DNA of 64,000 nucleotides from Amphibalanus amphitrite (lineage: Eukaryota; Arthropoda; Thecostraca; Balanomorpha; Balanidae), in contig NW_024881998.1 of NCBI RefSeq assembly GCF_019059575.1, positions 1-64,000 of the forward strand, read 5' to 3'. Positions within the stretch are counted from its first letter, which is position 1; every line of letters begins with the position of its first letter. The notes under the pieces are model-generated. The model ran no database searches, was not told where the DNA came from, and worked only from the letters and a program-made list of their open reading frames with translations. Shown here piece by piece: positions 1-64,000 of this stretch. A program made the translations under genes and the position numbers.

Positions 1-2389
1 CTATTCTTTCGTTCCCCGGTTCCACCATTCGCTGCGGACATAAAGACAAATTATCGTGACCAAATGGGTCGTAAACGACTATAAACATTCATTAGCCCTT
101 TCAAAGCGGGTAACTCTTTCTGAATTGGGATGATGCATTACATATTGGTGTTGGGAATATCTGAAAAGCGATGCTCGAAATCACGTTTATATTGGTTTAT
201 TACTTGAATTCCATATTTCCCATGACAGCTGTATCTGTGTATCGTTCCCCTCTATTCTCTAGCTTCATTTTTTGTGTTACCATCCTGTCAGTCCTCTCAG
301 TTTCACTCTGTTCCAATCTGTGCAGTATCTCTGAACGCAGTTAACTATGTTCGTAGCCTAATGGACTATCTTTCTCGTCGAGCCTGACCCGATCCAAACG
401 CCTCCGGGAATCGGGGGCCCCTAAACGGGGTCTGTCACCGACTGATCTGCAGTTCCAGAGGCTGTTCTTAAACACCTGTGGTGGCGACAGCGCCGTGCGC
501 GTGTCCCCGGCACACGACAGGCTGACATCGTGACAGCGCCCCGGGCCGCGTCCCGGCACACGGCAGGCCTACACCTGACAGTTATCGCCGGGCGCCGTGA
601 TCGGTCGGTTTATACCGTCCAGCGCGGGTCGCGCGCCGCCGCCGGCCCGTCCCCGCGCCGTCGCCCCTCTATCGGAGCTGGAGTAACGACAGCAGCCGCC
701 GGCGGCGGCGGCAGAGGCGGCGATAACCGAGCCCGGTCGTGCCGGCCGCTCTCTTTACCGACCCCTGCTCGGCCCCGCCCTGCGGCGCGGTGCCGGCTGG
801 GGTCGGAGCGGCGCCGATGGAGATGTATGGAGCTCTCACGGCCCGCCGGAGAGCGCCGCTCAATAGCAGACGCACGTGTCTGCTGATCGCGGGCAGATAC
901 GGCGCAGACATAAAGGCGGCTGATGCGGCGGCCTTTCTCGGCACGGCGGCCAATTGTGCGCACCAAATGGCCGGCTGTGCCGGCGGCGGCGGCAGCGCAC
1001 ATGACGCCTGCGATGGTGCGGCGATCCTGAGTGCCGCACTGCAGACGGGGAGAGGCGTGCAGAACCGCTGCGACGACGGACGATTCCGAAGAATGTGCCG
1101 GAAAGGTCCACCCAAATAGTGATAGTCCACTATGGTTAAAGAAGTCCTTACCACCCTTACCATCCCCTCCTATAGGCAGTCATAATCAAACCCTAATAGT
1201 AAAAGTCCTCTCTGTCAGTAACAGTCCTCTTCGACAGCACCAGTCTCGCCAGCAGTAACACACTCCGCTGCACTCCTGCAGTAACAGTCGTCCCTTTCAG
1301 TACCACTCCGCCCCGGCCGCCGGGGTCCCGATCCGACCCAATCGTCGCTATTCGCTCGTCACCTGGCCCGACCGTCGCTATTCGCTCGTCACCCGGGCCG
1401 GCCTGGGCCGCCTCAGGTGTGCCCAAGTGGCTGTAAACGGTCACGCCGCTCCGCCAGTATACCGGCGGCGACCGGCGGGGCGGCCCCGTCGTTTACGACA
1501 TCGGATCCGGCGGCGGCGACGGGTCGTATCACGGAGTGCAGTGCCGAGCGGCCCGCTCGTACGGCGCGCCGCGGCGGCCGAAAATCGACTGCGGAGGGCG
1601 GGGCTGCTGTACGACCGAATTAACATTAGCGAATTCCATTAGCAGGCCATGAGGCTGCCGGTTGTACCGCGGCGTGCAGTTTGCATATATAAATCACCGA
1701 GATAGGAAGCGGCGTGCTCTGGCGCGGGCTCTGGAAGTCATCTGGTGGGTGGGAAGCCGTCGGCTACTCAAGGTCTTCGAATCGCGCTAGATTAGTGTGC
1801 CCACTGACCAATTTATCCCAGTCAGACTCAGCATGCAAGCTAATATTCTCCTATGAGTGCGATTTTCTAATCTCTGGCTGCTGAGATTGGATGAGATCTG
1901 CTCTGCACAATACCGCCATTTGGATGCCGATCGCCGGCAGTGGGATGTCCTTGGATCTCGGGTGAGGTCCGGTTGTCCTGGAGTGGAAGACGACCGCCGC
2001 GGGGGCAGGAGGTTCCCGGATCGGATCCACCAATTGGAGACTGGTCCGCCCAGTGACAGAGGGAGTAGCAGCAGCGGTCATGGGCATAATTTAGTTACAT
2101 AATCACATAGAGACACGGCTGGTGTTGTTTATTTAAAACAGATGCCTATAGGCTATCCATATCTATCTATCCATCTATCCATAAAACAGTATTTACGAGT
2201 TCGATTTAAGTCCCCAGAAACGTTGCCTTTTATTAACGTTTCTTTGAACAAATCTGCCCTGAAACTAAAAATAAGTAGCAGAAAACAACTCTTACCTGTT
2301 TAGCACAATCACAGTAAGAATAACAGGGAACTGTGTAAAATATTGCTCGCCTGCACATGAACAAACAGCACACTATATTTGTGAGTGGT
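1..2389. other. Non-coding GC-rich segment, no gene recognised
   Basis: The open frames here are short, overlap on both strands and have the Arg/Pro/Ala-rich composition expected of random GC-rich DNA. I found no domain, tRNA or convincing promoter. A TATATAAAT string near 1684 has no recognisable initiator at the expected distance. Confidence 0.5.
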
Positions 2390-2600
2390 GTGAACGGTTG
2401 GTGGCGGGGACAATGGACGGTTTTGTGGCGGATGGTGACGGACGGCCGGTGGATGGTAGACGGTGGACAGCGGACTAAAAATGGTAGATTATAGACGTTG
2501 GACAGTGGACGGCGGAGGGTAGACACTAGACACCGGCCGGTAGACATAGGAACTGCGAGCGGTGGACGGCGGCCGGTGGACGGTGGTGACAGCGGTCAGC
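2390..2600. repeat. Degenerate GGTGGACGG-type minisatellite
   Basis: Short variants of GGTGGACGG, GGTAGACGG and GGACGG recur roughly every 10-20 bases across this stretch. They look like a decayed minisatellite. No coding role is visible. Confidence 0.5.
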
Positions 2601-2827
2601 TCGCTCCTCCACAGCTCCTGTGTGGCCGCTCCCCCGCCGTCACCAACAGCGTCGTGTCGCGCCACAATGGCCGCCGGCTGATGGAGGGTCGCCAGCGCTG
2701 ATGAGGAAGCCCTGTTTATTACCGGACTCGATCTGCCACTGAAGGCCGAGCCTCGACGGGACGGTGGCCGACGAACGCCACGTGAAACATCGCAGTTCAG
2801 ATATTGACCGCCAAATGAGAGCGACAG

Positions 2828-4528
<1,701 letters not shown>

Positions 4529-5506
4529 TACAGGGTGTTTCACTAAAAGTGTCAAAAAGTAAATGCCTATTAAAGTTATATAAAATATGCAAATCACGTG
4601 GTTGCGCACGTGGCTTGGTTGCAAATTTTTGGACATTTATGCTTTGTCCATTTAAGATATATTTTACACTCATACGGAGCGAGGGCAGGAGGCCAAAGTT
4701 ACTAGTCGTTTTTTTTTCCTTTTGCAGAACAAGAACAGGTTATTTACACCGCAACAGGAGGGGTGAATTACACTTACCTTTGGTGCCATCAGAAACATTG
4801 AAACCGTATGCCGACTTTTCAGGAAACGTTTTATTCTCTCACCTCGCTACGTTCCAGATTATAAAAGGTTCAAAGGGCTTCTTGAGAGGTTTAAAAGGGT
4901 TCCTTCGATGCCGGTCGCAGTTCAAAAAAGACGGGGTCCCCCACCTCTCGGCGGAAACCGTTGAAAAGGTCAGGGTCTTTTTGAGGGTCTTTGAAGATAA
5001 CAAGAAGCTAATTTCAACATCAGAAATGGCCAAGGCCTTACAAGTTATCAAAAACAGCCACTATAATGGCTGTAACCACCAGGAACTGGCTGGATTAGAA
5101 GTTCCTGCACCGAAAAATCAGCTGCCTCGCCGCCCGCCTCTGGCCAGCGCAAAGCCCCGATCTGTCACCGTTTTACTTCTGGTTTTGGTCAGTAGCTCTC
5201 GCAGAGCTGAGGAAGACTCAAGTCGCATCACTTCGGGAGCTGAAGAGCACCATTCAAGGCTTTGCCGACAGTCTGGACGCTGAAGATGAAAACGGGCTGT
5301 GAGGCACCTCCGGACACGTGCCGAAACGGTGCATCAAAAGAAGGGGCGGATATGTGGAATAGGTTTGAGTGACGGTGCTATCGTTTTTATATATTCAAAT
5401 GTCCAACAATTGCGGATGAAATGGTATGCAAATTTCCGTAGAAAACATTGTTATTATGTGCATTATGACCTTTTACTTTTTGACACTTTTAGTGAAACAC
5501 CCTGTA
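4529..5506. mobile_element. Mariner/Tc1-like non-autonomous element with TA duplications
   Basis: The element body is 4531-5504 (974 bp). Both ends carry a near-perfect terminal inverted repeat of about 35-40 bp, starting CAGGGTGTTTCACTAAAAGT and ending in its reverse complement. TA dinucleotides at 4529-4530 and 5505-5506 are the target duplication. The flank on either side, joined together, matches an intact copy of the target at about 5547-5572, which supports the boundaries. A 319-codon frame (4324-5283) starts outside the element and crosses its left end. I do not recognise a DDE transposase in it, so the element is probably non-autonomous. Confidence 0.85.
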
Positions 5507-5592
5507 GTATGAGTCGAAACGTTGCATCAGTTCATTATAATTGAGTTTCATACTAGTATGAGTCGAAACGTTGCATCAGTTTATTATTGAGT
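5507..5592. repeat. Two tandem copies of target sequence, one an empty site
   Basis: The words GTATGAGTCGAAACG and TTGCATCAGTT occur twice about 50 bp apart. The join between the copies (TTTCATACTAGTATGAG, 5547-5563) equals the left flank plus right flank of the adjacent mariner-like insertion with a single TA. It therefore acts as an unoccupied paralogous site. Confidence 0.75.
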
Positions 5593-6034
5593 CGAATATA
5601 ACCGTCCCCAATGTCAGACGCCGACTCCCAGTCCGATTTTGCCGTCCGGCCGGTCCCTGAAGGGATGTCACGGCGCCGAGGCAGTTGCGTGTCCGATCCC
5701 GGCTGTCCGCTCCGGCCAGTCATGGCCTTTGATGGGCTGCGGTCAGGACTCTTCAGCCGTGATCATTTCCGGTATTACCGGAGAAAGCCACCACCTTGCA
5801 ACTTATAGAGCCGTAATGACAACCTTGTTACCGTTCTCAGACCAGTGACGTCATCGCGACCAGTGATGTCATCCAGGATCAGACGAACCGTCCGAATCAT
5901 TTACCGGCTGCTGATTATGGATCTGAATATAAATTGAGCATGTAATTAAGCATGTGTGGAGCTTGCAACATATTTGCGACGTCATGTTAAGGCTAAATAC
6001 TGCTGATATTGTGTTTTTTAGGCATCAAAAACAT
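5593..6034. other. Non-coding segment, nothing recognised
   Basis: No open frame with recognisable content and no obvious repeat structure between the two mobile elements. Confidence 0.4.
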
Positions 6035-7038
6035 TTAACCCTATTCCTGGCGGGGGGGGGGGGGGGGCCTCAGGAGCCCCCCCCCTGAGGTTTTTTGGTT
6101 ATTTCTCCCAAACGCGTTGAGCTAGGAAGCTCAAATTTTCTGACTTTTCCTAAAAGGCTTCTACGCAACATGTCTAAAAATTTTGAGTTGATCTGACCTC
6201 AGGTCAGGTCACCAGAGGCGGTTTGGTGACCCTACCTCAAAAAAGTTTGCAATCACGCCAGAGCTAGAGTTTTTGACCGATCAATTTCTTCTCTTCAGGC
6301 TTTAGTTAGGGTACCAGTATGTGCAATTTGTATATCTCGGAATTTTGATATCGGTGACCTAAGGTCAGGTCAATTTCGCGACCTCCCCATTATAAGTCAA
6401 TGGGGGAAAAATCAACTCCCTGTTTTTACCACTAAAACGGGTCGGAATGGCCCCATATACCATACATGACTTCATATACGATCAACCTTCACTACCTTGA
6501 GGTCTGTTTTGCTGTTGGGCAGCCGTGAGGTCATGTGACGTCATCAAAGGTCACCAAAGGTTTTTGGCAAATAACTCCGTACAGGAACAAGATACAGACG
6601 CGTGGATGGTCTCATTGTGTTCAGCTCGTCAAGACGCATCGAATGATATACATGATGACCTCGAGGTCACGTGACCTGAGGTCAACCTTTGACCTTGACC
6701 TTGCGAGGTCAACATATATATCATTCGATGCGGATTGACGAGAGGATCACGATGATGCCCTTAGTTTGTTCCTATCTTGACTAATTCGAAAGTTATTTTA
6801 GAAAAACTCTCTCCATATCTAGCGCCGCCATTTTGACTTTTTCGACCCCTGTGACGTCATCTTTGACCTGACCTGAAAATGACCTTTGTAAAAATTGTAG
6901 ATCTTGACCGTGCGTATCCGATGCCGTTTACCGTTTGTCGCTATCTTGCTTCGTTCTCGAGATCTCAGGGGGGGGCCGAATCGGCCCCCCCCCCCGCCAG
7001 TTTCTTGTCCCGGCGGAGCCCGCCAGGAATAGGGTTAA
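6035..7038. mobile_element. TTAA-flanked (piggyBac-type) MITE carrying AGGTCA clusters
   Basis: Body 6039-7034 (996 bp), with TTAA on both sides (6035-6038, 7035-7038). The terminal inverted repeat is CCCTATTCCTGGCGGG. TTAA duplications with CCC...GGG termini are the known signature of piggyBac-like elements. No transposase is visible. Both ends carry G-run/C-run hairpins (6051-6090, 6969-7001). The interior holds many AGGTCA/TGACCT half-sites, for example at 6192-6212, 6353-6380, 6656-6713 and 6857-6890. Its right end is closely similar, in inverted orientation, to the left end of the element at 62708-63885. Confidence 0.85.
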
Positions 7039-8829
7039 AAGGGTAATCAGTTTCGCTTATCATGACTTACTAGCAATATGATTGATAAATATAGCGTAAA
7101 TAGTAATTGTTGATGTTCTTGCGATAGGTCTTTGTGGTTCCTCAACGCTTTCCACCATACGCTCAAAAGTTAACGTGTGCATGAGTATGCAGGACGCAAG
7201 TTCAGTGTCTCCTGTCGGTAGGCGCATTTCCGAGTGGGACCCGCGACTTCCCCGTGGATGAGGGTAATGCGCCATCAGACGTCCGGCCTTCCTGGTGGGT
7301 CGATTATAATTAAGAATTTACATCTATACTTACATCGGTTGTATGCACCCACTTGCCAGGCGTTGAAATGCCCGGGCAGATCTGCAATGTTGTGATGATT
7401 CCGTAGTATTTTTTTAAGGGAAGAGTCCGTGCCCACGGAGTTCCCTTTCGGAATTTTTTTGGTAGGGCTCTAATGGTGAACTTTATATGAAAGCCATTCT
7501 TACCACACAGTGCCATAGTGCCAATATTAAAATAACAAAATTATGGGTAGTGCTCGGACACTACCAGCCATGTACAAAACGACATCGGCCGTGTCTCTAT
7601 TTCAGGGGAAGACCGCGTCTCTTTTGTACGGGGTAACTCCCTCGCTCTAAACTGTAGGTGCCAGATTCCTTGCCCCTCTGTTCGTTCCAGCTCCCTTTTT
7701 ACCCCTCTCGCGTTGTCAGACAGGCCAGTGCCCGGCGGCGCCCCTGCAGACATCAGCCGGACTATACCTTATCGTCCATCTGGCCGGCCGGCCGATACTG
7801 GTGTGCCAGCCGCCCATCGCCGTTCAATAATCGACCCACCTCCGCGGCTGGGCTGCCCTCGGCGCCGTATCGCACCCTTCTTATAGAATATTAAACTCTG
7901 GGTGTGTGAGCCTTGACTTCTATTCGGACGGTGACCACCCAGAGTCCGATGCGGGATATGGTTATCAACATTGCCAACATACCGAGTAAGTCATGTTGTT
8001 GGACTATCTGCTGCCTGTCACCGTCAGTGTTTTGACATGTGAGGCATATTACCTTTAATGACATGGCGGCTACCTACTCGTTAGAGCAGACATGCAGTTG
8101 ATGCGATCGCCAATAGTGCCCTGTACCTCAGAACTCGGGTAGCTGAGCACTATTTCAACTACCTATAACTCGCAGTAATGGCTCGAAATTGCAAAATAAA
8201 TATTTAAAGATTACTCTATGAGAAGGGAGAATCTCGACAATATGGCCGCCAACATAAATAAGCGACACCTGCAAACTATCTCGGCGTGGGTATAACATAT
8301 GTCGACGGGCGCCGATAGGCTGCTTTAATTACAAGACCGAGCCAGAGTAGGCCGCCCGGGGCGTGCCGGCGATCCGCTTCGCTCAAACAAAGCCCTGTTG
8401 CACAAGAGCACGCGTAGAACTGGCAGGTCACTCTCTCCCTCTCTCTCCGCCTGCCCCGGGCACTCTGCTCCTGTCACTGCCCATGGTGACTCCAGGGGAA
8501 CCCTGGAAGGAAGCCACCGCGGTGGCTGCTGCTCCCCGAACTCCCAGAATGCCATCACCGCGATCCGTGCGAGTTGAGTAACTCGTTTCTCGGCTCTGCT
8601 GTGGTTCCCCTGAGTTGACCCCAGGGTCTTCACCGTCCCAGTTCATCTCATAGTGGTAGGAATGGCACCTCGGGTGGCACTCTGAGGCCGTCTTTCTCGG
8701 GCGTAGTGCGTGCTAAGTACCGCCTTGTGGTGTCCTGAACGACAGAATCAATTTTCATTTATGATGCCCATGCGGTAGCCACTAGCAAGTTTAAACTTAC
8801 GTCCTTTGAGCTAAGCGAGTAGGTTAGGT
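7039..8829. other. Non-coding segment, nothing recognised
   Basis: Short overlapping frames only. No domain, structural RNA or transposon end was recognised. Confidence 0.4.
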
Positions 8830-8872
8830 ATCCTTTGTAATTGCTTCACTTAATGAAGCAACTACAAAGGAT
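8830..8872. repeat. Short stem-loop, 19-bp arms
   Basis: ATCCTTTGTAATTGCTTCA is followed by a 5-base loop and its reverse complement with a single mismatch. It could fold as a compact hairpin in RNA or as a cruciform. It is too short to be classified as a known element. Confidence 0.85.
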
Positions 8873-9039
8873 GACGTTAGCCTACGGGCATGTGTCCGCA
8901 AAATAACAGATATCTATTGACTGCCTCGCGCAACTGCCAAGTGGACATATTCCTTAGTGTCTACGACTATACATGCTGTGCAGTCCCTGGGTGTGCGGCG
9001 CCGAGTGACACTGGTCTCATGCTGTCACACCATCTCCGA

Positions 9040-9250
9040 TCCTTCCCCGCTGCCATGCACCACCCTCCGTCCCTCCCCAGAACAGTCACTGTCACCCCGC
9101 CTCCGCTCCCTCCCCGGTGTCCGCCCGCTGTCACCCCGCCTCCCTTCCCTCCCAGGTAAAGTCTCACCATAACTCCGTCCCCTCCGGGGGCTGACCCTAT
9201 CACCCCGCCTCCGTTCCCTTCCACGATGTCCACTGTCACCTCCCTCCGTT
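9040..9250. repeat. Degenerate C-rich minisatellite, period about 50 bp
   Basis: Blocks built from CCTCCGTTCCCTCCCC, a variable GGTGTCC-like word and CTGTCACCCCG recur four or five times with many substitutions. This is a decayed minisatellite with no coding sense. Confidence 0.6.
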
Positions 9251-11838
9251 CCCCGTGGTCTGACCACTGTCACGGCGCACGTCGTGTCGAAGTGTCGTCA
9301 GCGCAGTGACCGGCGGCTCAGGAATTCCCGACACGACCCGGCGCGGACCAGTGACACGCCGGGACTGCGGACAGCACCTGGGGCGTGGTGGGACTGCCAG
9401 CCTGTCACTTCGAGGGTCTAAACGCAGAGCAGGGACAGATAAATGTGGAGGTGGAAGTGGTGGATGGTGTTGGAAGAAGTGGTGGATTTGTGCGAAGGTG
9501 TCTCTTGATATACGTTTTGTGAAAATTGATGGAATATTATTCTGGAATTTACCTCTGGTTTGATTTTGACATCCGAATAAACCATAAAACTATCGTACTC
9601 TGGAATGTATTCCCCCGGCCGCTGGTGCAGGAATTTCTCACAGGACAGTGGGTGGGTGCCGGAGGAGGAAACTGGCCGGCCGGGGATCGGCGGTCGCTCT
9701 CTGTCCCGGTCAGACTCCCACCAGATGTGACACCGATAGACGTGCGGAGACCGCGGCGGCGCACCCGCCCCGCCGCCCATTAAAAACGGTGCAGCTCGGA
9801 ATGTTCTCAGATCGCTCTGCGGACGAAGGACAGCACCCTGGCGATCAGACGCGTTTCTCCGCAAAACTGGAACACCCACACGCAATAGAGGTATGCGCGG
9901 TATGGAACTGATTTCCCTCCTCCTTCCTTTCCTTTTTCCGATTGAAAATCATTTTGTCTTCCGCTTGACCTTATCATTAGGAGTGCAGAATGCATATCGA
10001 ATACCTTTCCTGATTTCACGCTGGGTGCATCAGAGGAGTTGGCTGCTGATAATCAAACAATCCAATTCCAACCAGCTAAAGTAATGGTAGAAAAACCGCC
10101 GAGTTAGAGTGCGATGTCATGCCGTTTTTCATGCATGATAAATCCGTTTATTCGCTCCTCTGCTCCTCGTCGTCAGTCATGGTTCCCGTTACGATTAGTA
10201 ACCCCGCACCCTCGCTGTTTAGCATATTGTCCGCATGTGTGAAGCCATTATAGTGGCAGTTGAAGGAAATGTGTCGGGTGCAAACAGATGATCAACAATG
10301 GATACAGACGTTCAAAGTGTCGTTAATGACTCGGCAACATCGGTTCTCGTTAGTCGAGTTGTGTTCGACAAAGAAGCTGCAGCGGACGTGGCGGTAAAGT
10401 TCACAGCCGGCTCCCGTCCCCAGCACTTACAAACTGATGTCAGAATGCAATAGAACGTTTGGACAGGGCAGAGGATGTGCCATTGTGGATGACTGAGCAT
10501 AGCAACAAACGATCTACGAAAGTGATGTTCCTTTGATGTCCAATATCTTTTGTTTGTTTATTTTTCCTGGTTGTATCTCTTTTACATAAACCATTGTATG
10601 CATAGGAGTATCTGCACTGCCGTGCCGTTTGATGACAAATAACTAAATACGAATGCACAATTATCTTCCTTTTAAGCACGCTCATTTTAGGCTCCGCGTA
10701 ACCGCGGTTTGTCTTTTGTTGCACCTATGGGCATTCAGCGGCCGCTCTCCCAGGTGCGTAGCTCCGCTGGCCGAAGCCCGCGGTGGTGCTGCTCTCCTCA
10801 ACAGTGAGGTCATCTGGGAGCAGCGCTCTCGAAGACAATCACAGGAAGGTTTCGGCAGGCGTGATCGGCCCCACTGCAGGAATGTGCCGAGACGTCGGCC
10901 GCAGCGCGAGATGTAGCGTCAGTTTCCTCTCCCACGAGCCTCCGGCTGCAGCTGAGCGGTTCACAGAGGGTCAGGGAGACGCTGGTGTGCCCAGGGAGAT
11001 AACCGCCCGGAGCATTGTTCACAGCACCGCCGCCAACTCTGCCGAAAAAATGCACCGTGCAGTGATCTCTGACCTGAGGAAGAGAGCGGGTGCGCTGGTC
11101 TCCGCTCCCGCTGCACACCTTTGACCTTTATGCAGTGCACCGTTTTTTGACAGATGCCAGTCCGTGCAGCCGCTGCAGCCTCCGAGCTGCGCCCGTCGAG
11201 GAGGCAAACGCGTGGTCGATGCGAGACGCTCGGGAGAGAAATCAGAGCATACCTGGAATTTCTCATCTGCGCGAACAAATCTGGTGCAGATTTGCAAAAC
11301 TTCTCAGAAAGCAGAGCGAGCGTGGACTTATGAATTTTGTTCGGAAAGCAGAAACAGAGGAGAGAGAAGATTTGGCAAAGGACTGGTGACCGATTTCTGC
11401 ATCGAGATCAGATAATTACCCGACACGAGACAAGACATGTTTCATCTTGGTTCACAGCTACTCCTATGATATGGAGCAATATTAATGATGGAAAGGTTGT
11501 CCATATTGTGGGAGCGCGCACTCTACCACGGACCGTTATCGCCTCTGATATTACGCTTTAATGGGCATTGCATGATGTATTGCACAAGTAGGTATTGCGT
11601 GAAAGTGGTTACTAAAAAGGTCACATATGCAGGTAATATTGGAGCTGATATACCTATGCTGATAAGTGTGAAAATATAGCGCACCATTCAGAACGACTGC
11701 TCACTTAAGAGACATGACTGCCGAACTGCAACAATTGAAGGGATTGTCAGCTTATAAAGGTTATGTCAGATACTTGCGTTACTTTTTCAGCACCATTCAT
11801 GCATTTGACGTACAGATACACCGGATGTAAAATCTGCT
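9251..11838. other. Non-coding segment, nothing recognised
   Basis: Open frames on both strands overlap and are low in recognisable content. No domain, tRNA or inverted-repeat element was found. Confidence 0.4.
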
Positions 11839-12246
11839 TAAAGGGACCCTCCCACCTTAACATTAGATTTGAGTTGAGATAGCCAAAATGGGGTCCCTGG
11901 CTCACAATTACCGGTTTCGGCACTCACAACAGCGCAAATACAACAGCGTGACGTCAGCGCAAATATCTAACCATTTTTAAATGTTTGACTAAAATGTTTT
12001 GCAGCACGCGGTGGTATATGCTATTTGCGCGCAACATCTGCCGCAAACGCCGCACTTCTAAAATAAAGTCGCTAGAAACAGCGGAGATCCCAAAAAAGTA
12101 AACAAAAGTAAAAGTCTAATATCTTGAAAACCGGTGAATATTTTTCGGTGAAATTTGGTAGATATTCGTTTTCGCTCTTTCTGAACCGAGCGACATCACT
12201 TTCATGCCGATTCATAAACTTTTTTGAAGGTGGGAGGGTCCCTTTA
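11839..12246. mobile_element. TA-flanked MITE, about 400 bp
   Basis: Body 11841-12244, with terminal inverted repeats AAGGGACCCTCCCACCTT and its perfect reverse complement at the right end. TA dinucleotides at 11839-11840 and 12245-12246 fit a TA target duplication, as in Tc1/mariner-type elements. There is no transposase frame, so it would depend on enzymes supplied elsewhere. Confidence 0.8.
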
Positions 12247-12861
12247 AAAACATGCGGTCACACGTCTCCCGGCCTAACACCAACGATTTGTCAAAACTCA
12301 TCACTGCCGGCAGTTTGATTGACTTTTTCCTAATTACATCTTATGTCACTTATCCTCAACAAACGTTACAGGGATTTGGCTTCAGCGTTCAATCGAAACA
12401 TGTGTTTACACGACACTCTAACTGCATCTTTCCATCCCACACGAACCTGCAGTCTGTCGCGCTAATGCTGCAGAAGCGGAGATGGCTGCTGCAGATATAG
12501 CTTCGCGGTGAGGTTGGACACCCGTCACCGGTGGTCTATAGTGAGGTGTACTGGATGTTCCGCGCAGGGAGCAGAGCACGTGGTAAGGGGGAGTGCGGAC
12601 AGGCTCCTGTCCCATGGTGCTCCTGTCTATTTAGTTTAGTTTAGTAAAGTTTAGTTTATTTCATAAACACTCTCGGGGTATGGTGGGCCCACTGACGAGT
12701 GCAGTCACATTTCAGACATTAAGCCAAATTAAGTTAAAAAATACACCTAATAAGATAGGTACATACAATCGAATGCATCAGCAATGCGTTCGGCAATATC
12801 TCATGACCAGTTTTTTCCACTGTATTGCACTCAGGTGCCAAACGTCTGCCTCACGCTGCTC
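12247..12861. other. Non-coding segment with a short TTTAG-like repeat
   Basis: Nothing coding recognised. A short run of TTTAGT variants lies at about 12628-12660. Confidence 0.4.
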
Positions 12862-13131
12862 TAAAGGCCTGGCTACACTATGCGTTTTCTGCGTGCGTTT
12901 TTTGCAGGTTTGCGTTTTTTGCGTAATATCGTTCTAGAAAAAAGTCATAAATGATACAACTTTTCCATTAGTTGGGTACAAAAGTTAATATAATTCTGAT
13001 TTTAACTAAAATTTAATATAAAAAACATCACAAAACCGTAATATCGTTATTTTTTCTAGAACGATATCACGCAAAACACGCAAACCCGCAAAAAACGCAC
13101 GCAGAAAACGCATAGTGTAGCCAGGCCTTAA
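12862..13131. mobile_element. Short MITE with TAA duplication, PIF/Harbinger-like
   Basis: Body 12865-13128 (264 bp). Long terminal inverted repeats (at least 40 bp) begin AGGCCTGGCTACACTATGCG and are mirrored at the right end. TAA at 12862-12864 and 13129-13131 is consistent with the 3-bp TWA duplications of PIF/Harbinger elements. The interior is AT-rich with no coding capacity. The inverted repeats are clear; the superfamily assignment is an inference from the flank alone. Confidence 0.75.
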
Positions 13132-13540
13132 GAAATACTTTGCACGCTCGGGGAATGCGATAAAATACATAGTCCCTGCTTAACCGTGGTCACCCGCGCG
13201 TACGGCACCTACATGGAACAGGCTGCATTGGCGCAATGGACGGGGTGGTATACATAGAGGCATGTTGTTTAGCAGGTAAGCCGAATCGATGTCCTGTCTG
13301 TGGGTTGGCTAAAGGAAATATACATTATTTGTGTGATAATTTTAGATTTGAGGTGTTTGATTTAAACTTTACATTTTACAAGAACTGCTCGATGTTTGAT
13401 ATAAATTGGTCATGGTTTGATTACCTTATTGCATAATTAAGAATATTAAGCTGTATTCTACCAACTATATAATGTATGGCACTTGTATTGCACTTCAATG
13501 GTATCTTTGAGATGTAAATGGGAAATAATGTGTTAATACA
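13132..13540. other. AT-rich non-coding segment
   Basis: No recognisable gene or repeat between the MITE and the foldback element. Confidence 0.4.
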
Positions 13541-13845
13541 CACTGAAAACAATTTAACCCAAGGCCGGCGAGTAAACCTGTGTTTCACGGGTACCCCCGT
13601 TTCTATATCCGCAACCATTTTTAATCACCCTCCCAGGAGTAGTGCTAGATCCCATTGCGGTGTAGTCGTACTTGCTCTGAGCGGATATAACCGCTCTCAG
13701 CGAACATGTCCGCTGAGAGCAGGGACGACTACACTGCAATGGGACATTACTGTACTCCTGGGAGGGTGGTTAAAAATGGTTGCGGATAGGGGTACCCGCG
13801 AAACACCGGTTTACTCGCCGGCCTTGGGTTAAATTGTTTTCAGTG
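13541..13845. mobile_element. Foldback (long palindrome) element, 305 bp
   Basis: Two arms of about 150 bp are reverse complements with roughly 90 percent identity by eye. The outermost 20 bases at each end (starting CACTGAAAACAATTTAACCC) match perfectly. The centre contains additional GAGCGG/CCGCTC self-complementary words. TTAACCC and GGGTTAA occur 14 bases inside each end, as in the TTAA elements of this window, but the symmetry extends past the TTAA. I therefore cannot tell whether the true ends are CACTG... or TTAA. No coding capacity. Confidence 0.85.
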
Positions 13846-13860
13846 CAGGTTGCAGTATCA

Positions 13861-13901
13861 TTTTTCGGCCGTCGAGCCGTTATCGTCGCGGCCGACGACA
13901 C
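13861..13901 (+). repeat. 41-bp perfect repeat, copy 1
   Basis: Begins TTTTTCGGCCGTCGAGCCG and ends CGGCCGACGACAC. Identical over 41 bases to 14755-14795. The flanks share little else, so this is a short dispersed repeat or a remnant of one. Confidence 0.85.
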
Positions 13902-14754
13902 TCCCCCGCGATTGTGCAATCATACATGATTGTTACCGAGGAGCATATTTTTATCATTTTTGTTAAACAGACCATCAGTTATGATTAAAATAGTTGAGTG
14001 CATGCCTGTTTTATCTTACTCAGGATAACATATGATCACATCGGTAGTGTTGTGAAAGCCGGCCGGCTAGAAACGCTTGGAGCACTTTGACCACCTCGCC
14101 CCGTTACGGCAAATAACGAGGCGAGGTACCGGTGCCCCATGTCAGCACGTTTCGCTGCAATATCCGCCCGGATGATCTAATTGATAACTTGATTATTGTC
14201 TCGCCAGTCCCACTGCAGGGGAAGAGAACCGTCATGCGATTGCCCAACGTGTTCCTATAGGTCGCATTAGAAACAGCACTGCTCACGACACAATCTGACA
14301 AAGGAGCTACGAGTTCCAGTTCAGTTGTTCTTCGGCTTTCTATATTTGGTGGCGGTTACTTTTACTGGGACGCGATAGCGCTCGGGAGCATGGCTCTGTC
14401 AAAGGGTAGGTCTAACGAGCGCATTGGCGCGCGCCAACAGCCGATCTCTATTAGTCGAAGCACACATCACCAAAATAAATTGAACGCTTTATGCAACGTG
14501 TCACCGGCTTCCCGGCAGCCTGGGTCGCTTTCTCCGCCGACCCGGGTCAGGTCGGGAGGGAGGGGCGCCGATGTTGCAGCACTGTCTGCCCATGGTGACC
14601 GGTCCTGGTGGGCTGACCCCCCCCCCCCTCCACCCCCTCCCCCGGCACGGCCCACCGCGATGGGGAGGAGGGACTCCCGTCCCGTGCCCGGCTGACAGGG
14701 CGGTGCCCCCGACCAAAAACTGACCGTCGACGAAAGTGGTCGCGCGGGCGCCGG
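13902..14754. other. Non-coding segment, nothing recognised
   Basis: No gene recognised. The GC-rich part near 14500-14700 contains C-runs and short overlapping frames. Confidence 0.4.
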
Positions 14755-14795
14755 TTTTTCGGCCGTCGAGCCGTTATCGTCGCGGCCGACGACAC
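14755..14795 (+). repeat. 41-bp perfect repeat, copy 2
   Basis: Identical to 13861-13901, 894 bases downstream of it in the same orientation. Confidence 0.85.
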
Positions 14796-14853
14796 CCCGC
14801 CGCCCCACCCCCGCCCCTGGTGACGAGGTCGATGGACGTGACGACATATCATC

Positions 14854-15353
14854 AGTGAGGCCCGGCAGGCGCGGATACAAGGGGGGGGGGCCATGGGGGC
14901 CATGGCCCCCCCCTTGGCCGATTTTTTTCAAAAATAAAATAAAAAGTTAAAAAGTTAAAAAGCTGAAAAGGGGGCCTCCTGAAAATAAAGTGGCCGAAAT
15001 CCGATGAGTTTTTTTTTTAACCTACCCACTTAGTTATTTCTTAGAAGACTAGCTGAGAAGACTTCTTTGTTAGAAGATTGGTAAAGCTTTTCATAACTTG
15101 GAGGTCTCTTATACTCACAGAGATGACCACTTTTACAGGGCCTCCTGACCTGCACAGAGGGCCTCCAAGCCTGCACAGATGTTGAGATGTTGCCTGAACA
15201 GCTAGATAAGCTCAATAGACGCAGTTTTTTTTTTGGGGGGGGGGCCAACAAGTGGGAAGATGGGGCCTCCAACAGGTGGGATTATGGGGGGGGGCCTCCT
15301 GGTTTCTAATGGCCCCTCCCTTGGAGATTTTCTGGATCCGCCCCTGAGTGAGG
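14854..15353. mobile_element. hAT-like MITE with G/C homopolymer ends
   Basis: AGTGAGG occurs at 14854-14860 and 15347-15353, consistent with a target duplication close to the 8 bp typical of hAT elements. The ends carry CAGGCGCGGATACA on the left and the reverse complement of CAGGGGCGGATCCAG on the right, an imperfect terminal inverted repeat. Inside are G-run/C-run hairpins (about 14880-14913) and repeated GGGCCTCCTG or GGGCCTCCA words. There is no transposase. Superfamily assignment is moderate because the left boundary is imprecise by about 4 bases. Confidence 0.6.
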
Positions 15354-17270
15354 GGGGGGCGCCTGATTGACGCTGTGACAAGGTGGACAATGGACATGCG
15401 CGTGTGAGATGTTGACCCGATGTTGAAAGCCACCGGTCCAGTGTTTGCCAACTGTCTCACGCGCGTGCCGACCGTTCGAGTCGCTATAGCGGTGGTCATT
15501 ATGGGCAATGTGCCGGCGCGTGCCTCCTTTTTATTGTAATCTCAGAGCAAAATGAATATTTTGAAACAATGTTCGGGCAAAAATCTGCAAGTGTGCCTCC
15601 CTGCGAGAAAAATGCATTTTGTGATAATGAAGCGCAACAATCATTAGCATGGCTATGTGTGCACTGTGCAGTAGCCCATTGAAGTGCTTTGAACACCAAT
15701 ATGATATGACACTGTCTTATGCATGATAAAGTTACAGCATCATCGAGATAAAATCATTGCTGTGTCTCCCTTCATTTTGATGACCATATTCGTCAGGACA
15801 GTTATCGATCAATTTAGGCTACTTTATTAGCAATTCTTCAATGTAATGCCTTACATAATGTTTCAGTGTGATATGAATACCAATTTTGCACTACAGGCGC
15901 TAACGTAAATATTTTACCATTACCAGCCTCATGGCCCATATCGTATACTTTCACTGCTGAAAGGTTTAATATTACTCTGATATTGATATGCAGATTCACC
16001 ACTTTAATTGGGCCACCTCGACATATTGAATAAAATTAATGATAGGCCCCTGGCCTGACCACCAAAATATGCCATGTAATATAATGACGTAAGACTCTAT
16101 TTAGAGTGTAGGTACCGAAGCAATGCCTCTAGAACATCCAATGAACACCGGATACCTCTTAGATACACATAACACAAATTTGTATTTGTATGCATGTAGT
16201 GTAAGAAGACCAAAACAAACGGAAATTCTCCCTTTATTATCCATCTAGCCACCCTAAAAGCGGTAATTTTCGACCGCCTACTCATCACCACCATTTTAGT
16301 GCAGACGATGAGCGAATTCTTGGCACGTCTTTGTTGTTAATTGATTGCATGTCCCGTGGTCCATTAGAGCTGCCGGAGTGCAGTTGCTGCCACCGAGGAA
16401 GACATTAGAATGCAGGGCGGTGGCGGCCGTCCGCGCCCGCGCTGCCCCCTCGACGCTCCCGGCCCAGAGGCGACCGGCCGACGACCAGCGACGACCTGCA
16501 GCCGGACGACGCGCCGGCTGCTCCGTCCTCGGACACGCAATTAACCCGTACAGACATTAGTGCTCGTCATTGTCTGCGCCGGGAACATGTGCAGCAACAA
16601 ATTGCATGACTGATTGGAGGCCCAGTGTGGGCAATTATTCATAATTGGGTCGTACTTTAGCACACTGTCGAGTGCAAAGGTGGTGGGAGTCCTCCTGACA
16701 GTGATTTTGTTTTCTGAAGAACAAACACTGTCTGCGGCTGCCCTGAATACATTCAATCGTTTCTTACATTATTTAGAAATGACCTAGTATTCGAGCTAAA
16801 ATGTTATTCGTGTAGCACGTGGGGAATGATATGGGTAAATTCAAGACTGTAATTAGAGCATAGCAAATATGATGGGGTTTTATGTGTTTTTATTGTTACA
16901 TCCTATTACATCTTATTATTTATATGGGTTTTTATGATATATCAAACGTTGTTGATGATAAAGGACTCTTTCGAAACTGTCGTTGCCAAGTTAACAGACC
17001 TCGCGGGTTTCCCTTTCCATATATAAGTCTATTTCTTTCTGGGCCATGTGATGGATAAAGGTCACAGTTTACACATTTTTACACAACAGCTCTTGTGTGC
17101 ACGTGACGTAATTAGAGGACATCAGTTGACCGACTTCATCGCCTGGCCCCACCTATATTTAACTAGCTGGATGCTGATTGCGTAGCTCCGCGGTCCTCAG
17201 ATCCATCTTCTCACGCCACCGCTCACACTGCCCACACTTCATCTCGTTAGCTGTCTTTTGCGGTTCACCG
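15354..17270. other. Non-coding segment, nothing recognised
   Basis: Mostly AT-richer DNA with a small GC-rich island near 16340-16550. No gene or structural RNA recognised. Confidence 0.4.
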
Positions 17271-17460
17271 AGTCTAGCTGACGAACTCCTAACTCCGAAT
17301 AGCGGATGACTCCTTGACGAAATATGAGTTACGTCTCACTGTACTTACATAACTCCGCGTAAAGGCTAACCCGTACTTTATAACTCTGAATGGTGGCTAG
17401 CTACATACATCATGATTCTGAGCACATAACTCCTCGTGGTAAATGACTACACTTGTATTT
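17271..17460. repeat. Degenerate TAACTCC-anchored repeat
   Basis: The word TAACTCC (once TAACTCT), followed by GG(C/T)TA-like or ATGACT-like words, recurs near 17289, 17351, 17381 and 17427. Spacing is uneven and substitutions are many. It is either a decayed minisatellite or a cluster of similar sites. Confidence 0.35.
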
Positions 17461-19123
17461 CCGTGCGTCGATTGACACCAGCTAACTGTAGCGCCGAATC
17501 AACCTGTCTAGCTCCAAGCTCCCTCGACTGCTAATGGGCCGGGAGTGGCTCCGTCCGGTCGGCAGTCGGTCTGTCGGAGGCGGCGCTCGTGAGACGACCT
17601 GTGGTGACGGGCTGCACGCACTCCTCAGTCAGCTCGGCGGCCCCTGCTGCTGCCGGAGACGGGGCGCACGCGCCGACCCTGCCCCCGCGGCGACCCCCGG
17701 GGCAGATGGGGTGGATGGGAGGCAGTGGAGGCTGGGCTGGGCCGTGCTGAGAGGAGAGGAACGGATAGGTTGAGAGATGATGGCAGAGAACGAATCTGGG
17801 TATTGGGAAACGTTAGAGGGCTGGTGGCTGAATGACAATGTAAGACAGGCACCATGGACTAAAGGTTAGCCAAAGAATTAAACATATATGAATATTCCGC
17901 CCATAAAACGTTTTTTTCTCGCAAAGAATCAAACCGTGCTGGTTACGGTTGTTTTAGTGTCATTTTGCTCCTGTGTCAGGTATATCAAGCAAAAATGAAC
18001 AGAATTACCTGCCTGCACCATTCGAATCCAGCGTTGGCTGCGATGATAGCCAGGCGCTAGTGAGACGCTGTCTTTGAATTGTATTGTGATTCGAATATAA
18101 TGACTTCATACAGTGGTAACGGGTCGCCCGAAGCAGCTCTTGGAGGTGCCGATTTGCAACTGCTCAAATGGGACTATAACGCAGAACCGCTAGTTAGCTA
18201 AGCGATCACGCCAAGGCGGGCTGTCATACGAATTAATCTCCACAATTACGCGTGATGGCCGACCACTGAAGGTCCATCAGAGATATCACTAAGTGCGCTA
18301 TTATTAGATCGCCTTGCGAAACGGCGCAGTATCTATAGCCGCGCGGCCGCGGGTAATCGGCGGATTTCAGTCCGGTGGCTGTGTCGGTGGTGACCGGCAC
18401 GGCCCGGCCGCGCGGCAGGTGATATCCGGTGACCCATATCGTGTCCGTGCCGCCGGCCCCCTCCCGGCACGACCGCGCCCGCCAGCGGCCCCTTGCGCGG
18501 CAACCATTGATGGATGCCGCGCGGCAACAATCGACAATCATCCGCCGCCCCAAACACCAATATTTAACTCCTAATCAAGTGGTGCTCATTAACGGCGACT
18601 CTGGCGGTCCACAATAGCGCGGCCCCGCCCCTGTGGCGGTCATGAGCCCCCCCCCTCCTGCCCCTCACCTGCCCCCTCCCCCGCCCCCGCCCAGCACGGA
18701 GGCTGTGCACAGCAGTCAGCACAATAGCGGCGGCGGCCCCGCCCCGGTCATCCGTCCATCTACTCCACTCTATTCCACTCCACTCTACTCCACTCTACTC
18801 TACTCCGACCGGGGTGTGTCCTCGGCCGCCGGCGGTGCCCTCCCCGACCCAGATCTCATGACGCTGCCTCATCGACGCGTCCACCGCGCCTCCGCCGGAC
18901 ACCGAGCCGGTGAAAGTGGTCACCGGGCCATCAACCGGGCACTTTTTGTGCCCGCCGCGGCCCGAGAGGATTTTTTCCGTGTCGCCGATGCCCCGTCCGT
19001 GTTGGTGTGGCAGGTGGCTCGTGCCGTGCGCCGGTGGGTGGGCGCCCCGGGGCGCCCCGAGGCGCTCCGGGGGCGTCTCTGGGCGTCTTGTGTCACTCTT
19101 ATACCTCGATAAGGAACTCTCTG
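17461..19123. other. Non-coding segment with a CTACTC minisatellite
   Basis: No gene recognised. A short repeat of CTACTCCACT and TATTCCACT units lies at 18759-18806. The long frames around 18630-19110 are GC-driven and overlap on both strands. Confidence 0.45.
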
Positions 19124-19330
19124 CACTCAGAAAACACTTTGAGAACATTTTTGAATAAGGGCTCATATGAGTGCCAAAACAGGGCTCAAATCTGTATGAT
19201 TTTAAAATCGGGATCAGTTAGGCGCCCTTTTCGGGCTCAAAGTACATTAGCCCCGAAAGCGGCATCAGTTCGTCTTCCTTTTCGGGCTCAATTCGAGCTG
19301 CGTTTTAGGGCTCCATACGACATTCCGCCA
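19124..19330. repeat. GGGCTCA repeat-bearing remnant, left copy
   Basis: Starts CACTCAGAAAACACT and holds GGGCTCA at about 19157, 19184, 19232 and 19285, plus GTACATTAGCCCCGAAA. The same vocabulary appears in inverted arrangement at 28785-29093. This suggests either the two ends of one old interval or two copies of one repeat family. Confidence 0.45.
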
Positions 19331-19690
19331 TTCCGTCTTTTGCTGTTTTCAGTGCTATGTGTTGGTGTACCTACCGCCGTGATTTCAAAATGAATGGTAA
19401 GTTATTAGTTATCAGTTATCGCTATCTTTTAGAAAAAATCAAGATGTTGATGCTCATGCCATTTTAATCCCTTATCAATTAAAATTGTGGTGGCATTTGT
19501 TCAGAAAAGGTCTGATCTACAATTGTGGCGCCGTTGATACGAATACGCACGGGTTTGATTATTCGTTTTTCTTGTATTTGCGCCACATGAAAGCATCATA
19601 TCTGGATTCAGGATGTCAAATAGTGTAAGAATGTGCAAAAATTTTGTCTGGTTCTTCGTGATGATGTGATTGAAGCAATGCTTTCAAGGG
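19331..19690. other. Non-coding AT-rich segment
   Basis: No gene or repeat recognised before the tandem array. Confidence 0.4.
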
Positions 19691-20573
19691 TAGGTAAGGA
19701 TTTTGTTACTTGTTCGTAATGGTTATCTTGATGCTCAACTAAAATTAATCCTAACCTTGCCTACTAACCTATTAAGTTAAACTTAGTACCAATACCTACC
19801 AACCTACAACCTATTTGGATCTTTCATATACTTATAACATGCTGCTGCTTCTGCTAACATGCTGCGGAATGCTGGTTGACATGATGGAATGCTGGTATGA
19901 CAGTGTTCCATGTTTCAGAATTTTAGGTGAATAACCACACATGATGGGGAAAATGTTTTCATCCTAAAAATATGACAAGTGGCTTTATTTCATCTTTGCT
20001 AAAAAAATATGTCAAAAGTTTGATTCAACAGCCAGCTGCCAGGTTACGCATGACTTGACAGTTGATGCATCTACTCTACATCATTTCATTTCAGATCCTG
20101 TGAAGGTTCTGACAAAATCTGAGGTAAAAATGGCATTATGCAGTTTTGCGGAAAGACTAAATCTATCTCATTTTGTCTTCAGATTTTTTTTTATTGGGAC
20201 ACCCAATTGAAATCCAATTTTAGAACACTGTGACACCATGCCTGTGTGCCAAGTAAGAGGAAGGGTCTACAAGTATACATCAAGATAACCAATTATGGAC
20301 AAGTTGAGACTTGAGTCATGAGCTCTTATTTGTGGTTACAATACCTTCAACTGCATGATTTTGCACAACTTCCATACAGGCATCCAGACTGGAAAAGGTT
20401 CAAGTCCATACTTATTCTGGTGCTTGAATATGGCAGTTCAAAGATGGAAGGCATATGATGCTACAAAATGAAAAAAATAATTCAACTTACAAAAAATAGG
20501 TATTCATATCTATCCTAAACTAAACTAACCTAAACTTACCTAACCTAATCCAACCCAACCCAACCACCCCAAC

Positions 20574-20656
20574 CAGCCCAGCCCAGCCCAACCCAGCCCA
20601 GCCCAGCCCAGCCCAGCCCAGCCCAGCCCAGCCCAGCCCAGCCCAACCCAACCCAA
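20574..20656 (+). repeat. CAGCC pentamer array, unit 1
   Basis: About 14 GCCCA/ACCCA pentamers. They are preceded by degenerate CTAAC/CTAAA words (20515-20560), so a 5-base rhythm continues for about 140 bases. Confidence 0.9.
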
Positions 20657-21022
20657 AACATACAGTCTAAAACCTAGAGCTAAAACCTGCAGCCCAAACT
20701 GGAAAACATCCATATGGTACGCCGGACGCCCGTGAAGCCGTCATGCGCCGAAGTTCGGCGCAAGCTATTTTGCAATTTGCGCTGAAATTTCTGCATTATT
20801 TGCGCCGAAGGTTAGTGCCCTTTTGCGTCAAAATTAAGCCACTTATACAAAAAGCACGTTTACATCTGCTGGCCAAGGTTTTATAAACCAGACAGAACGC
20901 TCTGGGCCTTAACCACTCCTGACTCCCATGTTTGAGCGTCCAAATTAGTTGATGTTTCCATGGAAGCTGAATACCACAATACGTGTAGCGCACTGTAGCA
21001 TCGTGCCGTGAAATAAGGCTCG

Positions 21023-21993
21023 TAAGGTGCCTAATTAGCGACCCTTTCCGATTTGCGACCTACCTCCCTACAGAAAAACTGGCAGGAGAAAACGGGGTAA
21101 AAATATCGTCAAAAGGTCAGCCATACCTTGGTTATCAAATTAAATTATTTTCCGGTCGTCGATGTTTCTGGTGGGACGTTTCAGGTGAGTTTAAATAAAA
21201 ATGACGAGTTTCTTATTCAAAACGTGTGTGTTTGGGCCCTCTCTGATGAAAAACGATGCACATTAGGATGATGCACCTTTTTTATTCTGAATCGACGTTC
21301 CTTCTTCAATTGATTGCCGTTTTCCGATAGTGAATCGCTCAACTGTGCACAGCATGGCGGTTAAAAATGTGTCGCAACTCATATTTCCTATTTGCGCCTG
21401 ACATGGTCGCAAATAGCTCAAGAAGGGAAAGAAAGGGGAAAGAGAGAAATGAACATGAGGTGTTGCTGAGGCTTGCAATGTGTGGCAGGGGATGCCAAAT
21501 GTCGTCACCGACTGCAGGGGTGCCGAATTCAGCGCGGACCTCGAATATCATACGAGATAGCCCGCAAAATTTGGGTTTCCGCCTTCTTTTCGCCTTTCGG
21601 TGCATCACGTGATCAGTTTTTACTTCCGTAAATATGTTGGATAAACGTTCCTGTTCGAGTGATTGAGTGCTTTGCGTAAAGGTTACCTTTTTGAGATCAT
21701 ATTTCATCTTTTCAGGCGTCGCATTTTTTGCCATTTTTAATATGGGGAAACCCATAGACTTATTAGCGACCCTCCCCGGTCGCTAATCGGGAAGAGTTCC
21801 CTATTAGCGTTTTTTGCAATGGTTTGCCAAAATGCTCACTACAAATAAGTTAGTGAATATTGGGGCAGAAAATGGCTATATTTTAATAGAAAAATGAACG
21901 GTCTATCCGAAAATCAAGCCAGTAATACAGTGGCACCCACAGAGCGTGAGCAATGACGGTTCAAATTAAGGGGGTCGCTAATTAGGCACCTTA
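21023..21993. mobile_element. TA-flanked inverted-repeat element (B), copy 1
   Basis: The terminal inverted repeats AGGTGCCTAATTAGCGACCC match perfectly at both ends (21025-21044 and the reverse complement ending at 21991). TA at 21023-21024 and 21992-21993 fits a TA target duplication. Subterminal TTAGCGACC words recur, including a palindrome near 21763-21790. A 138-codon minus-strand frame (21755-21339) is Lys/Arg-rich in the middle. It matches no transposase that I know, so this is probably a non-autonomous element. Confidence 0.75.
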
Positions 21994-22879
21994 CCCTAGG
22001 TAAGGATTTTGTTACTTGTTCGTAATGGTTATCTTGATGCTCAACTAAAATTAATCCTAACCTTGCCTACTAACCTATTAAGTTAAACTTAGTACCAATA
22101 CCTACCAACCTACAACCTATTTGGATCTTTCATATACTTATAACATGCTGCTGCTTCTGCTAACATGCTGCGGAATGCTGGTTGACATGATGGAATGCTG
22201 GTATGACAGTGTTCCATGTTTCAGAATTTTAGGTGAATAACCACACATGATGGGGAAAATGTTTTCATCCTAAAAATATGACAAGTGGCTTTATTTCATC
22301 TTTGCTAAAAAAATATGTCAAAAGTTTGATTCAACAGCCAGCTGCCAGGTTACGCATGACTTGACAGTTGATGCATCTACTCTACATCATTTCATTTCAG
22401 ATCCTGTGAAGGTTCTGACAAAATCTGAGGTAAAAATGGCATTATGCAGTTTTGCGGAAAGACTAAATCTATCTCATTTTGTCTTCAGATTTTTTTTTAT
22501 TGGGACACCCAATTGAAATCCAATTTTAGAACACTGTGACACCATGCCTGTGTGCCAAGTAAGAGGAAGGGTCTACAAGTATACATCAAGATAACCAATT
22601 ATGGACAAGTTGAGACTTGAGTCATGAGCTCTTATTTGTGGTTACAATACCTTCAACTGCATGATTTTGCACAACTTCCATACAGGCATCCAGACTGGAA
22701 AAGGTTCAAGTCCATACTTATTCTGGTGCTTGAATATGGCAGTTCAAAGATGGAAGGCATATGATGCTACAAAATGAAAAAAATAATTCAACTTACAAAA
22801 AATAGGTATTCATATCTATCCTAAACTAAACTAACCTAAACTTACCTAACCTAATCCAACCCAACCCAACCACCCCAAC

Positions 22880-22962
22880 CAGCCCAGCCCAGCCCAACCC
22901 AGCCCAGCCCAGCCCAGCCCAGCCCAGCCCAGCCCAGCCCAGCCCAGCCCAACCCAACCCAA
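22880..22962 (+). repeat. CAGCC pentamer array, unit 2
   Basis: Same array as in unit 1, shifted by 2306 bases, with no length difference seen. Confidence 0.9.
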
Positions 22963-23328
22963 AACATACAGTCTAAAACCTAGAGCTAAAACCTGCAGCC
23001 CAAACTGGAAAACATCCATATGGTACGCCGGACGCCCGTGAAGCCGTCATGCGCCGAAGTTCGGCGCAAGCTATTTTGCAATTTGCGCTGAAATTTCTGC
23101 ATTATTTGCGCCGAAGGTTAGTGCCCTTTTGCGTCAAAATTAAGCCACTTATACAAAAAGCACGTTTACATCTGCTGGCCAAGGTTTTATAAACCAGACA
23201 GAACGCTCTGGGCCTTAACCACTCCTGACTCCCATGTTTGAGCGTCCAAATTAGTTGATGTTTCCATGGAAGCTGAATACCACAATACGTGTAGCGCACT
23301 GTAGCATCGTGCCGTGAAATAAGGCTCG

Positions 23329-24299
23329 TAAGGTGCCTAATTAGCGACCCTTTCCGATTTGCGACCTACCTCCCTACAGAAAAACTGGCAGGAGAAAACG
23401 GGGTAAAAATATCGTCAAAAGGTCAGCCATACCTTGGTTATCAAATTAAATTATTTTCCGGTCGTCGATGTTTCTGGTGGGACGTTTCAGGTGAGTTTAA
23501 ATAAAAATGACGAGTTTCTTATTCAAAACGTGTGTGTTTGGGCCCTCTCTGATGAAAAACGATGCACATTAGGATGATGCACCTTTTTTATTCTGAATCG
23601 ACGTTCCTTCTTCAATTGATTGCCGTTTTCCGATAGTGAATCGCTCAACTGTGCACAGCATGGCGGTTAAAAATGTGTCGCAACTCATATTTCCTATTTG
23701 CGCCTGACATGGTCGCAAATAGCTCAAGAAGGGAAAGAAAGGGGAAAGAGAGAAATGAACATGAGGTGTTGCTGAGGCTTGCAATGTGTGGCAGGGGATG
23801 CCAAATGTCGTCACCGACTGCAGGGGTGCCGAATTCAGCGCGGACCTCGAATATCATACGAGATAGCCCGCAAAATTTGGGTTTCCGCCTTCTTTTCGCC
23901 TTTCGGTGCATCACGTGATCAGTTTTTACTTCCGTAAATATGTTGGATAAACGTTCCTGTTCGAGTGATTGAGTGCTTTGCGTAAAGGTTACCTTTTTGA
24001 GATCATATTTCATCTTTTCAGGCGTCGCATTTTTTGCCATTTTTAATATGGGGAAACCCATAGACTTATTAGCGACCCTCCCCGGTCGCTAATCGGGAAG
24101 AGTTCCCTATTAGCGTTTTTTGCAATGGTTTGCCAAAATGCTCACTACAAATAAGTTAGTGAATATTGGGGCAGAAAATGGCTATATTTTAATAGAAAAA
24201 TGAACGGTCTATCCGAAAATCAAGCCAGTAATACAGTGGCACCCACAGAGCGTGAGCAATGACGGTTCAAATTAAGGGGGTCGCTAATTAGGCACCTTA
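23329..24299. mobile_element. TA-flanked inverted-repeat element (B), copy 2
   Basis: Second copy of the element at 21023-21993, at the same position in the next tandem unit. The terminal repeats and flanking TA are the same. Confidence 0.75.
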
Positions 24300-25186
24300 C
24301 CCTAGGTAAGGATTTTGTTACTTGTTCGTAATGGTTATCTTGATGCTCAACTAAAATTAATCCTAACCTTGCCTACTAACCTATTAAGTTAAACTTAGTA
24401 CCAATACCTACCAACCTACAACCTATTTGGATCTTTCATATACTTATAACATGCTGCTGCTTCTGCTAACATGCTGCGGAATGCTGGTTGACATGATGGA
24501 ATGCTGGTATGACAGTGTTCCATGTTTCAGAATTTTAGGTGAATAACCACACATGATGGGGAAAATGTTTTCATCCTAAAAATATGACAAGTGGCTTTAT
24601 TTCATCTTTGCTAAAAAAATATGTCAAAAGTTTGATTCAACAGCCAGCTGCCAGGTTACGCATGACTTGACAGTTGATGCATCTACTCTACATCATTTCA
24701 TTTCAGATCCTGTGAAGGTTCTGACAAAATCTGAGGTAAAAATGGCATTATGCAGTTTTGCGGAAAGACTAAATCTATCTCATTTTGTCTTCAGATTTTT
24801 TTTTTTATTGGGACACCCAATTGAAATCCAATTTTAGAACACTGTGACACCATGCCTGTGTGCCAAGTAAGAGGAAGGGTCTACAAGTATACATCAAGAT
24901 AACCAATTATGGACAAGTTGAGACTTGAGTCATGAGCTCTTATTTGTGGTTACAATACCTTCAACTGCATGATTTTGCACAACTTCCATACAGGCATCCA
25001 GACTGGAAAAGGTTCAAGTCCATACTTATTCTGGTGCTTGAATATGGCAGTTCAAAGATGGAAGGCATATGATGCTACAAAATGAAAAAAATAATTCAAC
25101 TTACAAAAAATAGGTATTCATATCTATCCTAAACTAAACTAACCTAAACTTACCTAACCTAATCCAACCCAACCCAACCACCCCAA

Positions 25187-25264
25187 CCAGCCCAGCCCAG
25201 CCCAACCCAGCCCAGCCCAGCCCAGCCCAGCCCAGCCCAGCCCAGCCCAGCCCAACCCAACCCA
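25187..25264 (+). repeat. CAGCC pentamer array, unit 3 (one pentamer shorter)
   Basis: Same array as in units 1 and 2 but one pentamer shorter, with AAAACCTAC instead of AAAACATAC just downstream. It distinguishes the third copy from the others. Confidence 0.85.
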
Positions 25265-25631
25265 AAACCTACAGTCTAAAACCTAGAGCTAAAACCTGCA
25301 GCCCAAACTGGAAAACATCCATATGGTACGCCGGACGCCCGTGAAGCCGTCATGCGCCGAAGTTCGGCGCAAGCTATTTTGCAATTTGCGCTGAAATTTC
25401 TGCATTATTTGCGCCGAAGGTTAGTGCCCTTTTGCGTCAAAATTAAGCCACTTATACAAAAAGCACGTTTACATCTGCTGGCCAAGGTTTTATAAACCAG
25501 ACAGAACGCTCTGGGCCTTAACCACTCCTGACTCCCATGTTTGAGCGTCCAAATTAGTTGATGTTTCCATGGAAGCTGAATACCACAATACGTGTAGCGC
25601 ACTGTAGCATCGTGCCGTGAAATAAGGCTCG

Positions 25632-26334
25632 GGACGGAAGTTCCGGGGTCACAAAAATTGGTGTGGCGGTGTTGTCGCGGCTGGCGGGCTCCAGCAAGGG
25701 GTTTAAGTTTACGACACCACTCTTGTTTCAGGAGAGGTGTCAGCGATTCGAGACTACTTGGGCATGCGGGCAGCGGGGTCGGCGTGGCTGCCTGCGGCTG
25801 CGGCCACACATCTTGGCGTCCTGGAGGCGGAGATGCTGATGGTGGCATGAGTCATCACTGGCTGCCCGATTTCCATGCTCCAAGACTCGCCGTGAGGGCC
25901 GAGGCGGGCGTCGTGCCGATGGAGAGATGAGGAGGGATGCGCTGGCATCGCGCCATACTGGCGAAGGCGCTCTCCCTCCCGTCGGAGGACCCGCCGCGTC
26001 GTGGCGGAAGCCCCCCCCCCCCCCAACCGTGACTGAAGTCAGTGACCGGCTGGAGAGAGCGCGGGGGAGCGGTGTGGGACCACTGGAGTGGCGCTGCCCG
26101 CCGAGGCGCGCTTATCCACGAGACTGCCCCCGTAGACGCCAACAGACGGCGTCACGGTCCACCTGGACCTGCTGCCGATCGGGGCGTCCGCGACAGCGAG
26201 GAGGAGTGCTGCGGAGGCGTGACTGGGAGCGCTCCCCCAGCGTGCGACGTGGGCCTGGGTCGACGGGTCTGCGACCGGGGGAGTAATAGGAAGGCGGCGC
26301 TGGGGTCCTCACCGAGCACCCAGACAGTACAACA
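25632..26334. other. GC-rich segment after the array, no gene recognised
   Basis: Base composition changes sharply at 25632. Short fragments read like coding (for example LGVLEAEML near 25812-25838), but stops interrupt all frames. It may be part of a decayed retroelement together with the next feature. Confidence 0.3.
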
Positions 26335-26829
26335 TTGTTACTGCGGGAGGCAGCGGGGAGGATTTGCTCCATTTACCGATCTGAGATGGTGGCGCCCAAA
26401 ACGGCAAAGCAACATCTCCTGAAGCACCCGTCCTTCGAGGAAGACCCCATAATCATTTGCTCCGACTCGCAGGCGTCGCTGGCGACGCCACGAGGTGGAC
26501 AAGTGGCCCAGACACCCCCCCCCCCTCATCCCCTAGGTGCCGCCATCTGGGAGTATATGATGGCCCTAGTGGCTGTAGGGGGCCGAAGAATCCACCATAG
26601 AAGGAGGGCGGCGATAGCCCGATTAAGCTGGGCGTCCAGTGGAGCCTCGGCTCTATCATGGGCATTGGGCAAGGACTCTGCGAGCACCCCCGTCTCCTCC
26701 ATCTTCGACGGCACTCCAGTCAGAAAGCTGTCCCCACCCGAGTTTCCCAGCAGCATGGGCCACATGAAACCGAACAGCGCCGAGCCGCTCGACGCTGAGG
26801 ACCAGGCGAGAGTAACAGTGAAAAGGTGA
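26335..26829 (+). pseudogene. Possible retroelement RNase H-like remnant
   Basis: The 164-codon frame contains PIIICSDSQASLAT near its residues 39-52. This resembles the DSQAAL-type motif in the RNase H domain of non-LTR retrotransposon polyproteins. The rest of the frame (Ser/Ala/Pro-rich) does not continue the domain: no downstream His/Asp-containing block is visible, and no reverse transcriptase lies upstream. If the assignment is right, this is a small, frameshifted fragment. It could equally be a chance match in GC-rich DNA. Confidence 0.25.
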
Positions 26830-26859
26830 AACGCGCGCCCTCGGCGCGCGCCGCCGGCC

Positions 26860-27711
26860 GAGGGCGCCGAGCCGGCCCAGGCCGGCTGCGGGTCAAACAG
26901 AAGCCGTCTCCGCGGCGGCCGCCCAGTGACAGCGACTCGGACTGACGTCGAGGCACCGCTGCCGCCTCCGCCGACCAACCCGCCGCCCAGCAAGGGCAGT
27001 TTGAAGGCGGCTGCGCCGGTGAAGGTGGCGCGGCCTGGCAGGGGCCGCGGCCGGCCCACTCCCAGCTACCCGTCCCGCGAGGTGCTCAGTACCACCGACT
27101 CGTCCGATTCTGAGGCAGCGCCGTCGGCGGGCCGCCGCCAGCAGTGACGACGACCGGCTGGCGGCGTTCGCGCGGGACTTGTCCGACTCCTGGTACTCGG
27201 ACTTGCCGCCCAAACTGGACGCCGGCGGCGTGAGCACCAGCAACGCCAATAAAAAGTCCACCTTCATCCGGCTCTTCTCGCACCGTGTCAAAAGGACTAC
27301 GCCGCGCGGCCGGCCGGCCAACTCGAATGAGCGCAGCGAAGGGCACACGTCCCCGACGGCGGCACTGGCGCCTCCCGCCGCGCCGCTGCCGGCGTTGCTG
27401 GCAACGCCGATCCAGGCCCATCGATTTCTACTGTTTTGTTGCCTACGTGCCGCTGCCGCCGCTCAGCCAGCACAATGGCGTGCCGGTGTTGCGCTGTCGG
27501 ATCGAAAAGCGGCTCGTGCAGCGGACGGACGGGTGCGGCCCGCGCGATGAGCCGCCGCCGCACACCGAGCTGCGCCGCGCGGACGTGAAGGTGGAGCTGG
27601 CAGCGGCCTGCTCAGTCCCCTCAACGGCGTCGACCGGCTCTCCGGCGATTTGCGGTCAGAAACGCCGCCGCTTCTGGGACAAAGGTGTCAGAGCGCGGCG
27701 CTGCCCGTGAG
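26860..27711 (+). pseudogene. Frameshifted coding remnant of unknown identity
   Basis: Protein-like text appears in successive frames on the plus strand. There is a Pro/Ser-rich basic stretch with acidic SDSDSD and TTDSSDSE patches (26890-27147). It is followed by RDLSDSWYSDLPPKLD and STFIRLFSHRVKR in a second frame (27170-27300), then DFYCFVAYVPLPPLSQ...RCRIEKRLVQRT in a third (27420-27600). No single frame spans all of it, so it is either a pseudogene with several one-base shifts, parts of separate exons, or poor assembly. I do not recognise the family. It lies directly beyond the tandem array and the possible retroelement remnant. Confidence 0.3.
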
Positions 27712-28784
27712 ACGTTAAGTTAGCACAGGCAATGTCGTCTGCACTCCTTGCAGTTCATGTTGAATACACAACCATGTTGCGAAGTAATAGGCGCCGGGTT
27801 TTTCAGTTCATAGAACTTTTTCCCTGGCTATTACACCCCACAACCGAACACTGACACCTTGCACAAGTATGACTGTGTGTATGAATGGCAATTTATGCGC
27901 CAACGGCGTATAAAGACTTTTATCGGTCGTCGCCAACTTAAGCGCTTGTCAACCTGCGGCGGCTGAGCCGGCGCGGCGGCGCCGCCGCACCCGCAGTTGA
28001 CGCAGCGACAGGCGACGCAGAGCCAGCAAAAAAGTCGTTGTTCGCCCGCCGCCACCCCAACGCCTCCTGTGCCTTGTTCGTTTATCTTGCTTTAGGCGGT
28101 GCTAATGCTGTGTGCTCTCTGTACTGGGCTGTTCCACCTCTCCAAAAAACGGACAAAATACAGCCCCGTTACACACTATGACAATGTTTTTTGCAAGCGC
28201 GAGGGCGGCGACGGATAAATGTTAATAAATACATGAACCAATGTTGTGTTTTCGGTTCCAGTACCTTCTTTGGGCACCTCGGCAACAAGTAAGTAATCCG
28301 TTAGCTTTGCCACACCTAAGATGGCTCCCACGTTGTTATTTGCTCCCGGGTTAACATAAACCGGTTTAACGTAACTTTTGCATCCCGGCCAAAATTGCCG
28401 GTTAACTGTCCCACCGCTCGAGACTGGCGCTAGGCTGGCCGAGCAAAAAAAAAAAAGTTTGTCCGCGGCTTCGTCTTATTCGCAGCTGCTGGACACGGGG
28501 GAGGGGGGAGGAGGGGCTGCATCGGACGAAAAGCGGGCTCTGGTATTAACTGGATTTTTTGCCAGCTGGCGCCGTATGGTGGCGCTAGCAGAGCTTCTTA
28601 CATATCAATGCTAGATATAAAAGAATGAATATTTACCAATCAATTTTTCATTTAAAGCCATTTGAAATATTTATGTCCATCCTACTACCGCGCTTAGGTA
28701 TATCTAAAATTAAATACCTTTCGTGCGTCGCCAGCTGGCCAGCCAGCTGACGCAATCCAGCTTTTACCAAAGCCCCGAAAAGCG
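27712..28784. other. Non-coding segment, nothing recognised
   Basis: No gene or mobile element end recognised. A poly-A run lies near 28445. Confidence 0.4.
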
Positions 28785-29093
28785 ATGACGTGAGCCCTAA
28801 TATTGGCTTCACCACACAATTTGAGCCCTCAAACTGGAATCAGGTGAGCTCGAAAATGGGGATCAGGCTGAAAACTGGTATCATAGTGAGACTAGTTTTA
28901 GAGCTTGACACCGATAATGGGTACTGACTGAGCTCTGTTTCTGCGATCAATGATACCGATTTAAGGGATCGTATGAGCCCATGTGGCGCTAGCTCAGAAA
29001 GTATTCTCGAAATGTGCTGTCTGTTTTGAATATGGTACATTAGCCCGAAAACTGGTCTCTGAGCCCGAAAATCGGGACACTGTTTTCTCAGTG
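28785..29093. repeat. TGAGCCC repeat-bearing remnant, right copy
   Basis: Holds TGAGCCC at about 28793, 28822, 28974 and 29058 and ends CTGTTTTCTCAGTG (29080-29093). This is close to the reverse complement of the start of the remnant at 19124. Several AATCGGG and GATACC words recur. No coding sense. Confidence 0.45.
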
Positions 29094-32000
29094 GAGAACC
29101 AGTGGAGATTCCGAGGGTGTGTCGCCCAGCCGAGGTGCTTAACTACCGCCTAATGAGCAGTGACAACCAGGTGCTCCTCGCATGAAATGTAAATCATAGA
29201 AAGTGGTTAGTGACGCCACGCAGGCGGCGGACCGGGGCAAAGAACGGGCTGATTGTCGCGCTGGCAGTGAGCATGCGTGGTTTTGTTAAGTATTATAAGG
29301 CTCTACGCATTGTATAATTATTTACTGTTCGCTACGCAGTGTTTGACATTCGCCCCGACATCAAGATGTATTTCAAAATCAAGTATGTTGTGATCTGCAC
29401 AGTTGCTTATGATTTATCAAGTGCTCAATCATTTGTTGTTCATCAGACCTCACACGGATCATCACAGTATTTTGTACCATCATCGTCGTAGCCTTACCAT
29501 TACTCGCCGGGGCCTCAGGAGTCTCTCCGGCCGCACCTATTACTGTTTCCGTGCCGTTTAACCGTCCAGCATTGAGCGATGGCCGGCGGGGGGCTGCAGT
29601 CGATCTCTGCTACCATCAGACGGCTACCTTGACCGTCACTCGTAATCACGCTATCAGCGATCAGTCTTTTGTTTGCGTCGTCAGCACGACTCGGCGACAA
29701 ACGGCGGGGGTCGGTCATTTCTCACGGCGCTCGGCCCCGTCCTTCGGTGTCTCCTCTGCTCACACCCGCCGGCGCCGGCTCGAGCGGCTTGGTCCGCGCC
29801 CTTCTTTCGGTGTCGGCCTCGGTGGGCTCTCGTTTTGTCTCAGTGCTCTCATTCACTGTGTCTCAGTCTGTCAGCAAATGTCTCCACCGTCGACGTTTGT
29901 CTTCACCTGTCGGCGGTCGCCTCCATCTGCGGTTGTCTCTATCAGTTGGTGTTAATGTCTTCAGGATTTGTCTCTGTCTTTCTGTTATTGTTTCTAATTC
30001 TCTATCACCGCTCATCGTCCATCCAGTCCGGTGCTATGTCATGTATTCGGTGCTGGAAATGTGTCATACTTGTGACCCCATTTATGACCTCTACCCACGT
30101 GCCGACCTCAGCCAGTGAAGAGCAGAACAGAGCAGAAGTCAGCAGCCAGAAGGGCGTGACGGACGTCCACGCTGAGCTGCCGTGACGTCCAGCACAGGTT
30201 CAGTGATGTGTGGACCGGCACAGGACATCAAGCTACCACCGCAATCGCGCAGAAGACAGCCTGATGACGGGATGACGACGTGCGAGTTACGATAATGCCC
30301 GCGCGCAGGCAGCGATGCAAAAATGAGCAACGAGCACCGAGGAGGCGGGCATGCATGTGAGCTGCAGAGGTGGGCAGGTATAACTCCGGCCGGGAACGCG
30401 CGGGAACAAAGGGAGAACGCTAGAAAAAGTGACCCAGAGGTGACACGATACAGGCCGGATGATTGATAAACTGATTGCAGGTCAGTGACGCTGCAATGCA
30501 TGAAAAATGCTTCAAAACAAAGGTACGCGTTGGAAAGGTAGTGTTTTAGATAAGCTGACTATTGAAGCATGCATTTGGGATGTTGGGCTGGTAATTTTAT
30601 AGATGAAGGTAAGATTTTCTGGCACTACTGGCTTGGTCAATGCGAATGAAGGAATTAAGCATGGTGCTTTTGTCGATTTATGAAAAACTTGCTGCTGTTA
30701 CAATGAACAAAGATTGGCTAACTTTCAAAAAGCCGTGCTGCTGTTTTATCCATCGCCAAGTAACTTATTCTGCATGGTCGCACTGCAATGTTATCGAAAT
30801 AATCTCTAAGATTGTCCAAAATGGAACTGATAGGAAACAAATCTGAAGTCGTTAGCGCTATCAAAGGTCTGTGTCACTCACCAGTAAAAATACAGGAGCA
30901 TATTTTAACGTTGTCGAGCAATTGTTATTTAATGTTCAGGAAATTACATTTAGTTTGTTACTGTTGGTAACAAGCTTGACAACAGCGCTGATAAATGAGT
31001 GATTGTCGGCTTGATTGGGCAAAAGGCGACAAAGAACAAGTCATGCGGCATCATGAGAAAAAGTGAGTTGTTCCTTACCACGCAGGAACAGATTGTTTCT
31101 CGGATGTTGTCGATAATCTTTATCTCGTAGCTCTCAACTGCTATCTGCTCGCTCAAAGGCAAGATTAGGGAAAAATCACAGCGGGAGGGAGCCAAGGATT
31201 AGTTGTCGCCAGTTTCCTCCCGACTGACCACCTCGAGAACACACGTTTGCATGGATGTCGGGCCGGACGGGCGACAGGGAAGGAAGCCGCGCGGTGACTG
31301 CCCGGCCACGAACTCTCCCGACAAAGGCTCGGCCCGGGAGATATCCCCGGGAGGCAAAAATCTCCCTCTTCTCGGAGCGGACTCAGGAGAGCGGCGTGAC
31401 GCCGGGCCGGAGCGTTTTCCTCCACCCGACGGACAGACGCGAGGAAAAGACGCCGGTCTGCGGCGGCGGCACGCGGCGCCCGCCGGCCGTGGGAACCTGA
31501 CCACGATCGGGGGTCTGATAGGGCCCGGCCACCGCCGAGGGCACACACAGGACAGAGGAAGCGACCGGAGAGACGCGGTACAGAGTCGCCGAGCTGCTCT
31601 CTTTGTGCGCCGGCAGACGCAGCGGCTCATTGTTCGGCCCAGATTGGAGTGATCAAAACTGGATCAGCGGCTTCGGTCGTGGGAGCGCTCGGATGGGACG
31701 GACGCTGCGTATGTGCTCTCCTTGTCTCACTGATGATGTAGAGCAGAGGTCAGATGGGTTGGAGTCGGGTGGGGTGACTCCTCTAGTCCAGTCTGCCCAG
31801 GACGGTGACCTTTGGCAGTCGAGAGCCGCTGGTACTGGCGCTGTGCAAGGCTCTGGATCTGCGTCTGTATTCTTGTTCTCAGGGAAGTGGTCTCTCCGTA
31901 TGTGTGTGAGAGAGTGGGGCAATGCTCTGTGACATCTGGCTGGCAGCTGTAACTCTACCTGATCTGTGCAGCAACAAAAAACACAGAATGAGAGCATTAC

Positions 32001-32142
32001 AACACCACACTGCGGGGTGCCAGCTCTTGTGTTTTATCCAAGAATGAAATACGCCCTTTGTTAGAATTTAGCAGAATCTATTTCTCGGATCGTATCAATA
32101 TGAATGTCCTTCTATGGCAGTGTTGTTATGGATCTAATCTGA
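29094..32142. other. Non-coding segment, nothing recognised
   Basis: Includes a GC-rich part at 31200-31650 with overlapping long frames on both strands, which is typical of GC bias. The Ser/Val/Leu-rich frames at 29550-30185 have no recognisable domain. Confidence 0.4.
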
Positions 32143-33088
32143 TAGGGGAAAGTGGGGTAAGACGGTCAGGGTAGGTAAGACGGGCACCCCTTCTGCAGAC
32201 CAAACCAATAGCGCTACGAGCAAGAAAAGTTAGGACCAGAATTGCCTTTCCCACTACACACCACCATTCAAGTCTGGTGAATTTGTGTTCAGTCGATAAT
32301 CTTTTATTTTGATTTCTTTAAAACACTCATTTCATTGAAAACATCCATAATGTATTGTGCAAGCTTTTGTGTACAGCACTATAGAGTTAAAAACTCGCAA
32401 TCACTTGTGGTACACTCATATGCCAACAGTGTTCATTTACGGCGGATTTGCTTTGTCTGCATCAAATTGTCCACAGCGAAAAATCGTGCTGAACTTCTGA
32501 CATTGAGTTTGGGGTAAGACGGGCAACTATGAACCCAATGGGTCTGTAATGGTGAAAATATTTTTGTTGCTGTAGGAAAAAAGAAGCATTTCTAATAAGA
32601 ATATGTTCGATTCCGATACTCACAGACATGTTAGCAATATTCCTTCGGCACAGTTTATTCTCGAATAATGAATGTGAAAAACGGTTCTACATGGCTTCTG
32701 AACTAGGGCCTATATAGGAGCATACGCCTTCTGCACGAATCTCGTATACTGCCATTTCCGAAGCACTTGAGACCAACGAGCGACTGTATAAATGCGGCTA
32801 ATCTCGGGCATTTGTTGCGAGCTGCGCTGATCGGTGAAAGAAGCTGGCCGTCTTGCCCTACCCATGTGACCGTCTTACCCCATGGGGTGGGGTAAGACGG
32901 GTTTTTGCAAGGTTTTGCAAAAATAGCTGCAGTTTATTTGTTGAATCAGGTCTAAGTCTCATCTTCTGGCAAATGAAAGTAAAATGTCTGAAAAAGGTTT
33001 TCACCCAGTTTCCCGTTTCTATGATGTTTCTAACCGGCCGAAAAATGGCTCCAAAGTTAAGGTGCCCGTCTTACCCCACTTTCCCCTA
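32143..33088. mobile_element. TA-flanked element with GGGGTAAGACGG repeats
   Basis: Body 32145-33086 (942 bp). The terminal inverted repeat is GGGGAAAGTGGGGTAAGACG, with TA on each side (32143-32144, 33087-33088). The motif GGGGTAAGACGGG or its complement recurs inside (about 32512, 32870-32902 and near both ends). There is no transposase. The architecture resembles the element at 40360-41331. Confidence 0.8.
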
Positions 33089-33350
33089 GCAATGATTCAA
33101 CCTGCAGATTACCCTCCGAGGGTAAGCCATTGCATATGCATTGACTTAAAATTTAGTGTCTCTATTTAATTACAGAGCGGAGTCGTACTTGTGTCAAGGC
33201 GAAAGCCAAGGTAATATTGGATTGACCCAGTTGATGTCACCGCCCATTTTTTTTTATTAATGAGTTCAATTTTTCGTTGATATTCATGAGCAAAGAAGCA
33301 TGTTTTACAAAAGAATGTTCTATCGGTACCAGCATTGTACATTTAATGAT

Positions 33351-34256
33351 TTAACCCTCGCCCGCACATGGGGGAGGGGTTGCCCCCCCCCCAGGTAGTC
33401 TTTCTGCTCTGCACTCAACATTTTTAGACCTAGAAGGTTGATTTTTCGTATAGCTGCTCCTCTATCCTTTCTTGATGTCCACTGAAAACTTCAAGTTTCT
33501 GTGATTTTTGGTTTCGGAGATATGACCTTGTATTTCATGTCATGTCATGACCCAAATGGCCAATTCTCAACATCTTGCGTTTGCCGTGGGCCTTGTGAGA
33601 TTTTGACACCCTGATTTCGGCCTTTTTTGCCAGTCTTACCTCCCACCTATCATGGAACATGTTGTTCGACGATGTACAGGGGTCAAGGTCAGGGTCAAGG
33701 TCAACCTAGTTCATCTAAGATAATTGCGTTTTAGGCAAGCTGAATTTACTTTTTGTGAAGTTTTTTGACTGCATTTTTGGTAAAAGCTTCTCAGATCATG
33801 ATTTCATGTAATATGGACCCAAAAACAATCGGTGCACACATCAGTATACACACAGACACACACAGACATACAAATACATATGATTGACCTTGACCTAACT
33901 TGACCTGAAATGACCTCAGCAGCAAAATTCTGGTCGGGTAGTGTGACAAAGAGGTTCTAGCTGGCTTGGCACCAGAAAACAGCATCGTCATCGGTATTTG
34001 ATAAGCAGCGCACTTGATACCCAACGGTGACCCAAAACAGCAACATTTTTTAGTTTGACCTGACCTGGAAGGTCAATGACTGACCTGAGAAGGTAAAACT
34101 GGGTATTATTGAATTCGTCTCTTCCCAAAGAATCTTTTTGGTCTTTACCGCTAAGCTCTATCTCCAACAGGAACGAAACGGCGCGGGGGGGGGGGTGGCA
34201 ACCACCCCCCATGTGCGTTCTAGGATGGGAAAATGGCATGTGCGGGCGAGGGTTAA
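33351..34256. mobile_element. TTAA-flanked MITE with AGGTCA clusters, second copy type
   Basis: Body 33355-34252 (898 bp) between TTAA at 33351-33354 and 34253-34256. The perfect terminal inverted repeat is CCCTCGCCCGCACATG. G-run/C-run hairpins lie near both ends (33369-33393, 34185-34212). The interior carries GGTCAAGGTCA-type words at 33683-33705, TGACCTTGACCT at 33885-33896 and several TGACCT at 34053-34093. There is no transposase frame. Assignment to piggyBac-type rests on TTAA plus CCC...GGG termini. Confidence 0.85.
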
Positions 34257-37200
34257 TGGGACACGTATTTACGTTGTTAATGTATCTACGATAATGTTGT
34301 CTACGGACATTGGTCATGGCACGCATTTTGCGGAGACATGCAGGTGATGTGCGTAATGCGTAATTGCGTAATGCGTATTGTTGCGGGACGCTTACGAATA
34401 AACCGAAATTATTCACTCATAATTAGGTTTAAAATCCAGTCAAGATCTCAGGTGCAAGTATCTATTAATCCAACTGGTTGGTGTAACGATTTATGGCACC
34501 ACATTCCTCGCATGTTACGTAATTACCACCCAATTTTACACTCCCGTTAGCACTAATTTAATACTCTGCGAATCTTTATGGCTCCTTACGATGAATAATA
34601 CATACGCCCAACGAAAATGAAATGTCAGTGTTTGGTTTAGAGCCGTTTTAATCGCCTATAGAAAACAATATCCACTCTGGTATCTGCCGGTAATTGATGG
34701 GTTATGTCTGCCGTGTGATGAAGAGGGTGAGAGTACAAGGACTGTTGGCTAAACACGCTCCTCATCGAATGCTTTGGGCCCGCGATATTTCGCGAGAAAG
34801 ATGGATGTGGGTAAGATCCGCCATCAAGATCCATAATTAATAGCCACACCGGAGATGGTTTGGCCTCGACGGGCACCAGCCTTGCGGTCACCTTCGTCTG
34901 AGAATCGGGCCCCGGAGCCTTGGAGTCTCCGGGAACGGCGTCAGTGGTCTCCGGGAACGCCGCCAGCCACGCCCACGGCCCGGCGCCCCGACAGAACCCC
35001 CGGGATTCGCCACGGGCCGCGGCGCGTGCCGACGCTTCGCGGCCGCAAAAACGGCCGGAGACGGCAATTTCGGCGCGGCTGCGACGTTTCCGGCGCACTG
35101 CATGCGACGCGGCGGCTGCGGCGCGCCGTATTTTACTGTCGACAGCGCCACACCGTGACGCTGTTTCCGCGTTTTGGTCAAGCATCTGACTTGCTGATTA
35201 TGTGTCTGGCATGAGCATGTAATGAGACGTGCCATCAAGGCCTGCAAATGCATCTGTCCTCGTGCCGCGCTCACAGGGCGGGGGCGGAGACGGCTGTTCA
35301 GGGGTACCTGGGGCTGGGCTGAGACAGAGCCTCGGGCGCCCAGCCGCGACACACGAGGGAGCTCCTTACCGCATGCCCAGCTGAGCGGCAAATTCGAGGG
35401 GCGCGCCGCAGCGCCGCGGAGCGTCGCGTTTGTCACCCTGCGTCGCGTTAGTCAACAGGGGTGACGGCGTCGATTTGCTCGCCACTGAGGAACTCCTAGT
35501 GACACGGCAGCACGGGGAGAGGTCAGTGTGAGGTCACCAAGAGGTCAGCGGGGCCAGAGGGCCGCCGTGGACACTCGGCTGCCGGCCGGTTGTTCGGAGC
35601 GGCACTCGACACTCGGAGTGCCGCTGGGGGTCACGAGCCGGCCCGGTCGTGTCAGAGGGTGTCAATTACCGGCGAGTGGCGTCGCCCGGGGCCACCTCTC
35701 GGCTCCATGACCGGCCGTTATACCGGCCCGCTCGGCCGCTCACCGCGCGCGCACTTTTCCCCTGGATGACTCGAAAGTGACGCCACCGCCGTCCCCTGAA
35801 CGCCACTCGAACCGTGTCGGGAAGCCATCCGGGAGCGACGCGGCTCCTGCGTCCCCGGCGCAGAGAAATGATTCTATTAGTGTAATGAGTGGGATGTTTT
35901 CTGGTCGCGGGCTGCGGCAGGACGTAATGAGGTAATAACTCGGCGGCGGCAGTCGGTTTATCGGCGCTGGGTCACGACCCGACTCTGCCCGCGGGCTGCG
36001 GCGGCGGCGGCCGGGCTGTCATCCGGGCACCCGCGCCGTCCGTCTCCTGAGCCACGCCGCGGCTACCGCCGCCCTAATGGGATGTCGCCATAACGCTGGA
36101 GAGGCGGCTGGTCTCGCCGTGCTCTGCGGTCCATCGAGAGAAGAGCTGGATCTCTCCATCGTAGCGGCGGCGTGTGACAAAGTCGCCGTTACGTCACATG
36201 GAACATGGTGTCACTTACTTAGGCGATATTGGGACGATGGGACGCCAATGGGACCCAATATAGCTCTCCTGTAAAAGGGTAGCAGAGTGGGGCGAAATTG
36301 GAGCAATTGCCGACCGAATGGCACGTCTCAATAAAAGAGAGACGTCCGAGCTGCCAATGCGATATAACTCAGCACTAACCCGTCCCCATGTCACAGAATC
36401 TGACTAAAGGATGGGGAGCCAAAGGGCGATCCTTGAGTGACACCGTGTCCCGATGGACCAGCACCATCGCCGGTACATCGGCAGGTCTTCGAGACTGCAG
36501 AGAAAGTGGGAACCCCGCTGCGTTTCATGTATCCGGAGCGACTGGAAGACACCTTCATAAACGTAATGCACTCACTCTTGGGGTCCCGAAGGAGCGGCTA
36601 TTGGGCTTTAAATCGTAAACTTTCCGATCTCTGGGCAATACAGCCTGCTTGCCCGTCCACCTGGGGTGCCATCAGTCACTGGTTACCACTCTCTTCCCTC
36701 GGATCGGGAGCCCGTTGCGGCGCGCCCGCCCGATCGGTTGATCAGGCAGTGGTTTACCGATGCGGCTCTGTGTGTGTGTGACTGACACTCGTACGTTACG
36801 GAGTCGGCTGCGGTGGCGTAAGGCGCACCCCGCCGCCGGCAGCGCAGGCAGCACAGCCAGTTGCCAGACGGTCACGATAGTCACTAACGAGACACATACA
36901 TAATACATCCGCTGGGAGGCGCCGAGCGGCAGCCGCTGACGGCCGAGCGCTCCAGAATCACAGCTGAGCTGACCGGGTCGCGTGTAACTCGGTGCCGCGC
37001 CCCGGGGGACGTCGTGACCTACCCCGGCGCTCCGCCGCCGGACGGCGAGGTGTTTACCGAACGAAGAACTTGGGCCGGCTGGGTTGGTAGGACCGCCGCG
37101 CCGAGAGAGCTGGCTGACGCAGAGCTTTGGAGAACTTTGGAACATGGTGGGCGAGACTTGGACATGCGACTTCGAGGTATGGTGCTGTGGAACTTCTCAT

Positions 37201-40200
37201 GCTAGCGCCATCACCAGTGCATTATCGTGTTTGTTATATCCTAGGCGTCAAGTTCTGTTTCAATATGTTCTAAAAAGCAACTAGGCAATTTATCAACAAA
37301 AATAACAACAGAATCATCAAAAATGACCTACAAATGACATCCCATCGCGATTAAAAGCGGAAAATGCCCTTATTTTGAGGCAGTCGTATTTTTTACGCAG
37401 AGCACCTCATAGTTATATGGATCATTTCAATTAAGTAATTGCAGAATATTGCACAATTCCCGCATTCCAGCCTTTCTAATCTTACTGTATAGTCATCAGG
37501 GTGACAAGCTTAACCGAAGGTAAATATTTATACCCGTTTTTAGTGCACCGATTTCAAAGTCACCTTACACCAGTAGTTCGAAAGTATTGTGTTTGGTCTC
37601 ATTTGTCAGAGCTGACACGCCCCAAGATGACATACCAACTCTCAGATCATGCTCCTTTTGTTCCGCTCTGATGCGACTGTTGAGGATGGCTACCTTTGCC
37701 TGCAAAGAAAAGGCCTCGTCATTGTTTTCCAAACGGAAACACACTACGTGCGACATGTAGTACGTGTTGCAACGTCAAGCTGCAGCTATCCGCCAGCTTT
37801 AATTGTCACGTGCGAGTGGCTGGCATTTCGAATCACGGGTAATTTGGCGCGCAAGGAAGCGTTTTCAGTCCTGACATCGGCCGCTCAGCGGAGCTGAGCG
37901 TGGTGCCCCGTCACGGAGCGTCATTATCGCTCTTCCCGTTGCATAATGCGCGCCCTCGTTACCGCTCGCGCTCTCATGACGGCGGCTCGAAGCGTGAGTT
38001 AGTGCGCCGCGCACCCACAATTCAGCCGTGCGCGCGCTGCAGTGCGTCCGCTCTGCTGCCGGCCGGCCGCCGAATTCAGTGCGCCTGTTCCTGTTTGTTT
38101 TCAGCCGTGTGTTCCGATGCAGGCGCTGATTTGTTGCCAGTTTTCACCGGCGCGCTGGCCGCGTCCTGGCAATAATCTGCTCTCGGAGCGCGGCGCGCCC
38201 GACAGCGCCGGTGCCGACACGCTGAAACCTATCCGACCCGTATCTCTTACGCGTTTAGCTTATACATTCATGTAACCTAGATGTGCTTGTTTGTGGCCTC
38301 GTCTGTCCGTATCTTTAGCGCGGAGAGCGGCCGACGAAAGGCGGGCATCCGGGCCGCCGGCCGCGCGAGACGTCGCCTTCATTTTCCGCTTGCCACCTAT
38401 CTGGAATTGTAATCTGAGCCCGGCTGTGTTGATTGTTTGTCTAGTCGATGGCCCGATAAAACATCGATACTCATAAACGTATTCATTAGATACGCCCGTT
38501 AAATGAATCTCCGGTAAAAGTTGTCGTAAAATAAGCGTTATCGTCGGGGATCGGTTCGTTCATCACGTCATCTCCGGGGGGTGGAGGTCATCGGTGCGGC
38601 GTCGCTGATACGCCCGCTCGAGCTGCGCTCCGTCGGAGGATCGGTACCGACGCGAGAGCGCTGTCCATCGGAGGAGACGACCTAAACCAGCTGTAGAGCG
38701 TCTTTGGTCGATCTTCCATCGCAGCTCAGCTCGGCCTCTGTAACTGAAGTCACCCGCTGCAGCCGCCGCCGCCGCCACCCCCGCCTCGTTTATCTGAGCC
38801 ATCAGCAAACACGGCTGCTTTACGAGAAGTATATGTATGTGCTGCTGCCGAGGCGGCGATTCACTCCCTTTGATCGTGCGCTGTTCAGACGTCAAACAGA
38901 GAGGACTTTCGAACCATCGCGTCTCGGCGATCTCGGGTCTCGGATGGGTTCGGTGTGGAGGGTTTTCACCGCGACTGCGTGGCGCTCCAACAGCACGAGT
39001 GTGATGGTCTCTTTGGCTACCTCGTGCTGCAGGTGTCGTGATAGGCTTACAAACGGTTGGTACGGCAAATATCGTGTCTTGGCTGACGAAACATAATTAG
39101 AACACTTTAAACAATCTGTCATGCAAACGATTGTTTAGATAAAATAAATAATAATGCATTCATTCGCAATTATAATATGCAATCTGTATGTATTGAAGAT
39201 GCAATTCAAGTCACCTCATTCATCTTAAAATCTCTGCGGATTGTGAAAAAAAAATAACCCGTGAATAGCAGTCATTGGTCAAAAATAGGAAAGTTTACAA
39301 CAAGACATCATTTACATATTCATTTCCATATACATAGTGTTCTTGCAACCAGTATACAAGTAGCCATTTTGCAAATTCATATTAATTTTACCCACTTTCC
39401 ATCCATGTTGAAAATCATAAGAACTACTAAAAGCACTGGGGACCGAATGGTATCAATAGGGCAGGGGCGAAGGACGTATCTCACCGCAATATGTAGTTGC
39501 ATAATGCACACACGAGCTTATTTGGCGCACGGCGCTAAACTTTTATCGGGACACGTTTTGTCGCGTAAATGTCTTACTTATCACATATATTCTGCTCGCA
39601 TGCAAGTCGTTAACAAGCCGCTGATTGCAGGCGCACCTATTACCCTGCATGGTAATCCGCCGGGGGCTGCATTATTTCGCCGCGGCCCAGGACAATGACA
39701 GCCAGTAGCCGCTATCAGCGGTGGCATTAGTGAGTGCGCTCGTGGATCAGCGCGCTCCGACAATGTGCATCTCAGCCGTGCGGCTGCTGCATTGCACCAC
39801 GGCCGTTACACAGATTACAGGGGTGCCGACCTGCCCCGGGTGAAGCCCTATAGAGGCGGCGAATGTCACCGGCCCGGCCATGAGGCATCACTCGGGTTTT
39901 ACGCGTTGATAGGGGTGCTATCGCCGGGCGGCGCTGGGCGGAGTGGGAGCGTTTGAATTGCACTTTGCGCAGCCGTTCGGCCGCCGAACGACCTCACAAA
40001 ATCCGCACTGACGGCCCGCTGAATTAGGTGATGTGTATGGAAAACGCGGCTGTAAAAGTCGCCTGTTGTTCAGTTTTGACCTCTTGTGCTCTGATTTAGG
40101 AACGTCCCGCACATTGGTATTCAGGTATTCACCAGTTTGTATCACTGAAACTGGCCCGTGGTCGGTGCTTCACATTCATATGTCCGCCACCAATCAACAT

Positions 40201-40357
40201 ATCGTTATATGCGCCGTCTGCTCCCGTCTTGCCGGACTGCTCTTTGGAATACAAACAGTCCTGGATTCGATTTTCGCATGCGAATCGCTTGCTCTATTTT
40301 TATTTCTCTCTTGAATTGTTACAAGTGAATATTTGAATGGGAAGAGGGAAAATTTAG
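34257..40357. other. GC-rich, CpG-rich non-coding region
   Basis: Alternates GC-rich blocks (34850-36080, 36680-37150, 37880-38400, 39600-40000) with AT-richer ones. Long frames occur on both strands at once, as GC bias predicts, and none shows a domain. There are no transposon ends. It may be regulatory DNA near ham, but the sequence does not prove this. Confidence 0.45.
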
Positions 40358-41333
40358 TAGGGTAGCCTGGGGCAAGACGCCCCAGATAATTTATTTTGCT
40401 ACATATCTATTGTCCCACATCATCTGGAAGGTCAAATTTGTGCTCAATGCGTTCTTTGGACATTTTACTTTAAATTCCACCCCTCAAATTCATTTACTTA
40501 TGATCGGACTCCCAGCTAGGAAGTGATTTCTGAAACAACTGCAAATGGGGCATTTTGCCCCAACCCCAGGGCAAAACGCCCCACGGCCTGGGGCAAGAAG
40601 CCCCATACTCTAAATTAAAGATTTAACATGGTAGATGAATAAATCTTATATGAGAGGTTCGTTAGACCTCTGGAGGCACGTCACTGAAGTTAGCACCTTC
40701 TATCATATCAGGTGTTCAGTTATGACGCTATTGTATGAGCAGGTTTTTCACCTGCCTCATAAGGCCAAATAATAAATTATTGCAATGCAAATGTTAACCA
40801 AATACTTTCTTTGCCACGCAGTTGCCGAGAAAAATGCATATAAATGCATAAGAACTTACCGTTCGCCAGCTACCGAACATTAGGAAGTGGGTAGTCCGAA
40901 CAACACGTGAGGTAAAACGCCCCATGGGGCGTTTTGCCCCGCGACCTTCTGGGGCGTTTTACCCCATTACGTAGTTTGGTCAGAGAACAACGCCTTGCGC
41001 TCCAGCAAGACATAATTTAATACGAACCAACCCGGCATTACAAGCGTTAGACAATAATTGTTCAAAATACATAAAAGTCGTTAACCTGATGTGGACCACA
41101 AAAGAACGCCATGATGCATAATCAGACAACAAAACATAAAAATCACTCTAAAAACACATTTTTGGCTACATATTCCTAAAGAGTTATCACAATTTCTTTC
41201 CAGTCTGCTCAGATAATGATCATATAGTGCACGTTTTATTGAAGAGAGGATGTTTCCTCAGAACCTTGCCAGTTCCGAGAAACATCGGTGAGGCGTTTTA
41301 CCTCGGCGGGGCGACTTGCCCCGGTCTACCCTA
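40358..41333. mobile_element. TA-flanked element with GGGGCAAAACGCCCC repeats
   Basis: Body 40360-41331 (972 bp). The imperfect terminal inverted repeats (GGGTAGCCTGGGGCAAGACG on the left, three mismatches on the right) are flanked by TA at 40358-40359 and 41332-41333. Palindromic words of the GGGGCAAAACGCCCC type occur several times inside (about 40550-40605, 40912-40965). There is no transposase. It is likely related in architecture to 32145-33086. Confidence 0.8.
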
Positions 41334-43352
41334 TCGCTTGTGCTACTCAGCTCCTATGTGTTGATGAGTGAAATTCTCGACAGTATAGAGCTCGGTGCGT
41401 GCATCGTTTGCAGCTTTAAATAGACGTTATAATGACTTATGTTGTAGATATTCAAGGCAGATATGAAAACAAAGTAAGCGTTTGTCTGTTCAGCTAAGGT
41501 TAATGTTTTTACATAAATGGGTATTTGACTTTGAATAATGACTCTGAGCAGATGGCGATGAGCTTCAGTCCAGTAATACTTCCCTTACACACTATTTTGC
41601 AGAGAGCTTGCTAATATAGATTTATGTTAAATTTTGCTACATTTATTTATGTACTAAGTTTCATACAGCAAATAAATGACATTTTGAACTCAGCACTCTT
41701 TTTCTTTATGATACATGACTCTTATTTGATTTTCTCCTTGTACCTAATTAATACTGATTCATGTTGTACCTGATGACTGTACGTCGTGCAATGTGCAGGC
41801 ATGTTATGTCTTTCCATACTGTTTGATAATTCCATACTGATGTGCGCTCGTGTGTGCCAGTGATTCATATCCTCGCAGGCTGTGGCTTTCTCTGGAATGA
41901 TCGCATCTATGATCTGGTATTTTGTCATAAATCTATGGTCCATATGCTGTCCATTCTGAAGAAAAAACACGCGCTTTTGTATATTTTGTATTTATACCCA
42001 TCACAATTAAACATAATCATACGCATTTCCTTTGGATTTAGGTTTGCAGCTTGACTAGAGCCTACTTGAATGTCAACTACCCAATCTATATCGTCTCTAG
42101 AGTGGAGTGGAAAAGGTGCAGAGTACACGACCGAGCGGCGAACGAACTAAGGACATGTGTGACCACTCCCATCAGATGAGTACCTAGGTGAACCGCAAGA
42201 CATCCGACGAAAAGAGCAAACAGCGCAGGTCAGCAAACAGCTCAGAGGATCGGCGCCGGAGACAAGGGGAGCCGAGAGACACTTGGATCAGCAACACGGG
42301 GCTGCAAGTACGCTGAAAGCTCCGATTTGCAAGGCACATACGCTTGAGCCTTAAAATAAACAATCTCTATGATTTTAACACAACACATGGTGTGCGCATG
42401 GGGTCGACCTCGGGGCACATTTCTTCAACACGCACACGCGACGCAAAGCAACGATCACACCTTGTCATGGTGAAACTAAACGAATCTTCGGAACGACTCA
42501 TGTTCCTCTGCGCACCGGCTCGTCTAGCTTAGCTACTGCGGCGTGGTTCCGGAAACTATTTAAATACGAAATAAATACCCAAGGCTCTGCTGAGCGCGGC
42601 TAGCGATCTGATTCAGCACTTGACAGTACGACATCCATCTGGTATAATCCGGTATTTTCTTGTGTCGAAAGCAGAGCAAGCACAGTGAGACCACCTTATC
42701 AACCTCGACCCTCGGTAAACTCGCTCGCACCACCATACATAAACATACACAAACCGCACGGCGGTGCGTCCTTACCCTCATACCCCCATCCCTAGGACAC
42801 CCTACCGTCCTTCCCCGCGCGCCTATCACGCCTCTTCTCCGTCACAGCGTCGGCAGCGGCGCGCTCTGCATTCCTACAGGTACGCAGATAGCAGGGCAGC
42901 CGGATCGCAGCGGCCCGTCGCCGCCGGAGAGACGCTACTTTGTACTGGAGCGGTAGCCTCGTGTCATGGCAGCCAGCGCGGTGTCGCTGGAAGACTGAAC
43001 ACCACACAGTTTGTGCGTCAGGTACTCGATTGTCCTGGGCCCCAGCCCGGCGCGCAGTGTTTGCTCGTCTTGTTAAAGCTTGGTGTGTCTTCGCGGAAAG
43101 CGCTGGCGAGGAGTTGGCGACGGATCCCGCACTACGGGACCTTGCGTGACGTCACCGGACCCGGAGATATCTCCGAGCTGAGCTGTCCGAACTCCGGGGT
43201 CTGACCACGGTGACACGATGACTGCGAGGCAGGTCACGCCACCTCAGGTCGCCGAGAGTCACCTCGGGTCACCCGGGTTTCATTCACCCAGGTCACCTCG
43301 CCTTAGATCACTTCAACCTGCCGGAGAACCCCGGCTGAGATAAGGCAGCCGC
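41334..43352 (-). other. Probable ham 3' UTR and downstream flank
   Basis: AT-rich sequence directly downstream of the ham stop codon. The nearest good AATAAA on the minus strand that I noticed is at 41647-41642, giving a possible 3' UTR of about 1.7 kb. GGTCACCTCG-like repeats lie at 43225-43310. Transcript extent is an inference. Confidence 0.4.
41642..41647 (-). terminator. Candidate polyadenylation signal for ham
   Basis: AATAAA on the minus strand (TTTATT on plus), about 1.7 kb after the stop codon. It is chosen only by position and motif. Confidence 0.3.
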
Positions 43353-44417
43353 TCAGTTATCCTCGGCTTCCAATGCCGGCTTCGTGTCCATATGCTCCGG
43401 AGAGGAGGCGGCCTCTGCTTCGTCCACCTCTTCGACGTCGATCTCGGCGGCCGAGTCCTCGGAGGCGGGAGAGCCGGAGGCGGAGACCGACCTCTGTGAG
43501 ACCGCGGGTCGGAACCCGCCGTCCAGGATGGTCGGCCCGTCCGACTCGTGTTTCCGCAGATGCCGGTCCAGGTTGGTCTGCTGGCCGAAACAGCGGTCAC
43601 ACAGCGGACACCGGAACGGCTTCTCCTTGTTGTGGATGTTGCGGATATGCCGCTGCAGGTTGGACGAGATGCTGAACGAGCGCTCGCAGTATTTGCACTT
43701 GTACGGCTGCTCGCCGGTGTGCGTGCGCAGGTGGCGCGTCAGGTTGGCCGAGCGGGGGAAGTTCTTGCCGCAGAACTTGCACGAGTACCTGTCCTTGTTC
43801 TTGATGACTCCTGGCAGGGGCACGCCTGGAGTGCGTCTGAGATGGATATGATCCAGCTGAGAACGGATCATCTCAAATGTCCCCGGCAGAATGAACGGAT
43901 AACTAGGCGCGGTGGCCAACAGAGGGGAGGCATACAGCTTGCTCTTGCCGTAGATGTCCATGAGAGCAGGACTGTAAAGCTGTCCCGCCAGCTCAGCCTC
44001 ACTGCCAGTATACAGTCTGGATCCATACTGCAGCTTTGTGACTGCTCCGGCCACATCTGCCGGGTCCAGGGCGGCCACCGCGCCCGGCGACACGGGCACC
44101 AGGTTCCGGTTCTCATCCTCCGTGTGCAGCCTCGCCGCCTTCACGGAGAGGTCGAGTGGCACCTCCTGGTCGCCGGAGGCGGCGGCGCGCTCCGGCGGCG
44201 ACAGCGTCGTCTCGCTGCCCGTGCCGCTGAGGTCGTAGGGCGTCAGCGCGCCGGCGGCCAGCAGGTCGGTGCGCAGCGAGAGCTCCAGCTTGCGCGGACT
44301 GTGCGCCTTCTCGCGCATCTCGAGACTGGCGGTGCGGTGGACGGACGGCGGGCTGACGAGCGAGTGGGCAGGCCGGACGAACATCGAGCGCCGGGCGAGA
44401 CGGGTGTCACTCAGGTC
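43353..44417 (-). CDS. ham: hamlet / MECOM-PRDM16 orthologue, terminal coding exon (partial gene)
   Basis: Encodes about 354 residues of the C-terminal half of a PR-domain zinc-finger transcription factor, which acts in the nucleus as a DNA-binding regulator. Counting from the in-frame ATG at 44477, a PLDLSVK motif (residues 107-113, a CtBP co-repressor site) precedes three C2H2 fingers: C233/C236/H249/H253, C261/C264/H277/H282 and C290/C293/H306/H310. Key words [29 protein letters not shown] and [11 protein letters not shown] are the signature of the second finger domain of PRDM3/PRDM16 and Drosophila Hamlet. An acidic tail ([12 protein letters not shown]) and a TGA stop at 43355-43353 follow. 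I start the exon at 44417 because a strong splice acceptor lies immediately before it, in phase 0. The PR domain and N-terminal seven-finger array are not visible in this window. Confidence 0.92.
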
Positions 44418-44440
44418 CTGAAACAGACGGAGAAGACTGT
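44418..44440 (-). promoter_or_regulatory. 3' splice site of the ham terminal exon
   Basis: On the minus strand a pyrimidine-rich tract (TCTTCTCCGTCTGTTTCAG) ends in AG at 44419-44418, followed by GACCTGAG. The frame is open across the junction, but the codons upstream of it do not resemble the protein family. Confidence 0.8.
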
Positions 44441-44754
44441 CAGGTTTGATGTGCGATGGACCCAGCGAGGTTTCCAAACGTGAATTTGGTGTGAGACGGA
44501 CCCAGTGAGATTCCAGACATGACGTGAATTAAAACGATACCACACAGCGAAAACATCTACAGTCATCACCACCAAATAGCGACACTCATTTCTCCCTTCA
44601 TTGGGTCTCAGATGCTACGAAGCGATCGAATCAGTTTTAATCTTGCGTCACATCAAGCCAGTCGGCTCAGTTAAGCTCCATTGTGCCCTTAACACCGCTC
44701 CCGCTGCGGCCGCTGCCGTCTTATCAGTGTGATAAAGAGCTGACCCCTGACCCC

Positions 44755-44835
44755 TCGGCGACCACCCGGCCATGTGGTGACACGAGGTGACACGGGGGTG
44801 ACACTGGGGTGATACTGTGGTGACACTACGGTGAC
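44755..44835. repeat. GGTGACAC-like short tandem repeat
   Basis: Variants of GGTGACAC(T/G) recur about every 10-14 bases. It is a local minisatellite close to the ham splice site. Confidence 0.65.
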
Positions 44836-45552
44836 CGCGCCGCCGCCGCCGCGCGCGCCAGGAGTGTCGTGATGAGGTATTCATGAGCGCTCTCTACTGC
44901 GCCGGTCCACCCCGCCGTAAACCAGTCAAGGGCTGCGTGCTGGGACGGTGGAGGGTATTGTGACTCCCTCCCACGCCAGGCGGCGACAAACATCTGGGAG
45001 TGGCCCCGGTGGGCGCCGCGTGTGGTCACCGGAGCGGTCGGAGACGGGGAGTGGTGGAAAGGGGTGTGGCGAGAGGATATTTGGAGTCAGTGGGAGGATG
45101 CATGGAAGCTTGGCCGCGGATACACGAGAAACCTTGTTCACAATGAATGTAGCTTTAAATGGTATCTTCGGTACTGGCTCGTCAACATAAAAATAGTCAA
45201 TAAATCACAGCCCATCTGTTGCTCACACTAATGCACCGGTCACCCGTCCACCACATCACTGACCCTCGGTTCCACTCGTCTCAGCCGACCTCCTCCCCCG
45301 AGTTCCTCCGCTGCACACTCCGTGCCGCACCACAGCCCATGTCCGCACCGCACTGCCACTGCTCCAGATATGCTCATCTGCCTCTGCACGCCGTGCACGG
45401 GCGGATGGCGCCCGCAAAACGTGCGCCTTGGAGCGGCCCACGGGCCATCAGCCGGCGCGGCGTGCGCCCGCCGATCGGCAATCGCCGGCGTGCGGCGACG
45501 GCCGGGAGGCGGAGTATCGCCCCGGATCGCCCACGTCGCCGGACTGGCCGCG

Positions 45553-45594
45553 GGTTGGGTCGGGTCGGGTCGGGTCGGGTCAGGTCGGGTCGGG
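45553..45594. repeat. (GGGTC)n short tandem repeat
   Basis: Eight or so GGGTC pentamers with one AGGTC interruption. Confidence 0.9.
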
Positions 45595-48500
45595 CGGCGG
45601 TGGCTCTGTGCTGGTGGTGAGACTTGGGCAGACTCCAGCGGGACTGTGCCTCGATGTCGTGTGAGGTCCCCTGTCGGCGTCTATCCCCGGACGATCTGAT
45701 AAGACGGTAGGTTATGTCACTGCCGTGCATTAGCCCCCATGGAGACCGTCCGACAGTCTCATTCGCCGGGATTAAAACATCAGCTGACATTCGGAAAGGC
45801 CGGGCTGACATTGGCCGAGCCCCCGCGATGCAAGTCTGACAAATCGGCCTCGCGCCGTCTCAGCAGAACGGACGGTGACAGCGGCCGGTCTGCCGGACGA
45901 AGCCCGGCCCGGCGGCGGGCCACGAAATATCTCCGGCCGGTAATGGCACGGCGGCCGGGGGCGGGTACGTCACGGCGGCGCTGCAGCTCACACGGCCCGT
46001 TACCAGCCCTGATCGCAGCGATAGCCGGCGGCCGCCGACCGGCCGGCCGGCCCCGAGGGGCTTCATGATCGACGGACATATGTGAGGCCGCAGAGAAGGT
46101 ATCGGCACTCGCACGGAGACGAGATGAACTCGTCAGCACCTGGGTCGGCAGGCCAGATTTGCTTGGCACTCCTCCCTGGTTCGGAAACTACGCCCCAACC
46201 ACTGTTGCTATTTTCACGTGACGCATTTTAAATTGTTCCCCGCGATAGCTCATGAGCTCACTCAGCCGACTCATTTCTCATCTGGAGCCCACCTTCAGTC
46301 GCCATCTGCCCGCCCTTTGCAGCCTTCGGCGGTGCGGCTGGCCGCATTCCGTCCGTCTCCCTGCTGTACCGACCCTGCACCAGCCCTCCTCATCTGCGCG
46401 GTCGTGAAGAGCGCTCTCGGTGTCGAAACTCGTCTCGTTTCGCTCCATTCATGGCCGGGTGCAATCTGCAGCATCTTATCGCTGCTCGCCGGCTCGTTAC
46501 CCCACCCATGGGCCATTTCTCGTAAAGCACGGCTCGTCCGGGGGCCGTCCCGGGACCACCAGAGAGCGCCGAGCGCCGGCGGCAGCGGCCGAGCGGGAGG
46601 GCCCCAGTCGGGTCAGAGGCGGGTCAACACCGCTCCGACGGGGCCTCCACAGACCTGGCACCTTATCGCCTGTCTGAGATAGCCGACTCCAGCGCCGCCG
46701 CCCGGCGGCTCTCCTGGATCAGATCGGAGGCTCCGGCCGGTCTCGATCGGCGAGCGGAGCGGGCGCATCAGAGCAGCCCGATCGGCGCCGCCCGCGGGCG
46801 TCATAGACGCTGAAATACGCGCCGGTAAATCACCCGTAATGAAGATGTTTCTCGGCGGTGAGCAGCGGCCGGAGTGGGTCGAAGACGATGCTCTGTCCGT
46901 GGCGTGCCTGGCGCGCAGCTCATATCTGCAACACCTGACGATCGACACGCAATCGACACGCAGAGGGTAGTTCGCACTTCATCAACTCGTTAAGGAGATG
47001 ATTCACTGTGGGTAGACTGGCGGGCTGCTGGAAAACCTACCTGATTCATTGAACCACTGGATGTGACTACAGACCGACTGTGTAAACCTCAGGTAGTGCA
47101 GCTCAGTAATTTGTTTCTCTGCTACAGAGATAGTCACTTATGCTCCACTATTCCACCCACCGAGGTCACTGGAGTCGCCAGCACTCGGCCGGTGGCCGTG
47201 ACATCCCGGCAGCATCTCTGAATCTCCGCTGGTCGGTACCTTACCAGGCCACCCGCCCCCTGACACACCCCCGCGCGCGCCGCCACCGCCGCGCCCGCGC
47301 CACCGCCGCCGACACCGCGCCGATTATCGCCGCAGATACGGCGGCCTTTCGCAACGGACCGCCGCTATGCATCATACATGGCTGCGTGCTCGTGCTCCGA
47401 CAAAGACGGCCTGTGCGATGAAGAACGGAGCAGCACCGGCGCCGCCACTCCCCCTGTCCCCCCGGGGGCGTGGCTTTATGACTCATGACCTAAAGAGAGG
47501 GAGAGAGATAGCAAAACAAACACCCCAGAAAGGGCATCTCGCTGGTGGTCGGGTCAGGTCCGCCCGGTGGCCTGTAGAAACTCGGACATGTGTAGCTGTC
47601 TCCAGCCGGCCGTCGCGCTCCGGTTGTAGATCGGCCCACGCTCTGTGGCCGGAGGGTGGAGCGGTCTGCCGTACAGGGTCTCCCGCTGTCTCCGCCTGTC
47701 CGCTGGGGTGGAGGCGCTCCCCGACACGGGCGCCGCTCCGCTTCTCTCGGCTGGCCGCTCCATGAGCCGCTAGCCGTCCGGAGCGCGGCGAGGCGAGCCG
47801 CGCCGATGACTGGCAGCGCGCAGGGCCCGCTTCAAACGAGCCGCCTCAGAAGTAATCGATGCCGCGGTCATTACCCAGTCATAGCGGCGCGGCGGCGCGG
47901 CGCTGCTATTCGGGGCAGCGGGCGCGCCGCCGCGGTGCGTCCGATTCATTACCGAGTGCCGACAGAGAACGAGTAATGACGGCCGCGGTTCGGCTGCCGT
48001 GCGCCGGTCGGCGCGCCCTCGCCCTCTCGGCGCACCCCGTCTGCAGCGGCGAGACGGCCACCCCTGAGCCCTACCGCCGCCCCCGCCCTACCGGTGAGGT
48101 GCCGCACCCCGCGCCGCCGCCGACGAGCGCCGCCCGTGGTCGGGTGTATTTAGTGCAGGCCCGGCAACTCGACCTCGCACTGGGAACGTCTAGAACTGAT
48201 GGCAGACAGCCGCAGACGGACGCTGAGTCACTAAAGACTCGAATCGGCCCTGGAAACTCGACCAGAACACAGCGCCGGCCATGGGCCGTCAGCGCCGGAA
48301 ACAATGGTGCGCCGCACACGTGTCCTTGTGAGACGCCGCTCGATTTGTCAGTAGTACGGGAGATCGGCCCTTAGCGGGGCACTAATGAAGCGGGCCCGGC
48401 TACCGCGACACTATAAGAATGTCGGCGGTAATGACGAGAGAGCGATGGACTGTTTGACGAAACCGGAGCGGCGCCGCGGGCGGAGCGACTCCTCTCCCGG

Positions 48501-51500
48501 AGTCGCGCAATGATCCGGTTTTGTCACAGCCTGGACGTCGGCCCACGTTCATAGCGCGTCGCGGCGTATCCTGTACGCCGTGCGCTGGTTTTACGACCAA
48601 CGCTTGATGTGTTTTGATGGCACGAATGCACATCCAACAGCTGCTCGAGATATCATTTGAATGCGAACGGCCGGGTCTACACATGTATCGTTTTGTTTGA
48701 TGGACAATACATTGTACCGGAGTGAAGTTAAACAAGTGCTTTGGAATGATTTGACCCTGATGAGATGTAATACGATATCAAGGAATGTTATTTCACCGAA
48801 GTGGCTTTCATTGTGAGAGTGTTATAAAGCAACAGACGGCTGAAGATCTAAGGATGGCCGCATTATCACCGAGCGGTGTACCGTGCTGCATTCGCATCGG
48901 TCCTGCGAATGCACGCGGCGCTGTTTCGTAACGGGTGCTGCACTGTGCAGTGGCCTAGTTCATCGCAATTTGCGTATCGTGTGGGCCCGATACTGCGCTG
49001 GGTGCTTTACTGGCCGGCCCTGAGAGCTCTTTAGCGCTAATAACGCCGGTAAATCGGACCACTCCACGTCTGCTCGGCAGTGATACGGTCCGGGCAGCAG
49101 GGTGGTCGTCCCGTCCGCGGCGTCTATATTTCCCGCAGCTCGGACGTAACTGTCGGCTCGTTATTAGTGGATCTCCGGCCGACCGACGGCGTCAGACACC
49201 GCTCGGACCGCGCGCAGGGCTGGCGAGAGGTCTCGCTGCGCCCCCAGCGCTGCATTCGCTTGCACGTTGCATCCTATTGCAGCGGCCCCGGCGGCGGACA
49301 TGTCTGATTCATGTCTCCCACTGTCCGCAGCCGGCCGTGCAGAACACACATAAAGCACAAAGCGCACAAACGAGCGTCCCAGCGGCCGTCGCGTGCGCTG
49401 GCCAGGACGTTCGTGTCGCTGCCGTTGCTGCTCGGCGGTCAGCCTGGCCGGTCACCGTCGCCACCGTTCTGCAACATGCTCATGCCGTATTGTGACGCGT
49501 CACGGACCGACGACTGCCGGAAACGGAATGGCCCGGCGAACAGGCCGCTAATTTGCAGTCGTGGAGCCGTTGGTATCGATAGCATCGCGGACGGCGAGCA
49601 GCCACGCCCCCGATGATCCGCCGCCGCCGACACGGCAGCATGTTGCAACATTTGCAACACGGCCCGGTCATGGCAGCGCGTTTGTATGGGCGTCGACGAA
49701 GGGCAGCCGTGGTTCTGTGCGAACTGAACCGCTCCAGTTCTGCTGAGAAAAGCCTTGAATCTGAGCCGCACTAATGGCGGTAATTTTGCTAGTCTGCGGT
49801 GGCTCGGCGGCCGACCGATGGTCACCGGGGCCCCCACGGCCCCTGCAGGGCCCCTGCAGGCCCGGCGGCCCTCTCAGTCTGTCTCAGAGCCCTAGAGCTG
49901 TCCCAGCGCGGTCCCACAGCCGTCCCCGCGGCGCTCATAATGTGCCGGAGTCTCCGGCAGCCGTCGTCACGCGAGCGGCGCCTTAGCGGCTCGGTCCGAG
50001 GGTCAGAGGTCGGCCGGCCGCCCAGGGCGTCATCGGGCCACCGTCACGGGCGTCATCAGCCGGGTACGAGCGGCCGCGCACGACCGACGGCCGTCCATCA
50101 CAGCTCAATCGGCGCCGGCGTGCCGGCCGCGGCTGTACCGGCGCGGTGGAGCGGCCATCAGACGGGACGAGACGGGAGCTGACGGCTGGGAACTGACGGC
50201 CAGGAGGATGCCAAGAGACGGGATGATAGATTACGATTGAGAGCGCTCAGAGACGAGAGACGACAGCTCAGGGCGTCGAGCTGAGATGGATTGGGACTTT
50301 GAGATGGAAAGCTGCAACGTCTAATGGTGACTTCATGTATACAGGTGCCAGTGATTAGACATGTGTGATTTACCAGAGCGTTGCCGTGGCCAGTGCACGA
50401 TGTGATAATGACAAGCAGCGGAAAGATCTGCTTATTGCGAGTCATCTGTGTCGAGCGCTCTTTGTCTGCCCAATTGGCTGCGCGTCCGCTCTGAAGAGCC
50501 TCTATCGTGCGAACTCCTCCCACAGAGCTGGGGGCGGACAGCTATCTAGTGCACATCAGAGTGACGGCGGAAGTGTCTCGCCGTGAACGGGCGTGTTCGT
50601 CGCGCGCTGTGGACTGGTTTCCTTCCTCTCTCTGTCTCTCTGTCCAGCCGGGCCTGTCGGTGGCGTGAGACGCACGCCGTCGTCCGTCCTCACCCGTCCT
50701 GCAGAGTGCCAAATCAGACGGAAGTGACACTTGTTCACCGCACGCTATCGCGTTATGCCGAGCGCCGCTGAATCTGTAACACGCACTGCGGCCGGGAGAC
50801 GGTCGGTTCCCAGCGCAGACGGACGCCTCTCCCACGGGCGGGTCGAGCAGTGGGGTGCAACCCGGGACAGCGAGACACTGAGCTGCACCCTAGAGGTCGG
50901 CACGGGTCGCTCGGGACGGGTCGGTCGCCACGAGTCGGTCGAGACAGAGCTGGGCCGATCGTGGTGATCACGGGCTCCATGTTTAACTGCCTCACGCGGG
51001 CTCACCTCTGACCTGACGGGCCGTTTCTCTCAGCCGTTCGAACAGCTTCGCAATGGTATAAGCTGCCAATCGGTCTCGACTTGTGCCCATCGTGCCGTGA
51101 TCCGGCTTTTCCAGCCGCGTGGGCCTGTCGGACACGACTCTGCCGCGGCACAGAGGCGGGCGGGTGGGCTGAATCAGGCGCGGCCATGCCGGTGACCGGG
51201 AGGCTCCGGACCCTCTCTGGCGACTGATAATGAGCTCATCGTCCGGTCTGGCCGGCCCGAAGCGGCCTGATTACACAGCTGAGGAACGGATAGAACGGGC
51301 GGAGAGCGGGTGAAAGCCGATGGACAGCGCCGGACCTGAGAGGATTTAACAGCCCCGGGAGGATTCTGTGAACGAGATAGGTCCTCACAATGGGAATGTC
51401 ACCATCAGTCTCTCGTTAGGAAGACCTACACTCTCACAATTTTAACTGATTTTAAAACGTTCACTGTTCTTCACCCATTACTTGCGGGGCTACACTCTAT

Positions 51501-54264
51501 TTTCGTTCCCTCATCTCTGCAGAGGGCCAGTCCCGACGTCTCTGTCAGCCGTCCCGCCCAATTTTCCCGTCAGCGCCCGTCACTAAAGCCATCGGTGACG
51601 CCCTCAGAAGCCGCCCGTGCTGCCGCTGATTGTCCACAGAGGTGTAATCGGGCTGTCTACTGACGCCGCCGCGGGCAGCAGGTTAGGTAACTACTAGCGA
51701 CCCCGGCCAGCGTCAGCTCTAGTTAGTAGTTAGCGGTAGTTAGGGGACGAGGCGCGGACGTCAGCTCTGGTTAGCGGTGGAGGTGATGGGATGAGATCCG
51801 ATGACGGGAGGCTGTCATGCTGATGATGGTATGCTATAGCTGACTGGCAGGTGTCGAATCAAACCTCAGGCTATAGCCATACCTTCTGAGAGGCCCGGCA
51901 GAGAATGCCGAGAACGCTAATAAACTCCTGGATCATGAATAAGACGATCATTAATGATGGTTACACTGTCGCTATGGACGCGATGGGCGGACGGGTGAAC
52001 TGTGTGACAGTTTTGTGTCCGTCACCCGTCCCTGAGGCACGTGTGAAAGTGAGCACAGCTGTCATATCATGTTCGATTACCTACTCACTCCAAGGCTGTA
52101 ACGGCAGAAGGCCGGCACTGAGCGCGCCCTGCATTTGCATATGTTCATGTGGCGGAACAACAGAGCCTTGAGAGCCGTATCAGCGGCACTCAATCTTTTC
52201 ATCGGGCGTGAAGCGGAGCACGGGCCTTTCTGTACCATCTAATGCTATCTTTGAATCAGCTCTTTCTTTGGCGGTCGCCGCGGCTGCGGCGGGAGCGGCT
52301 GAGGCGGCGGAGCGGCCCACTGACCCGGCAGCACCACCAGCCGCTCCCTCCCTCCCCCTCCCTCCCCTGTGTGAAATGTTTCACCTCTCAGCTGGGATGG
52401 TGAGCCGCCCGCGTCGCCCGGCCCAGCCCTCACCGCACCAGTGGATCCCGACCGCGCCAGCCCACACATAATGGCACTCTCACATGAAAATGCCGTCCCG
52501 CGGCAATTAAAACGGGCAAGCGCCGTGGCTGATGGTGTCGTGTTCATGCTTGAGGGCGCCGTTGCGTAGCCGGTCGCCGCGTTGCATAGCTCTTCTGTAG
52601 CCGGGTGGAGAGGCGGCTCTAGCCAGAGCAGCGGCGAGCCGTCGTCATCGCGGAACAAACGGCGCAGAGTGGGAACATGGAGTGAGCGGTCACACCGCCG
52701 ATACTTCTCCCGGCCTCGGCTCGTGCCGTGAGGCGCTGAGGAGCAGCGGCGGCCTGCGCCTTTCGGCACCAGTGGTGCATGGGACGGGCGTTTCGGCACC
52801 GCCGGTGTCGGAGCCGCCAGCCGAGACGGTGGCCAGCCGCGCGGCGCGCACGAAACGCGTCGCGGCGACCCGGCCGTCCGAAAAGTTGGCCGATCGGCGA
52901 TCGCGATGGCCCGTGGTACTTTCACTGGCGGCGCGACGACTCCGTCGGCCACGGCGTGTTTCACGGACCGACGCCCTTTGTAAGGCATCGCTCGACGGGA
53001 GCCGACTCCGTTCAGCTTTCCTCGCCGCACCGTAAACATCGAACCCTGCTACAGCGGTCGGCAGTGGTTGAAACCGCCGCCGGCGACAGGCCGGATTGTA
53101 GGGTACGACTGAATTAACCCGTTATTTAGACCGCGGACGGTTCCCAGCCTGCGAGAATGCCGTAAACGATGCTTTGATGATAGCCCCGGAGAATTGATGA
53201 TACGAGGTGACGGTGCGGACGTCGGTTACGTTATACATGACGGCGTGTCAGTGGACGATTGGCTTGTTAGTCTGCCCATCTTCATTCGAGGGAGGGGGCG
53301 GGTCACAATCAATCAGTTGTCGAATGAAGGATAGCGAACTCAGTCGCCCGTGAGTTCTGATGGAGCATGTTGTGATCGATCAGATAACGACCGGCTTCAT
53401 AGGCGATATGCTTGTTGGGCCGGTTCAGTCGGCTGTCATTTTGTCATTTTGGTAGACCTGTCAACTCAACTAGTTGATAATCAATTTAGGTCAAGATCAA
53501 TATGATGCATTTCCATTTTTATAATCGTTTCCAGTTTTATCATTGAGCTATGTAGGGATCCAAAACATCATAATTTGCGGTAGGCTCTCCCAAAACTACA
53601 TATATCCATATCCCCGTGAAGACTCAGTGGGCGGCCACTCTCAGCTCAGGCAGATGCTGCGACTGGCCACTGGAGGGCAGCACCCACCGTGTGGCTCGGC
53701 GGCATAGCGCACCGCTCCGGCCGGTGGCGGGGCGGGGGCAGGGGGCGGGGCGGTCTGCGCGCCTCTGCGGTCAGAGGTCAACCGGCACGTGTCACCGGGT
53801 CAGCCTTCAGAGCCGCCGCCGCGGCTCCCGGCCGCCAGGCGCCGCCCACAACGGAAACCGGGGGAAGCAGCTCGTTTGTTTATTGGTGAGCTGATGATTG
53901 AGGTCGTTTGACGCCAAAGAAAGGGAAAACGAGGGTTAAATGAAAGAGTTTTGTGAAATAGATATATTGGGCTTGTTGAGGAACATCAGTTGATAAGGCT
54001 TTAGATTATGCTTTTTGGTGTTGATGGACAGCCATAGAACGGTTATGACACTGAGTGCAACGAGGGTTTGCCACTGAATAATTTACGCGTACCTATTGGA
54101 ACTAAAAGAACAATATGTCGCAGGGACATAAACCGATTGTCTTTAAATATCATGGGTTGGGTGAGGTCCTGACTCCTACACACCGAATTGCGTTTTCAGG
54201 AATGGCAATGGAAGTTCTTTTTTAAGCGTATTTATGCATACTTCTTGTGCACGTTCCTGTTTAC

Positions 54265-54922
54265 GGAGCGAGCGAAGCGAGCGTAGTCTTTCCTTAGATT
54301 AACGGAAATTTCTGAGTATGAGCGGCCGGCCGGCCGGCCGTGGTCACGCTTTTGCGAGGCTTATTTCTCAGCAACCACTTGACCGATTTACATGCGATAA
54401 TTTTTGTAGGGTAGCTTCATTCCTTCTACCAAGTATTGGACTATTCCCGATGCATGTGGGTGACCCCTTATGCACGTGCCACGTGCAAAACGAAGAGGTG
54501 TCACTTTTGTAATTGTTGCAATATCTCGGCAACTACTTGGCCGATTGCGCTGAAAGTTGGCATGTAGGTAGGCACCCACTAAGCAATGCATATCCATGTG
54601 CCAGAATTGAGGTGCTGCTGCACGTGCGCACGTGCAGGGGTCGATTCCAGATCTCGAGAACGGCTGGACCGATGGCGCTCAAATTTGGTACATGGTTAGG
54701 GACCGGTTAGTAGGGTGCCGTGCAAAAGTCAGTTGGGACCCATTTTGCACGTGCGCACGTGCAGGGTGCCGCTTCCAGATCTCGAGAACGGCTGGGCCGA
54801 TTGTGCTCAAATTTGGCACATCGCTAGAGACCGGTTAGTAGGGTGCCGTGCACAACTCAGTTGGAGGTACCCCCTCGCAATTTCGCACGTGCAAGGCTCA
54901 CCCTCTCGCTCGCTCCGTTAGT
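54265..54922. repeat. Tandem repeat block with paired CACGTG sites
   Basis: Four diverged units are marked by a G(A/G)CCGAT word at 54381, 54540, 54667 and 54795 (spacings 159, 127, 128). Each reads roughly as CTCGAGAACGGCTGGACCGA followed by CTCAAATTTGGCACAT. Units carry CACGTG words, twice as the 16-base palindrome GCACGTGCGCACGTGC (about 54620 and 54749). The block is bounded by ACGGAGCGAGCG on the left and CGCTCGCTCCGT on the right, a short inverted repeat, so it may be a mobile element. Confidence 0.75.
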
Positions 54923-56039
54923 CGCCCCAAAAGGCGTTATACTGGTTTACGGTATTTATTTTGTGATGAGTGACAGCTTGTCATTCCACGAACATCAGCT
55001 GCAAGCTGTTTTCCTCTGAGCACCTTATTGCAGAATGACTTGCGTTTCAGCCACTTTGAATGAAATGCCTACCTGGGGAAAATGGTACAGGAGGAAGCGG
55101 CAGCTTTCACTATCACTCAACAATTACGCAAAGTGGTGTATAAAACTCGGCTAACCGGTCTAGGAATGAGGATTCCACTTCAATGAGGAATCTACCACGG
55201 AAGGTAAATGGCTCCCCAGCTGGAGGAAAACGTTACGCTGCGGTCTGCAGCTGACCGACTCCTCAGCTCCAGTGTCAGAGACGCGTCGCCGATATGTTCC
55301 AGCGCCGCCTGACCCGTCCGTTCCACATTCCTGTGCGCGGCGGGAACCATGTATCACTGACAGGACCCGTGCGGCCGCGAGTGGCTCGCGGGGCGGCCAC
55401 CCAGACAGTGCGGCGTCCGCCGACGACAGGCCATAAATCACTGTCCCATCAGCGGTGGCGACGGACCGACCGCACACACACAAACCGACACACTGACACA
55501 CACACCGGCCGCCGTGCCGGCATTGTTCGCTCCCAGCTACCACGACTAATTCGATGTCACCCACTGGTCGCCACAATTGCCGCCGACAGGTCCATCTTCT
55601 TATTAAATTCACATCCAGCGCGCATCAGCGAACGCGTCCAACAAGCGCTTGTCACAACAGCGTGCCTGTTCCATCTGTCATCGAGCTTCAGCCAGCCGGG
55701 CGAGCGCCGTGCGTGCTTGTGCCTCGTTGGGCAACGTAGCGGCGCGCCACACGGCGTCTAATTCGATTAAAGTCGACCGCATTCTGACCGACGGGGATGG
55801 TCGCCAATTAGGGAGGCGACCGGGTCGCCGGACGGCGGATGACCGTAGCGAGAGTGATAGTGGGCCCCGGGCGGTGGCCAGACGACGGGACGGCACGGAG
55901 AGCACGGGAGAGCGACGTAGAGCGACGGAACGGGCAGGGTCGGTCCGGCCACATCCGCCGGTCATGGGACTGGGAAGGGGACGGCGGATGACCGACGGAG
56001 AGCATAGCCTTTCCATCACGAGCGGCACTGGAGCGGGAC
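54923..56039. other. Non-coding segment within presumed ham intron
   Basis: No gene recognised. Overlapping GC-biased frames on both strands. Confidence 0.4.
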
Positions 56040-56125
56040 GAGATAGGATGGGGACGGAGACGGAGACGGGACGGAGACGGGACGGAGACGGGACGGAGAC
56101 GGAGACGAGACGAGACGGAGACGGG
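56040..56125. repeat. GGGACGGAGAC minisatellite
   Basis: Repeated GACGGAGACG and GGGACGGAGAC units with small length changes. Confidence 0.85.
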
Positions 56126-56390
56126 ACAGAGAAGGAACGCAGTGAGGATTCAGAGGATATATGACCAACATATTGGTGTCTATGCATGGTTTTAGAATGA
56201 TCAGCCGTTCGCGCTGCTGTTGAAACTATCTCACGGAAGCTCATACGGTACCAGTGTCGATGAGAAAATGCGTGATAGTGTGAGAGAGTTCCGCGTTGGC
56301 GTGTGTCCTGGCGCGTGACAGACACATCCTACGGTCCATCTTCCCGGCGAGATCGGTCGAGCTGACCAGCCTCTCTCCGAGCCCCGAGTG

Positions 56391-56391
<1 letters not shown>

Positions 56392-56474
<83 letters not shown>
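56392..56474. repeat. (CT)n microsatellite, about 80 bp
   Basis: Nearly pure CT dinucleotide run, on the opposite strand sense to the GA run at 2831. Confidence 0.98.
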
Positions 56475-56475
<1 letters not shown>

Positions 56476-59400
56476 TCACTTGTCACCACTGTCCGCCATT
56501 CGGCCAAATTGACTAACTATGAGCGGTAGGTACGCGTGAGAACCCTGTCGCCCGTCTTTGTCAGTTAACAGGCCCGAGCGGCACCTGCTGCCACAATAGG
56601 TCTCCGGTCGGGTCGGCAGTCGGCCAGATTCCTGTCTCGGCTGAACACCAATCGGACGCCCAGTTGTACTTGCGCCTAGTTGCCCTGTCTTGCTCAGTGA
56701 CGTTGAGCAGTGCAGGGTGTCAACACATGACCCGACCGGTCTGCCCCGCGGTGGGCGGTGGAGGGCGGTGGAGGGCGGTGACCCCGGCGGTGCACTAGCA
56801 GCGGTGACCCGTTCTCCAATCGGTCAGTGCTCTAATTAATCGTCCGGAGGGTGGGGCGATTGCTGGCGGCGAGCGGAGCCCCGGTCAACGGCGGTAGGTT
56901 AGGGCTGGACCCGGGGGTGGAGCGGCAGGTCACGGCTGGAACTCCTGGCTGGAGCGACATGTCACGGCTGGAACTCCTGGCCATCGGCGACATGTCACGC
57001 TCAATCGACGGCGCGGCGCAGACGTGAGAAGTCCGTCGGCGCGGCGACACGGTGCGCCGGCCTTGTCACCGTCGCGCCACTCCCCGCCGCTCTGTCGGAG
57101 GTCGCTCTCTCCCTCTGCCCGACAGCGCGACACCGGCCTTGTCTCATGGACCACTCTCGCTCTCCGGCCGAAATTGTCGCCGCGCTGATAGTGACGACCC
57201 GGTTACATGGTTGGATTACATCTCGGACCGTCGCGTCATCGACCGTTCGCTCCGAGATGGCCCTCTCTCTCCCCTCCCCTCTGCCACTCGCCGGTACACT
57301 GCAGCAGCTGTCAGTCCAGACTGTTCGACCCGACCTCAGCCGTCGTGGCCGCCGTCGCCGCTACAGCCTGATTGAGTTGCACCACAGTGGGGCCGGCTCG
57401 GATCCAGCTTCCGGCGCAAGGTGCTGAGATGACGACCGCCCCACTCCCCCGCGCGGAGATGACGGCAATCAACCGCTCCGGATGGGCCCAGATGACCGCC
57501 GCACCGGCCATTATCCCATTCGGAAGACGCCGCGCGCCGGACAGTCTCTGGCCTGTGCCGCCACCGTCCATCTGATTTAGGATCGAATTAGGCAACTCTC
57601 ATCTGACGGAGGTCCGTCGGATGGTTTCTTCATGAGCCGGACTAATTGTTTTCGGCCGGACCGGAGGCGACTTACGCCAGATGAACTATCGGAGACGGCC
57701 TGTTCTACACGAGACGAAACTGTGCTCAAGGGATAGAGAAATCTCTTTAAGGCAGAGGCGGCTCGTAACGAGCACCCGTCCGACTCTGACGGCCTTCCGT
57801 CTGTGATGAAGGCATTTCCACGGCGGACCGGGCTATGCACTGGCTGACATACACCGGACATGTCAGTACCTCATGTTGAACGGATCTGGTGATAAATGAG
57901 CGCCGCTGACCTAGACCTCGGTAGCGGCCGTGGCACCCGGCGGAGCGGCTGTTATTCGTGACGCCCTGCCCGGCTGCTCGGCGCGCCCCGCCCCGGCTGG
58001 GCCGGACCCTGCCCGCCCCGGCGCCGCCGGATGGTGCTCTCAATGACATCAGCTGCCCGGCGGCGGTGCAGCCTCGCCCGCCGACGCTAAAAGCCTCGGA
58101 CGATGATGGCACGGATGGCTTAGGACGCCGTGCGAACTGCGCGGTCAGGCGCGCCCGGAAGCAGCGGACGCGTGGGACGCCACTGGTGACGCTCGCACGC
58201 TTCTGCCGTCTGCGGTGGCCGGCGGCACCAGGACCGCCTCCGGGCAGAACCGAGTCGCCGCCGGCGGCCCGGGCGTGGCGCAACGACATGCAATTCGCGT
58301 GCAACGTCAGCGCTCTCACGGACCATTGAAGACGCGAAGAAAGTGAAATCAGAAGTGCATGAAATGCCACAAAAGTCACTCGTCGGTGGCTGCGAGAATT
58401 TAGATCAAGGTCCATGCAACGCTGCGCGCGGCGGCGCGTAACTGGTCGTGAAGCGTTGACGGCCGGGAGGGGCCGCGCTGGCCTTGTCTGTCTTTGGTGC
58501 CTCCACGGTGGAGAAAATTCCCCACGATGGTTAGATGCGCGTTTACGCCCACCGACAGGACATGAGTTTTGCCAACAAAAGGAGCCAGTCGAGTATGGCA
58601 GCGCGCTCACGGCCACAGAGCCACCGTCGGCCGTGGCGAATGGCGTGGAAGGTGAACGCAGAAAGGAGGTGGCCCGTGCGGCTTTTCCATCGAACGCGAA
58701 TCAAACGCTCTCTGTGACGAGCAGACGTCGCGGTACATTTTAGATGGTTGGCTAATTTGTTTTAATAATAACTATTTACTTTCTAGTGATAGAAAACGGA
58801 GTTTTATGGGCTATCGTGCATGCTCGGACGACCTGGGAGCCGCGACAGGTGGCATAGGATCGGGCTGTGGGCGGATCTGCGCGATGCTGAACGGTGGGAG
58901 GCGGCCGCCACTCCCTCATTCCACGTCATTAGCAGTGGCGGCGGGCGGGGACCGACCTGGGGCCGACATTCGCGGCGATTCGTCCCGGCCGGTAAACACG
59001 TCCACCCGCTCTGGTTACCGGCGCCGCTGGCCCGGTAATTAGGCCCAGCACGCCAGCGGGCCGGCCGCCGCGCGCGGCACGAGCTGAGGTGTTTGTGGCG
59101 ATCCGAGCCGTCGTGGCCGTGTCAGTAGCGCGGTCGGCGCAGCCCCAGGGTCAGACTCACGGTCACAGAGGCGTCAGATCGCTCACGAGATGGTCAGCGC
59201 TGGCCTCGCGAGATGCCACAAGAGTCGACTGCAGCTCTCGACACGAGCTGACGTTCTCGGGCGCGGACAGCGCGCTTCTGCAGCTCCGCCTGCGCTCCAG
59301 GTGTATTAACTGCATCATGCGCGGCGGAGAATTTTGCAGAGTTCGGAGAGGCGTTGTGAAAACGGGCCGCAGAGAGCCGGGTGATCGGTTTCCTCATTGC

Positions 59401-60998
59401 GCCAGACAGATGGCTGCAGCCACCCGGCAGAGGTGACGGGCCGGGGTCAGTTCCCGCGGGCCGCGGCCAATTTTCCTGCTCCGTGGACCGTGCTCCCGAT
59501 CCCCGCTCCGTGCACTCATGAGCCGGCCTGATGTCGACCGTGCGGCCAGCGAGAGCTCTGATTTCATCCCTTCCCACGACGCGACGCTGCGAACAAAGAT
59601 GAGGAAAATCGGCCGGCGCTGCAGTTTGTCCTCATTGCAGATGAACTATGCGAAAAAATATCTCACGAGAAGCTGAGCGGACCCGGCTAAAGCCGTTCAC
59701 CTTTAGTTTTGCCTGGTCGCGGGAGATGAAAATCACGCGCTTTGCGAAATCTGGGATCCGGCTGAAAAATCGGCCCCGTCGCGCCATTTTGTCGTGCTGG
59801 ACTAACCATGAGGAAGGAAAACCGACCTCATCTCGGAGCTGCAGAGAAGTCGCGCAGATTCTGTTTTTCCTCATTCGGATAAGCTGGAGCAACTGTCCTC
59901 TTTGCTGATATCGGATTTCCGAGAAGGCTCTCGAATTATACCGCCGAGGTTTGCTGGAGCTGTGCAATGAACAATGAACATATACTGGCCACAAATCAGT
60001 GGTCTTGTTGACTGATTTCGTACTCCTAATCTGCTTATTTCTTCATGTGTTTATATTTGCATGACTAATTTTAAATCAACTTCTACAATCTATTCTTCAC
60101 ACCCATTGCAAGGCAACGAATGCTAATGCAATATTTTTTTCAGTTTTGACATTCTAGCGCAAGCCAATATACTAGTTGATCCCTTTTGCCAGTGTATTAC
60201 TACTTTTATTGGTGAATTGAAAATTGGTATTCGCATCAATAAATTATACCTAATGATTTTGTTCCTTCTCAATCTAGTTGTGCGTGTAGCGCCATTCAAT
60301 TTAACAGCTGTTGGAAGCGGTATGCAAGATAATTTTAACTCACTCAATAGGCATCCACTCGTAAAACACCGTTTGGGTATTTATATTAAAAGTTTTTGGG
60401 TGTTTGGAATGCCGTTTGTAATACTTACAAATACGAATACACTTAGTACACTGCACGATGGCATAAACAGCAATAACATATAGGTATTGCGGCTAACGAT
60501 GGTGGATGAAATATTCAATAACCTCCAAGTTTAAAATTTTTCGCGCTTTGAGATGCAAGTTACTCGAGCTTTCCCTTTTTCCCAAGCATGTGTGCGTGTG
60601 TCAGTTTCGTTTTCTGTTTTTTTCCGCTTCCCATTGTTTTGAATGATGCAGGCGTCTTATATATTGGCGATGGCGAGCGATTTTATTCATTGATGTGGTC
60701 TTTCTATCAAGCAGTAGCGAGGAAAGGTAAGAACCCTTTCAAACTACCTTACGATAATAGAAAAACGGAATGTGTGTTAATGTTGGCTCAGTAATAATTG
60801 AATACAATGCTCCAGCTTTCGTGCTCTAGCTCAGTCAGCAGTGGGTCTGAAAACTTGGAATCCGCCCTCCTTGTAGGGTCGCGATTCTCATAGAATGAGG
60901 CTCTCACACGAGTCTCATTGATGTTCTTATTTTGTCCTATTCCATATATATATGGCTCTACAACCAGATAAGTAACCTTAAGAGGAGTTAGATATTTT
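56475..60998. other. Non-coding segment within presumed ham intron
   Basis: GC-rich to about 59600, then AT-rich. The long minus-strand frame at 58616-57747 (289 codons) is Arg/Ala/Pro/Ser-rich with overlapping frames on the other strand and no domain. No mobile element ends were seen. Confidence 0.4.
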
Positions 60999-61063
60999 GT
61001 TTTTCTCACAGACAATGACAATATTTACACTGTTTTTGTATTGTCATTGTCTGTGAGAAAAAC
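60999..61063. repeat. Perfect 25-bp inverted repeat (hairpin)
   Basis: Arms 60999-61023 and 61039-61063 are exact reverse complements (GTTTTTCTCACAGACAATGA... and its mirror) around a 15-base loop. AGTAACCTTAA flanks the structure on both sides in direct orientation (60971, 61065). It resembles a miRNA-like stem or a product of replication template switching. Confidence 0.9.
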
Positions 61064-62279
61064 AAGTAACCTTAACTATGGTCTTTTCATAGAATGCCTA
61101 ATTGTGTGCGTCTATGGCAGTGTATAATCTAGAAATATGCTGGCATTACATATTTTTTGTATTTAATATTTGTTATTAAAACACCTCTCATCCATGATAA
61201 TCGAAAGGGGCCTTTTCTTCATAGGTAGTGGTGCCACGGTTGTTAAAATATATCGTTGATAGCATCATCGTTATTGTTTGATTGGATGTATGGTGATCTA
61301 ATGAACCGTCTAGCAGGTATAGTACACAAAAGGAAATAATATCGATGCAGAAACACACACCGACACACACTGCAGCTTGTCTGGACACGTGCGATAGATG
61401 ACACAATCTTGTTATCGCACACCAAAAATCATTGAACATGCTTAATCCCAGCTAATCACCTGTCGGACGGGCGTGCGCGTGCGTCTCCTGTCATCCCCGT
61501 GCGATCCGTCCCCACCCCGTCCCCATTTGAGGGATTACAGCTCTGGGGAGCGGCTCATACCTGCGGGCTGACGAGTCGAGTCGGCGAAGAGCAGAGTTTC
61601 GCAGAAGTGGTCCCGATATGTGCCACGTGTCTCCGGTCCTCCGGTCTTGTAGTCCTCTGCCGCTCCGGTCCCGTAGTCCTCTGGCGGAGCTGGTTATCTT
61701 TCTGTGATGCGCGGCAGTCTCCGACGAGCGAGCTGTGTCCAATATCAGTCAGCGCACGTGGCGACTGCGACTGTCTGTAGCACGCTAGCACCAGCACGGG
61801 TCACCTGCTCACTGTGACCTGCGTCCGTCGGCGGGCCGCTCCGAGCGACAAGTGTGTCCGACCGACCGAGTGCCGGTGCAATGCGGGCCGAGACTGGGCA
61901 GGGCCGACAGCGAGCGAGCCGACTACTTTCGGATGTGCCCCCAGAACCGAACTGATGCTCTACACTGCCGTCGGAGCGCGCTGCCACTACTGACCCCCTG
62001 CCCTGCCCCTCCCACCACTCTCACTGGACAACTCTGTAGAGCTCTTTTTGCCGCAGTTTCTCACAGCAAATGAACTCTATCCACCGCGCCCAGCCGTAAG
62101 GTCCGTTGCTCCAGTTCGAAGCCCACGAAATTCGTCCTTACTGCTTCTGTTTTAACCTAGTTGCCGGCGCCGGTGGGTGTGGTCACGCGGGCCGGCCCGA
62201 AACCGAAAGTGGCGGCGGCTGGAGCTCGGTCGGGAGGTGGCAGCCGCCGGTGGAGGAGACGTCATCAGACGCTCGCCGG
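61064..62279. other. Non-coding segment, nothing recognised
   Basis: No gene or element recognised between the hairpin and the GC-rich duplication. Confidence 0.4.
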
Positions 62280-62520
62280 CCGCGGCGGCGGGCGCACCTC
62301 CGGCAGCGGGCCGCGGGCCGCCGGGGTAGGGGGTGGGTTACTGGGGCAGGGGGCGTGTACCGGCACAGAGGGTACGCTACCAGAGGTGTACCGTACCGCG
62401 GTGGCGGGCGCACCTCCGGCTGCATGCCGCGTGCCACCGGGGCGGAGGATATCTCAGTGGAGCAGGGGCTATTTACTGGGGCAGGGGGCCAGGTACCGGG
62501 GCAAAAGGTTCTGCCCGGGC
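62280..62520. repeat. Imperfect GC-rich tandem duplication
   Basis: GGCGGGCGCACCTCCGGC recurs at about 62290 and 62405, and TTACTGGGGCAGGGGGC at about 62339 and 62471. This implies an old duplication of about 115-130 bp. The apparent frames are Gly/Arg-rich and probably not coding. Confidence 0.6.
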
Positions 62521-62703
62521 AAGAGGTGCCGTGACAGGGCAAAGGGCATGCCGATGGGGGAGAGGATGCTCTACCAAGGGCATAGGAACCGTACTCAAGC
62601 CAGGCAAGGGTACTCTGTTGGGGAAGAGGGAAGCCGGAGGTCGTAGGTTGGCCACCACATAAGGGGCGGGGCAGCCGCAGGAGAAAGGCTTATCAGTATT
62701 CTT

Positions 62704-63889
62704 TTAACCCGCGCCCCGTTGGGCTCTGCCGAGCAACGCGCCCGGTTGGGGGGGGGGCCATTTTGGCCCCCCCCCCTAAGATCTCGAGAACCACGCAACA
62801 TAGCGACAAGCGGTAAACGGTGTTGGATAGCCCCAACGGGGAACTACCTTGTGACCCAATTTTATTGACCTAGGTCAAACCGATGACGTCACAGGTCAGG
62901 TCAAAGGTCCAATTTTCACCGTTTACAGGCACTTCAAGAAATGCGTTGTAAAATCGAGTAAAATGCATTTCATTGAAAATCATCGATGGGGAAATGTACT
63001 TCAAACACATATTTTGCTATTTGAGGTCACTGATACCAGGTCAGGTCACAGAGGTCAGGTCACGGGGGGGTCACAATATGAAAGTGTCGTGTGATACATG
63101 TTTTATGGTCCATTTTACATGACAAATGCGATGATGTGGGTCAGGCAGCCTTTGGGGCCAGCTTAGATCACGTTTTGGTCAAGGTCAGGTCAAGGTCAGG
63201 TCAAGGTCAGGTCAAATTAGGTCAAATTTCAAAGTTAATATTTTTGCATAAAATGGGTATCGAATCGATGCAGATCGTCACGGGGAGTTCAATGGTGTTC
63301 TTTGTTTTGCCGTACGAGGTCTAGAATTGCTAAAAATTGAGTTCAAAAATTTGACGTCATCATTTTTGAACAGTTTTTTCGCTATAACTTGGCCAAAAAA
63401 CGAGATATCGATCTGAAATTTGGTATGTATATAGAAGAGCGCTGGGACTATCACATATATTCCGGTTTTTTCGAATTTCGGGAAAATTTTGGATTTTTGT
63501 CAAAGTTTTTCTAAAAAAATCAATTTTTTGATTTTTTTTAGGTCAAAAACCAAAAATTTTGAAAATCCGAGATAGCAGTTTTGTAGCGCCGCCTTTTGTC
63601 TACTAGACCATATAAAGAACTTTGAAATTGCTTGATAACTGTAGATTTGGTGAGCGTTTCAAGATTGCATGTTTTTTGCTCATTTTTGCTCGAACATGAC
63701 CTCAGTTTGACCTCAATAACTCCTGACCTAAGGTGACCTTAGACTTGAAATTTGGTGTGAAGGTGTCAAATTGATGCCCGGGAAGGTACTGAAAATTTGG
63801 CGGCGCTGCGCGCCGCCGTTTTCTTGCTATTCAGGAAAAACCACAGGGGGGGCCAAAATGGCCCCCCCCCCCAACGGGGCGAGGGTTAA
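62704..63889. mobile_element. TTAA-flanked MITE with tandem AGGTCA sites, third copy
   Basis: Body 62708-63885 (1178 bp) between TTAA at 62704-62707 and 63886-63889. The terminal inverted repeat is CCC(G/T)CGCCCCGTTGGG, with one mismatch. Palindromic GGGGCCATTTTGGCCCC-type hairpins sit near both ends. Half-site clusters lie at 62866-62911, 63025-63067, 63177-63228 and 63700-63745. The left 60-70 bases after the hairpin (GATCTCGAGAACC, TAGCGACAAG, CGGTAAACGG) match, inverted, the right end of the element at 6039-7034. There is no transposase. Confidence 0.85.
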
Positions 63890-64000
63890 ATGGGAGCGAC
63901 TGGTTTCTTCCACTACATACGGGCAACTCAGACGGATGACTCAGACGAACCTTGCTTTTCTAAGCTAACCGAAAAACATTGAACACGGTCTTTGATGCAT
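63890..64000. other. Right edge, nothing recognised
   Basis: A short flank after the TTAA element, with no features. Confidence 0.4.

Follow-up and report, generated by a model that had tools for sequence, protein, structure and literature searches.

AGGTCA clusters at roughly nucleosomal intervals in non-autonomous TTAA transposons of the barnacle Amphibalanus amphitrite

The window analyzed here is a stretch of 64,000 nucleotides of the barnacle Amphibalanus amphitrite (contig NW_024881998.1, positions 1 to 64,000). A sequence-only reading of this DNA had described three elements flanked by TTAA, with correct coordinates, and we have found TTAAs and 16-bp terminal repeats (TIRs) at both ends of each of them (E1, E2 and E3). 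Inside, the elements are chains of units, and AGGTCA words are gathered in clusters at the unit boundaries, here called nodes, some of which also have TGACGTCA. The features are the following.

6035..7038: E1, non-autonomous, flanked by TTAAs that enclose 996 bp (6 units of 166 bp), with 18 AGGTCA
6039..6054, forward: E1 left TIR, CCCTATTCCTGGCGGG, 16/16 against the right end
7019..7034, reverse: E1 right TIR
6194..6211: E1 node 1, TGACCTCAGGTCAGGTCA
6355..6372: E1 node 2, TGACCTAAGGTCAGGTCA, 161 bp after node 1
6528..6553: E1 node 3, TGACGTCATC enclosed by two AGGTCA
6656..6711: E1 node 4, seven AGGTCA in both directions, in the middle of an imperfect palindrome (6612-6755)
6864..6885, reverse: E1 node 5, three AGGTCA, with TGACGTCATC at 6852
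33351..34256: E2, flanked by TTAAs, 898 bp made up of 5 units of 180 bp, with 11 AGGTCA
33355..33370, forward: E2 left TIR, CCCTCGCCCGCACATG, 16/16 against the right end
34237..34252, reverse: E2 right TIR
33523-33528, 33686-33703, 33885-33916, 34056-34086: E2 nodes
43353-44384, reverse: MECOM/hamlet-like reading frame, 343 aa
62704..63889: E3, flanked by TTAAs, 1178 bp made up of 7 units of 168 bp, with 21 AGGTCA
62708..62723, forward: E3 left TIR, CCCGCGCCCCGTTGGG, 15/16 against the right end
63870..63885, reverse: E3 right TIR, 15/16, the pair reading CCC[G/T]CGCCCCGTTGGG
62866-62903, 63024-63062, 63182-63224, 63540-63545, 63697-63739: E3 nodes with AGGTCA
63352..63359: TGACGTCA, beside E3 node 4, which alone among the 15 internal nodes has no AGGTCA
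62748..62829: subterminal stretch of E3, equivalent to E1 6915-6994 in reverse (84% over 82 bp), with a GC-rich hairpin inside

Matching ends of this kind are rare by chance, with a single case (at most 3/14 mismatches) among 16,445 control pairs of TTAAs more than 6 kb apart. The TIRs differ among the three elements, as had been noticed from the sequence, with the caveat of the subterminal stretch common to E1 and E3. No coding frame of at least 150 aa (ATG, GTG or TTG starts) was found inside them.

In the barnacle genome near-full copies of E1 were scored at 98-100% at 40 places, the one in the window included (1754 candidates), and the exact 20-bp end of E3 with its TTAA occurs at 1,527 places versus none for the reversed word. 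We also analyzed a 250-kb sample, non-random as it was taken by a fixed rule (positions 300001-310000 of each of C1-C25). It contains relatives of E3 at 77-93%. A TIR and cluster layout like those of E2 is seen at L091 7415-8319. One E3-family copy (L089 1702-2884) is nested within another element and provides a precise empty site, evidence of mobility: its flanks joined with one TTAA give 1135 bp, 98.7% identical to an uninterrupted copy of 1134 bp. That is the TTAA target duplication with precise insertion that characterizes piggyBac. In this superfamily TIRs measure 12-19 bp and carry the end motif CC[C/T]T (PMC2872659). Here, the 16-bp TIRs start with CCCT at both ends of E1 and E2 and at the right end of E3, while CCCG is found at the left end of E3 and in most AGGTCA-rich elements of the sample. 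The genome has 116 scored matches to the piggyBac-family transposase (DDE_Tnp_1_7, PF13843), many with open frames. Among the three of these loci that were read, one had bounded ends, with different TIRs, and no autonomous copy with the TIRs of E1-E3 was found. Non-coding and bounded by TIRs, with many near-identical copies in the case of E1, the elements conform to MITEs, although at ca. 1 kb they exceed the typical MITE size. Kolobok and T2-MITE elements also duplicate TTAA, but they are described with termini AGGRR or RR (PMC6004289), whereas E1-E3 start with CCC. Another element of the window (11838-12247, TTAA-AGGGA, no AGGTCA) fits Kolobok better by that description (PMC6004289). The best reading is that E1-E3 are non-autonomous piggyBac-type TTAA transposons belonging to a large, partly young group.

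Among the nearest parallels in the literature are the CMITEs, piggyBac-type MITEs of Acropora corals, which share the TTAA target and CCC-type TIRs that differ between families, and whose interior is more conserved across families than the TIRs and, the authors suggest, helps transposition (PMC2872659). As described there, however, CMITEs are of ca. 100 bp with one conserved core of 75 bp, while E1-E3 have 0.9-1.2 kb and 5-7 mostly unrelated units with AGGTCA nodes in common.

Nuclear-receptor response elements are built from RGKTCA half-sites arranged as direct repeats, DR1-DR5 (PMC1785376). The elements had been described as packed with AGGTCA, and they are: E1, E2 and E3 carry 18, 11 and 21 words, versus 0.56, 0.57 and 0.48 on average after dinucleotide shuffling, 1000 times each (maximum 4). 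AGGTCA is the top over-represented hexamer of the three pooled (50 vs 1.6 expected). In the element-free DNA of the window the densest of 579 one-kb windows has 4, and two control TTAA elements (11838-12247 and 13554-13832) have none. Some one-mismatch variants are also raised, such as GGGTCA (8 vs 1.4) and ACGTCA (8 vs 0.8, a count that takes in four TGACGTCA on both strands), while the receptor-permitted AGTTCA is not clearly so (3 vs 1.4). The sample has 2.44 AGGTCA per kb, and in its first 200 kb the word reaches 5.2 times its expected frequency and ranks third among 2079 hexamers, clearly at odds with a frequency explained by composition. It is richer than the genome average, since its count of the spaced pairs described below would scale by hand to ca. 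1.03 million over 807.55 Mb, versus 585,831 actually found genome-wide. Together with the copy numbers of E1 and of the E3 end, this excess supports the view that the transposons are spreading AGGTCA words.

The sequence-only reading had overlooked the spacing of the clusters, which recur at ca. 165 bp, roughly one nucleosome. They are located at 164, 325, 502, 644 and 835 in E1 (length 996), at 171, 340, 545 and 715 in E2 (length 898) and at 177, 338, 494, 835 and 1011 in E3 (length 1178). The best-fitting unit numbers were 6, 5 and 7, with p values of 0.0003, 0.0037 and 0.0003 (threshold 45), and jointly none of 3000 randomizations, nor of 20,000 in a separate run, was as good. Within 30 bp of a node were 48 of the 50 half-sites; 14 of 15 nodes had AGGTCA and the other TGACGTCA. 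The spacers had a median of 152 bp (n=17). In the sample, neighbor spacings between 46 and 260 bp had a median of 165 (n=134, 93 of them within 140-200), and same-strand pairs numbered 318 at gaps of 146-176 bp against 16 at 81-111 and 17 at 211-241, with a second peak near 304-366. The 585,831 genome-wide pairs at 146-176 compare with 7,231 for the reversed word used as control; as near-identical copies are included, these are counts of sequences and not of independent events.

The comb is not universal, nor does the first cluster keep a constant distance from the tip (57-111 bp in some sample elements). Among nine sample elements, with the unit number set by length, five gave p values of 0.005 or less and one 0.027, while three were off the comb (0.085, 0.12 and 0.94). 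Left out beforehand were tandem-array artefacts (L068, L070 at 939 and 1776, L072 at 97 and 219), combinations that ran across two elements and, with 12 AGGTCA but ends other than CCC, L069 6845-9253. Three further complete elements, in the following 50 kb, lie outside this test. One end scan of the sample listed only pairs with ends starting in CC, AG, GG or AA, and a later search for TTAA ends is blind where blocks merge, so that its negative rows carry no weight.

One way to produce such a comb would be growth by tandem duplication of ca. 165-bp units, the clusters being slippage-prone remnants to which nothing binds. Dispersed elements with central repeats of 140-180 bp are known, the bivalve non-autonomous Helentrons Pearl and Cg_HINE (the latter from oyster), short and with several units mostly of that size (PMC7492417). 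Besides, one locus (L079) contains an array of tandem copies, most steps being of 136-150 bp, indicating that some of the periodicity is plain tandem duplication, and unrelated DNA can also give rise to mixed 5/6-bp runs of AGGTC(A) (L059). However, the bivalve units are described as homologous satellite-like repeats within Helentron ends (PMC7492417), while those of E1-E3 lie between TTAA/CCC ends and are mostly without detectable homology: only 2 of 153 unit pairs exceeded the largest null score in all-pairs alignments. A decayed satellite of identical units was discarded in the same way, as masked autocorrelation, word-lag counts and these alignments revealed no general homology. A recent tandem origin can thus be set aside for E1-E3, while the L079 array keeps it alive for other copies. 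The half-sites, moreover, persist while the rest diverges. Between diverged copies 75 of 99 were retained versus 331 of 785 matched words (p=1e-11), a total over 6 of 12 family pairs, one direction each, that are non-independent because some elements are common to several pairs, and in which the clusters may have helped to anchor the alignments. Isolated half-sites were retained in 18 of 26 cases when pooled (p=0.005), although in two of the six pairs they were at or below control (1/3 vs 0.41 and 4/6 vs 0.69). On balance, we consider a purely neutral relic unlikely.

Direct repeats had been reported as frequent and so they are, yet the commonest adjacent arrangement was the overlapping AGGTCAGGTCA (10 of 34 pairs within 12 bp), in which half-sites share one base (DR-1), outside DR1-DR5. 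The claim that AGGTCAGGTCA comes almost always as an exact double is not maintained here, since triples are under-reported by the regular expression used. In the window elements the other adjacent pairs included one DR3, four DR4 and two DR5, with neither DR1 nor DR2. The sample had 87 overlapping DR-1 pairs, 21 DR1, 6 DR2, no DR3, 47 DR4, 21 DR5, 24 DR6 and 20 DR9, DR4 being the commonest of DR0-DR12 and spread over 15 of the 25 loci. The DR4 spacers were varied: 9 of 47 were exactly GGTC, and of the other 38 only 5 were within two mismatches of it (ca. 10 expected by hand calculation), which also speaks against decayed repeats as proposed by the neutral relic. The excess of DR4 and DR1 without DR3 looks like receptor dimer sites, though DR6, DR5 and DR9 are frequent too. 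Extended monomer sites gave no separate signal, since in all 7 of 50 half-sites that follow TCA this belonged, by eye, to an adjoining GGTCA word.

This pairing and the large excess of exact AGGTCA favor an idea along the lines of the sequence-only reading, namely that the half-sites would act mainly as response elements through which nuclear receptors control nearby host genes. There is a precedent in the Alu DR2 retinoic acid response elements, also spread by a transposon in very large numbers, although these are described as mainly DR2, with receptor binding shown at several (PMC1785376), while the barnacle elements have many putative sites each, as DR-1, DR4 and DR1 and on a comb. The half-sites pointed inward in 40 of 50 cases in the window elements (cluster-level p=0.0023) and in 133 of 162 summed over the nine sample elements, a feature that the sequence-only reading had also overlooked. 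Neither the comb nor this orientation would be expected of scattered hormone-response sites, and host enhancers have no need of them; both belong to the element. Weak too was the suggestion of sites near or within a developmental regulator: E2 lies ca. 9 kb past the 3' end of the MECOM/hamlet-like frame, the sole regulator identified in the window. Control of host genes as the main role is quite improbable.

The inward orientation could also be explained if the piggyBac-type transposase itself bound to AGGTCA and its palindromes, whose repetition inward from each end would gather the enzyme by avidity. The transposases of piggyBat and piggyBac bind palindromic sequences near the ends through zinc-binding C-terminal domains (PMC11707139), everted palindromes TGACCTnAGGTCA are present here (22 ER1 in the sample), and the genome has the 116 transposase matches mentioned above. 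Against it, AGGTCA spans the whole length of elements with different TIRs, the autonomous piggyBac bounded among the three loci read (L093 173-2853) has only 2 AGGTCA in 2.7 kb and a 906-bp CCC-TTAA element (L081 6474) lacks the word. The AGGTCA of E1-E3 stay at least 146 bp away from the tips, versus a piggyBat left-end footprint described as roughly the outer 120 bp (PMC11707139). This last argument is weakened by sample elements in which AGGTCA comes nearer, at 57 bp (L076), 103 bp (L072) and 111 bp (L070_6508), or with the first cluster at 99 (L089_6930). We give this alternative little credence.

Taken together, the regular spacing, the inward-facing half-sites and their retention suggest transposons for which factor sites are a condition of their own success. 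Our preferred explanation, a tentative one, is that these non-autonomous piggyBac-type elements keep their AGGTCA clusters for their spread, probably by way of a protein located in linkers between regular nucleosomes. As no protein encoded by the element is visible, we read retention as selection on how well it moves or is maintained. The AGGTCA-recognizing protein would most likely sit in linkers between nucleosomes filling the ca. 150-bp spacers, a nuclear receptor, alone or as DR4/DR1 dimers, being the leading candidate. The element would then be packaged as an integral number of nucleosomes, its linkers and ends left accessible, and this would aid excision and insertion in the germ line. 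The scattering of receptor half-sites over the host genome, used or not by the host, would be a by-product.

A more doubtful extension of this preferred explanation is that the transposons are built to nucleosome measure, each copy an integral number of nucleosomes with linkers kept open by an AGGTCA-binding host protein. Linker sites would be selected through transposition, spacers would be free to change or be swapped, and half-sites in the region of a million, by extrapolation from both the sample and the pair count, could rewire the genomic positions of that protein in one barnacle. Against both this extension and the preferred explanation, sequence signs of nucleosome positioning in E1-E3 are weak: the 10-bp WW periodicity did not exceed background in E1 or E2 and was marginal for E3 (as fractions of the 116 background windows, 0.32, 0.33 and 0.05), and GC is slightly raised near the nodes of E1 and flat in E2 and E3.

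This argument separates two ideas commonly merged, transposons that incidentally carry factor sites and transposons that depend on them. If the clusters do lie in linkers, they would provide a natural system of many copies and a direct test of chromatin packaging shaping the length and sequence of DNA transposons. The several-fold excess of nuclear-receptor half-sites would find an explanation as well, an excess liable to confound any motif-based search for hormone targets in this barnacle.

Among the titles and abstract openings listed in the literature searches, AGGTCA-rich piggyBac MITEs, such barnacle repeats or an AGGTCA transposon comb were not found, and Rfam gave no matches at gathering thresholds. 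Folding as single-stranded DNA was better than in shuffles for E1 (z -10.0) and E2 (z -5.2); it was discarded as evidence because G/C runs and the E1 palindrome explain much of it by eye, and energies in 140-nt windows had no clear phase. Viral contigs were also rejected as a parallel. Tandem AGGTCA was found at 47 IMG/VR loci, and the 29 with at least 8 per kb have mostly runs in multiples of 6, mostly on one strand, unlike the elements. Three further patterns gave 0, 1 and 0 loci, and one more matched 10 loci, all at low density, while one bacterial scan yielded a single slippage run.

We have found the three TTAA-flanked, AGGTCA-rich elements described by the sequence-only reading where it had placed them, with TTAA on both sides and 16-bp terminal inverted repeats that match at 16 (E1), 16 (E2) and 15 (E3) positions. 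Counting either strand, AGGTCA occurs 18, 11 and 21 times in E1, E2 and E3, respectively, against about 0.5 expected in each from dinucleotide shuffles, among which the maximum was 4 (1000 shuffles per element). The densest 1-kb stretch outside the elements also had 4 copies (579 one-kb windows clear of them). Two other TTAA elements of the window have no AGGTCA in either, so the enrichment is a property of the E1–E3 group and not of TTAA elements generally.

Features of the window (cluster positions in bp within the element)
6035–7038: E1, 996 bp, AGGTCA clusters at 164, 325, 502, 644 and 835
11838–12247: TTAA element of 410 bp, ends AGGGACCC / AGGGACCCTCCC, Kolobok-like, without AGGTCA
13554–13832: TTAA element of 279 bp, ends CCCAAGGCC, perfect ends CCCAAGGCCGGCGAGT, without AGGTCA
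33351–34256: E2, 898 bp, AGGTCA clusters at 171, 340, 545 and 715
43353–44384, minus strand: MECOM/hamlet-like reading frame of 343 aa, single exon
62704–63889: E3, 1178 bp, AGGTCA clusters at 177, 338, 494, 835 and 1011

The clusters form a comb. The best equal division from end to end was into 6, 5 and 7 parts for E1, E2 and E3, giving units of 166, 180 and 168 bp, and the fit of the clusters to the boundaries between units (nodes) had p = 0.0003, 0.0037 and 0.0003, with the unit number left free and a cluster threshold of 45. The joint fit was equalled by none of 3000 random placements, nor by any of 20,000 in a second run. Of the 50 half-sites, 48 are no more than 30 bp away from an internal node; 14 of the 15 internal nodes have AGGTCA and the last one has TGACGTCA instead, a word whose four occurrences in the elements are all within 30 bp of nodes. 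The 17 spacers, sorted by hand, have a median of 152 bp.

Since the comb was spotted by eye ahead of any test, independent sequence was needed. The assembly consists of 2644 contigs with 807,550,619 bases altogether, bases 1–64000 of contig 501 being the window, and as independent sample we took the fixed positions 300001–310000 of contigs 1–25, 250 kb in total. AGGTCA appeared there 610 times, a density of 2.44 per kb. For the first 200 kb a first-order model predicts 89.6 occurrences and 466 were found, which ranks the word third of 2079 hexamers, with only two phases of a GA simple repeat higher. The earlier observation was correct, and the excess extends beyond the window. Spacings of 46–260 bp between neighbouring clusters of the sample (n = 134) had a median of 165 bp, 93 of them being between 140 and 200. 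Same-strand AGGTCA pairs numbered 318 at gaps of 146–176, against 16 at 81–111 and 17 at 211–241, with a second peak at about 304–366; leaving out one tandem array (L079) the numbers were 287, 11 and 12. Genome-wide, 294,055 + 291,776 pairs had the 146–176 gap, versus 3,884 + 3,347 for the reversed word. The array left out (L079, 7110–9911) has clusters with 54 half-sites and many steps of 136–150 bp, and apparently grew from an AGGTCA-rich element. Another array (L068, 6606–8895), with steps of about 135 bp, is free of AGGTCA, and each of its units has several TTAA sites and palindromic words.

Nine AGGTCA-rich TTAA elements from the first 200 kb of the sample were tested individually, the unit number being fixed by length. 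The comb fitted with p ≤ 0.005 in five (L069_1597, L070_7956, L074_2802, L074_5952 and L074_7121) and with p = 0.027 in L070_6508; the fit was lacking in L075_1186 (p = 0.085), L072_6282 (0.12) and L076_1940 (0.94). Inner spacings of 142–195 bp are retained in L072_6282 and L070_6508. Several of the nine are related to E3 (74–93% over 99–1191 bp) or to E1 (68–84% over parts). In the last 50 kb there were three further complete elements and an interrupted one; the element at L091 7415–8319 has both ends and cluster positions like those of E2. Half-sites point inwards in 40 of 50 cases in the window (cluster-level p = 0.0023) and in 133 of 162 summed over the nine sample elements. The element at L076 1940–3087 is compound, with other ends (AGCCTTATCAATTG), and contains three matches to a stretch of E1 of about 300 bp, each in the opposite direction to the one before.

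Comparison within families indicates what is kept. In six pairs AGGTCA was intact in the partner at 75 of 99 sites, versus 331 of 785 control words matched for three G/C, absence of CpG and no overlap (p = 1e-11), and in the full list the direction was the same in 12 of 12 pairs. Of the isolated half-sites, for which regeneration by slippage is not easy, 18 of 26 were retained when pooled over the six pairs (p = 0.005), two pairs not being above control (1/3 vs 0.41 and 4/6 vs 0.69). Only 2 of 153 unit pairs within or between E1–E3 exceeded the null maximum, namely the end shared by E1 and E3 and a palindrome around node 4 of E1. Most units therefore have no homology: half-sites and spacing are conserved and the intervening sequence mostly changes.

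The suggestion that such elements spread half-sites was borne out. Among 1754 candidates, E1 has 40 scored places at 98–100% identity, its own included, which points to recent spread. The exact 20 bp of the E3 end occur at 1,527 places and the reversed word at none. At L089 an E3-family element is nested in another element; the flanks rejoined with one TTAA measure 1135 bp and are 98.7% identical to an uninterrupted copy of 1134 bp. The nested copy is a precise TTAA insertion, located inside an AGGTCA node, a single case that gives no measure of preference. Precise TTAA insertion, CCC ends and 116 scored piggyBac-type transposase matches in the genome, many with open frames, make the piggyBac superfamily the probable best home of E1–E3. 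One or both of the E3-type ends begin with CCCG in place of CCYT; the terminal letters of E1–E3 rule out Kolobok. Three of the 116 transposase loci were inspected, and one had ends that could be bounded: this complete-looking autonomous piggyBac copy (L093, 173–2853; terminal inverted repeats CCCATTAGTGCCCA, 595-aa frame) differs in its ends from the AGGTCA-rich elements and has only 2 AGGTCA. Its family may be active, since a 604-aa open frame has near-equal scores at 11 places. The transposase loci L094 and L095 had no bounded ends within the stretch inspected. The ends of the L093 copy are similar to those of an AGGTCA-free element (L081, 6474–7387).

There is no reading frame of 150 aa inside E1–E3, so the retained words probably serve the element itself. 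Comb, orientation and retention together point first to such a role; action on host genes as hormone-response elements, the idea of the sequence-only reading, would be less likely. AGGTCA could be a binding site of the transposase, sites near the tips being the textbook case, but the outer 146 bp at either end of E1–E3 are free of it. In some sample elements it comes nearer to the tips (first or last half-site at 103 bp in L072_6282 and 111 bp in L070_6508; 57 bp at both ends of L076_1940), and we therefore keep this explanation as a less likely alternative. Steps of about 165 bp and spacers of about 150 bp would match the expectation for nucleosomes occupying the spacers and a protein holding the linkers. 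Sequence proxies for nucleosomes did not show this arrangement within E1–E3: they gave a marginal 10-bp WW rhythm in E3 only and slightly raised GC at nodes in E1 only. A nuclear receptor is a candidate linker protein, with the RXR/USP, EcR, FTZ-F1, ERR and HNF4 types among the possibilities, and the half-site itself and the excess of direct repeats with 4- and 1-bp spacers (DR4, DR1) over DR3 would fit it. DR4 was found 47 times in 15 of the 25 sample loci, and in 38 of these pairs the spacer is not GGTC but varies. DR1 was found 21 times and DR3 never. DR5 (21), DR6 (24) and DR9 (20) were frequent too, and the commonest pair form (87) was AGGTCAGGTCA, half-sites overlapping by one base, which is not among the standard receptor spacings.

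Among the other features of the window, the MECOM-like frame is 82% identical to a Pollicipes pollicipes MECOM-like protein, which points to the window being barnacle DNA. The frame has three zinc fingers and a PLDLS motif, which we take to be of CtBP type; the PR-domain and first-finger-block exons of relatives had no match within the window. An end similar to that of the 410-bp element was seen again at L090 6596, and the 279-bp element resembles a single long palindrome. A segment at 19100–25900 is present three times in tandem at steps of about 2306 bp, either a recent duplication or an assembly artefact because 300-bp probes were mostly 100% identical. Besides, 54619–54864 is a tandem pair of 128-bp units that share the word CTCGAGAAC with the E3 end.
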